From assembly GCA_937949535.1 (NCBI GenBank), contig CALEDI010000032.1, forward strand, positions 1 through 40,262: 40,262 nucleotides of DNA. Direction: 5' to 3'. Positions 1 through 40,262 of the stretch are shown in pieces (within the stretch, counting starts at the first letter, position 1; each line of letters begins with the position of its first letter). The notes under the pieces were generated by a model. That model was given only the letters and a program-made list of their open reading frames with translations. It was not told the DNA's origin and ran no database searches. Source of the stretch: an uncultured Lewinella sp. (lineage in GTDB: Bacteria; Bacteroidota; Bacteroidia; Chitinophagales; Saprospiraceae). Made by a program: the position numbers and the translations under genes.

Positions 1-1
1 C

Positions 2-415
2 CTCAACCGCCCCGAAGCCACCGCCGAAGTGATGACCTCCGATGGTTGGCTCAAAACGGGCGACATCGGCATGATGTCTGAAGACGGTTTCTTCCGCATC
101 GTAGACCGCAAGAAAGACATGATTTTGGTTTCTGGCTTCAACGTTTTCCCCAACGAAGTGGAAGACGTACTGGCGGGCCACCCCAAAATTTTGGAACTGG
201 CCGCCGTTGGCATCCCGTCCGAAAAGTCGGGCGAGATTGTCAAGGTCTTCGTTGTCAAGAAAGACAAGTCCCTCACCGAAGACGAAGTGATCGCCTACGC
301 CCGCGAAAACCTGACGGGCTACAAAGTACCCAAGGCCGTTGAGTTCCGGGATGAGCTGCCGAAGTCTAACGTCGGTAAGATCCTGCGGCGGATGCTGCGC
401 GAGGAGGCGAAATGA
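2..415 (+). CDS. fadD: Long-chain acyl-CoA synthetase (AMP-forming), 3' fragment
   Basis: C-terminal part of an adenylate-forming long-chain fatty acid:CoA ligase, which activates fatty acids to acyl-CoA on the cytoplasmic side. The reading frame is open to the left edge of the window, so the 5' end is missing; about 137 residues remain. Visible are the end of the large domain with the ligase motif GWLKTGDIG, the hinge [10 protein letters not shown], the [12 protein letters not shown] segment of the small domain, and near the end the catalytic-lysine region [13 protein letters not shown]. These are standard for FadD-type enzymes. The gene is followed by a palindromic repeat at 456-496 and not by another same-strand gene in close range. 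Substrate chain length cannot be judged from the fragment. Confidence 0.93.
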
Positions 416-455
416 TAACAGTTTAGCCCTTGCTCCGCAGGGGCGTCACCGCTAA

Positions 456-496
456 CGATGGGTTGATCCTCGCCTCCGGCGAAGGTCAACCCATCG
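456..496. repeat. REP-like hairpin, copy 1
   Basis: The arms CGATGGGTTGA and TCAACCCATCG form an 11-bp perfect stem, extended inward by GCC-rich pairing around CTCCGG. A second copy with the same outer arm lies at 6393-6433. Both follow a short CCC...GGGG stem about 20 bp upstream. It lies just downstream of the acyl-CoA synthetase gene and could act as a terminator or mRNA 3'-end stabiliser. Confidence 0.7.
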
Positions 497-579
497 CTCA
501 TTTGGGGCTGTTCAGTTGCATCCTGGTAAACTCAAACCCCCACCAAAAGCGTTATAACGGGACCCTAACATAAATCCCC

Positions 580-1731
580 GTGAAAACAACAAACTTCCTC
601 CTATCCTTCCTGATCGTGCTGGCGGCCTTTGCCGCTGGCCGTTATGCCTTTCCAACCTCCCCTGCACCTGCGTCCGCGCCTGAAGAAATGACGGTTAATT
701 CGACGGAGTTCCAAGCCGCAAACCGAAGCGAGAGCCCCGCCCAAAGCAACCTCTCCGCCGAAGACGCACTGGCCTATACGCCCTCCGAGCTGCACACCAT
801 TCGGCTCTTCGAGAACGCCTCGCCGTCGGTCTGCTACATCACCACCAAGGCCCAGCGCCGCAGCTTCTGGACCCGCGACGTGAGCGAAGTCCCCGCCGGT
901 TCCGGCTCCGGTTTCGTCTGGGACAACCAAGGCCACATCATCACCAATTATCACGTGATCCGCGACGCGAGCCGCGCCATCGTAACCCTCGCCAACGGCG
1001 AGGACTACGAAGCCAAGCTCGTTGGTATCGCTAAAGAGAAGGACCTCGCCGTGCTCCGCATCGAGGCATCACTTAAAGACCTTCAACCCATCCCTGTCGG
1101 TACATCTCAAGACATCCGCGTGGGGCAGGCGGTCTATGCCATCGGCAATCCCTTCGGCCTAGACCAGACCCTGACGACCGGCATCGTCTCCGCCCTAGAC
1201 CGCGAGATCAACAGTCAAGCCAACGTCCCAATTCGCGGCGTCATCCAGTCCGATGCAGCCATCAACCCTGGCAACTCTGGCGGCCCATTGCTAGACAGCC
1301 GAGGGATGCTCATTGGTGTGAATACGGCCATTTACAGCCCGTCCGGAGCATCGGCTGGCATCGGTTTCAGTATCCCCGTTGATGTGGTGCGCTACGTGGT
1401 GCCCGATCTTATCCGCTACGGTGAAGTGCGCCGCGCCAGCCTTGGCATTGATTTCTACCGAGGTTGGCGCGGAGCAGGTTTAGCCATAGACCAAGTAGCG
1501 CCGCAAGGGCCCGCCGGTAGCCGTGGCATTCGTGGGTTGAGCCAAGATGCGCGCGGAAAATGGATGCTGGGCGATGTCCTCGTCGGCATCAACGGCAAAG
1601 CCATCAAGTCTCAATCAGACTACTTCCTAGAAATGGAAACCTTCGAGCCCGGCCAGCGCGTGACGCTCAACCTCATCCGTGATGAGCGGGAGGTTAAGGT
1701 GGAGGTGGAACTGGGGAGTTCGGTGGAGTGA
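580..1731 (+). CDS. Trypsin-like serine protease, HtrA/Deg family (S1C) with PDZ domain
   Basis: Probable periplasmic quality-control protease. The start is a GTG giving an N-terminal hydrophobic segment (residues 5-20), a signal peptide or anchor, followed by a Pro/Ala linker that contains a 17/18 copy of the window's dispersed 18-bp motif (663-680). The catalytic triad is readable: His125 in NYHVI, Asp155 in KDLAVLRI and Ser233 in GNSGGP. The last roughly 100 residues look like one PDZ domain (LGDVLVGINGKAI). At 383 residues it resembles the one-PDZ DegS/HhoA type rather than two-PDZ DegP. It stands alone, with a converging peptidase gene downstream. No inactivating change is seen. Confidence 0.93.
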   Translation: MKTTNFLLSFLIVLAAFAAGRYAFPTSPAPASAPEEMTVNSTEFQAANRSESPAQSNLSAEDALAYTPSELHTIRLFENASPSVCYITTKAQRRSFWTRDVSEVPAGSGSGFVWDNQGHIITNYHVIRDASRAIVTLANGEDYEAKLVGIAKEKDLAVLRIEASLKDLQPIPVGTSQDIRVGQAVYAIGNPFGLDQTLTTGIVSALDREINSQANVPIRGVIQSDAAINPGNSGGPLLDSRGMLIGVNTAIYSPSGASAGIGFSIPVDVVRYVVPDLIRYGEVRRASLGIDFYRGWRGAGLAIDQVAPQGPAGSRGIRGLSQDARGKWMLGDVLVGINGKAIKSQSDYFLEMETFEPGQRVTLNLIRDEREVKVEVELGSSVE

Positions 1732-1774
1732 ATGTTTGTTAAATAGACAAGAGATCAAGGCGTGCCCTACATCC

Positions 1775-1795
1775 AGTACAGTGCAAACTAAATTT
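1775..1795 (+). mobile_element. Solo end of MITE family B
   Basis: The sequence beginning AGTACAGTGCAA matches the left terminal repeat of the complete element at 23350-23514 over 21 bp, with a single base different. No second end is present nearby. The end overlaps by one base the stop codon of the M28 peptidase gene (stop at 1795-1797), so an insertion followed by deletion may have set the present C-terminus of that protein. Confidence 0.6.
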
Positions 1796-3420
1796 CACTT
1801 TCTGGAAAATTCCGAATTAGCCGCCCACTTAGGCCAGTTTTCCCCATTCGCTAGCCGCAGCCCGACTTGGTAGAGCAGTTCTCCGTCTTGTACTGCGCCG
1901 CTCAGCGGCCAGTCACCAGCGCTGTACTCATCGGCGGGCTGGTGGTAGCGTTCGGCAACGAAGCCGTCGCGCTGTTCTTTCGCGTACTCCTTTCCCTTTG
2001 TGGCGTGCTCGTAGCCGCCAGCGGCGTAGAGCGCGGGCACGCCGCCTTTGGCGAAGTTGAAATGGTCGGAGCGGTAGAAGTAACCTTTTTCGGGTTCGGG
2101 GTCCGATTGTACGTAGCGGCCTTGCTCTTCTGCGACGGCGGTAGCCAGCGCGTCCATCTCGCTGTGGCCGAGGCCGGTGATGGTGAGGTCCTTCGCTTCG
2201 CCGATGGGGTTGATGCCGTCGATGTTGATGTTAGCTACCGTCTTGTCGAGCGGATAAACGGGGTTGTTGACGTAGTAAGCACTGCCCCAAAGCCCTTGCT
2301 CCTCAGCCGTAACGAAGAGGAAAACGACGGAGCGGGCGGGCGGTTCTTCCAGCTTGCCATAGGCTTCGGCGATGGAGAGCAATTGGGCGGTGCCCGAGGC
2401 ATTGTCTAGCGCGCCGTTGTAGATCGAGTCTCCGTCTACGGCGGGGCCGACGCCGATGTGGTCCCAGTGAGCGGTATAGACGACGTACTCGTCCGAACGT
2501 TCGTTGCCGGGTAGGGTAGCGATGATGTTGTAGGACTTGTCGAAGCGGAGGTCGTTTTTGACCGTATTACTAAAGGTTGTGTTCAGCGAGACGGGCTCAA
2601 AGTCGGGGCTGGCGGCATCGGCGAACCAGCCGGTACGGTCGGCATCGGCGATGGTGAATAGTTTCTTGGCGGCGTCGAGCGAAATCCAGCCGGCGATGCC
2701 GAGTTTGGGGCTGCCGTCGTCTTCCAAGGTGAGGCGGGTACCCGACCAAGAGCTCTGGACGACGAACCACGGGTAACCGGCTGCGCCGGTTTCGTGGATG
2801 ATGAGGCAGGCATCGGCCCCTTGGCGGGCGGCTTCCTCGAATTTATAGGTCCAGCGGCCGTAGTAGGTCATCTCTTTTCCCTTGAACATGGTGGTGTCTT
2901 CGGTGTAGTAGCCGGGGTCGTTGACCATCACGACGACGGTTTTGCCCTTCACGTCCAGCCCTTCGTAGTCGTCCCAGCCATATTCTGGGGCTACAATGCC
3001 GAAGCCCGCGAAGACCATTTCGGAGTCGTTTATGCTTACGCCTTCCACAGGCAGGTCGCTGTAGGTAACGATTTCTTTTTGCTGTGTCCAGCTCAGGCTC
3101 AGGTTGCGGTCTAGGCCGATTTGTACGGCTTCGGGCTTTCCGGTTATTTCTACCATCGGTACTTCTTGGCGGTAGCTGTCGCCGTTGCCGGGTTCTAGGC
3201 CGAGGGTCTTGAGTTCTTTTTCGAGGTAGCCCAGGGTAAGGGTTTCGCCTTCGCTGAAGGGTAGGCGGCCGCCGTATTTGTCGGAGGCCAGTTCGGCGAT
3301 GTGGCGGTCGATGGTGGCGGAGTCGATCAGCGGCCCGTCATCAGTAGTGGCGTTTTCGGGGGCGCGGCCGCAGGATGCAAGGGTGAGGATTAAGGAGCAA
3401 AGGAGGAAGAGCTTGTGCAT
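1795..3420 (-). CDS. Peptidase M28 family lipoprotein (zinc aminopeptidase type)
   Basis: Secreted metallopeptidase predicted to remove N-terminal residues from peptides. The N-terminus is a lipoprotein signal with lipobox LASC, Cys17. Residues about 130-270 match a PA-type insert, and the M28 catalytic domain follows with zinc ligands in order: His318 (AHWDHIG), Asp340 (DNASGT), the Glu373/374 pair (TAEEQG), a later Asp in NINIDG, and His in YRSDHF. The 541-residue length is normal for PA-plus-M28 proteins. The lipobox region contains an 18-bp-motif variant with one extra base (3361-3379). The 3' end abuts a MITE end. Substrate is unknown. Confidence 0.93.
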   Translation of the reverse strand: MHKLFLLCSLILTLASCGRAPENATTDDGPLIDSATIDRHIAELASDKYGGRLPFSEGETLTLGYLEKELKTLGLEPGNGDSYRQEVPMVEITGKPEAVQIGLDRNLSLSWTQQKEIVTYSDLPVEGVSINDSEMVFAGFGIVAPEYGWDDYEGLDVKGKTVVVMVNDPGYYTEDTTMFKGKEMTYYGRWTYKFEEAARQGADACLIIHETGAAGYPWFVVQSSWSGTRLTLEDDGSPKLGIAGWISLDAAKKLFTIADADRTGWFADAASPDFEPVSLNTTFSNTVKNDLRFDKSYNIIATLPGNERSDEYVVYTAHWDHIGVGPAVDGDSIYNGALDNASGTAQLLSIAEAYGKLEEPPARSVVFLFVTAEEQGLWGSAYYVNNPVYPLDKTVANINIDGINPIGEAKDLTITGLGHSEMDALATAVAEEQGRYVQSDPEPEKGYFYRSDHFNFAKGGVPALYAAGGYEHATKGKEYAKEQRDGFVAERYHQPADEYSAGDWPLSGAVQDGELLYQVGLRLANGENWPKWAANSEFSRK

Positions 3421-3468
3421 GTGCTTTTTTGGTTTTGAGGGGCTTAATATACGTCCTGCCCCAACGCC

Positions 3469-4764
3469 CTACCGCATCCCCTCATAAAACTCCACCACCG
3501 CTGGGTCTACCATCACATCGCGCGGCGTAAGTGGGTTACGCAACACGATGCCCTGGAGCGTCCGGCAACGGCTGAGGGCAACGTAGGTCTGGCCGTGCTC
3601 GAAAGCTCCGCGCCCAAGGTCGATGATGATCTTATCGAAGGTCTTGCCCTGAGACTTATGGATGGTCACGGCCCAAGCCAACCGGACGGGGATTTGCTTG
3701 TAGGTACCGAGGGATTCGGTCCCGATCTTGGTTTCTTCTTCGGTGCCCGTTGCGGTGTAACGGATCACGTCCCATTCTTCGTAGCCCACCTCAAACTCGC
3801 GCGGTTTGCCGTCTTCACTCACCAGAATTATGACCGACTCGGGCTTGCACTCCACGATGGTGCCGATGGTGCCGTTGACGTACTTTTTGTCGTTGTCGTT
3901 GCGGACCGTCATCACCTGAGCGCCAACTTTCAGCTTCAGGGCGGCGGGCACCGGGAAGAGCTTCTCGGAGAAGCCTCCTTTTACCTGACCGATGTAGAGC
4001 ATTTCCGGTGAATCTAGCTGGGCTAGTTTGGTAGCGTTGATGCCGTTTACGGTAGCGTTGCGCGCCGCTAGGGTGAGGTAGTTTTCGCCTTCTTCGGGGA
4101 AGAAGTCTGGTACGTGGCGCTCGTTCAAAGATTCCAGCTCGTCGTAATCAACCGTAGCGTTGCGGATGGCTTCGAGCAAGCGCAGGAAGTGGCGGCTGTC
4201 TTGGCGGTAAACGATGCGCAGCTCGATCATTTCCAGATCGATCATGTCGAAGCAGTCTGCGGCGAAGAAGTAAGCACTGGCGTAGCGTTGGCTGAAGTAG
4301 TACTTTTCTTCTTGCGTACTCACGATGGGGGGCAGCTGGTAGAGGTCTCCGAAGAGGATCACCTGTACGCCGCCGAAGGGGCTGCTGCTGTTGCGGTTCA
4401 GCCGCAGGGCGATGTCGATGGCCTCCATCACGTCGGCCCGCACCATACTGATCTCATCAATGATGAGGGTGTCGAGGTTTTCAAACAAGCGGCGGTAGCG
4501 GCGGTTGGGCTTCACGTTTTCGGGCAAGATGAGCCGGGGCGGAAAGCCAAAAAGGCTATGTATGGTTTGGCCCTGCACATTGAGCGCCGCCACGCCCGTA
4601 GGCGCAAGCACAACAACGTTTTTGGTAGTGCTGCGCCGGAATATTTGCAATAACGTTGATTTGCCCGTACCGGCGCGGCCGGTAATGAAAAGATGATCGC
4701 CAGACTCCATACGCTTCAGGGCGTAGTTGAAATCATCGGATAGTTGTAGCGGCTCTAGGGGCAT
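3469..4764 (-). CDS. Pif1-like superfamily 1B DNA helicase
   Basis: ATP-dependent 5'-3' helicase of the Pif1/RecD group, expected to act on replication or recombination intermediates. The N-terminus holds Walker A (GRAGTGKST, residues 29-37), followed by motif Ia (VVVLAPTGVAALNV), the Pif1-type motif TIHSLFGF, Walker B (LIIDEISM, about residue 100) and the motif III region (VILFGDLYQLPPI). The C-terminus has the UvrD_C_2-like motif AVTIHKSQGKTFDK and YVALSRCRTLQGI. At 431 residues it is the compact bacterial form without accessory domains. A TATCTTCG box lies 5 bp upstream of the ATG, suggesting a very short or absent leader. The gene is convergent with its protease neighbour region and stands alone. 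Confidence 0.93.
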   Translation of the reverse strand: MPLEPLQLSDDFNYALKRMESGDHLFITGRAGTGKSTLLQIFRRSTTKNVVVLAPTGVAALNVQGQTIHSLFGFPPRLILPENVKPNRRYRRLFENLDTLIIDEISMVRADVMEAIDIALRLNRNSSSPFGGVQVILFGDLYQLPPIVSTQEEKYYFSQRYASAYFFAADCFDMIDLEMIELRIVYRQDSRHFLRLLEAIRNATVDYDELESLNERHVPDFFPEEGENYLTLAARNATVNGINATKLAQLDSPEMLYIGQVKGGFSEKLFPVPAALKLKVGAQVMTVRNDNDKKYVNGTIGTIVECKPESVIILVSEDGKPREFEVGYEEWDVIRYTATGTEEETKIGTESLGTYKQIPVRLAWAVTIHKSQGKTFDKIIIDLGRGAFEHGQTYVALSRCRTLQGIVLRNPLTPRDVMVDPAVVEFYEGMR

Positions 4765-4769
4765 GGGGG

Positions 4770-4777
4770 CGAAGATA
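4770..4777 (-). promoter_or_regulatory. Putative -7 element of the helicase gene
   Basis: On the minus strand TATCTTCG matches the Bacteroidota -7 consensus TAnnTTTG except one base and lies only 5 bp before the ATG of the helicase. The implied transcription start would fall at or within a base or two of the start codon. No clear TTG at -33 is seen. Confidence 0.35.
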
Positions 4778-5025
4778 GGGCGGTTGGTTGAGACGCTGTG
4801 CGTTGAACCTGATTTACTTAAACCGAAGCTAAAGTCGGCTAGCCAATCGTTAAAACCTAGCCTCTCGGCAAAGGCCCAAGCCCAACAAACCCTAGGCCAA
4901 GTGTTAAAGTTTCTTGTGCCAATAGGCGGCCCAGCCCTAGCGGAGCTGAAAACGGGGTAATCTTAGTTTGCCGCCCAACGTTTTATATGCGTTCACCGAG
5001 TTACCAACCCATTGAAAACGACCAC

Positions 5026-5571
5026 ATGAAAACCCTTCTTTGCACCTGCGTCCTCGCCCTCCTATCCCTTACTGCTTTCGGGCAAATAGACGCCAAGCTG
5101 AACGCCGGCTCGGCCATCACGGGCGGCATCAACCTCTCCGCCGACTTCGGCCTCGATTACAGCAACTCCCTCGCCATCGGGCTGGGGCGGGCCAATACCA
5201 AAATTACGATCAACGACAACGAATACCAGTACCTCCGCTACCGGATCATCCCCGAATACCGCCACTATTTCAACCCCCGCAACGGCGCCGACGGGCTCTT
5301 TGCCGGAGCCTACGGCCGCGTCGCTTTTTTTGAAGCCGAAGCGATCACCGAAGGCGAAGACATCGATGGCGTCCGGGTTGGGCTCGGGGCGTTGTTTGGC
5401 AATAAATGGGCCTACGACGGCGGTTTCGTGCTCGAACTCAACGGCGGCATCGGCTACAACAAACCCTTCGGCACCGACGAAAACGCACAAATAGCCAACC
5501 CTTTGCTCAGCCTAGCACCAGGCCTCGATCTCCGGCTAGGTATTCTGGTCGGCTACCGATTTAATCGGTAG
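5026..5571 (+). CDS. Small outer-membrane beta-barrel-like protein
   Basis: A 181-residue exported protein with a clear signal peptide (about residues 1-20, cleavage after AFG/Q). The rest consists of alternating hydrophobic and polar strands rich in Gly, Tyr and Phe (RIIPEYRHYF, GLFAGAYGRVAFFEA, LVGYRFNR), ending in Arg after an aromatic-containing strand. This pattern is typical of small 8-strand barrels such as DUF3575-type Bacteroidota proteins, but no family is recognised with certainty. The ATG at 5026 is preferred over an upstream in-frame ATG at 4987 because it begins the signal peptide. The signal-peptide codons include a 16/18 copy of the 18-bp motif (5041-5058). It converges with the GT2 gene, leaving 8 bp between stop codons. 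Confidence 0.7.
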   Translation: MKTLLCTCVLALLSLTAFGQIDAKLNAGSAITGGINLSADFGLDYSNSLAIGLGRANTKITINDNEYQYLRYRIIPEYRHYFNPRNGADGLFAGAYGRVAFFEAEAITEGEDIDGVRVGLGALFGNKWAYDGGFVLELNGGIGYNKPFGTDENAQIANPLLSLAPGLDLRLGILVGYRFNR

Positions 5572-5579
5572 TTTGGGGC

Positions 5580-6293
5580 TTACCTAAACCGCAAACTCAA
5601 TACGCCCATAATGGCTTCTTTTACGATGGAGCCGTGCATTTTGCTGGCCCCCAAGATGCGGTCGGTAAAGATGATCGGTACCTCAACGATTTTATAACCG
5701 AGCTTCCAAGCCGTGTGCTTCATCTCGATTTGGAAGGCGTAGCCGATGAATTCGATCTTGTCGAAATCAATCGCCTCCAGCACGGGGCGGGTGTAACACA
5801 TGAAGCCGGCGGTAGAATCTTTGACGGGCATCCAGGTGATGAGCCGAACGTATATGGACGCGCCGTAGGAAAGAAAACGCCGATCAAAAGGCCAGTTTTC
5901 TACGCCGCCACCTTTGGTATAACGAGAGCCAACGGCTACGTCTCCGCCGCCGGTGTGACAGGCTTCGCGTAGGCGCACCAAATCCTTAGGATTATGGCTG
6001 AAATCGGCGTCCATCTCAAAAAAGAAGTGGTAGTCTGCCGATTTTGCCATGCCCCAGCGGAAGCCGTCGAGGTAAGCCGTTCCCAAACCCAGCTTTCCGG
6101 CTCGCTGCAATAGGTGCAGCCGCTCGGGGTATTCCTGTTGCTTCGCCTTGATGATGTCGGAAGTGCCATCGGGCGAGCCATCGTCTACGATCAGGAGGTG
6201 AAAAAGGTAGGGTAGCGTGAAGACCGTATCGATCATTTTAGCAATGTTCTCCTTTTCGTTGTAGGTTGGTATGATTACGAGGCTGTCGCTCAC
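5580..6293 (-). CDS. GT2 family glycosyltransferase, polyprenol-phosphate mannosyltransferase-like
   Basis: Inverting GT-A glycosyltransferase of the dolichol/polyprenol monophosphate mannose synthase type, transferring a sugar from a nucleotide donor to a lipid phosphate at the inner membrane face. Seen: the N-terminal VIIPTYNEKENI, the acidic motif LIVDDGSPDGT, the DxD-like FFEMDADFSHNP, and the acceptor region SRYTKGG plus DSTAGFMCY. At 237 residues it lacks the C-terminal membrane domain of DPM1-GtrA fusions and so resembles soluble or peripheral single-domain enzymes. The donor sugar (mannose or another) cannot be decided. A good -7 box (6321-6328) precedes it. Confidence 0.9.
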   Translation of the reverse strand: MSDSLVIIPTYNEKENIAKMIDTVFTLPYLFHLLIVDDGSPDGTSDIIKAKQQEYPERLHLLQRAGKLGLGTAYLDGFRWGMAKSADYHFFFEMDADFSHNPKDLVRLREACHTGGGDVAVGSRYTKGGGVENWPFDRRFLSYGASIYVRLITWMPVKDSTAGFMCYTRPVLEAIDFDKIEFIGYAFQIEMKHTAWKLGYKIVEVPIIFTDRILGASKMHGSIVKEAIMGVLSLRFR

Positions 6294-6320
6294 TGGGGCA
6301 GGTTATTTTTTCTTGAGGTG

Positions 6321-6328
6321 CAAATATA
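6321..6328 (-). promoter_or_regulatory. -7 promoter element of the GT2 gene
   Basis: On the minus strand TATATTTG is a full match to the Bacteroidota -7 consensus TAnnTTTG, 27 bp upstream of the GT2 start codon. A TTG at the -33 position is not evident. Confidence 0.5.
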
Positions 6329-6392
6329 CCGAAAGTGGATAGGTTGGGGGGAATAGTGAGGCCGTTGGGCCCCGGAGGGGTCTCATATCTAG

Positions 6393-6433
6393 CGATGGGT
6401 TGAACGAGGCCGAAGGCCGAGATCAGCCCATCG
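6393..6433. repeat. REP-like hairpin, copy 2
   Basis: The arms CGATGGGTTGA and TCAGCCCATCG pair with one G-T or mismatch position, and the inner part GAGGCCGAAGGCCGAG is itself a hairpin. It shares its outer arm and the preceding CCCCGGAGGGG stem with the copy at 456-496, showing a dispersed family. It lies in the divergent spacer between the GT2 gene and parE. Confidence 0.7.
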
Positions 6434-6474
6434 CGGATAATAACGGCCTTACGATTGCCTACAACACCAATCAG

Positions 6475-6572
6475 GGCGGGGCCGCAGGTGCAAAGAGCGG
6501 TTTGGGCATTGCCTCTAAAACCCAAGAGGTCGGTTCGGTCTCAGAACCTCCCCCTGCACCTGCGCACGCGCC
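6475..6572. repeat. Inverted pair of the dispersed 18-bp motif
   Basis: Bases 6475-6492 carry the motif on the minus strand (17/18) and bases 6555-6572 carry it on the plus strand (16/18), facing each other across 62 bp of sequence that codes for nothing recognisable. A similar head-to-head arrangement occurs at 17283-17370. Confidence 0.65.
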
Positions 6573-6623
6573 CAAAAAGCCCCTTCGCAAAACAAATATA
6601 CGAAACCACAACAAACACTACAA

Positions 6624-6659
6624 TTTGTTTAAATAATTGTTTTCCGTTTTGTATGTTTG
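6624..6659 (+). promoter_or_regulatory. parE promoter (Bacteroidota type)
   Basis: TATGTTTG at 6652-6659 is an exact TAnnTTTG -7 element, with TTTG at 6624-6627 as a candidate -33 element (24-bp spacing, slightly long). It lies in an A+T-rich stretch 21 bp upstream of the parE ATG. Confidence 0.6.
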
Positions 6660-6680
6660 CAGGGTTAAGCAAATTACTGA

Positions 6681-8594
6681 ATGGCAGACGCAACTTATAA
6701 CGAAGACAACATCCGGTCGTTGGACTGGAAAGAACACATTCGCCTACGCCCAGGCATGTACATCGGTAAGCTGGGCGATGGTGCTAGCCCCGACGATGGC
6801 ATCTATATTTTGCTCAAAGAAGTGATCGACAACTCCATCGATGAGTACGTGATGGGCCACGGAACGAAGATTGAAGTCACGATTGAAGACGGCGTCGCTT
6901 CCGTACGCGACTACGGCCGGGGAATCCCGCTCGGCAAGGTCGTTGATGTGGTCTCGAAGATGAACACCGGCGGTAAATACGACAGTAAGGCCTTCAAAAA
7001 ATCGGTCGGCCTCAACGGTGTCGGCCTCAAAGCCACCAACGCCCTCTCCGACGAGTTCACCGTCTACGCCGTCCGCGAAGGCAAGATGAAGAAGGCCGAT
7101 TTCTCGCTCGGCAACCTCGTAAAAGAGCACAACCAGGCCAAAACGAAGGAGCCCAACGGCACCTTCATCAGCTACCACGCCGACCCCGCAATCTTCAAGA
7201 AGTTTAAGTACCGCTCGGATTTCATCGAGAACCAGCTCTGGAACTACGCCTACCTCAACGCGGGCCTGAAACTGATCTTCAACGGCAAAACCCTCGTTTC
7301 CCGCAACGGCCTTAAAGACCTGTTGGAGCGCAAAGTGAACGAAGACCTCCGCCGCTACCCCGTCATCCACCTCAAGGGCGACGACATGGAAGTTGCCATC
7401 ACCCACGGCAATGCTTACGGCGAGACGTACTTCAGCTTCGTGAACGGACAGCACACTACCCAGGGCGGAACCCACCTCAATGCCTTCAAACAAGGCTTGG
7501 TAGAAGCCTGCCAGAAGCACTTCAATAAGGCCTACGACCGGAAAGACATCCTCGGCAGTGTAGTCGCCGCCGTCGCCATTAAGGTAGAAGACCCCATCTT
7601 TGAGTCGCAAACCAAGACCAAACTCGGCTCCACCGATATGGGCCCTGGCTCGCCCACCGTCTCGACCTACATGCGGAACTTCATGACGGAGTACTTCGAC
7701 AATTACCTGCACAAGAACCCCACCACAGCCGAAGCGCTGGAAAAGCGGATCAAGCAGAGTGAGCGCGAACGCAAGGAGATTGCCGGCATCAAGAAGCTGG
7801 CCAACGCCCGCGCCAAGAAGGCCAACCTCCACAACAAAAAACTGCGCGACTGCCGCGTTCAGTACAACTCCAACAACAAAAAACATACCGACGAGCAGAA
7901 GCTCGCCACCACCATCTTCATCACCGAAGGGGACTCCGCCTCGGGCTCCATCACCGTTGCCCGTGATGTTTATACCCAGGCAGTTTTCTCGCTGCGCGGT
8001 AAGCCGTTGAACTGTTTCGGGCAGACCAAAAAGGTCGTCTACGAAAACGAGGAATTCAACCTCCTCCAGCACGCCCTCAACATCGAAGACGGCGTAGACC
8101 ATTTGCGCTACAACCGCGTCGTGATCGCTACCGATGCCGACGTGGACGGGATGCACATCCGGCTACTACTCCTCACTTTCTTCCTCCAGTTCTTCCCCGA
8201 CATGGTAGAGGGCGGACACCTCTACATCCTCGAAACCCCGCTCTTCCGCGTCCGCGACAAGCAAAAGACCTTCTATTGCTACAGCGAGCAGGAAAAACAG
8301 GACGCCATGAAAGCCCTGCGCGGCAAGCCCGAGATCACCCGCTTCAAGGGCCTCGGCGAGATCAGCCCGAAGGAGTTCTCCGATTTCATCGGCGAGAACA
8401 TCCGCCTCGAACCCGTCGTGATGGGCGAGAATACGGACATCGACAAGCTCCTATCTTACTACATGGGCAAGAACACGCCCGACCGCCAAAACTTCATCAT
8501 CGACAACCTCCGTATTGAGCTTGATGCTGATATGGACGGGGATGGGGTGGATGATGTTGAGCAACTTGCTGAAGAGGAGGTTGGGGTGGTTTAA
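6681..8594 (+). CDS. parE: DNA topoisomerase IV subunit B
   Basis: ATPase subunit of the type IIA topoisomerase that decatenates replicated chromosomes; its partner ParC is not in the window. GHKL ATPase motifs are present: the Asn-containing [11 protein letters not shown] (about residue 50), GRGIPLG, and [14 protein letters not shown]. The transducer domain follows, then the TOPRIM domain with TEGDSASG and [17 protein letters not shown]. At 637 residues with no long insertion it fits ParE rather than GyrB, and the N-terminus ([24 protein letters not shown]) is the form common in Bacteroidota ParE. The C-terminal tail is acidic. It is followed by the A+T-rich island, not by parC. Confidence 0.93.
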
Positions 8595-8662
8595 ATTTGT
8601 GTGGAAAAATTATTATTAACTCACCCTGTTATGACTAGTTAATCAACTTGTTTTATGAAAAC

Positions 8663-8699
8663 TTGCCGGTGTGTGTGTGTGTAGTTTTACATCGTAAAA
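8663..8699 (+). promoter_or_regulatory. Candidate phase-variable promoter with GT repeat and operator-like palindrome
   Basis: TTG at 8663-8665 and TAGTTTTA at 8682-8689 (one mismatch to TAnnTTTG) are separated by 16 bp, nearly all of it seven tandem GT dinucleotides (8669-8682). Slippage would change the spacing in steps of 2 bp. Overlapping the -7 box is a perfect palindrome, TTTTAC-ATC-GTAAAA (8685-8699), which could be an operator or a 5' hairpin. It drives the lipoprotein gene at 8725. Confidence 0.45.
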
Positions 8700-8724
8700 T
8701 TTTCATTCACTAAACTCCTTATTA

Positions 8725-9525
8725 ATGAAACCCTATTTCGTAGTAATTTTATTCATCCTATTACCCATCTTCGGCTGTGCTCCTTCAACGGAAACGTTAC
8801 TTCTCCAGGGTGACATCCCTACACCGGAAGAATTGGCCTTTGCGGTATTCCACTCAGGTATTTACCAAGATTTCACAGCCGCAGTAACTACGTTTAGAGA
8901 CTCCGAAATATCCTTTACATCAGAAGATCTTCAAGCTTGGACTTCAACTACTGAGGTCACCGAAGACCAGCTTATTGATTACATGGTAAAGTACAGTGAT
9001 CTTACAAAAGTGCAGCTTACCGGATTCTTGACTACGACAAAAGACATTGAACAACGATTGCTCAGTAGATTTGGTAATCCGCTTCAAGAAGTATACGCTG
9101 ATGAGGTTCTTTTAGAACGTTATATATCTACATTTAAAGACTTGATGTCAAAGCAGGTATTAACTGTTGGAGAAAAGATGTATACCGCCTGTGGAACTGA
9201 CTATAGCTTAGCTTGTCCAGGTACTAGAGAATGTTACTATGCTAACGATTTAGACAGCTATCTAAAAGACTGTGAACAAATAGCCTATGACAATGCTTGG
9301 ATCTTTTTTCAAGCCGCTTCAATAACGAGTACTGCAGCTGGGGCAGCTATAGGTACTCTTGCCGCAGGCGTAGGAGCTGGGCCTGGAGCAGTTGCAGGCG
9401 CACTAGGCGGGGCTGCCGCTGGAGCAATAGGAGCCATAATAACAGTTTCGAATGCGGTGCCAAGGTGTCGATTAGAACTAGCTGATTATTGTGCCCTTTG
9501 TAGAGCAAGATGTGTTGAACCTTAA
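8725..9525 (+). CDS. Lipoprotein with Gly-zipper segment and Cys-rich C-terminus, unknown function
   Basis: A 266-residue lipoprotein (lipobox IFGC, Cys18) of no recognised family. Residues about 20-150 are acidic, helical and lack glycine. Then come a Cys-bearing segment (ACGTDYSLACPGTREC), a roughly 45-residue hydrophobic Ala/Gly stretch with GxxxG spacing (AAGAAIGTLAAGVGAGPGA and on), and a Cys-rich tail (PRCRLELADYCALCRARC). Gly-zippers plus paired cysteines are seen in membrane-inserting peptides such as class II bacteriocins; fulvocin-C-related proteins have been annotated in this phylum, but I cannot show homology. Codon and base use is markedly A+T richer than parE or malic enzyme, suggesting transfer. 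A two-helix membrane protein follows after 12 bp. Confidence 0.75.
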   Translation: MKPYFVVILFILLPIFGCAPSTETLLLQGDIPTPEELAFAVFHSGIYQDFTAAVTTFRDSEISFTSEDLQAWTSTTEVTEDQLIDYMVKYSDLTKVQLTGFLTTTKDIEQRLLSRFGNPLQEVYADEVLLERYISTFKDLMSKQVLTVGEKMYTACGTDYSLACPGTRECYYANDLDSYLKDCEQIAYDNAWIFFQAASITSTAAGAAIGTLAAGVGAGPGAVAGALGGAAAGAIGAIITVSNAVPRCRLELADYCALCRARCVEP

Positions 9526-9537
9526 ACCAAATATTCA

Positions 9538-9735
9538 ATGCGCAAATTAACTTTATTGCAAGCGAGTCTGTTATTTTCAGCGGTATGTACTATTATCATG
9601 TCGTTCCTATACTTCATTCTGCTAAGACAAGATTTTACCGGCTTAGCAGTTTTCCTTATCCCTTTTTGGCTCGTTTTCATGTTTGGGAGCTATTACCTAG
9701 GCATAAAAGCCTTTGTAAAAAACGACACCGAATAG
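9538..9735 (+). CDS. Small two-helix membrane protein
   Basis: A 65-residue protein with two predicted transmembrane helices (about residues 7-29 and 34-56) separated by RQDFTGL, and a short charged tail KNDTE. It starts 12 bp after the stop of the lipoprotein gene, shares its A+T-rich composition and is followed by a hairpin, so the two probably form one transcript. Size, topology and position are what one expects of an immunity or accessory membrane protein, but no family is recognised. Confidence 0.65.
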   Translation: MRKLTLLQASLLFSAVCTIIMSFLYFILLRQDFTGLAVFLIPFWLVFMFGSYYLGIKAFVKNDTE

Positions 9736-9752
9736 ATCATTAATCTACATCC

Positions 9753-9788
9753 AACGGGCCATGAACTGTTAGCAATTCATGTCCCGTT
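9753..9788 (+). terminator. Hairpin after the lipoprotein/membrane pair
   Basis: AACGGGCCATGAA pairs with TTCATGTCCCGTT (13-bp stem, one mismatch) around a 10-base loop, 17 bp after the stop codon of the small membrane protein. There is no U-run after it, so it is either a factor-dependent or a stabilising hairpin. Confidence 0.55.
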
Positions 9789-9831
9789 AAACATTCACAT
9801 GCTTAGTTTCGACGGAATAGTTAACTCACAG

Positions 9832-9907
9832 GAAGCCTTTGGCTTCACTACTTGTTCCTTGCCGGAGGCAAGTCACTCCAGTCTTGCTGCCGGAGGCAGC
9901 TCGCTCC
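9832..9907 (-). repeat. Three consecutive mini-hairpins including two copies of a 19-bp dispersed repeat
   Basis: Three 6-bp stems with 3-base loops follow each other: GAAGCC-TTT-GGCTTC (9832-9846), CTTGCC-GGA-GGCAAG (9858-9872) and GCTGCC-GGA-GGCAGC (9886-9900). The latter two are part of a 19-bp repeat GCCGGAGGCAAGTCGCTCC (9861-9879 and 9889-9907, with small changes), also found at 11972-11990. In both places the repeat sits just behind the stop codon of a minus-strand gene, so it may form the 3' end of that transcript. Confidence 0.6.
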
Positions 9908-9908
9908 A

Positions 9909-11096
9909 TTATTTTTGCCCAAATTCGTCTTCGGCTACGCGGCGGACTTCGTCGGCTACGCGCCAAGCGACCTGCTCATCCAGTGTAGGCGGGATGACCT
10001 GATCGTAGGTTGGTTCGCGGAGGTGATCGGCGATGGCGCGGGCGGCGGCCAGCTTCATGTTGGGGGTGATGCGGGGCGCGCGCGCATCCAGCGCGCCACG
10101 GAAGATACCGGGGAAGCCGAGTACGTTGTTGATCTGGTTGGGCAGGTCGCTGCGGCCCGTCCCGACGATGGCTGCTCCACCAGCTTTTGCTTCGTCGGGC
10201 ATAATTTCTGGTACGGGATTGGCCATCGCGAAGATGATGCTGTCTTTGGCCATCGTGGCTACGTCGTTGCGGTCCATGAGGTTGGGCATACTGACACCGA
10301 TGAATACATCGGCCCCAACGAGGGCATCTTGTAGGGTACCGGTTTTGTTTTCTGCGTTGGTAAACTCTAGTGCTGCTTGCTTCGCGTAGTTGAGGTTGTC
10401 TCGGCCGCTGTGGATGATGCCTTTGCTGTCGCACATCACGATGTCTTTGACGGGCGTTGCGAGCGGGGAGTCCGGGTTGTCCACCGCTTTGAGCAGGCGG
10501 GCGATGGCGATGCCGGCTGCGCCAGCTCCGTTGATGACGACCTTGAGGTCTTCCATCTTTTTTCCGACCAGTTTACTGCTGTTCAGTAGGCCCGCTAGGG
10601 TAACGATGGCCGTACCGTGCTGGTCGTCGTGAAAAACGGGGATACCGATGTCTTGCAGGCGGCTTTCGATCTCGAAGCTTCGGGGCGCGGAGATATCTTC
10701 GAGGTTGACGCCGCCGAAGACGGGGGCGATCAGCTTTACGGTCTCCACGATCTTGTCTGTATCTTGGGTGTCGAGGCAGATGGGGAAGGCGTCGATGTTG
10801 GCGAATCGTTTGAAGAGCATCGCCTTGCCTTCCATGACGGGGATGCTGGCGAGGGCGCCGATGTCTCCCAAGCCAAGTACTGCTGAGCCGTCTGATACGA
10901 TGGCTACGGTATTGGACTTGATGGTGTATTTGTACACATCGTCTGGGTTGGCAGCAATGGCTCGGCATGGCTCGGCAACCCCGGGGCTGTAGACGAGGGA
11001 GAGGTCGTCTTTGCTCCGAACGTCCATTTTGGGGGAGACACGGATTTTGCCTTTTAGCGTCCGGTGGAGGTTGAGGGATTCTTCGAAGTAGTTCAT
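9909..11096 (-). CDS. Malic enzyme (oxaloacetate-decarboxylating malate dehydrogenase)
   Basis: Cytosolic enzyme converting malate to pyruvate and CO2 with reduction of NAD(P). The substrate domain shows LVYSPGVAEPCRAIA, SDGSAVLGLGDIGA (the SDG...GLGDxG signature), and the metal/catalytic region GVNLEDISAPRSFEIE with PVFHDDQHGTAIV. A Rossmann domain follows with VVINGAGAAGIAIA. It ends at 395 residues, so it is the short form without the phosphotransacetylase-like tail of long MaeB. The cofactor cannot be assigned by eye. It is single, converging on the A+T-rich island. Confidence 0.93.
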   Translation of the reverse strand: MNYFEESLNLHRTLKGKIRVSPKMDVRSKDDLSLVYSPGVAEPCRAIAANPDDVYKYTIKSNTVAIVSDGSAVLGLGDIGALASIPVMEGKAMLFKRFANIDAFPICLDTQDTDKIVETVKLIAPVFGGVNLEDISAPRSFEIESRLQDIGIPVFHDDQHGTAIVTLAGLLNSSKLVGKKMEDLKVVINGAGAAGIAIARLLKAVDNPDSPLATPVKDIVMCDSKGIIHSGRDNLNYAKQAALEFTNAENKTGTLQDALVGADVFIGVSMPNLMDRNDVATMAKDSIIFAMANPVPEIMPDEAKAGGAAIVGTGRSDLPNQINNVLGFPGIFRGALDARAPRITPNMKLAAARAIADHLREPTYDQVIPPTLDEQVAWRVADEVRRVAEDEFGQK

Positions 11097-11261
11097 AATT
11101 TGGTGGTGAGCTTGGTTGGGGTGGAAAAGTACGGGTTATTTGGGGAGTAGGCGTAAGATTCAGGTTTTAGCGCCCGGCACCCCAACCTTACGTTTATGTA
11201 TATTCCGTAGGCTGAAAGTGCGGTAAGAACAACCAAAGTCTTCCACGGATGTTTAGTTGGC

Positions 11262-11465
11262 ATGAATCTAGGTCTTCCACTCTACCAACAGGTTATTTTG
11301 ATCGGAGCCAGTCTTTACGCGCTGGTTGTTATTTTCATGTCTATAGCAGATTATGTTTCGTCGGACAGTTATTGGGTGATCGTGGCTTACATTTGCCTGA
11401 CCGTAGTAAACCTCGTTGTGCTTTGGAAAAGACACCAGCAACGGCAAGAAATCCTTTCTAAATGA
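11262..11465 (+). CDS. Small two-helix membrane protein, translationally coupled to SlyD-type isomerase
   Basis: A 67-residue protein with two hydrophobic helices (residues about 8-28 and 37-55) and a basic cytoplasmic-type tail (WKRHQQRQEILSK). Its stop overlaps the next start in an ATGA arrangement (11462-11465), strong support that it is translated and coupled to the isomerase gene. TACGTTTA (11189-11196) resembles the TAnnTTTG -7 box but lies about 65 bp upstream. No family is recognised. Confidence 0.6.
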   Translation: MNLGLPLYQQVILIGASLYALVVIFMSIADYVSSDSYWVIVAYICLTVVNLVVLWKRHQQRQEILSK

Positions 11466-11971
11466 CCATCGACGACCACACCATTGTTACCCTCACCTAC
11501 GAAGTCCGCGACGGCGGCGAAAGCGGGCCGCTGATGGAGCGGATGGACGTAAACTACCCCTTCAAGTTTATGTTTGGCGTAGGTAAAATGCTGCCCGCTT
11601 GGGAGCGCAGGATCTTCGGCCTTAAGCCGGGAACTGGTTTTGCCTTCAAGCTTGGCCCGGAGGATGCTTATGGCCTTGCCAGCAAGGACCACATTCTTAC
11701 GATGCCTATCCGCTACTTCCAAGACGCCAACGGAGCTGTTGACCCGACCCTGCTCGTAGCCGGTCAGTTCGTTACCCTAAGCGGTTCAGACGGCAAGCCG
11801 GTCAACGCCAAAATACTGAAGTGGGACGACGACAACGTCACCCTCGATGCCAACCACGCCTTGGCGGGGAAGACGCTCTTTTTCTCCGGCGCGGTCCTTG
11901 AAGTCCGGGAACCTACCGTAGATGAGTTGGTCCAGAAACGGTTTATTGCAGAAGATGGGGTTCGGCGTTAG
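11462..11971 (+). CDS. FKBP-type peptidyl-prolyl isomerase, SlyD-like
   Basis: Peptidyl-prolyl cis-trans isomerase and chaperone of the SlyD group, cytoplasmic since no signal is seen. The FKBP half is at both ends (VTLTYEVRD, PLMERMDVNYPFKFMFGVGKMLPAWERRIFGLKPG and FFSGAVLEVREPT), and an insert-in-flap domain lies between, with the SlyD motif DANHALAGKTL close to the usual D-x-NHPLAG. At 169 residues it lacks the His/Cys-rich metal-binding tail of E. coli SlyD, so a nickel role is unlikely. It is coupled to the small membrane gene upstream. The converging PepSY gene ends 23 bp away. Confidence 0.85.
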   Translation: MTIDDHTIVTLTYEVRDGGESGPLMERMDVNYPFKFMFGVGKMLPAWERRIFGLKPGTGFAFKLGPEDAYGLASKDHILTMPIRYFQDANGAVDPTLLVAGQFVTLSGSDGKPVNAKILKWDDDNVTLDANHALAGKTLFFSGAVLEVREPTVDELVQKRFIAEDGVRR

Positions 11972-11990
11972 GCCGGAGGCAAGTCGCTCC
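11972..11990 (-). repeat. 19-bp dispersed repeat, third copy
   Basis: GCCGGAGGCAAGTCGCTCC, matching 9861-9879 at 18 of 19 positions. It sits 4 bp downstream of the stop codon of the minus-strand PepSY gene, the same placement as at the malic enzyme gene. Confidence 0.6.
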
Positions 11991-11994
11991 AAGT

Positions 11995-12543
11995 TCATCT
12001 CCGCATCCGCTTAGGCCCATACCAAAGCCAGAAGCCCGTAACCGTAAAGAGCACTAACGCAAGCCCCATCAGGGTATTGTAGAATACCTTGAAGATGCCG
12101 TGCGGAATACCGAGCCAATCGTCAACAATAGACCCGTCGTGTACCTGCTCAATCCAGTCGTTGTGGCGGCGGCCAACGCTGAGGGTTTTGCCGGTTTGTG
12201 CGTCTAGTTGTACCTCTCGGTTCCCGTTTTTGAAGAGGAATTTCATGCTTCCTTTACTGGGCCGGACATCAATGCGGTCGATTTCTGAAAGCTCGTTCGT
12301 TGCGCGGTAAAGCGCCTCTGTTGCGAGAAAGCTTAGGGTGTCTAGCGGTAACCATTCGGTCATCTCGTCTGTCTCTCCTTGATAAGTATTTGGCATGATG
12401 GCTTCGCCGCTGTGCTTCTTCCAGCCCAGCAGGATGCCAGTGATGGCCATGATGAAGAAAAACACAAACAGACTGATGCCCGACAGGCGGTGAAGCTTGC
12501 GGGTGATGCGTAGCGTATGGGCTTGTTGCTTGCGGGAAGACAT
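11995..12543 (-). CDS. PepSY-associated transmembrane protein
   Basis: A 182-residue inner-membrane protein. A first helix (about residues 22-42) precedes a periplasmic PepSY-like segment (TEALYRATNELSEIDRIDVRPSKGSMKFLFKNG, EVQLDAQTGKTLSV), then the characteristic NDWIEQVHDGSIVDDWLGIPHGIFKVFYNTLMG and a second helix ending in FWLWYGPKR. This pattern is that of short PepSY_TM proteins, some of which work in iron or metal handling or with sulfite-reductase-like systems; the role here is unknown. The start at 12543 (MSSRKQQ) is chosen because the frame upstream is a MITE fragment (12577-12613). Confidence 0.85.
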   Translation of the reverse strand: MSSRKQQAHTLRITRKLHRLSGISLFVFFFIMAITGILLGWKKHSGEAIMPNTYQGETDEMTEWLPLDTLSFLATEALYRATNELSEIDRIDVRPSKGSMKFLFKNGNREVQLDAQTGKTLSVGRRHNDWIEQVHDGSIVDDWLGIPHGIFKVFYNTLMGLALVLFTVTGFWLWYGPKRMRR

Positions 12544-12576
12544 TTTCGAGTAATGAAGTTCGGCGTTCTTTGCCGG

Positions 12577-12613
12577 TATACTTGACTCGGCCACCAGAGG
12601 TGAAGTTTTGCCG
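12577..12613. mobile_element. Fragment of MITE family A
   Basis: TATACTTGACTCGGCCACC and the following AGAGGTGAAGTTTTGCCG match the 37-bp terminal repeat of the full element at 24098-24261 with a few changes. Right after it ACCAAGTGTA resembles the opposite end, so this may be an internally deleted copy. It lies 34 bp upstream of the PepSY gene start. Confidence 0.6.
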
Positions 12614-12690
12614 AACCAAGTGTATGTAGACACCCTAGCCGCCGATAGGGTTGATGCGTAAGACGATAGTATCATATTCCTCCAAAACAG

Positions 12691-12698
12691 TAATTTTG
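12691..12698 (+). promoter_or_regulatory. -7 promoter element of tadA
   Basis: TAATTTTG is an exact TAnnTTTG match, 52 bp upstream of the tadA ATG. No clear TTG at -33 is found, the region holding ATAGTATCATAT instead. Confidence 0.5.
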
Positions 12699-12750
12699 CC
12701 CATCTACTGCGGAGGCTCTCCATCTCCCGACTGAAACAACAAAAAAGACC

Positions 12751-13194
12751 ATGCTCAAAGTCTACGACGACACCTACTTCATGAACCAAGCAATCGAGCA
12801 AGCGAAGCTCGCTGCGGCAGAAGGCGAAATCCCCGTCGGGGCGGTAGTCGTTTCCAATGAGCGGATCATCGCTCGGGGCTACAACCAAACCGAGCGGCTT
12901 AGCGACGTGACGGCCCACGCCGAGGTAATTGCCCTAACCGCTGCCGCCAACTTCCTCGGCGATAAATACTTACACGACTGCACGCTGTACGTAACCCTAG
13001 AGCCCTGCCCAATGTGTGCGGGAGCACTCGCCTGGAGCCAAGTAAGCCGGATCGTTTACGGGGCCAGTGATGATAAGCGCGGATTTATGCGCTTCGGACG
13101 AGAAATGCTTCATCCCAAAACCCGGCTGGAATACGGTGTATTGCACGAAACTTGCGGAGAACTAATGACTTCCTTCTTTGCCAGCCGCAGATAG
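12751..13194 (+). CDS. tadA: tRNA adenosine(34) deaminase
   Basis: Zinc enzyme that changes adenosine to inosine at the wobble position of tRNA-Arg(ACG), essential in most bacteria. The active site reads His56-Ala-Glu58 (THAEVIAL context) and Cys86/Cys89 (EPCPMCAGAL). The 147-residue length, the conserved IPVGAVVVSNERIIARGYNQTE segment (with N45) and the C-terminal helix are standard for TadA. In-frame Met11 could also start, but the conserved N-terminus favours 12751. A good -7 box lies upstream. It is expected to be a housekeeping monocistronic gene, followed by 326 bp without a gene. Confidence 0.95.
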   Translation: MLKVYDDTYFMNQAIEQAKLAAAEGEIPVGAVVVSNERIIARGYNQTERLSDVTAHAEVIALTAAANFLGDKYLHDCTLYVTLEPCPMCAGALAWSQVSRIVYGASDDKRGFMRFGREMLHPKTRLEYGVLHETCGELMTSFFASRR

Positions 13195-13520
13195 TAGTAG
13201 ATTGTTAGGGCGCACAAAGGCCTCGCCAAATAAGCTACGGAAGAAAGGCGGTAAGCAAGCAGGAATTCATGCTTTAAACCGCTACTTCTAGCCATCGGTA
13301 TAGCCATTCTTCTGGCGCGTAAATCGTTGATTTAAAAAGAAATAGTTCACTTTTTAACATGAATGTTCGTAAAAAAGGCGATATTTGCACCGCTTTTGAA
13401 AATCCGTCCCGAAGGGTCTTCGAATGCGGCTGTATTTACTATTTGAAGCATACGCATCCGAAGGCCTGTGACCGAACACTTATACAAGTTGGTCGCTACA
13501 AGGAACAATAAAAAATAAAA
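13195..13520. other. Gene-free spacer upstream of the HU gene
   Basis: About 330 bp without a supported gene. The part from 13340 on is A-rich and holds GATATTTGC (13380-13388), a one-mismatch version of the -7 consensus, which may be the HU promoter and would leave a leader of about 125 bases. CGAATGCGG and GCATCCG segments (13420-13465) could pair in that leader. I recognise no RNA family. Confidence 0.35.
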
Positions 13521-13832
13521 ATGAGAAAAGCTGATTTAGTTGCGAGCATCTCCGACAAAACTGGCATTGCCAAAGTAGACGTACTGGTTTCCCTTGAAAG
13601 CTTTTTCAAGGAAGTAAAAGGCAGCCTTGCTGAAGGCGAAAATGTTTATATCCGTGGCTTCGGCTCCTTTATCGTTAAGAAGCGCGCCAAGAAAATTGGC
13701 CGACACATCAAAGAAAACAAAGCTATTGAAATTCCGGAACACTTCATTCCGGCCTTCAAGCCAGCCAAGATTTTTGTTGAGCAAGTGAAAGACAACGTCA
13801 CTGCTCTGCCGAACGAAGACGGCAACGACTAA
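13521..13832 (+). CDS. HU/IHF family DNA-binding protein
   Basis: Nucleoid protein that bends DNA as a dimer. It has the family N-terminus MRKADLVASISDKTGI, the dimer core SLESFFKEVKGSLAEGENVYIRGFGSFIVKKRAKKIGR and the beta-arm region HIKENKAIEIPEHFIPAFKPA, where the usual Arg-Asn-Pro tip is HIKENKAIEIP, a variation common in Bacteroidota HU paralogues. The length of 103 residues includes a 10-residue acidic tail. The stop codon overlaps the next ATG by one base (TAATG at 13830-13834), so the TPR protein is coupled to it. Confidence 0.93.
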   Translation: MRKADLVASISDKTGIAKVDVLVSLESFFKEVKGSLAEGENVYIRGFGSFIVKKRAKKIGRHIKENKAIEIPEHFIPAFKPAKIFVEQVKDNVTALPNEDGND

Positions 13833-14617
13833 TGGGGCGCTCCCAGTGGATCGCCGTAGCCGCAGTCAGTGTACTGTTGTTGCTCACCTATTGGGGATGC
13901 CCGGTAAGGCCGCCAGAAATGGAGGAAGGCTTTAAGCGTGGCCCCCTAGAGTCTACCGGCCTTGAATCCTTGATCAGAGCCGCACGCTCCGAGTTGACAC
14001 CTGCCGAAATAGCTACGCTGTCTGACCTAGAAAGCCGTCTTGAAAAACAAGAACTGCCCGAGAACCGCCGCCCCCTGCTAGAACAACTGGCCGGAGAGTG
14101 GTACAGAGCCGGCCACCCAGCCATCTCTGGCATCTACGCCAAGGAAATTGCAGAAGACGAAAACACAGAAGATGCCTGGAGCATCACCGCCACCACCTTC
14201 AACATCTGCCTCAAACAAGCAGACGCTGACGATAAGACCCGGCAATTCTGTGCCAGCCAAGCCGAACAGGCCTACCAAGCAGCCATCAGCCTCGACCCCA
14301 AAGATGCTGACAACCGCATCAACCTCGCCGTAAGCTATACCGACTTCCCGCCCCGAGACAACCCGATGAAAGGAATTCTACTGCTGCGCGAACTCGAACA
14401 GCAATACCCAGAAAACCCTAGGGTCTATACCACCCTAGCCCAACTGGCCATCAAGACCAACCAGTGGGAGAAAGCCGCAGAAAGATTAGAGAAAGCCGTT
14501 GAACTGGCTCCCGACAATCCCGACGCAGTCTGTAACCTAGCAAGGGTCTACGAAACACTGAACCGAACCGACGAAGCGGCACCCCTAGCCGCCCGTTGTG
14601 AGGAGCTTGTTAAGTAA
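13832..14617 (+). CDS. TPR-repeat envelope protein
   Basis: A 261-residue protein with an N-terminal hydrophobic segment (residues 6-20, then YWGC, a weak lipobox candidate at Cys23), so membrane anchored. Residues about 130-258 form at least three tetratricopeptide repeats (AYQAAISLDPKDADNRINLA, VYTTLAQLAIKTNQWEKAAE, RLEKAVELAPDNPDAVCNLARVYETLN). TPR domains are protein-binding scaffolds. It overlaps the HU gene by one base and precedes the mS38-like peptide. A gene order HU, TPR, small basic protein, RNase G/E is, from memory, recurrent in Bacteroidota, but the partner of this TPR protein is unknown. Confidence 0.85.
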   Translation: MGRSQWIAVAAVSVLLLLTYWGCPVRPPEMEEGFKRGPLESTGLESLIRAARSELTPAEIATLSDLESRLEKQELPENRRPLLEQLAGEWYRAGHPAISGIYAKEIAEDENTEDAWSITATTFNICLKQADADDKTRQFCASQAEQAYQAAISLDPKDADNRINLAVSYTDFPPRDNPMKGILLLRELEQQYPENPRVYTTLAQLAIKTNQWEKAAERLEKAVELAPDNPDAVCNLARVYETLNRTDEAAPLAARCEELVK

Positions 14618-14646
14618 TTCTTGTTATTCTGGTGCGCAACCAACAA

Positions 14647-14674
14647 TTTGTCCCCGCTGAATGTACTATCTTTG
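14647..14674 (+). promoter_or_regulatory. Promoter of the mS38-like peptide gene
   Basis: TTTG at 14647-14650 and TATCTTTG at 14667-14674 (an exact TAnnTTTG) with 16 bp between them fit the Bacteroidota promoter. The predicted start leaves a leader of about 40 bases before the ATG at 14723. Confidence 0.6.
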
Positions 14675-14722
14675 CGGGCTCTAAATACTCGTAACTTTAT
14701 TTTATCACCAAAACGACTAACT

Positions 14723-14818
14723 ATGCCGTGTGGAAAAAAGCGGAAGCGTCATAAGATTGCTACCCATAAGCGGAAGAAGCGTCTGCGCAAGAACCGCCAC
14801 AAGAAAAAGAACCGCTAG
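14723..14818 (+). CDS. AURKAIP1/COX24 (mS38-like) small basic protein
   Basis: A 31-residue, extremely basic protein starting MPCGKKRKRHKIATHKRKKR and ending in KKKNR. It is nearly identical to short Bacteroidota proteins annotated with the AURKAIP1/COX24 domain, the domain of mitochondrial small-subunit protein mS38. By analogy it is probably a ribosome-associated protein that sits in rRNA; that role is inference. It is preceded by a clear promoter, and the next gene on the strand is RNase G/E. Too short for most gene finders. Cys3 replaces the usual Ser in many relatives. Confidence 0.85.
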   Translation: MPCGKKRKRHKIATHKRKKRLRKNRHKKKNR

Positions 14819-15412
14819 TACGATTCTATCGTATTGCAACATACCATATCCGACCGAAATGCTAGAAGCTAGAAACCGGAACCAATGAAGGCGTTTTTTC
14901 GCACTTGTTGGCCACCAAATTCTTACCTCTTCCTTTCGGTCGGACACCATGGAACCCGACGCCTTTCTTCGTCAAGCATCCCCTATCTGGGTCTGTACCT
15001 GCCAATTATAGCCAAACACCCTAACCCTTCGGGGCTGCACACACTTTCCTAAGACTGAAAGTAGCCACCCTGTCATTCAACACTATTACCTGTCTACCAT
15101 ACGTCCTGTTCGTTAAAGACGGAAGACTTCTTCTAAACCTGTGCGAGCCACCTACTTTGGCCACACGACAAAGAGCTTAACCGCCACCTGCCGTTTTCTA
15201 TAAACGTGCGGCGGTAAAATTCCTTGAAGTACTTCACCCTCGTCTGAACCATACGTAATCCTCAACCCAAGACTTTAGGTAGTACTGTTCTATTTTGGTA
15301 GCTCATCCTTTTGATAGACTTTTGATGCCCGACTTCGCCTTGGCGACGGCCCCTCCGTTTTATCGGTATGCTTTAAATGGCCCTGAATACTCAGTGCCCT
15401 CCCTCCCTGAAT
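14819..15412. other. Long gene-free spacer before MITE C
   Basis: About 590 bp with no convincing reading frame on either strand. A 10-bp inverted repeat CCGACCGAAA/TTTCGGTCGG lies at 14850-14859 and 14934-14943. No RNase P, tmRNA or SRP RNA signatures were found by eye. The spacer is long compared with the rest of the window and may hold a leader RNA of the RNase G/E transcript or decayed mobile DNA. Confidence 0.4.
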
Positions 15413-15415
15413 TTA

Positions 15416-15574
15416 GGGACGCTGTATAAATAACTTACTGGTTTTTGACCTGACGATTTTGTTCTCACTAAATTTAAAAATCCTTTGCATAGCCTTAGCT
15501 ACGGAAATGATTTTTAAATTTAGTGAGGGCAAAATAAGGCGGTCAAAAAGCGTAAGTTATTTGTACAGCGTCCC
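15416..15574. mobile_element. MITE family C, complete
   Basis: A 159-bp non-coding element with terminal inverted repeats of about 67 bp at roughly 85 percent identity by eye. The ends read GGGACGCTGTAYAAATAAC inward and include TCACTAAATTTAAAAATC at the inner boundary. It is flanked by TTA on both sides (15413-15415 and 15575-15577), a 3-bp target duplication. The TTA duplication and GGG ends suggest mobilisation by an IS5-type transposase, which is not in the window. It inserted 45 bp upstream of the RNase G/E start codon. Confidence 0.85.
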
Positions 15575-15619
15575 TTAGTTCGGCGGCGGGCTTTGCTGTA
15601 TTCAACCAACCCAAAAACA

Positions 15620-17164
15620 ATGGAAAAAGAAATGATCGTCTCCTCAACGGGGAAAACCGTTGAAGTGGCGCTCCTAGAAGACGGCAAGCTGGTGGAAATC
15701 CATCGGCAACGCTCCACGGATCAATTTACCGTCGGGGATGTCTTCCTAGGAAACGTAAAGCGCGTCACCGCGCCGCTCAACGCCGCATTTGTGGACATTG
15801 GGCACAAAAAAGATGCCTTCTTGCATTACACCGACCTTGGCCCGAAAGTCCGGTCGTTACAGAAATGGTACACCACCACCAAGAGCGGTAAGAACCCAAC
15901 CGACCAACTCGGGAAGTTCCGCATGGAAAAGGAAATCGTGAAGACCGGCAAGATCGATGAGGTTTTCAAGAAGCGCCAAGTCGTTCTTACGCAGGTGCTC
16001 AAAGAACCCATCAGCACCAAAGGCCCTCGCCTGAGTTGCGAGATCACCATCCCCGGCCGCTACTTGGTCATCACGCCCTTCAGCGAAACCGTTGCGGTGT
16101 CTAAGAAGATCAGCACTACGGAAGAGCGCAAGCGCCTCCTCGTATTGGTGGAAAGCATCCGCCCGGCCAACTTCGGCGTCATCGTCCGCACTGCGGCCGA
16201 AGGCAAAGGAACGGCCGAACTCTTCGAGGAAATCGAACTACTGATGGCGAAGTGGAAAACCATCTACGAAGCCGCCAAGACCGCCAAGGCCCCAGCCAAA
16301 CTGCTCAGCGAAGCAGACAAAACCACCGGCCTGCTCCGCGATCTCTTCACCCCCGATTTTAGCAAAATCGTGGTGGACGATAAAGACCTCTTCGACACCG
16401 TAAAGGACTACGTAGCTGGCATCTCCCAAAAGAAGGACATCGTACAGCTGCACAAAGCCAACCGGCCCATTTTTGATGCCCACGGCATCACGAAGCAGAT
16501 CAAGAGCAGCTTTGGCAAAACGGCAACGATGTCTAGCGGTGCTTACATCGTCATTGAGCACACCGAAGCGATGCACACCATCGACGTGAACAGCGGCAAC
16601 AAAATGCCGAGCCAAAACCAGCAAGAGGCCGTATTGAAGATCAACCTGGAAAGCGCCGCCGAGGTAGCTCGCCAGTTGCGCCTGCGCGACATCGGCGGCA
16701 TCATCGTCGTCGATTTCATCGATATGCGCGACGCCGAACACCGCAAACAGCTCGTTACCGCCATGCGGAAACACATGAAGAGCGACCGCGCCCAGCACAC
16801 CGTGTTGCCGCTGTCTAAGTTCGGGCTCATGCAGATCACCCGCCAGCGCGTCCGGCCAGAGGTCAAGATCACCACCGCCGAGAAGTGCCCCACCTGTGCG
16901 GGCACCGGAAAAGTGAACGCCACCATCTTACTTACCGACGACATTGAGCGCGACCTCAACTTCATCATGGAAGCACGGCCGAAGGCAAAACTCAAGCTAA
17001 GGGTACACCCCTTCATCGCGGCCTACCTCAAAAAAGGAATGCCCAGCCTACAGATGAAATGGTACCTCAAACACTACCGCTGGCTACAAATCCAGGCCGA
17101 CAACGATTTCCCTATCACCACCTATAAGTTCTACGACGGGGCGGATGATGAAATCAAGTTGTAG
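15620..17164 (+). CDS. rng: Ribonuclease E/G family
   Basis: Single-strand-specific endoribonuclease for rRNA maturation and mRNA decay, cytoplasmic. The S1-like domain at the N-terminus (FTVGDVFLGNVKRVTAPLNAAFVDIGHKKDAFLH) leads to the 5'-sensor and catalytic DNase I-like domain with the metal-binding aspartates in MHTIDVNSGN and GGIIVVDFIDMRD. The zinc-link motif CPTCAGTGK follows, then a small C-terminal domain. At 514 residues it is of RNase G length without an RNase E scaffold. The start MEKEMIVSS is chosen to match family N-termini; an in-frame ATG at 15593 lies 18 bp after MITE C. A strong terminator ends the gene at 17227-17270. Confidence 0.93.
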   Translation: MEKEMIVSSTGKTVEVALLEDGKLVEIHRQRSTDQFTVGDVFLGNVKRVTAPLNAAFVDIGHKKDAFLHYTDLGPKVRSLQKWYTTTKSGKNPTDQLGKFRMEKEIVKTGKIDEVFKKRQVVLTQVLKEPISTKGPRLSCEITIPGRYLVITPFSETVAVSKKISTTEERKRLLVLVESIRPANFGVIVRTAAEGKGTAELFEEIELLMAKWKTIYEAAKTAKAPAKLLSEADKTTGLLRDLFTPDFSKIVVDDKDLFDTVKDYVAGISQKKDIVQLHKANRPIFDAHGITKQIKSSFGKTATMSSGAYIVIEHTEAMHTIDVNSGNKMPSQNQQEAVLKINLESAAEVARQLRLRDIGGIIVVDFIDMRDAEHRKQLVTAMRKHMKSDRAQHTVLPLSKFGLMQITRQRVRPEVKITTAEKCPTCAGTGKVNATILLTDDIERDLNFIMEARPKAKLKLRVHPFIAAYLKKGMPSLQMKWYLKHYRWLQIQADNDFPITTYKFYDGADDEIKL

Positions 17165-17198
17165 TACCTGATCGGCCGCTTCACATCGGCCTGCCACA

Positions 17199-17217
17199 CT
17201 CGGCCTCTAAGGCCGAG
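17199..17217. repeat. Perfect hairpin behind rng
   Basis: CTCGGCCT and AGGCCGAG form an 8-bp stem with a CTA loop. It precedes the terminator by 10 bp and may belong to the 3' end of the rng transcript. Confidence 0.5.
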
Positions 17218-17226
17218 GTAGAGAAT

Positions 17227-17270
17227 AAACGCACTACTCAGTTTTCTGGGTGGTGCGTTTGTTTTTTATT
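17227..17270 (+). terminator. Rho-independent terminator of rng
   Basis: AAACGCACTACTCAG pairs with CTGGGTGGTGCGTTT (13 of 15 positions) over a TTTT loop, directly followed by GTTTTTTATT. This is the clearest intrinsic terminator in the window. Confidence 0.85.
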
Positions 17271-17674
17271 GGGTGCTGGCTTGGCGCGGCCGCAGGTGCA
17301 GGGGAGGGGTTTGGGGTTGGGGTGGTGCTTAAGAGTAGGGTGTTGCTTCAAACTTTGATGCTGCACCTGCTGCGCACGTAGAAATCAGCAATTTCCTCCT
17401 AATGGCTTTCGACATGAACGATGAAAAAAATCCTACCAACCTTCAAAGACCTATCAACCCGGAGCTTAGCCCGTCTCCAAAGGCACTTCAGGTTTGTTGG
17501 AGCTTGAGGAGCGTCTTTTGCTTGCTTCTTCTCCAACCATGTCTTCGTCGGAGCGCGTACCAAAAACTTTCCTCGCACCTGCGGCCGCGCCCAAGAAACA
17601 CCCGCCTGACCAATCTACAAACATAAAACCCCGTAAATTTTACCGATCTTGCCCGCCCACCAAACCGTTTTTCA
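17271..17674. other. Gene-free spacer with three 18-bp-motif sites
   Basis: About 400 bp. It contains an exact motif copy on the minus strand (17283-17300), a half copy TGCACCTGC on the plus strand (17362-17370) and a 17/18 copy on the plus strand (17574-17591). A frame at 17421 (28 codons, MKKILPTFK...) exists but has no support. I see no other gene. Confidence 0.5.
17283..17300 (-). repeat. Dispersed 18-bp motif, exact copy (intergenic)
   Basis: Reads TGCACCTGCGGCCGCGCC on the minus strand, 18/18. It includes the 8-bp palindrome GCGGCCGC. Confidence 0.8.
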
Positions 17675-19942
17675 ATGACGACTATCCAGGCGAGTATCCT
17701 TGAGCAATTGCAAGACATCCGAGGCGGAGCATCCTACCATGAAGGCGCCTTAGGCCCGGAGCCGTTTCGGATAGAAATACGCGGCCTCGGGCCGCTGACT
17801 TTCCCGCTGAACCCGATACAAAACCGGGTACTGATGAGCTACGGAATCGCGGCCCCCTTCGGGAAAGGACACGAAACGATTGTGGACGAATCGGTACGCA
17901 AAACGTGGGAAATAGACGCCGCAGACCTTGTGTTGAAAGACAAAGGCTGGAAAAAACGGATAAAATCGTTTTTGGCCGAAGTAGCTCAAAAAATGGACCT
18001 TACGGTTGGCATCAAAGCCAAGCCCTACAAACTACTGATTTACGAAACGGGCGGCTTCTTTGCCGAGCACCAAGACTCGGAAAAAATACCCGGAATGTTC
18101 GGTACGCTACTTGTTGGGCTACCGAGCGAACACGCTGGCGGCGAAATCGTGCTAGACCCCGGAGATGGCGAGCGGGTAACGATTGATTTCTCTCAAGACA
18201 ACGCGACGAGCTTCCCCGCCGTGGCCTTCATCGCTGACCGGAAGCACGAAATCCTGCCGGTGACGGACGGCTACCGCACCGTACTGGTTTATAATTTGGT
18301 GTATGCCAAATCCCCCGCCACTCGGCCAAAGACAGCAACCGTAGCGACGAGCCTCTCGGAAACGCTACAAGATTTGAAAACGACGGAATACCAGATTATT
18401 GCGCTAGACCACCAGTATACAGACACGAACTTTAGCGCGAACACCCTCAAAGGCAACGACGTAGCCCGCGTCGCGGCCCTCCGGGCCGCAGCCAAAGCGG
18501 CGGGGATGAATATCCGTGTCGGCCTCATTGAGCACCACGAAACGTGTAATTGGGAAAATGCGCACGAGTTTGGTTCCGGTTACGACTACTATTCCCGGAG
18601 GCGCAGCTACCGGAGTGAGCGGGTACAGAAAAGCGAGCCCGAAAGTTTCTCCGAAGTTGAAGTTGGGGAATCTTACGACGGCCACCTAACCATGGGGCAA
18701 TGGCTAGACGGCGACGGCCCAGACTTGGGAGCACTCAACATTGACGCTGATGAGATTCTGCGCAGACCCGGCCACGAAAAAGACGAACCCATTGAATGGT
18801 CGGTAGAAGGCTATCAGGGCAACTGGGGCATGACGACGGATTTTACCTACCGCTACGCGGGCGTCATCTTGTGGCACCCTGCGGCTACTGGGCGGGTGCT
18901 TGGGCTGTTGCCGCTGGCGGGCCGTGTCGCTTGGGCGGCAGACTACGCAGCCCAACTGAAGAAGAAACCTAAAGATGCTGGCTTGCGGCAGCAGCTCTTG
19001 TCGTTGGAGGAGAGCATACAGGCAGCCACCAGCCAGAACGCCCGCAAGCAGGTTGACGCGGCACCGCTGACGGAGATGCTGTCTGGTATTGTCCGGACAA
19101 AAGGCATGACCGCAGACGAACTCTATGCGCGTTGGGACGGCTATTTTTTCGAGCACTTTAATTCGTTTGCGGCGAAAGACTGGAAGACTCTGATAGATGC
19201 TTTTGGATCGGGCAAGGTATCTGATTTGTTCACCCGTGTAGGCAATGAGCCGCTCAAGGGGTTTTGGGTCAGGAAAGAAGACTTCGTAGTAGGACTGCTT
19301 CAGAATATGAGCAAAATGGCGAAGGACAAGCACGAAGGGACTAGGAAGGTGGGCCTTGCCCAAGTGGCAAGAATCCCGACAATGCTCCATGTCCACTATC
19401 CAGAGGGAGATTTTAGTGCAGAGGTGGTTTGGGCCGTCCTCAAAACGGCTTCCCAGCATGAAGTGTCAGAACAATGGGAGGAGCTAACAGGTAAGTGCTT
19501 GCTGGCGCTGGTGGAGCAGCCGGAGTATTTGCACGACACGCTCGGCAAAGCATTGAAAAAAGCAAAGCCTGTTTCGGCGCTCTACTCCAAGCTCTTTGAC
19601 GCAACGATTGATGAACTGAAAAAGCGATTGAACAATCCTCCCCAGCCCTTTACCGACTATGCCCGAAAGGTGCCAAAGGGCTACGAAAACGACACGAAAG
19701 CGTATCCCGACTTCTTAGCCTTTCTTATTGATCCCGTACAGAAGACCTTTGACCTGAAAAAGCCACAAAGCGACCGAGATCAGTTGTCGCGGTTTATTGA
19801 GTGGAACAAACTTGACGTGCGCCAAGAAACCATCCGAACACGCCCCGCCCACACCCTCCGGCTCACTAAAACCGATGCGTCTTATCAGCGTGCTTTGCGG
19901 CAAAGGGAGCAGGATGAGGTGTTGCTTAAAGCGATGGGGTAG
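17675..19942 (+). CDS. Large 2OG-Fe(II) oxygenase, prolyl 4-hydroxylase-like N-terminus
   Basis: A 755-residue cytoplasmic protein. The N-terminal ~210 residues hold a 2-oxoglutarate/Fe(II) dioxygenase core: YKLLIYETGGFFAEHQDSEK (His132, Asp134), GMFGTLLVGLPSEHAGGEIVL, then His191 and the 2OG-binding Arg201 in DGYRTVLVYNL. This complete HxD...H...R set predicts an active hydroxylase. Such sequences resemble 2OG oxygenases best known from fungi and scattered bacteria. The remaining ~540 residues are unrecognised, mostly helical, and may bind the target. It stands as a single gene after a terminator and two motif sites. Substrate unknown. Confidence 0.8.
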   Translation: MTTIQASILEQLQDIRGGASYHEGALGPEPFRIEIRGLGPLTFPLNPIQNRVLMSYGIAAPFGKGHETIVDESVRKTWEIDAADLVLKDKGWKKRIKSFLAEVAQKMDLTVGIKAKPYKLLIYETGGFFAEHQDSEKIPGMFGTLLVGLPSEHAGGEIVLDPGDGERVTIDFSQDNATSFPAVAFIADRKHEILPVTDGYRTVLVYNLVYAKSPATRPKTATVATSLSETLQDLKTTEYQIIALDHQYTDTNFSANTLKGNDVARVAALRAAAKAAGMNIRVGLIEHHETCNWENAHEFGSGYDYYSRRRSYRSERVQKSEPESFSEVEVGESYDGHLTMGQWLDGDGPDLGALNIDADEILRRPGHEKDEPIEWSVEGYQGNWGMTTDFTYRYAGVILWHPAATGRVLGLLPLAGRVAWAADYAAQLKKKPKDAGLRQQLLSLEESIQAATSQNARKQVDAAPLTEMLSGIVRTKGMTADELYARWDGYFFEHFNSFAAKDWKTLIDAFGSGKVSDLFTRVGNEPLKGFWVRKEDFVVGLLQNMSKMAKDKHEGTRKVGLAQVARIPTMLHVHYPEGDFSAEVVWAVLKTASQHEVSEQWEELTGKCLLALVEQPEYLHDTLGKALKKAKPVSALYSKLFDATIDELKKRLNNPPQPFTDYARKVPKGYENDTKAYPDFLAFLIDPVQKTFDLKKPQSDRDQLSRFIEWNKLDVRQETIRTRPAHTLRLTKTDASYQRALRQREQDEVLLKAMG

Positions 19943-20035
19943 TTTGATAGCAAGACACGACTATAAAAACACCATCTTCTTTTGTTAAACCAAAACCCCA
20001 ACAAACACCCCATCGTTAAAGCAAAAAACGATGCC

Positions 20036-20410
20036 ATGAAGCAAATCACCTACCTATTCCTACTGTTCGTGTTCTTCGCTTGCGCCAAGGAGGCAATAGT
20101 TCCGTTAGAGCAGCAAGGGACGTTCTACTATTTACTCGTGAAAGTGGATGATGCGGCAAGCACCGATGCCATCCACAGCGAGGTGATCAAAATCGCTCAC
20201 GGTGCTGGAGGGTACCGTTCTACTAGGTTGTTTCTCAGAGAAGATGAAGCTCCTGTGATCGTTATTCGTCGTTTCACCAGTGAACGAAAAGCCAATAAAT
20301 TGATGAGGCGCTTAGCAAAGAACGAACGCCTCGCAAAGCTAGAGATGAAATCCATCAGCCAGCCCAACTTCCGCAAGATGATAAAACAGCGCACGTTTTA
20401 TCCTGATTAG
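20036..20410 (+). CDS. Small lipoprotein, unknown function
   Basis: A 124-residue predicted lipoprotein (signal MKQITYLFLLFVFFAC, lipobox FFAC, Cys16). The mature part has beta-alpha character (TFYYLLVKVDDA, APVIVIRRFTSERKANKLMRRLA) and is basic towards the C-terminus. The start at 20036 is preferred since it begins the signal peptide. It lies 93 bp after the oxygenase gene on the same strand; co-transcription is possible. No family recognised. Confidence 0.7.
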   Translation: MKQITYLFLLFVFFACAKEAIVPLEQQGTFYYLLVKVDDAASTDAIHSEVIKIAHGAGGYRSTRLFLREDEAPVIVIRRFTSERKANKLMRRLAKNERLAKLEMKSISQPNFRKMIKQRTFYPD

Positions 20411-20557
20411 TCTACAAACGCGAATCAAGGGTTAATCAATTCCAAAAGAAGTAGCTACACGCTGCCGCACGCAACAGCTTTAACACATAAAGCACATAAG
20501 AACAAAAACCACAAAAACAAGTCCGCACAAGCGGAGCAAGCATCTCCATCTATCAGA

Positions 20558-21328
20558 CTACCCTCGCTCTTCAATTCGCTTCAAGAACCCATCCATAATC
20601 GCATTAAACTCTTCCGGCTGCTCCATCATCGGTGCGTGGGCGCACTTATCGATGAAGTGCAGTTCGGAATCTGCGATGAGTTCGTTGAACTGGTCGCCGA
20701 CGAAGGGCGGCGTGATGGTGTCTTGGTTGCCCCAGATGAGTAGGGTTGGGGCCTTGATGCCATCGAGCTTATGGCCGAGGTTGTGGCGTACGGCAGACTT
20801 GGCAGTCATGATGATCCGGAGGCCTTTGTTGCGGTCGTTGACGGTCGCGAAGACTTCGTCTACCAGCTCTTTGCTAGACGTGGCGGGGTCGTAGAAGGTA
20901 GACTCGGTTTTCTTCTTGATGAACTCGTAGTTCTTCCGGGGTGGCAGGGTATTGCCCATTGCGCTTTCAAATAAGCCGCTACTGCCGGAGAGCGTGATCG
21001 TCTTGATGCGCTCTGGGTGGGCCAAAGCGTAGAGGATCGCGACGTGGCCGCCCAAGCTGTTGCCAACAATGTGGACGGGCGCAAGGCCTTTATGCTTCAC
21101 GAAGTCTTCTAGGTGGTCTACCAAACCGGCGAGGGAGACCTTGCGCAGCGGCAAAGTCATGATGGGTAGTGTAGGCAGAATGACGTTGTACCGGTCTCGG
21201 AAGAAACTGATCTGGTCTTCAAAGTTACTCAGGCCACCAAACAGGCCGTGCAACAGGAGGAGGGGTTCGCCCGGCCCGCCTGTTTCCAGGTATTCGAACT
21301 TGCCTTCTTGCTTCATCTCTAGTGCCAT
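20558..21328 (-). CDS. Alpha/beta hydrolase
   Basis: A 256-residue alpha/beta-fold hydrolase, probably cytoplasmic. The oxyanion motif is LLLLHGLFGG (His27-Gly28). The catalytic triad is Ser91 in the nucleophile elbow VGNSLGG, Asp203 in WGNQDTITPP and His231 in KCAHAPMM. The arrangement fits the MhpC/haloperoxidase-like esterase group; the Asn-Gln-Asp surrounding argues for ester or C-C bond hydrolysis rather than dehalogenation. Substrate cannot be assigned. It is followed upstream (21414-21470) by a strong inverted repeat and converges with the small lipoprotein gene. Confidence 0.9.
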   Translation of the reverse strand: MALEMKQEGKFEYLETGGPGEPLLLLHGLFGGLSNFEDQISFFRDRYNVILPTLPIMTLPLRKVSLAGLVDHLEDFVKHKGLAPVHIVGNSLGGHVAILYALAHPERIKTITLSGSSGLFESAMGNTLPPRKNYEFIKKKTESTFYDPATSSKELVDEVFATVNDRNKGLRIIMTAKSAVRHNLGHKLDGIKAPTLLIWGNQDTITPPFVGDQFNELIADSELHFIDKCAHAPMMEQPEEFNAIMDGFLKRIEERG

Positions 21329-21413
21329 GGACGGGAATAACTTTTACTGTGGGCGGTAAAATAACGTAAAAAAATGGTGGGAAGGGGTAGAGGGAGGGAG
21401 AAGTGTGCTCAAC

Positions 21414-21470
21414 AAACATGCGCCATCCCGCATTTTAGCCCGCTTCGAGCGCTCGGGATGACGCATGTTT
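21414..21470. repeat. 17-bp-stem inverted repeat between hydrolase and cyclase
   Basis: AAACATGCGCCATCCCG and CGGGATGACGCATGTTT pair at 16 of 17 positions over a 23-base loop. It lies in the spacer upstream of the hydrolase gene and downstream of the cyclase gene (both minus strand), so it may terminate the cyclase transcript. Confidence 0.65.
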
Positions 21471-21545
21471 AGCATTCAGTGATCAGTGGTGAGGCAACCG
21501 AATACAACAGCGGCAGCCTGAATCCTGACCGCTGAACGCTGACTG

Positions 21546-23318
21546 CTACATCTCCTCTTCCACAAAGTACATATCAATCAGTCCTTTATTCTTGGCTTCT
21601 ACCTTGCCCCGATAGGTACAGCGGAATTTATACTTGATCCGATCGTGGGTAGACTCGGAGATATTGACCCTGCCGGGCTCGCTTTGGCTTTCTATCCGGC
21701 TGGCTACGTTCACGGTGTCGCCCCAGATGTCGTAGGCGAACTTGCGGGCTCCCACTACGCCTGCTACTACGGGGCCGGTGTGCAGGCCGATGCGGCCACT
21801 GAAAAACGGCAGGCCAAGCTCAGACCGTTTCTGCCCTTCGGTGCTCAAGAATTTCTGCATATCTAGGGCGGCGCGGATGAGGTCGTTGGGCAGGCTCTTG
21901 CGGTCAGACAAACCGGAGGCGGCCATGTAGGCATCCCCAATGGTTTTAATTTTTTCTACGCCGGGGTAGTTGTCCATGATCTTATCGAAAGCTTTGAAGC
22001 AGACGTCTAGCTCCTGCACTAGGGCTTCGGGGCCGAGGCGTTCGGCGGTTTTGGTGAAGTTCACGAAGTCGCAGAACAGCACCGTTGCTTCGGGGAAGCG
22101 GCGGGCGCGGGCTTTGCCGGTTGCTTTGAGTTCCTCGGCGATTTCTACGGGCAGGATGTTCTTCAGCAGGTCGTCAGACTGTTGCTTGGCGGCATCGAGT
22201 TCGCTGTTGGCGGCCTCCAGTTTTTTCGCACTGCGTTGCTTTACGCGGAAGCGGGAGAAGAACGTCAGGGCCAGCAGCAGCAGGGCGGCCCCGGCGCCGA
22301 TGGCGGCGTAGAGCTGGGTGGTTTGCCGCTCGGCCTTCATCTCTGCTTCTTTGCGGACGAGCTCGGCCTCCATGAGTTGCTCGCGGGCTTCGGTAGCAAT
22401 CGTGCGTTGCTCTAGGGCTTCGCGGCCGAGGGCACTGATTTCCTTTTTGCTTTCGGCTACGCGGCGTTCTACAACGGCTTTTTCCTCTTGGGTTTGGCTG
22501 AGTTCGCGGTTGCTTTCTTCTAGCTGTTTGGCGCGTTGGGCGAGCTGTTCGGTGCGCGTCAGGTTTTCTTTCTCTAGTTGTTGGTTGGTTCCTTTCAGTT
22601 GTTGATTGGAGCCGCTGAGGCGGTCTTTTTCGTTTTGTAGGCGGTTTACTTCTCCGGCGAGTGCTTTGGTTTCGCTTTCAATTTCGCGCTTGCGGCGTTG
22701 CAGGGCTGCCTGTTCGCGTTGGAGTTGCGCGCGGAGCGCGGAGAGGCTGCGGTCGTCGCCGTTTTTGGTGAAATAGTCTAGTGCGCGCTGGCTGATGGCG
22801 GCGGCTTCGCGGTAGTTACGGGCCTTGGTGGCTAGGCGGTTGCGCTCGGCTACGGCGAGCATGATGAGGTCGGGCTGGCGGGCTTTCATCCCGAAATCGA
22901 CGGCTTCGGCCATAAATTTATCCGTGTTGCGTTCGTCGCGCTGGTTGCGGTAGGCAAGGGCGAGGGTGTAGGCGGCGGGGCCGGCCAGTTTATTGTCTGG
23001 GAGGCGCTTGGCGGTGGTGTAGAGTTGCTTGCTGAAGGTGACGGCAAGGGCTTTGTCTTCCTTGCGGCTAGATTCGAGCAACTTCCCCGTCAGGTCATAC
23101 AGAATGCCGTAGCGTTCGGCGTCGGAGTCCGCAGCGTCTAGCGCCTCGATGAGTTCGGGGGTGCTTTGGGCGGAGAGTAAAGGGGGAAAGGCCAAAAGGA
23201 GTAAGGGGAGTAGGAGCCAAGCTTTATTCCTTTTACCCTTTACGCCCTTATTCTGGGCGCGGCCGCAGGTGCAAAATTGGTTGAAGAAGCAGGGGAATTG
23301 AGCGCTCATGAGGCGCAA
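21546..23318 (-). CDS. Membrane-bound class III adenylate/guanylate cyclase
   Basis: A 590-residue protein: an N-terminal hydrophobic segment and helical TPR-like sensor region (to about residue 190), a long coiled coil (about 200-330), one transmembrane helix (LYAAIGAGAALLLLALTFF, about 340), and a C-terminal class III cyclase domain (408-590). Catalytic residues are present: metal-binding Asp417 (LFCDFVNFT) and Asp462 (IGDAYM), base-recognition Lys458 and Asp530 (YDIWGD), and Asn537/Arg541 (NVASR). The Lys/Asp pair suggests adenylate cyclase, producing cAMP. The start is uncertain: the first 30 residues include an exact 18-bp motif encoding CTCGRA. Confidence 0.9.
   Translation of the reverse strand: MRLMSAQFPCFFNQFCTCGRAQNKGVKGKRNKAWLLLPLLLLAFPPLLSAQSTPELIEALDAADSDAERYGILYDLTGKLLESSRKEDKALAVTFSKQLYTTAKRLPDNKLAGPAAYTLALAYRNQRDERNTDKFMAEAVDFGMKARQPDLIMLAVAERNRLATKARNYREAAAISQRALDYFTKNGDDRSLSALRAQLQREQAALQRRKREIESETKALAGEVNRLQNEKDRLSGSNQQLKGTNQQLEKENLTRTEQLAQRAKQLEESNRELSQTQEEKAVVERRVAESKKEISALGREALEQRTIATEAREQLMEAELVRKEAEMKAERQTTQLYAAIGAGAALLLLALTFFSRFRVKQRSAKKLEAANSELDAAKQQSDDLLKNILPVEIAEELKATGKARARRFPEATVLFCDFVNFTKTAERLGPEALVQELDVCFKAFDKIMDNYPGVEKIKTIGDAYMAASGLSDRKSLPNDLIRAALDMQKFLSTEGQKRSELGLPFFSGRIGLHTGPVVAGVVGARKFAYDIWGDTVNVASRIESQSEPGRVNISESTHDRIKYKFRCTYRGKVEAKNKGLIDMYFVEEEM
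23256..23273 (-). repeat. Dispersed 18-bp motif, exact copy (inside cyclase gene)
   Basis: TGCACCTGCGGCCGCGCC on the minus strand, in the frame that gives Cys-Thr-Cys-Gly-Arg-Ala near the N-terminus of the cyclase. Confidence 0.8.
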
Positions 23319-23328
23319 GATATAGGAT

Positions 23329-23347
23329 TATACTTGACTCGGCCACC
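23329..23347 (+). mobile_element. Truncated end of MITE family A, interrupted by family B
   Basis: TATACTTGACTCGGCCACC matches the family A end (24098 onward). It stops where the family B element begins (23350), so B appears to have inserted into, or replaced part of, an A copy. Confidence 0.6.
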
Positions 23348-23349
23348 CT

Positions 23350-23514
23350 AGTACAGTGCAATCTAAATTTCATCGCCTTTTCTGCGGCGTCTTTTATCGG
23401 CTGGCTGCGTTGGTAAAATCCTCATTTAGCTACGGCTAAACTCCGGTTTTACCGCCTTGCCAGCCAATAAAATCCACCAGCACAAAAGTCGACAAATTTA
23501 AATTACACTGTACT
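23350..23514. mobile_element. MITE family B, complete
   Basis: A 165-bp non-coding element whose 21-bp ends begin AGTACAGTG and match at 19 of 21 positions. Almost the whole element is self-complementary: TTTTATCGGCTGGC pairs with GCCAGCCAATAAAA, and CATTTAGC-TAC-GGCTAA lies at the centre. Solo ends occur at 1775-1795 and 32640-32656. It lies in the spacer between the cyclase and accB start codons (divergent genes), 49 bp from accB. Confidence 0.85.
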
Positions 23515-23563
23515 GGATTACTATTATACCTATATTGAGAACCAAAATTAAACCCGTCCGTAC

Positions 23564-24088
23564 ATGACGTTGAAAGAAATCCAAGAGTTGATCAAGCTCG
23601 TTGCCAAAACCGAACTCTCCGAGTTCCGCTATAAAGATGGAGACTTGAAATTGCACATTCGTGGTAAGTCCTACGTCGGAGGCGGAGGGAACAACAACCA
23701 AGTTGGTACCGGGCCTTCCATCATCAATGTCCCGGCAGCAGCACAGGCCTACGGCCCCGCTCCGGCGGCTCCCATTGCGGCAGCAGCGCCTGCTCCCGCA
23801 GCCGCCCCTGCACCTGCGGCCGCGCCCGAAACAGACGATGAAAGCCGCTACGTAGAAGTGAAATCGCCGATGATCGGTACCTTCTACCGCTCGCCTTCCC
23901 CAGACAAGGAGGCCTACGTAAAAGTAGGGGACATGATCAAAAAAGGCGATACGGTGTGCATCGTGGAAGCCATGAAATTGTTCAACGAAATCGAATCTGA
24001 AGTAAGCGGTAAAATTGTGAAGATGCTCGTAGAAGACGCATCCCCGATTGAGTACGACCAGCCCCTTTACCTCGTCGACCCTTCGTAA
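23564..24088 (+). CDS. accB: Acetyl-CoA carboxylase biotin carboxyl carrier protein
   Basis: Carries biotin for acetyl-CoA carboxylase, the first committed step of fatty acid synthesis. The N-terminal domain (MTLKEIQELIKLVAKTELSE) and the C-terminal biotinyl domain (about 95-174) with the biotinylated Lys138 in VEAMKLF are joined by a long Ala/Pro linker (residues 57-88). The linker codons include an exact copy of the dispersed 18-bp motif (23809-23826), adding PAPAAAP. Length of 174 fits the family. accC follows on the same strand but after 322 bp including MITE A, an unusually loose arrangement for this pair. Confidence 0.95.
   Translation: MTLKEIQELIKLVAKTELSEFRYKDGDLKLHIRGKSYVGGGGNNNQVGTGPSIINVPAAAQAYGPAPAAPIAAAAPAPAAAPAPAAAPETDDESRYVEVKSPMIGTFYRSPSPDKEAYVKVGDMIKKGDTVCIVEAMKLFNEIESEVSGKIVKMLVEDASPIEYDQPLYLVDPS
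23809..23826 (+). repeat. Dispersed 18-bp motif, exact copy (inside accB)
   Basis: TGCACCTGCGGCCGCGCC, 18/18, in the frame giving PAPAAAP in the accB linker. Confidence 0.8.
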
Positions 24089-24097
24089 CTGAGCACT

Positions 24098-24261
24098 TAT
24101 ACTTGGCTCGGCCACCAGAGGTGGAGTTTTGCCGGATGCTTTTTCCGTCTCACTTCGTTAAAAAGCCTCGCCAACACTTAGGCGTTGCCTGCGTTTTTTG
24201 CCTCGCGAGACGAAAAAATCACCTCGGCAAAACTCCACCTCTGGTGACCGAGCCAAGTATA
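24098..24261. mobile_element. MITE family A, complete
   Basis: A 164-bp non-coding element with 37-bp terminal inverted repeats that differ at one position. The ends are TATACTTGGCTCGG inward, and the outermost TA on both sides is consistent with a TA target duplication, the hallmark of IS630/Tc1-mariner-type transposition. No transposase of that family is in the window. It separates accB from accC and could alter their co-expression. Partial copies are at 12577 and 23329. Confidence 0.87.
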
Positions 24262-24410
24262 GCTTAAAGCGATCAGCATTCAACAGCCCCGTATACGGAG
24301 CTAATGGTTCAAGGACTAATCGCTCAACACTTTTTAACGTCATATTTCACCAGCAGCCACCTTGTTCTTACCCGAACGGACGCTGCCGACTGATATAAAG
24401 CCACCCCTTT

Positions 24411-25763
24411 ATGGCTGAGAAGTTCAAGAAAATCCTAATCGCCAACCGAGGCGAAATTGCCCTGCGCATCATCCGGACTGCCCGCGAGATGGGCATCAAA
24501 ACGGTAGCCATTTACTCTACCGCAGACCGTGAAAGCCTCCATGTTCGCTTTGCCGACGAAGCCGTCTGCATCGGCCCCGCCTCGTCCGCAGAGAGCTACC
24601 TGAGCATTCCCAAAATCATGGCCGCCGTGGAAATCACGAACGCCGACGCCGTTCACCCCGGCTACGGATTCCTGTCTGAAAACGCAGACTTTGCCGAAAT
24701 CTGTACCGAATACGGCATCAAGTTCATCGGTCCGAAGCCGGAGCATATCCGCCAAATGGGCGATAAGATCACGGCCAAAGACACGATGATAAAGGCCAAG
24801 GTGCCCGTCGTGCCCGGAGATGGACGCTTGCTGAAAGATGTTGAAGACGGCCTCCAACAAGCCGAAGAAATCGGTTACCCCGTCATGATCAAAGCTACCG
24901 CCGGCGGTGGTGGTAAGGGCATGCGCAAGATCGACAGCGCAGAAGGCTTCACTAGCGGCTGGGACAGCGCCCGCGCCGAGGCCAAAGCCGCCTTCGGCAA
25001 CGACGGTATGTACATGGAGAAGTTCGTCACCGAGCCGCGCCACATCGAAATCCAGATCATCGGCGATCAGCATGGGAAGGTGATTCACCTCTCGGAACGC
25101 GACTGCTCCGTGCAGCGTCGTCACCAAAAGCTGGTAGAAGAATGCCCCAGCCCCTTCATGACCGACGACCTGCGCGAACGCATGGGCCAAGCCGCCATCA
25201 AGGCCGGCGAAGCCATCAACTACGAAGGCGTCGGCACCGTCGAATTCCTCGTTGATGCCGACCGCAACTTCTACTTCATGGAGATGAATACCCGCATCCA
25301 GGTGGAGCACCCCGTAACGGAGGAAGTGATCGACATCGACCTCATCAAGGAGCAAATCAAGGTCGCCTACGGCGAGAAACTTGAGGGCGTGAATTACTTC
25401 CCGAAGAGCCACGCCATTGAGTGCCGGATCAACGCCGAAGACCCTTGGAACAACTTCCGCCCCAGCCCCGGCAAGATCAGTAGCTTCCACAGCTCCAAAG
25501 GCCACGGCGTCCGGGTAGACACCCACGTCTACGCCGGTTACACGATCAGCCCGTACTACGACAGCATGATCGCGAAGCTGATCGTTCGTGCGCCAACGCG
25601 CGAAGAAGCCATCACGAAGATGGAGCGTGCGCTAAACGAGTTCATCATCGAAGGCGTCAACACTACCGTGCCCTTCCACCAGTGGTTGATGAAGCAGAAA
25701 GATTTCCGCGATGGTAATTTTGATACTGCTTGGTTGGGGACGCAGGAGTTGCCGAAGAGGTAG
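24411..25763 (+). CDS. accC: Acetyl-CoA carboxylase biotin carboxylase subunit
   Basis: ATP-grasp enzyme that carboxylates biotin on AccB. Seen are the N-terminal [22 protein letters not shown], the glycine-rich ATP loop [13 protein letters not shown] (about residues 160-172), the catalytic [20 protein letters not shown] and the C-terminal [18 protein letters not shown]. Length of 450 is typical. The sequence is without frame damage. It lies downstream of accB and the MITE, with its own A+T-richer leader from 24262. It ends 4 bp before a large inverted repeat. Confidence 0.96.
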
Positions 25764-25766
25764 GAG

Positions 25767-25923
25767 CTAGTGGTTCATCAAGTTTGATTTTAGCACCAAC
25801 GACGAGGCAGCTCGCTCCGCTCGTAACCTCACCCCCGGCCCCTCTCCGGTGGAGAGGGGAGACGGCTCTGCTCGCTTCGCTCGTTGGGTGTTAGTGCTAA
25901 AGTCAAGCTTGACAAGCCACTAG
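25767..25923. repeat. Large inverted repeat between convergent genes
   Basis: Arms of 34 bp (25767-25800 and 25890-25923) match at 28 of 34 positions. Between them lies a perfect hairpin CCCCTCTCC-GGT-GGAGAGGGG (25839-25859) and several CTCGCTCCGCTCG-type stems. It fills the gap between accC and the TIM-barrel gene and could serve as a two-way terminator or be a further MITE. Confidence 0.7.
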
Positions 25924-25947
25924 AAACTAGCTCCTAGCTCCCCTCCC

Positions 25948-26949
25948 TTAGGCTGCCATTTTCAGCAGCTCGATGGTTTTCTTGATGCCTTCTTCTTCGG
26001 GGAGGTCAGCGCCTTCGTATTCTACGCCGATCCAGCCGGTGTAGCCGGCGTCTTTTACGGTTTTGAGGATGCGTTTGTAGTCGGATTCTTTTTCCCATCC
26101 GTCGGCGTCGAAGACGTTGGACTTGGCGGAGACGGCCTTGGCGTAGGGCATGAGTTCTTGCACGCCCTGGTAGCGGTCATAGGCTTCGAGGCAGTTGCGC
26201 CAGTTTCCTTCTTCGCGGGTGATGCAGAAGTTGCCGAAATCGGGCAGGGTTCCGCAGTTGTCCATGCCGGTATTTTTGATGACGTTGGCGAGCCATTCAC
26301 CATTGGAGCTGTGGCCACCGTGGTTTTCTACGATGACGTTCATTCCTTGGGTTTTGCCGTACTCGGAGAGTTTGGCGAGGCCTTCGGTAGCGGCTTTAGC
26401 GACCTCCTCGGCGGTGCCTTGGCCTGCGGCGTTGACGCGGATGCTGTGGCAGCCAAGGAACTTGGCGGCGTCTACCCATTTGTAGTGGTTCTCTACGGCT
26501 TGCATGCGTTTCTTCGCGTCGGCATCGCCGAGGTTGCCCTCGCCGTCGCACATGATGAGGACGGAGGTTACGCCGTTGTCGTCTGCGCGTTGCTTCATTT
26601 GCTTCAGGTAGTCCATGTCGGTGGCCTTGTCTTTGAAGAACTGGTTTACGTACTCAACGCCCGTTAGGCCGAAGGTTTCGCGGGTGATTTTGGCGAAGTC
26701 TAGGTTGTCCAGCTTGCCGGCTTGGAGGGTGCGGTGGAGGCTCCACTGGGCGAGGCTAATATCGAACCACAGGTTCGCTTCGTGGCTGTCGGAGGCGGTG
26801 GGCGCGGCCGCAGGTTCAGGGGAGGTTGTCGTGGCGGCGTCGCCTTCGGAGGCCGTGCCATCCCCACAACTGAGGAGGCCGGTAGTACCGAGAAGGCCGA
26901 GGGCCAGACCGGCCTTGGAAGTAGTGCGGAGGAAGTTTCGTCTTTGCAT
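25948..26949 (-). CDS. Secreted TIM-barrel sugar isomerase/epimerase-like protein
   Basis: Xylose isomerase-like TIM barrel family protein. The N-terminus has a twin-arginine signal ([14 protein letters not shown]) joined to a lipobox (LLSC, Cys28), so export folded and lipid-anchored is likely. A Ser/Ala/Pro linker follows, including a 17/18 copy of the 18-bp motif (26801-26818). The barrel carries [19 protein letters not shown] (Glu and His metal ligands), GTLPDFGNF and [12 protein letters not shown] (Glu). These fit divalent-metal isomerases. The start at MQRR is chosen because it begins the Tat motif. Substrate unknown. Confidence 0.88.
26801..26818 (-). repeat. Dispersed 18-bp motif, 17/18 copy (inside the TIM-barrel gene)
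   Basis: TGAACCTGCGGCCGCGCC on the minus strand, encoding PAAAP in the linker after the lipid attachment site. Confidence 0.7.
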
Positions 26950-27001
26950 GAATGTATCTTTTTGTGGTGTAGAGATACGGATTTTTGGGCAAAGTTGGGA
27001 G

Positions 27002-27664
27002 TTACTCCGGTCTCTTCTTATCCGCAACAACGATGTATTGGTACTCTAGGGTAGCATCGTCGCTAGAGACTTCGTGGAAGCCAGCCTCTTGCAGGATGTC
27101 TTGAAGCTCGCCGATGGCGAGGCGGTCGTTTTTGGCTGGGCCGATGGGGGTCGTTTTCTTTTTCCAGTCTACGATCACGATGCGGCCGTCGGAACGGAGG
27201 GCAGGGTAGAGTTTTTTGAGGTACTCCACCTTGTTTTCGATGAGCATGAAGGTATTCACGATCAGTACGATGTCTACTTCGCTTTTGTCCAGCATCGGGT
27301 CGTCGGGCTTGGCGAGGCGGGGTTCTAGGCGAGGGCGGAATTCCTTTGGGAGGCTAAAGTTGCGCAGGGTGTCTAGGTAGTTGATGTACTTCTGGTCGAT
27401 CTCGACAGCGATGACGCGGTCGGCAATTGGGGCGAGTTTTTCGGCGAAGAAGCCTTCTCCTGCGCCGATGTCTGCGATGACCCGTTCGCGGATGTCTCCC
27501 ATAGCGTCCATTACTGCGCCGGGGTTTTGCCAGATCATCCGGGAACGGGCATCGGCCTCCTTGTCTACCTTAGCGTAGATGGATTCATCGACTACCGGCG
27601 TGGGCTTGTCTTCGCAAGCAACGAAGAGCAGAAGAAGTGGGGCAAGGAGGTAGCAGTAGCGCAT
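27002..27664 (-). CDS. Lipoprotein with SAM-dependent methyltransferase domain
   Basis: A 220-residue protein with a lipoprotein signal (LLLLFVAC, Cys17) followed by a complete class I methyltransferase domain: motif [13 protein letters not shown] (62-73), the acidic end of strand 2 at VIAVEID (Glu88), [13 protein letters not shown], and [10 protein letters not shown]. An active SAM-binding fold outside the cytoplasm is unexpected, because SAM is not known in the periplasm. Similar signal-bearing methyltransferases are annotated in Bacteroidota. Alternatives are an uncleaved anchor facing the cytoplasm or a non-catalytic role. It lies 52 bp upstream of the Tat lipoprotein gene on the same strand and could be co-transcribed. 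Confidence 0.85.
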
Positions 27665-27739
27665 TAGACGAAGGTTTGTTCTTTTTTCCGGAGCCGAAGA
27701 TAGTGCAATCTGTTGCGAACGCTTTAGGTTTCGGGTGCT

Positions 27740-29188
27740 TCAAAGCTCCGCTCGGCAGATTTCGACCATGAGCGCGTGCATCTTTTTACGAAGGTCTTTG
27801 CTTTCGATGGTGAAGTTGTTGACCATGATGGCGAAGGCGAGCTGTTGGCCATCTGCGCGGTCTGCGTAGCCCGCGTAGGCGCGGGCCGCGCCAAGGGAGC
27901 CGCTCTTGGCGCGCAAACGCCCCTCGGCCGCAGTACCTTTCAGGTAGCTGCGCATACTCCCACTTCTGCCGGCTAGCGGGATGCTCTGCCGCCAGCGCAA
28001 TGCTCCGCGCTGGTGCCGCAAGAAGGCGGTCATGAACGCTGCGGAGAAGAAGTTCCTCGTTGCCAGCCCGGAGCCATCTTCCAGCTTTATCGCCTTGGTT
28101 GGTAGGCCTGCTTCCGTGAGCCAACCTTTTAGGACTTCGGTTGAAGACAGTTCGTGGGGGGCTCTGCCTCGGGCTTTGTTCAATTCCCGCAGCAGGGCCT
28201 CGGCGTAGAGGTTGTTGCTCCGCAGGTTGGTCCGGTCAATAAGTTCGCGCAGTGGCGGAGACTGGTAGGTATCAATTACTTTGCCCTTTGCCAGTTGCCC
28301 GTCTCCGAGAGTTCGGTTGCTTTCGGCGGGGAGGTTGACGGAGATGCCTGCGGCTTCTAGTACTCGGCAAAGCCGTTGGGCACAGAATAAAGCAGGGTCC
28401 GGCACTGCTCCCTTGATTGTAAACCGCCCCGTACCGATGGGGATGGTGCCGCGCACGAAGTTGTCGTACCCAAAGGGTGCGCCGTAGATGTAGGCTTGGT
28501 CTCCGCTGCCGCGTGGTCCGCTTCTTAGCTCGTTGGTCAGTTTCAGGCCCGGTATTTCGGGCCGGGTACGCTGGATGGGGGGGATGTCTCCGACGCTGCT
28601 GCGCTGTAGGAAATCAAGGAAATAGAAGTTCTCGTGAAAGTTCAGCCCGTAGGCCCCCGAGCCGTAGTAGTTGCCGATGTCGCTCCAGGGCCACCCGCCG
28701 GAGGTTCCGTCGGTCCCGAAGTAGCTCCCATCTCCGATGATGCGGCCGGTGATCTCTCGGATGCCAGCTTTGGCAATTGCTGCCCGCCAACGGTCTAGCA
28801 CTGCATCCATACGGAGCACCCCGTCTAGGTACGGGCTCCCCAAGCTTGGGTCTCCTCCCCCAATGATGTAGACATTGCCTTTGAGGACGCCGTTTTCGAT
28901 GCTGCCGGTCGTTAGCAGCTTCGTGGTGAAGCGGTGGTCTTCCCCCAAAACATCCATCGCGGCGGCCGTTGTGAGCAGCTTTTGGGTGGAGGCCGGTATG
29001 CACGTCATCTGGTCTTGATGGCCACCAACCATACGGCCGCTTTCTGCGTCGACAACGCTGATGGAGATGGCTGCTCCGGCCAGCTCTGGGTCTTGGGTAA
29101 AGTCTCGGATGTGGTCTTGGATGGAGGTTTGGGCCGCAAGGCCCAAGCTCATGAGTAACAATAAGAAAATGAAGGGAAGTTGGCGCAA
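27740..29188 (-). CDS. dacB: D-alanyl-D-alanine carboxypeptidase/endopeptidase (PBP4 type, S13)
   Basis: Periplasmic enzyme trimming and cleaving peptidoglycan cross-links. A signal peptide (cleavage after about residue 19, SLGLAAQ) precedes the S13 domain: catalytic Ser67/Lys70 in PASTQKLLT, the SxN motif in RSNNLYAEAL, and the KTG-like KSG in LRAKSGSLG. The long insert typical of S13 (with IIGGGDPSLGSPYLDG) is present. Length of 482 fits the family. It is divergent from the DUF92 gene. Pseudo-operon with the two genes downstream on the minus strand is possible. Confidence 0.93.
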   Translation of the reverse strand: MRQLPFIFLLLLMSLGLAAQTSIQDHIRDFTQDPELAGAAISISVVDAESGRMVGGHQDQMTCIPASTQKLLTTAAAMDVLGEDHRFTTKLLTTGSIENGVLKGNVYIIGGGDPSLGSPYLDGVLRMDAVLDRWRAAIAKAGIREITGRIIGDGSYFGTDGTSGGWPWSDIGNYYGSGAYGLNFHENFYFLDFLQRSSVGDIPPIQRTRPEIPGLKLTNELRSGPRGSGDQAYIYGAPFGYDNFVRGTIPIGTGRFTIKGAVPDPALFCAQRLCRVLEAAGISVNLPAESNRTLGDGQLAKGKVIDTYQSPPLRELIDRTNLRSNNLYAEALLRELNKARGRAPHELSSTEVLKGWLTEAGLPTKAIKLEDGSGLATRNFFSAAFMTAFLRHQRGALRWRQSIPLAGRSGSMRSYLKGTAAEGRLRAKSGSLGAARAYAGYADRADGQQLAFAIMVNNFTIESKDLRKKMHALMVEICRAEL

Positions 29189-29231
29189 TGTCTTGTAGCG
29201 TTAGGGGATGAAGGCACAAGATAAAGAAGTA

Positions 29232-29264
29232 TTGCCAGGAGCGAGGTGTGGGCTACTATCTTTA
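29232..29264 (+). promoter_or_regulatory. Promoter abutting the start codon of the VTE5/VTE6-like gene
   Basis: TTG (29232-29234), 22 bp, then TATCTTTA (29257-29264, one mismatch to TAnnTTTG). The ATG follows 5 bp later at 29270, so the mRNA would be leaderless or nearly so. Confidence 0.5.
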
Positions 29265-29269
29265 CCCCC

Positions 29270-30703
29270 ATGCTATTACCCTTAGCCATAACGGTCTTAC
29301 TTACCACCGTGCTCTGCGAAACGGCGGCCCGCAAGCAGTGGGTTCCGTATTGGATTGCTCGGAAGGTACTGCACTTTATTGCCGTAGGTGCTTGTGCGGT
29401 GGCGGTGCTGGAAGTAGAGCGGAGCCTACTCATTAAGATTGTAGCTGCGGCGGAGGTGTTATTGGTTGGGCTCATCTTTGCCAACCAGCTGCTGCGCGAA
29501 GAATCTGGGCGGCGGGCTTGGGGCATTGTGTGGTTTCCGTTGGCGTTTTTGGTCTTGCTGGTTGGGGTGCAGGATGCGCACGTGATTGCATTTTCGATGT
29601 TGGTGTTGGCGGTTTGCGATCCGGCGGCAACGGTGGCGGGGAAGCTGTTGGCGAAGGAGCATTACCAGCTTACCGGAGACCCGAAGTCGTTGGTGGGCAA
29701 TGCTGCGTTCTTTGCGGGTTTCCTGTTGCTGGTTTGGGTACATCTTCCCTTCGCGGTGTGGTTGGGGTGGGGCAATTTGCTTGCCCTTGGGCTGATCCTT
29801 ACCGCAGCGGAAGCCTTGGGCTCGCGCGGGTTAGACAACGTGATCGTACCCTTGCTAACTGCTTGGTTCCTGACGCCGATGCGGGAAACGCCCGTAGCTG
29901 CTAACCACCTGCTGTACCTCGTCATTGTTGCGCTGCCCTTTTGCTGGTTGCTGGTTCGGCGAAGAAGCCTAACGGCGGGCGGTGCGCTTACGGCCGCGCT
30001 GCTGGGCATCGTGGTGGTGGTCGGCAGCGGAAGCGTGAAATGGTTGCTACCGCTCTTTCTTTTCCTGCTCAGTAGCAGCCTCATCGGGAAAATATTCCCC
30101 GCCAAGACCGCTGCGGGAGACGCCAAGCAGCAGCAGCCTCGGGATGCGACGCAGGTGTTGGCTAATGGGGCGGTTTATGGAGTCTTAGCGAGTTCTCTAT
30201 GGCAATTAGGTGCAGTAGGTAACTTTAACTGCTTTGGCCCAGATCACACGCCTGCTCTTCTACTGATCGCGATGGCCACCGCGACCGCCGATACGTGGTC
30301 TTCCGAAATTGGGCAATACTTCAAGCGGCCAACGTATGACTTGGTGAAGTGGCGCAAGGTTCCTGCGGGGCTCAGCGGAGGGGTTAGTTGGGTAGGTACG
30401 CTGGCGGGCTTGGGCGGCTCGGCGTTCATCGTAGCGACTTGTTTTTGGCTTGTGCCTTATATGGATTGCAACTTAGCCCTCGCAATTGCCCTGACCGGTT
30501 TCTTGGGGATGCTGCTAGACAGCGCCTTGGGTTCGCTCTTCCAGGCGAAGTACCAAGATGTAGCCACCGGCGCACTAAGCGATGCTCCCGGAGCGGGCAA
30601 AAAACTGGTAGGAGGCTACAGCTGGATGACGAACGACGTGGTTAACTTTTTGGCGATTTTGATCGGGGTTGGGGTGAGTGATTATTTGCTGGCGTTGTGG
30701 TAG
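29270..30703 (+). CDS. Fused polyprenol-kinase-like/DUF92 membrane protein
   Basis: A 477-residue integral membrane protein with about 13 hydrophobic segments. The first ~200 residues resemble the phytol/dolichol kinase and CTP-transferase group (RKVLHFIAVGA, AVCDPAATVAGK, GDPKSLVGNAAFF). The last ~260 residues match DUF92 (VTE6-like phytyl-phosphate kinase): ATATADTWSSEIG, RKVPAGLSGGVSWVGTLAGLGG, LLDSALGSLFQAKYQ and NDVVNFLAILIG. In plants and cyanobacteria VTE5 and VTE6 act in sequence on phytol. Here both are in one chain, suggesting recycling of an isoprenoid alcohol to its diphosphate. ATG 29270 is preferred over a GTG at 29246 because of the promoter position. Confidence 0.8.
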   Translation: MLLPLAITVLLTTVLCETAARKQWVPYWIARKVLHFIAVGACAVAVLEVERSLLIKIVAAAEVLLVGLIFANQLLREESGRRAWGIVWFPLAFLVLLVGVQDAHVIAFSMLVLAVCDPAATVAGKLLAKEHYQLTGDPKSLVGNAAFFAGFLLLVWVHLPFAVWLGWGNLLALGLILTAAEALGSRGLDNVIVPLLTAWFLTPMRETPVAANHLLYLVIVALPFCWLLVRRRSLTAGGALTAALLGIVVVVGSGSVKWLLPLFLFLLSSSLIGKIFPAKTAAGDAKQQQPRDATQVLANGAVYGVLASSLWQLGAVGNFNCFGPDHTPALLLIAMATATADTWSSEIGQYFKRPTYDLVKWRKVPAGLSGGVSWVGTLAGLGGSAFIVATCFWLVPYMDCNLALAIALTGFLGMLLDSALGSLFQAKYQDVATGALSDAPGAGKKLVGGYSWMTNDVVNFLAILIGVGVSDYLLALW

Positions 30704-30707
30704 GGGG

Positions 30708-30770
30708 CAGCGATCAGGGACCAGCGATCAGGATTCAGGGTTCAGCATTCAGGGCTCAGGCGGTAAAATG
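30708..30770. repeat. Degenerate short tandem array of GATCAG/ATTCAG units
   Basis: A stretch of repeated units reading GATCAGG, ATTCAGG, TTCAGC, CTCAGG. Similar units stand at 21470-21545 and 24266-24280. It flanks the left side of the insertion sequence and may explain why no target duplication is visible there. Confidence 0.5.
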
Positions 30771-30865
30771 CAAGAGTTGTAGCCTGAATGCTGGGTAGTG
30801 TTCAATAACCTGTGTCTAGGTTAGATATATAATTAATAGTAAAGCGTAGCTTTACTCCCGAAGGG

Positions 30866-30944
30866 AGCGCGAAGCGCGGTTCCGGGGCGCAGCCCTGGAG
30901 GCCGTAGGCCGGAAGGGCTGCGCCCCGGAACCGCGCTTCGCGCT
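30866..30944. terminator. 31-bp perfect inverted repeat inside the insertion sequence
   Basis: The arms 30866-30896 and 30914-30944 are perfect complements over 31 bp with a 17-base loop that itself contains GGCCGTAGGCC. It begins 6 bp after the transposase stop codon. It is far stronger than a normal terminator; a role blocking transcription entering from outside (protecting against excess transposase) is plausible. Confidence 0.75.
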
Positions 30945-30950
30945 GCGCCC

Positions 30951-32198
30951 TCATTCGGTCAGATACTTCAGGTAGCCGTCTCCATGCCGCTCGATGAGTT
31001 CACGCTGGACGGCAGCGAAGTTACGCACCGTCTTCCCCCACGCCGACGAGGTCGCCTGAAGGATGAGGTACACTTGCGTTGTCAGGGCCTTGGTCGATGT
31101 CCAGCTGCCCTTACTCTTCGTCGACTTACGGATCTGACGGTTGACGTTCTCTAGGGCGTTTGTCGTATACATCAAGCGTCGCATCTCCGGCCCATAGTCC
31201 ATGAATGCCATCAACTCCGTCCAGTCGCCTAGCCAAGATTTGACGATGTGGGGATACTTCTTCCAGTTCTCGGCGAAGTCGTCCAAGGCCGTGCGGGCCT
31301 CCTGCTCGTTACCAGATGTGTAAACCGTCCGTAAGCCCTTGCAGACGGCCTTACGATCCTTGTAATCCACACCGATAACGGAATTACGCACTTTGTGCAC
31401 GATGCAGCGCTGGAAGTCACTGGCGGGGAAATGATGGCCGACTATGTCGACCAACCCCGTTAGACCATCGGCGATGAAGGCTTTGACATCTTCAACGCCG
31501 CGTTCCTTTAGCTCAGCGAGGTACACTGACCACTGCGAGGCACTCTCGGCTCCTTGGCCGACATGCATACTCAGAATGTCCCTATGACCGTGAACATCAA
31601 TGCCGTAGAAGATATAAGTAGCCACCGAGGTAGACTTGCCTTCCAATCGAACTTTGAAGTGGATCGCGTCCATGAATATAGCCACATAGCAGGGATCTAA
31701 GGAACGTTTCTGCCACTTCTGAACGTCTTCCCAAACCGCATCCACAACCGCCGAAATAGAGGCCGGACTTAAGCTCTGGCCGAAAATCTCATCTATGTGT
31801 GTAGCTATGTCGCGATAGGAGTTGCCACGAGCGTACAGCGACAGGATCTGGTTCGATAGGTTAGGGGCAAGGTCGTGTTGCCATTTGCCAACAATTTGGG
31901 ACTCGTATGTACCATTTCGATCCCGCGAGGGCTTGATGGTTGTCGAGCCGAAGTCCGTATTGATGCGCTTGGAAGCTTTTCCGTTACGCTTGTTTGGCTT
32001 GGCGTCTAGTTGGGCGGCCTCAGCCTGTAGATGATCTCCCAGCTCGGCATCCATTGCCGTTTCGACCACATGTTTGATTAGGTCGGTAAGCACGCCGTCG
32101 CGGCCCCCTAGGGGTTTACCCGAAAGTAAACCCTCGATGATATCGCTCTCAAAGTCCGAAAACTGGCGATTTGGTGTAACTTGTTTTTTCGTTGCCAT
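30951..32198 (-). CDS. IS256-family (Mutator-type) transposase
   Basis: DDE transposase of 415 residues. The catalytic triad is Asp177 (YVAIFMDAIHF), Asp244 (AFIADGLTGL) and Glu350 (YTTNALENVNRQIRKST); the last motif is the IS256 signature. The N-terminal part contains the DNA-binding region (GGRDGVLTDLIKHVVETAMDAELGDHL). Frame intact, so the element could be active. The start ATG at 32198 is chosen; the frame extends 10 codons further up, reaching inside the terminal repeat region. An 80-bp palindrome lies right behind the stop codon. Confidence 0.93.
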   Translation of the reverse strand: MATKKQVTPNRQFSDFESDIIEGLLSGKPLGGRDGVLTDLIKHVVETAMDAELGDHLQAEAAQLDAKPNKRNGKASKRINTDFGSTTIKPSRDRNGTYESQIVGKWQHDLAPNLSNQILSLYARGNSYRDIATHIDEIFGQSLSPASISAVVDAVWEDVQKWQKRSLDPCYVAIFMDAIHFKVRLEGKSTSVATYIFYGIDVHGHRDILSMHVGQGAESASQWSVYLAELKERGVEDVKAFIADGLTGLVDIVGHHFPASDFQRCIVHKVRNSVIGVDYKDRKAVCKGLRTVYTSGNEQEARTALDDFAENWKKYPHIVKSWLGDWTELMAFMDYGPEMRRLMYTTNALENVNRQIRKSTKSKGSWTSTKALTTQVYLILQATSSAWGKTVRNFAAVQRELIERHGDGYLKYLTE

Positions 32199-32247
32199 AA
32201 CTAAAGGTCTGTATTTTGTGGCAGACACAGATTTTTGAACACCCTCC

Positions 32248-32377
32248 GAAACTCGCCAGTCGAATCCTTTTTTGTCGCTACGTTGAAGGAAGAATTTGGT
32301 TATTAGAACCAGTATTTGTCTCTTGATAAGATCGACACTAATTCTACAACAAAAAAGTTCGCCTGTCGAGTTTGGAG
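32248..32377. other. Spacer with an imperfect inverted repeat next to the insertion sequence
   Basis: No gene. AACTCGCCAGTCG...TTTTTTGT at about 32249-32274 and ACAAAAAAGTTCGCCTGTCGAGTT at about 32348-32373 pair imperfectly, so a small palindromic element may fill this stretch. It links the right end of the insertion sequence to direct repeat 1. Confidence 0.4.
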
Positions 32378-32622
32378 AAAACAGTTTGGCGGCGCTCCGC
32401 GCCGCACCAGAAAAAAACCACCTTCTCTACCCCGGACTTCGTCCGGGGCGAACCAAAGGGACGGTCGCTACGCGACTAGGAAGGGCAATTCATGCATGAC
32501 GCGACCAAGAAGGATTCGTCCAAGGCGAACCCAAGGGCGGTCGTTACGCGATAAGTGGTGCAGGTCGGAGTTCTTATTTTTCTGAAAGGCCGGCTCATCA
32601 ATCCCTCCCCTGCACCTGCGGG
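32378..32622 (+). repeat. Direct repeat D, copy 1
   Basis: About 245 bp that recurs in the same orientation at 33247-33498. It starts AAAACAGTTTGGCGGCGCTC and ends CTCATCAATCCCTCCC plus an 18-bp-motif-like sequence. The first 140 bp are nearly identical, the middle diverged. Internal hairpins include CCCCGGAC-TTC-GTCCGGGG and GTCGC-TAC-GCGAC. Confidence 0.8.
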
Positions 32623-32639
32623 CGTCCGATTGGTGATTT

Positions 32640-32656
32640 ACACTGTACTAGGCTCC
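32640..32656 (-). mobile_element. Solo end of MITE family B (second)
   Basis: TTTACACTGTACTAGG is the reverse of the family B right end (23494-23514) for its outer bases. No partner end is nearby. It lies 13 bp from the stop codon of the 191-residue membrane protein. Confidence 0.45.
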
Positions 32657-32668
32657 AAAAAACCACAC

Positions 32669-33244
32669 CTATTTTTTCTTCTTCCGCAAGCGAGGAAGTG
32701 GTTTTAGTTGCTTCTTTGCATTCTCGATGGAAGAAGAAGGATATCCTATTTCGAGCAATTTATTCAACGATTGTCGCCACCGAATACCACAGTACAACGG
32801 CACAGCAAGCGCGGTAATGATTGCCGCTTTCACGCCATATCCCTGTGCTACCGCCCAGCCTCCGGCGGTGAAGAGCGTAAGGATTTGCCCCAGCAAGTAA
32901 AGGCCCAACGCTAAGGCCAAGCACAAGACCGGTTTTTTACGAAAAGCCGCCGCAAGAAGCACGAAAGGAAGCAGCGTGAAAATGCCCGTCGTTAAGACTA
33001 CTTTAATGGAGCCAGAAACCACCGTCGTGTCAACACCTGAGCCAATGCTTTCGTAAATACTGTTGTACGTAACGTAAAGGGCGAAAATATTGAACAGTAC
33101 AATACCGATCAGTACCCAATGCCCCATTAGCATCTTACGGAGGTTGTCGTTCACCTCAATAATCGCATCACTTGCGGCTATCCTTTTTTTCGAATCCCAT
33201 GCGTCGGGGTTCATTTGGCCTGCGTCGATAATCTCATCATTCAT
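32669..33244 (-). CDS. Four-helix membrane protein between direct repeats
   Basis: A 191-residue protein with an N-terminal cytosolic stretch (about 40 residues, MNDEIIDAGQMN), four transmembrane helices (about 43-62, 82-103, 105-128, 133-150) and a strongly basic end (KQLKPLPRLRKKKK). No family is recognised. It is flanked on both sides by the D direct repeats (32378-32622 and 33247-33498), the right copy starting 3 bp upstream of the ATG. The gene-plus-repeat unit looks like cargo of a mobile segment or a remnant of a duplication. Confidence 0.65.
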   Translation of the reverse strand: MNDEIIDAGQMNPDAWDSKKRIAASDAIIEVNDNLRKMLMGHWVLIGIVLFNIFALYVTYNSIYESIGSGVDTTVVSGSIKVVLTTGIFTLLPFVLLAAAFRKKPVLCLALALGLYLLGQILTLFTAGGWAVAQGYGVKAAIITALAVPLYCGIRWRQSLNKLLEIGYPSSSIENAKKQLKPLPRLRKKKK

Positions 33245-33246
33245 AA

Positions 33247-33498
33247 AAAACAGTTTGGCGGCGCTCCGCGCCGCGCCAGAAAAATGCCCACCTTCTCTAC
33301 CCCGGACTTCGTCCGAGGCGAACCAAAGGGACGGTCGCTACGCGACTAGGAAGGGCGATTCATGCATGACACAACCATAAAGGTTCGTCCGAGGCAAACC
33401 AAAGGTAAGTCGTTACGCGACAAATGAAACAAATTAAAATTCCTGTTTTTATGAAAGGCCCACTCATCAATCCCTCCCACTGCACCTGCGGCCGCGCC
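33247..33498 (+). repeat. Direct repeat D, copy 2
   Basis: Same orientation as copy 1 and closest to it over the first 140 bp. It ends in an exact 18-bp motif (33481-33498). Positioned immediately upstream of the minus-strand membrane protein gene, so it also holds that gene's promoter region. Confidence 0.8.
33481..33498 (+). repeat. Dispersed 18-bp motif, exact copy at the end of repeat D
   Basis: TGCACCTGCGGCCGCGCC, 18/18. In D copy 1 the same place (32611-32628) has a decayed version, 14/18. Confidence 0.8.
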
Positions 33499-33525
33499 CT
33501 AGCACAAACCATATTATCACCTTGT

Positions 33526-33579
33526 CTTCCCCCAACTGGGGGCCAGGGGGCTCTTCCCCCAACTGGGGGCTAGGGGGCT
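33526..33579. repeat. Two tandem 27-bp C/G-rich units
   Basis: CTTCCCCCAACTGGGGGCC plus AGGGGGCT, repeated twice with one base changed, each containing a CCCCC-AACT-GGGGG hairpin. Similar C/G-run repeats are widespread in Bacteroidota spacers. It lies 98 bp upstream of the vWA lipoprotein gene. Confidence 0.7.
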
Positions 33580-33676
33580 TTCCCCCACTGCCCCCAATCC
33601 CAAAAAAAACACCTTCCACCCACCAACATAAAAGCAAAAACCATCGTCTATAGAATAGAACCAAACAAACGCAGCG

Positions 33677-35179
33677 ATGAAGCACCTAAAACTCCTTATT
33701 TTTTTCCTGTTCACCACCTTACTAACCTCTTGCTACGATGAGGGTGCGGCACCAAGCCTGGAGAACTGTAGTTCTTGTGATTTTTCCTCTACGGACAATG
33801 GCCTAGTAGATGAGAACGACCCCGATGGCGACACCTACGGCGACCTGATCGAGAACCCTTTTGTACTTACAGCGGAAGAAAATACCTCCACCTTTTCCAT
33901 TGATGCCGACGGCGGAGCCTACGCCAACGTGCGCCGGTTCCTGGAGCAAGACAACAGCCTGCCCGCCGACGGAGCCGTGCGCACCGAAGAACTGATCAAC
34001 TACTTCGATCTCGACTATCCCTTCACCGACAACGGCCACCCAATTTCACTCAACGGTGAGGTAAGTACCTGCCCGTGGGCGGATGGGCACCAGTTGATCC
34101 GGATCGGTATTCAGGGCAAAAACATCCCAGAAAACGAGTTGCCCAACTCCAACTTCGTCTTCCTCGTCGATGTCTCCGGCTCAATGGGGAGTGCCGATAA
34201 ACTAGAACTGCTCAAGGCCGGAATGCACCGTTTCGTAGACCAGATGGACCCAGCAGATCACCTCTCCATCGTCACCTACGCGGGGCGTACCGAAGTTCAC
34301 CTTTCGTCTACTTCTGGAGCCGAAATCGGTACGATCCGCAACAGCATCGACCGGCTCGACGCTGGCGGCGGCACCAACGGCGGAGCGGGGATCATCCTCG
34401 CCTACGAGCAGGCCGAGGCCAACTTCATTGAAGGCGGCAACAACCGCATCCTGATCGGTACCGACGGCGATTTCAACATCGGTATTACCGACTTTGACGC
34501 CCTGATCGAGCTAATCGAAGAAAAACGAGAGGGTGGCGTTTTTCTCACGGTACTCGGCGTAGGCCGAGGCAATTACAACGAAGCGGTGATGGAGCAAATA
34601 GCCAATAAAGGCAACGGCACCTATGAATACCTCGATAAAATAGCCCAGCTCGAAAAAGTGTTCTTTCAGGAAACCGGTAAGTTTTTCACGGTGGCTAAAG
34701 ACGTGAAGGTGCAGGTGGCGTTCAACGAGAACATCGTAGAAGCCTACCGCCTCATCGGCTACGAAAACCGGGTATTGAACAACGAAGACTTCGAGGACGA
34801 CACCGAAGACGCAGGCGAGATCGGGGCCGGGCAAAACATCACCGCCCTCTACGAAATCATACCCGTCGGTAATATACAGGCGCGTTCAGAGCCTAGTTTT
34901 TCTATCGACTTCCGCTACAAATTGCCGGATGCAGACACCAGTATTCCGCTTCAACTCGAAGTAACAGATCAGGGCAATTCTTTCTTGGAAGCTTCTGATT
35001 ATACCCGTTTTACGGCCTCCGTTGCGGCTTTCGGCCTGCTGCTGCTCGACTCGGAATATAAAGGTACTACCACCTATCCAGACATCCGCAACTGGCTGGG
35101 TACGGTCAACCTTCCTGATCCGCACGGCTGGAAGCGTGAGTTGGATAACTTGGTTGAGGTTGCGGAGGGTTTGGAATAA
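33677..35179 (+). CDS. von Willebrand factor A domain lipoprotein (YfbK-like)
   Basis: A 500-residue lipoprotein (LLTSC, Cys19) with the YfbK layout: an N-terminal region with STFSIDADGGAYANVRRFL and VRTEELINYFDLDYP, then the vWA domain with an intact MIDAS motif Asp165-x-Ser167-x-Ser169 (VDVSGSMGS), DxxxxIVTYAG and a later TDGDFNIG aspartate. A C-terminal DUF3520-type region (residues about 340-495) closes the protein. These are metal-dependent adhesion or assembly proteins; the partner is unknown. It sits alone downstream of the repeats. Confidence 0.92.
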   Translation: MKHLKLLIFFLFTTLLTSCYDEGAAPSLENCSSCDFSSTDNGLVDENDPDGDTYGDLIENPFVLTAEENTSTFSIDADGGAYANVRRFLEQDNSLPADGAVRTEELINYFDLDYPFTDNGHPISLNGEVSTCPWADGHQLIRIGIQGKNIPENELPNSNFVFLVDVSGSMGSADKLELLKAGMHRFVDQMDPADHLSIVTYAGRTEVHLSSTSGAEIGTIRNSIDRLDAGGGTNGGAGIILAYEQAEANFIEGGNNRILIGTDGDFNIGITDFDALIELIEEKREGGVFLTVLGVGRGNYNEAVMEQIANKGNGTYEYLDKIAQLEKVFFQETGKFFTVAKDVKVQVAFNENIVEAYRLIGYENRVLNNEDFEDDTEDAGEIGAGQNITALYEIIPVGNIQARSEPSFSIDFRYKLPDADTSIPLQLEVTDQGNSFLEASDYTRFTASVAAFGLLLLDSEYKGTTTYPDIRNWLGTVNLPDPHGWKRELDNLVEVAEGLE

Positions 35180-35251
35180 GGAGCCAAAAAACAGCCCATC
35201 CCATTAAAAACCGATACATTGGGCGTTGTATACCTCAATTTCCTAACGAAT

Positions 35252-38200
35252 ATGTCCAGCAGAGCGCATTTACTCGAACTTCTTGAAAACGACCGGACAG
35301 ATCGTTTGGTCAAAGACCTCAAGGACTATTTCAGCGTCCGGCCAGTCTTGCATCCGACGCATTTCACGCTGCTGTTGAACCAGCATGAAGAGCTGCGGAG
35401 TTACTACATATCTGGAACCGAGCAGTTCAAGAACATTACTGCTTTGAAGCGGGCCTTTGTTACGTCTGCGGCTGGGTTCATCCGCCAAAACGTAGGGAAT
35501 GAGCCGTGGCAGGGGACCACAAGAGAAGAAGACATTAACCTGAACCTCCGTGAAGTAAAAGACAAGCTGTTGGCCATCCTGAGGCAAAACGGCCTCTCGG
35601 CCCTGATCGAGTTCTCAAAGCGCATCATCAGTGCCCCCACTACGAGTAAGCGCCTGAGCGAAATCATGACTGGGGTTGATAAGATTAACTTCCAGTACGG
35701 TGAGCGGCTGCGGCAAATCACTCCAGACACCAAGACGGCCTCTGGTTTCGGAGAAGCCGTCCGGCTGCTAGACATTACGGAAGAGAAGAAGAAAAAACTG
35801 TTGGACCAAACCGTCGCGATCATTCAAGACATTGAGGAAGACGACTTGGTAGGGCGCTGGAAGCTCACCTTCCGCAACTTGGAATCCACCTTTAGTTGGT
35901 ACCGGTCTGCGGGGGAGCGCCAACTGCTGCTGTCTCCCTTGGAAGTCATTCAAGTACCCGCCTACCTCAGTGCCAACGAGCAGTACCTCCAGTACAAAAG
36001 GCTGATGATCCAGGCGCAAGATGCTTACCTGGCTCATCATTACGAAGAAGCGCACGATTTGTTCCTGCGGGTACGCAACGAAATCGACCCAGAAAGTGCG
36101 CAGCTCTACGAAATGCTGCTGATTACCTACTACAAAAAGCACCGTGGTGCGCTGCTGCTAGACAACTACCTCTTCAATAAAACGAAGACCAAGAACCCCG
36201 ACCGAAAAGACAACCCCCTCTACCAGCTCTACCTTTACGCCAGTAGGTTCCACCTGCTCCAACGCAGCCAACGGACCGGAGGCGCAGCGCTTAGTAGCAA
36301 CGCAGAAAGCGATAAAAAACCAGGGAGCGACCTCATCGCGCAACCCGCCTACCCCGTGTTTTCCTATACCGGAGAACAGAACTTAAAAACCATTGCCCAA
36401 GAGCTTCTCCTCCGCCTCGCAAAACGGCACATGAGGATACTTGACCAAATCAGTACTGGGCTTACTACACGAGAAAAGGCCACCGCCGAGTTGTGGCGTT
36501 GCATCTCAACGGCAAGGGATATTTACCAATACTTGCAGCCAGACTACGTTGTCTTCACCACCATAATATCCGAACTGCTCGGAGCCGGAGCCAGCTTCTG
36601 GATCACGACGGACCACATTGGCCAGCCCGCCAACGTATACCCTGAGTTTGACGCCATCGGGCATTTCCGCGCCATCCTCGGGATGGTCGCCAACGAGCGG
36701 TTCCGGGCCCAGCAAGAGGACCGTACCATCTCCTCCCCCAGCCAACAGCCCACCCAAGAGCAAGTACAGGCAGCAATAAGCGCCGACCTCGCCGCCCTAA
36801 TCAGCGACGCCCTCCGCATCAAATACGAGCAACTACCCGAAGCCCCAAGCCCCTCCCCCGATGAGCCCGCAGTCACCTACCAGCCCTACATCGAGCTGTT
36901 GCTGAGCTACCGGGTTGCCGACGCATTACTGCCCGGCAGCGGCTTATTCTTCGATGTGCCCATGCTAGAAATAGGTAAAGCACAAGGTAAAGTAGACTGG
37001 TTCGAGCTGGGCCGAGCGCGTGAGTTGTACACACGCTTTACCGCTCCAGCCTTTGACGCGCTGGAATACGTTGAAGACCTCTGCGCCAGGCAAGACAAAC
37101 ATGCACACACCCAAACCATAGGCTCGGCGGTAGAGTTCCTCATCCAAACCTACTACCACCGCCTAAAAGACAAAACCTTCAACCTCTACCGCAGGATCAA
37201 CCTGATGGGCGAGTTTGACCTAGCACGGGCTGGCCGCCAGCGGGTAGGCGAAATCCTATACTGTTACCGCAACTGGCAAATCTGTTTCGACGTAAACGAA
37301 GACGAAGCCTTCCTTAAAAAATGCCACGACGAGGTAGTAGGCAACGGCATCCTATTCTGGTGGTCCATTGGTAGGCACGGCCTGCACGCCAACCCCCGCA
37401 ACCTGCCCCACGGCATCGTTTTCGATGCCCGCGAAGAGCTCAACTGGCTGAACGAACAGTGCGGCGTCAGCAACCGAACGCTTGACCTACTGACCATCAC
37501 CGACAACTACATGAACCGCATCGTCATCCCCCGATCCAACGAGATCGCTCGGCGAACGCACAGCCAGCTAAACCCCTCCGCCGAAGACCAACACGCCATC
37601 CTGCACTTTGCCGAAAAAGTCCTCCAGCTAGCCATCGCCGTTGGGCCGCTAGCCCCGCTGGAAGAGTACGTATACGACGAGTTAGTACGGGAAAACACCT
37701 TCCGCTGGTACGACATCCAAGGAGACCGGTTCATCAACGAAGAGCGGATTCACCAACACGGCATCGACGCCATCCCCGCTTTGGAAGAAGCGATGCGGAC
37801 CTTCCCCGAAAGCGGCAGGTTTGCAAAAGAACACCTCCAAGACATACTGGCCCTGAACCGCAGAGAAGACATCCTCATCAGCTATCAAGAAGACTTCTCC
37901 CGCAACCAAGAGAAAAACTACGAAGAAGACACCATCGCCCTGTTCACCGAAATGATCGAACGGCTGATTGCTTACCACAAAGTAACCGGCAACGCCAAGC
38001 TCCTCTCGATGCCCTACGAAGAGCTGGTAACGGGGAAAGGGAAAGTTCGGTGGGCGCGCATCCCATGGACACTGCTGGCGATCGATAAGGTGCTAACTGT
38101 AGAAAAAGACGACGACGGAAAGGCAGCCCACATCGGCGTGAAGAGGTGGAGGATCATAAGCGGGCGGATTCGTCCGCGCCCAAGGGTGAAAAAAATTGCG

Positions 38201-38269
38201 CATTTCGACTTTCGGGACGCCTACTTCTACGTCAAGTACAACTACGAAACGGAAGCGATGAAAATTTGA
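35252..38269 (+). CDS. 1005-residue protein of unknown function, possible effector-associated domain at the N-terminus
   Basis: No signal, membrane helix or P-loop is visible, so it is a large soluble cytosolic protein. The first ~75 residues (LLELLENDRTDRLVKDLKDYF, FTLLLNQHEELRSYYISGT, FKNITALKRAF) resemble EAD11, an effector-associated domain that links sensors and effectors in bacterial conflict systems; this match is by eye. Residues about 245-330 look like TPR helices (AQDAYLAHHYEEAHDLFLRV, LLITYYKKHRGALL). The rest is unrecognised, with a well-ordered C-terminus (FDFRDAYFYVKYNYET). The vWA gene ends 72 bp upstream, the amidohydrolase starts 57 bp downstream. The ATG at 35252 is chosen over a TTG at 35219. 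Confidence 0.8.
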   Translation: MSSRAHLLELLENDRTDRLVKDLKDYFSVRPVLHPTHFTLLLNQHEELRSYYISGTEQFKNITALKRAFVTSAAGFIRQNVGNEPWQGTTREEDINLNLREVKDKLLAILRQNGLSALIEFSKRIISAPTTSKRLSEIMTGVDKINFQYGERLRQITPDTKTASGFGEAVRLLDITEEKKKKLLDQTVAIIQDIEEDDLVGRWKLTFRNLESTFSWYRSAGERQLLLSPLEVIQVPAYLSANEQYLQYKRLMIQAQDAYLAHHYEEAHDLFLRVRNEIDPESAQLYEMLLITYYKKHRGALLLDNYLFNKTKTKNPDRKDNPLYQLYLYASRFHLLQRSQRTGGAALSSNAESDKKPGSDLIAQPAYPVFSYTGEQNLKTIAQELLLRLAKRHMRILDQISTGLTTREKATAELWRCISTARDIYQYLQPDYVVFTTIISELLGAGASFWITTDHIGQPANVYPEFDAIGHFRAILGMVANERFRAQQEDRTISSPSQQPTQEQVQAAISADLAALISDALRIKYEQLPEAPSPSPDEPAVTYQPYIELLLSYRVADALLPGSGLFFDVPMLEIGKAQGKVDWFELGRARELYTRFTAPAFDALEYVEDLCARQDKHAHTQTIGSAVEFLIQTYYHRLKDKTFNLYRRINLMGEFDLARAGRQRVGEILYCYRNWQICFDVNEDEAFLKKCHDEVVGNGILFWWSIGRHGLHANPRNLPHGIVFDAREELNWLNEQCGVSNRTLDLLTITDNYMNRIVIPRSNEIARRTHSQLNPSAEDQHAILHFAEKVLQLAIAVGPLAPLEEYVYDELVRENTFRWYDIQGDRFINEERIHQHGIDAIPALEEAMRTFPESGRFAKEHLQDILALNRREDILISYQEDFSRNQEKNYEEDTIALFTEMIERLIAYHKVTGNAKLLSMPYEELVTGKGKVRWARIPWTLLAIDKVLTVEKDDDGKAAHIGVKRWRIISGRIRPRPRVKKIAHFDFRDAYFYVKYNYETEAMKI

Positions 38270-38326
38270 CGCCCTTCCCCCAACCATAGCTTACCTTAGC
38301 CGCCAACAAACCAAATTACCACTAAA

Positions 38327-39532
38327 GTGAGCTACCATACCGCAGACTACCTGTACCCCATAACCTCGCCGCCCATTAAAAACGGCATCATCTCGCTCGA
38401 CGAAAACGGCCGGATTACCGAAATCCTCGATCCGGCCTCTCCAACCTTCATTGCACCTGCTGCCGAGCCCATAAAACATGAAGGCATCCTCATCCCTGGC
38501 TTCATCAATACCCACTGCCACCTAGAGCTTAGCCACTTGGTTGGGAAAAGCCAAACGGGCAAAACCTTGCTACCTTTTCTGGTAGACGTAGTCACTATGC
38601 GCGAAACAGCCCAAGCAGAAATTGACGCTGCCATCGAAAAATGGGACGCCTATATGTGGGCCAACGGCATCCAGGCCGTCGGAGACATTTGCAATAAACT
38701 AGACACCGCGCCCGTGAAGCGGAAAAGCCCCATCCGCTACTACAGTTTCGTAGAGATGTTCGATTTTCTGCAGCCCGAGCGCGCGCAAGCCAGTTTCGAC
38801 GACTACAAACTGGTCTACGACGAGCAAGCCGGAGAAGACGGCAACGCCAAAAGCGCAGTTCCCCACGCTCCCTACACCGTCTCCGATCCGCTCTACGGCC
38901 TCATCAATGCGGTGAACGAGGGCACCGAAACGGTCTCCATCCATAGCGAAGAAACGCCAGCAGAAATGGAGCTTTTCCGTTCCGGAACCGGCCCATTCCA
39001 CGCCTTTTTCCAAGGTTTCGGGACGAACATAGACCACTTCAAAGCGACCGGGCAGGGCTCCATCCACCACGCGATCAGCCGGATGAACCCCGCCAACCGC
39101 ACCATCTTCGTCCACAACACCCTCACCGATGAAGCCGGGATTGAGGCCGCAACGAAATGGGGCCAAAACGGTGTCTTCTTCGCCACCTGCCCCAACGCCA
39201 ACCTGTACATAGAAAACCGCCTGCCCCGCTACGATGTCTTCATCGGCACCGACGCAAAAGTCACCGTCGGGACAGATTCTCTGACCTCCAACTGGCAGCT
39301 CTCCATCCTCGAAGAGTTGCGCACCATCAGTAAATACCAAAGCTATGTTCCGTTTGAAACCCTCCTGACTTGGGCCACCATCAACGGGGCCGAAGCCCTT
39401 CAGTTTGACGACGAACTCGGGAGCCTCGAAGTTGGCAAAAGCCCCGGTTTGGTCCTGCTTTCCGGCTTAGACGGCGCATCGCCCGAAGCCTTTAAGATCG
39501 GAGCCCGGGCAAGGGTGGAGCGGGTGTTGTAA
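38327..39532 (+). CDS. Metal-dependent amidohydrolase, nucleoside or aminofutalosine deaminase-like
   Basis: A 401-residue TIM-barrel amidohydrolase starting at GTG. Metal and catalytic residues: His63-x-His65 ([10 protein letters not shown]), His180 (VPHAPYT), His206/Glu208 (IHSEE), His263 (FVHNTL) and Asp317 (VGTDSL). The beta-sandwich region surrounds the barrel at both ends ([28 protein letters not shown]). It is closest to the chlorohydrolase/guanine deaminase/aminodeoxyfutalosine deaminase set; the last would give a role in futalosine-type menaquinone synthesis, but no other mqn gene is in the window. The codons for FIAPAAEP contain a 16/18 copy of the 18-bp motif (38452-38469). Confidence 0.85.
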
Positions 39533-39539
39533 ACAACAA

Positions 39540-39574
39540 ACAGCCCCGCCACTCTTCACGAGTAGCGGGGCTGT
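39540..39574. terminator. Terminator hairpin behind the amidohydrolase
   Basis: ACAGCCCCGC pairs perfectly with GCGGGGCTGT over a 15-base loop, 7 bp after the amidohydrolase stop codon. No long T-run follows. It lies between convergent genes. Confidence 0.75.
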
Positions 39575-39587
39575 CATTATCGGATTA

Positions 39588-39642
39588 AGGGCCTCTCGGC
39601 CGATGTCGTCGCTTCGCGACGACAATCACGGCCAGAGACCCT
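39588..39642 (-). terminator. Two-level hairpin behind the T9SS cargo gene
   Basis: An outer stem AGGGCCTCTCGGCC/GGCCAGAGACCCT (with small bulges) encloses the perfect inner stem GTCGTCGC-TTC-GCGACGAC (39605-39623). It lies 7 bp after the stop codon of the minus-strand gene, which it probably terminates. Confidence 0.65.
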
Positions 39643-39649
39643 CGACCCA

Positions 39650-40262
39650 TTATTCCACAACGATCATCTGCTTAGTAGCAGTGAAGTTGCCAGAAGTCAA
39701 CGTGTAAGCGTAAACACCCGCAGTGCCGATGTTCTGTACTTCAACGCGGTTCAGACCAGCAACGCCATCGACTTCAACCGTCTTCACTAGGCGGCCAGCA
39801 GCATCCTGAATGTTCAGGGTAGCAGGGCCAGCAGCGGCCAGTTCGAAACGGATAGAAGTAACGTCTACCACTGGGTTGGGCGTGTTCTGGTGAAGCACAT
39901 TTTGCGCGGTCGCAGGTGCAAAGTCGGTGTTGAAGGCAAGGTCAAGACCGTTGCTCGTTCCGTTCAGGGCAACACCTTCGCGAACCGTTACGGCATCGCT
40001 CAGCGTGATCATCTCGGACACAAGACCAGCAGCAGTAGCGCGTACCTCAAGGCTAACAGCACCAGCCTCACGGAGTACAACCGCTACAAGACCTTCACCA
40101 GCACGGTTCAGGTTCATACCGCCTGCACCAATCACATCAGCAGAGATCAACTCAAGACCAGCAGCAAGCTCAATCGTGCCCTGGAAGCCCGCAGTCTGCG
40201 TGCCGTCAAGAAGGATCGTGCGCGTCTGGCCGCTTTCAAGCTTAGCGTCGTCTACGTTCAGT
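39650..40262 (-). CDS. C-terminal part of a type IX secretion cargo protein
   Basis: The gene runs off the right edge, so only the last ~203 residues are seen; its N-terminus is missing. It has a cohesin-like beta-sandwich segment (LNVDDAKLESGQTRTILLDG, TIELAAGLELISADV), an APATAQ linker with a 16/18 copy of the 18-bp motif (39903-39920), and a type A sorting domain (QNTPNPVVDVTSIRFELA, ATLNIQDAAGRLVKTVEVDG, GVYAYTLTSGNFTATKQMIVVE). The C-terminal signal directs export by the T9SS and surface attachment, as typical for Saprospiria. Confidence 0.9.
   Translation of the reverse strand, partial: LNVDDAKLESGQTRTILLDGTQTAGFQGTIELAAGLELISADVIGAGGMNLNRAGEGLVAVVLREAGAVSLEVRATAAGLVSEMITLSDAVTVREGVALNGTSNGLDLAFNTDFAPATAQNVLHQNTPNPVVDVTSIRFELAAAGPATLNIQDAAGRLVKTVEVDGVAGLNRVEVQNIGTAGVYAYTLTSGNFTATKQMIVVE

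Follow-up and report, generated by a model that had tools for sequence, protein, structure and literature searches.

A genus-restricted 18-bp repeat of Lewinella as a putative directional DNA-uptake sequence

An 18-bp sequence recurs on both strands of a 40,262-nt stretch of DNA from an uncultured Lewinella sp., the whole of which we call the window. Its copies are probably a directional DNA-uptake (self-DNA) sequence maintained by biased uptake, a reading to which we give a probability of roughly 0.6.

Abundance, dialects and distribution

The first-pass annotation had described the repeat from the letters of the window, and the repeat is real. A search allowing up to three mismatches returned 12 sites at the positions and on the strands it had given (four exact, four with one mismatch and four with two), compared with a mean of 0.08 sites in dinucleotide shuffles of the window, none of 100 of which reached 12. 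Its weak copy at 32611(+) was found as a 14/18 match, and the copy at 3361(-) to which it had assigned an extra base reads as the motif plus one base. Pfam matches back its gene names: trypsin-like protease with PDZ, M28 peptidase, DUF3575, adenylate/guanylate cyclase, biotin carrier, TIM barrel, amidohydrolase and T9SS tail (Por_Secre_tail). The copies are as follows, with placement in signal peptides judged by eye.

663..680, + strand: 17/18, 5' part of the trypsin-like/PDZ protease ORF (580-1731)
3361..3378, - strand: imperfect, 14/18 ungapped with one extra base, 5' part of the M28 peptidase ORF
5041..5058, + strand: 16/18, DUF3575 ORF (4987-5571), near the N-terminus, signal-peptide-like by eye
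6475..6492, - strand: 17/18, between ORFs, back-to-back with 6555(+)
6555..6572, + strand: 16/18, between ORFs, back-to-back with 6475(-)
17283..17300, - strand: exact, between ORFs, back-to-back with 17574(+)
17574..17591, + strand: 17/18, between ORFs, starting 101 bp upstream of the ORF at 17675
23256..23273, - strand: exact, cyclase ORF, near the N-terminus
23809..23826, + strand: exact, Ala/Pro linker of accB (biotin carboxyl carrier), in the same place in G014 and missing in G007
26801..26818, - strand: 17/18, 5' part of the TIM-barrel protein ORF
32611..32628, + strand: weak, 14/18, immediately after the left arm of a local duplication
33481..33498, + strand: exact, immediately after the right arm of the duplication that the 32611(+) copy also borders, 196 bp before a VWA-protein ORF
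38452..38469, + strand: 16/18, 5' part of the amidohydrolase ORF
39903..39920, - strand: 16/18, ORF with a T9SS C-terminal sorting domain (Por_Secre_tail)

The repeat is more numerous genome-wide. The annotation had proposed a genome-wide count as a check, and the result is not near random: in the window's genome the 18-mer occurs 305 times exactly (142 on the plus strand, 163 on the minus) and 1001 times within three mismatches, compared with 0 and 24 for the reversed pattern. We surveyed 120 genomes, 21 of the window's genus and 99 of other genera. A degenerate form of the motif has 140-1407 copies in 18 of the 21 and 0-8 copies in each of the 99, which restricts the motif to one genus among the genomes searched. 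Two members of the genus nearly lack it (G001 with 5 copies, G006 with 29). Another, G010, has an unrelated motif instead, in 1377 copies.

The 18 bp are strongly conserved and the flanks weakly. Species-specific spellings surround a conserved frame, GCACCnGCGnCnnCGCC, and these dialects differ genome-wide between the motif-bearing species. In G000, semi-conserved A-rich and pyrimidine positions extend beyond the core, with about 33 bp, or three turns of the helix, separating the A-rich flanks. The 18-mer is non-palindromic overall.

Strand totals are balanced genome-wide. Both strands are used throughout 48 sampled stretches of 20 kb (G013 47/46, G019 30/27, G008 12/7). Strand bias was another check that the annotation had proposed: replichore-like polarity is lacking in the sampled stretches, and local alternation of strands is strong. 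Among the matches listed, the first 396 kb of G019:C1 had appeared plus-only; the DNA itself carries sites on both strands, and replichore polarity was rejected. Four of the 48 stretches are without the motif, two of them from G008 and the two whose GC was examined at 0.37 (L225) and 0.528 (L220). The low-GC stretch is a 20-kb island of G013.

A k-mer search of loci from other genera, mostly 12-21 kb long, gave no clear motif, nor was a comparable one found by k-mers in 120 kb of G021, which has DUF5689, or in 60 kb of G055, which does not. The G021 candidate CAG[CG][CG][CT]GTCG was discarded, its flanks being not conserved by eye. A k-mer search of one stretch is a weak instrument: in G004 and in G010 one 20-kb stretch was enough to recover the genome's own motif, but one of G013 was not.

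Origin and placement of the copies

Alignment of orthologous loci indicates that copies originate by substitution, without insertion of a unit. At the site, 137 of 168 ortholog pairs are ungapped and none of the 168 has a motif-length gap. The flanks of 78 copies in G000 were not copied along with the motif: over 35 bp, mean identity is 11.5 upstream and 9.8 downstream, with 8.8 for random sequence, the exceptions being two pairs of copies that match at 30 and 27 of the 35 upstream bases. The accB linker proved useless for distinguishing insertion from substitution because it has indels of various lengths. A very short mobile repeat of the MITE or REP kind, one of the annotation's suggestions, would account for many near-identical copies, but the ortholog gaps, the flanks and dialects that change genome-wide between species leave it unsupported and scarcely credible. 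The uptake or recombination signal that it had also listed is favored.

Copies favor permissive, intergenic places. Intergenic sites make up 46 of 102, although only 14.5% of bases are intergenic; within genes, the opening 100 nt are enriched for copies in gene orientation. From -200 to +100 of gene starts, same-orientation copies are in excess by ratios of 2.7-3.9. This is what would be expected if the 18-mer acted in transcription or translation where transcription units begin. However, opposite-orientation copies are also enriched upstream of starts (up to 2.8), copies just past gene ends are enriched in both orientations (3.3 and 4.0), and a null matched for gene context does not yield the orientation-specific spacing described below. 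We consider a start element very improbable, and transcription-unit starts were rejected as the cause of that spacing. Many copies lie inside coding sequence in several reading frames. The annotation had argued for a function at the DNA level from the lack of one shared peptide, and this is supported by the several frames, the use of both strands, the mixture of genic and intergenic sites and the species dialects.

Orientation-specific spacing

Copies pointing in the same direction keep apart within about 3 kb. In pooled data, 5 same-orientation pairs lie within 1 kb of each other where the gene-context null predicts 75. Back-to-back pairs are in excess (58 observed, 37.5 expected). Facing pairs are mildly fewer (21 observed, 35.7 expected), which counts against the uptake reading. 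The pooled same-orientation deficit also holds against uniform and label-shuffled nulls. It occurs in six of six genomes tested, and in the larger three samples it goes beyond anything that shuffling produced. Where close same-orientation pairs do occur, the weaker member is weaker than expected. Same-orientation exclusion, together with the back-to-back excess, makes it appear that each copy acts in one direction.

Strand alternation is a less direct signal. Along the window the strand switches in 11 of 13 steps, counted over the annotation's 14 copies with further weak matches (4-5 mismatches) left out. Alternation in the larger data is 0.764, and shifting minus sites against plus sites retains most of it (0.706, sd 0.016, max 0.751), so we did not take simple alternation as the primary signal. 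Most of it arises because spacing is regular on each strand, and the remainder goes with the back-to-back excess. In G010, the unrelated motif (36 sites) gives raw counts of 6 same-orientation and 17 opposite pairs within 3 kb; exclusion is looser there.

The main rival is a Chi-like directional site of recombination or repair. A helicase-nuclease entering at a DNA end would read one orientation, and with both orientations tiling the chromosome, a site would lie no more than a few kb from each end of a break. Chi sites are likewise directional, dispersed and lineage-specific, and directional action here, in which copies are redundant chiefly with others of their own orientation less than about 3 kb away, about equal numbers of the two orientations and the absence of the motif from one island, would all fit. 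The present motif is, however, much longer than known Chi sites (5-8 nt), with 18 strongly conserved bp, semi-conserved flanks and a series of dialects. Chi is not known to require flanking A-rich tracts. A Chi-like site would also have to be confined to one genus of 120 genomes and yet be exchanged for an unrelated motif in G010 of that genus. We therefore regard it as unlikely. HIP1 of the cyanobacteria, whose role is debated, is another highly iterated short motif; it is a palindromic octamer, unlike the directional, overall non-palindromic 18-mer.

A site for chromosome organization or a nucleoid protein, such as a bent-DNA binding site whose spacing serves compaction, is somewhat less probable again. 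Spacing is evener than random (same-strand CV 0.51, compared with 0.84 under uniform placement), and the helical phasing of the A-rich flanks in G000 would suit such a protein. The nucleoid-binding option had been raised by the annotation, but it gives no reason for orientation-dependent exclusion and leaves the different motif of G010 unexplained. Dialects within one genus, the scarcity of copies in G001 and G006, and the many copies in coding sequence in several frames also count against it.

DNA-uptake genes and known uptake sequences

The genus has inner-membrane and cytosolic proteins used in transformation. ComEC is present in 21 of 21 genomes and DprA in 20 of 21, the one miss being a 55%-complete genome. 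Since both also occur in G001 and G006, neither gene tracks the motif. No full-length match to the type IV pilus motor (PF00437) was found in the genus, where matches span fewer than 100 of the 370 positions and score about 19-25 bits, some of them barely at the curated cut-off; among 60 genomes searched, full-length matches occur only in G035, G041 and G046.

Natural transformation in Riemerella (Flavobacteriaceae), a member of the same phylum that also has ComEC and DprA, is described as needing a DUF5689/outer-membrane pair (PMC8459023). Within the genus G010 alone has such a pair, like that of Riemerella by domain and adjacency: DUF5689 beside a predicted outer-membrane protein with a carboxypeptidase-regulatory domain (PMC8459023). 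In the 18 motif-bearing genomes, by contrast, where DUF5689 had been expected, we found neither it nor, at E <= 1e-20, its outer-membrane partner. A replacement must therefore be assumed for these genomes; none was found in them, and the comEC neighborhood of G000 yielded no receptor candidate. The link between surface genes and motif is one contrast, G010 against the rest of the genus. That contrast points to the recipient side, which argues against a donor-side signal such as a pac-like packaging start for a gene transfer agent or other DNA export. One-way packaging would also give each site a directional territory of a few kb, and biased transfer would spread its sites in a similar fashion, but we consider it quite improbable. 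Riemerella itself has no established uptake sequence; R. columbina prefers its own DNA, but the listed sequences are only A/T-rich 7-10-mers (PMC7965970).

In the literature searched, established uptake sequences are described from the Neisseriaceae and Pasteurellaceae, both acting via type IV pili. We found no report there of an established one in the Bacteroidota, nor of uptake or transformation in the Lewinella-like genus of the window. The Pasteurellaceae USS, as presented in PMC7811141, PMC1939737 and PMC2346458, is similar in being highly repeated on both strands without polarity across the genome, and in having a core with flanking A/T-rich tracts (AT tracts flank the H. influenzae sequence; PMC7811141), many genic copies, a bias to gene termini and relatives with different motifs. 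Even spacing of USS is claimed by Karlin et al., as cited in these papers. The core here is longer (18 bp, compared with 9-10 bp) and density is lower. The exclusion between same-orientation copies, which reaches about 3 kb, is a further difference from H. influenzae, whose sites lie about 1 kb apart on average. Uptake by H. influenzae is reported to be indifferent to orientation (PMC1939737), so orientation-specific exclusion is unexpected of a classical uptake sequence. The Neisseriaceae DUS likewise has dialects with a conserved core, congruent with lineage, and is missing in some relatives and rare in accessory DNA (PMC3630211, PMC2397512). Its motif is unrelated to the 18-mer, as is, within the genus, that of G010. 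Its receptor, ComP, is part of type IV pili, and the motor family of such pili was not found full-length in this genus, a difference from the USS too.

If the 18-mer is a directional uptake sequence, it would be the core of a longer recognition site (up to about 43 bp) through which cells of this Lewinella-like genus exchange DNA in a directional and sequence-specific way, and would most likely be read by an outer-membrane or surface receptor during natural transformation. Point substitution would create copies where protein or intergenic sequence tolerates the change. DNA bearing a copy would be preferentially taken up and recombined, and copies would spread and persist by this biased uptake, or molecular drive. 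One copy may serve one side or one strand of the DNA over about 3 kb. A second copy nearby in the same direction would then be redundant and decay; one in the opposite direction would not be redundant, and a back-to-back pair would cover both sides. A change of receptor could produce a dialect shift or a complete swap of motif, as in G010.

More tentatively, and at slightly worse than even odds, a lineage with no detectable type IV pilus motor may have evolved a directional self-DNA code in which each copy covers about 3 kb on one side or strand and the chromosome is tiled once per direction, with an unrelated code in the genus member that differs in its surface DNA-uptake genes.

If true, this would be a further origin of uptake sequences, in a phylum where import of DNA across the outer membrane is largely uncharted. 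Two unrelated motifs in one genus, together with near-absence in G001 and G006, would provide a natural experiment through which to seek the receptor. In the orientation-specific spacing, a direction of DNA import or processing would have left its mark on the scale of the genome, and what maintains uptake sequences, an old question, could be tested directly.

A genus-wide sequence with dialects

The first-pass annotation described an 18-bp sequence on both strands of the window and proposed a function or spread at the level of DNA. Its four exact and eight near copies (one or two mismatches) were all found again at the same window positions, against a shuffle mean of 0.08, as were its two weaker copies. 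The genome-wide count that it called for was made in G000, the genome from which the window comes (4.09 Mb in 335 contigs, 88% complete): the exact 18-mer occurs 305 times, 142 on the plus and 163 on the minus strand, and the reversed pattern never. With up to three mismatches, the counts were 1001 vs 24. The 18-mer is a real, genus-wide feature and very probably has a DNA-level function.

The exact 18-mer was present in 19 of 60 genomes searched, all from the window's genus. Beside G000, seven of these (G002, G004, G005, G007, G009, G014 and G018) hold 65-328 copies each and eleven hold 1-16, with none found in G001 and G003. K-mer counts in sampled stretches show that the low-count species use other spellings, for example GCACCyGCGGCAGCGCC in G013 and forms ending in CCCCGCC in G008 and G017. 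A sample of 80 kb from G003 contained four copies of GCTCC.GCG.C..CGCC and none of the GCACC form, of which the whole G003 genome holds 140. The degenerate pattern GCACCNGCGNCNNCGCC occurs 140 to 1407 times in 18 of the 21 genus genomes, with 0-18 copies of its reversed controls across all 21 and 0-8 copies in each of 99 genomes outside the genus. Stretch L225 of G013 (contig C14, 3300001-3320000), an island with a GC content of 0.37 vs 0.577 in three other G013 stretches, held no motif copy in its 20 kb.

The degenerate pattern is scarce in three genus members, G006 (29), G010 (6) and G001 (5). By accC phylogeny, G001 and G006 group with good support as sisters within a clade of motif-bearing species, the surrounding forks being open, and the long branch of G010 is poorly placed. 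Scarcity in G001 and G006 is best read as loss, as judged from this one gene. The closest accC relatives found are, by name, Lewinellaceae bacterium SD302 (stretch L041, which is probably G010) and metagenome genomes of Saprospiraceae or Lewinella.

Orientation-specific exclusion

In 1.61 Mb sampled from six genomes, a weight-matrix scan picked out 446 sites, compared with 10 on the reversed sequence. Neighbouring copies had opposite orientations in 282 intervals and the same orientation in 87, after five intervals of 40 bp or less were dropped. Same-strand intervals averaged 5,952 bp with a coefficient of variation of 0.51, compared with 0.84 under uniform placement. Relative to uniform expectation, same-orientation pairs had a density of 0.12-0.14 below 1 kb; it rose to about 0.3 between 1 and 2 kb and to 0.53 between 2 and 3 kb, and lay at 0.94-1.48 over greater distances. 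Opposite-orientation density within 1 kb was 1.85 behind a copy (back-to-back) and 0.74 ahead of it (facing), and elsewhere scattered from 0.53 to 1.49.

These patterns were compared with a gene-context null, in which each site was moved to a gene drawn at random from its own genome, keeping its offset and relative orientation (500 replicates). Five same-orientation pairs lay within 1 kb, against 75.4 in the null (sd 9.1, minimum 54), and 40 lay at 1-3 kb, against 124.5 (sd 11.4). Back-to-back pairs within 1 kb were in excess (58 vs 37.5, sd 6.6), and facing pairs were fewer (21 vs 35.7, sd 6.0). Under label shuffling, each of the six genomes had a same-orientation deficit below 3 kb: the count was lower than in any shuffle for G000 (16 vs 34.9), G013 (14 vs 29.7) and G019 (7 vs 20.0), and lay inside the shuffled range for G008 (3 vs 5.6), G004 (3 vs 7.0) and G014 (2 vs 6.2), whose samples were small. 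The plain pattern over all 21 genomes gave 10 such pairs vs 37.9 (sd 4.8; 326 sites; label shuffling).

In the 45 same-orientation pairs below 3 kb, the weaker member scored below chance (mean minimum z -0.90 vs -0.56, sd 0.14) and below the level of opposite pairs (p = 0.019). Sites further from their nearest same-orientation neighbour scored slightly higher (Spearman 0.15, p = 0.002). We read this as decay of redundant same-orientation copies, which argues for one-sided or strand-specific action across about 3 kb. The back-to-back excess weakly suggests that the motif acts towards its 3′ side as written.

Anatomy, gene context and turnover of copies

A logo of 86 G000 sites (up to two mismatches, from 428,527 sampled bases) shows conservation past the 18-mer, with C at -7 (0.79), C at -3 (0.86) and a pyrimidine at -1. 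The flanks are A-rich at -12 to -9 and +20 to +24, with C at +18, and the most variable core position is 10 (0.57). Iterated weight matrices for six genomes keep the downstream A/T-rich tract in most species; the upstream tract varies. Identity over 35-bp flanks of 78 G000 sites averaged 11.5 upstream and 9.8 downstream vs 8.8 for random stretches, and two upstream pairs stood out (30 and 27 of 35). The flanks are not duplicated along with the motif as one unit.

A simple ORF caller placed 46 of 102 G000 sites in intergenic DNA, which makes up 14.5% of the sequence. Over the 446 sites, copies are enriched 5′ of gene starts and 3′ of gene ends in either orientation and depleted immediately within gene ends; over the first 100 nt of genes, enrichment is confined to copies in gene orientation. 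Coding copies translate in several frames, as Ala/Pro linkers, GAAAGA or (L)LC-TCGRA, the last at apparent signal peptides.

Of 183 coding sites, 35 could be matched to homologs (at least 45% identity) in stretches sampled from other genomes, which made 168 pairs (counted in both directions, many from accB). The site was ungapped in 137 pairs (81.5%) and partially gapped in 31, and a motif-length gap (at least five residues) occurred in none of the 168. Of 648 controls placed 30-40 residues from the sites, 89% were ungapped, so motif sites lie in somewhat gappier places. The homolog bore a motif at or adjoining the same place in 21 pairs. From this gap pattern, copies appear to be gained and lost mainly through substitution.

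Other repeats were seen in the window and in G002:

23349-23515: repeat of about 167 bp, with at least 12 further copies in G000 at 96-99% identity and weaker relatives in other genus members; it looks like a miniature inverted-repeat element
24098-24261: inverted repeat between accB and accC, 37-nt arms, 97% complementary; related short matches recur many times in G007
30866-30944: strong hairpin, 38-nt arms, 92% complementary, 3 nt between arms
32378-32609 and 33247-33478: neighbouring duplicates lying about 870 bp apart, with a 14/18 version of the motif 3′ of the left duplicate and an exact 18-mer 3′ of the right; a small natural case of two same-orientation copies, one weaker
L209-L210 (G002, contig C27): 12-mers that recur 57-58 times within 40 kb and probably belong to a long array of direct repeats (CRISPR-like)

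A probable uptake role and a second motif

Of the explanations weighed for the 18-mer, a directional uptake sequence has the best support, with a probability of roughly 60%. A Chi-like recombination site is unlikely, a nucleoid-binding site somewhat more so, and packaging of DNA on the donor side is very unlikely. In the portions of the literature consulted, Neisseriaceae uptake sequences form lineage-linked dialects with a common core (PMC3630211), are missing from recently acquired genes and have a spacing that agrees with conversion fragments (PMC2397512). Those of H. influenzae have AT tracts, a mean spacing of about 1 kb and overlapping inverted pairs in both arrangements; uptake is described as independent of orientation, and even spacing of sites is disputed (PMC7811141, PMC1939737). 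As far as these accounts go, the 18-mer resembles known uptake sequences in abundance, strand balance, dialects, permissive placement and flanking tracts, but differs in length, in orientation-specific exclusion and in having no detectable type IV pilus motor. Because matches to PF00437 (type IV pilus/T2SS ATPase) within the genus were all weak and partial, some barely at cut-off, we do not assign the 18-mer to this class; it behaves like an uptake sequence, and we infer uptake itself. Within Bacteroidota, R. columbina favours its own DNA, an uptake sequence not being demonstrated in the part of that report consulted (PMC7965970), and a literature search outside preprints and most subscription papers found no report of an established one in the phylum.

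G010 is nearly devoid of the 18-mer, but 100 kb of its sequence contain 25 copies of the core CAAAGTAGC and none of the reversed core. Its whole genome has 1377 copies of CAAAGTAGCMNNG (691/686 by strand; reversed 7), and none of the other genomes among the 120 has more than 42. The highest of these counts is in G060, of another genus (42 vs 15 reversed), possibly a weak relative. In the G010 logo, a T-rich tract precedes the core and a conserved G and T follow it. Among 36 sites, 22 neighbours alternate and 9 do not (p = 0.03), with raw counts of 6 same-orientation and 17 opposite pairs below 3 kb, a looser pattern than that of the 18-mer. Two unrelated motifs, alike in style and density, occur within one genus.

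ComEC (PF03772) is single-copy in all 21 genus genomes, and DprA (PF02481) is found in 20, the exception being G009 (55% complete). According to the portion of the study consulted, transformation of Riemerella anatipestifer needs ComEC, DprA, ComF and RecA, and also further proteins, among them a DUF5689 protein and an adjoining predicted outer-membrane protein (PMC8459023). Outside the genus, DUF5689 (PF18942) was matched in 30 of 39 genomes, in 15 of them below 1e-30. By eye, G031 has a similar neighbour beside DUF5689; in stretch L281 (contig C19, 6814-14875) this pair adjoins two proteins whose translations resemble, again by eye, a phospholipase-D-type nuclease and an endonuclease/exonuclease/phosphatase. 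Within the genus, DUF5689 was found in one of 21 genomes, G010, where it adjoins a protein with carboxypeptidase-regulatory and TonB-plug-like matches, both below Pfam cut-offs; this partner was not found in the other 20 at E <= 1e-20. G001 and G006 have neither the surface pair, as far as found, nor the motif in number. Thus, the 18-mer sits in a clade without the known surface pair, as far as detected, and the member that bears the pair has a different motif. This single contrast fits a change of uptake receptor.
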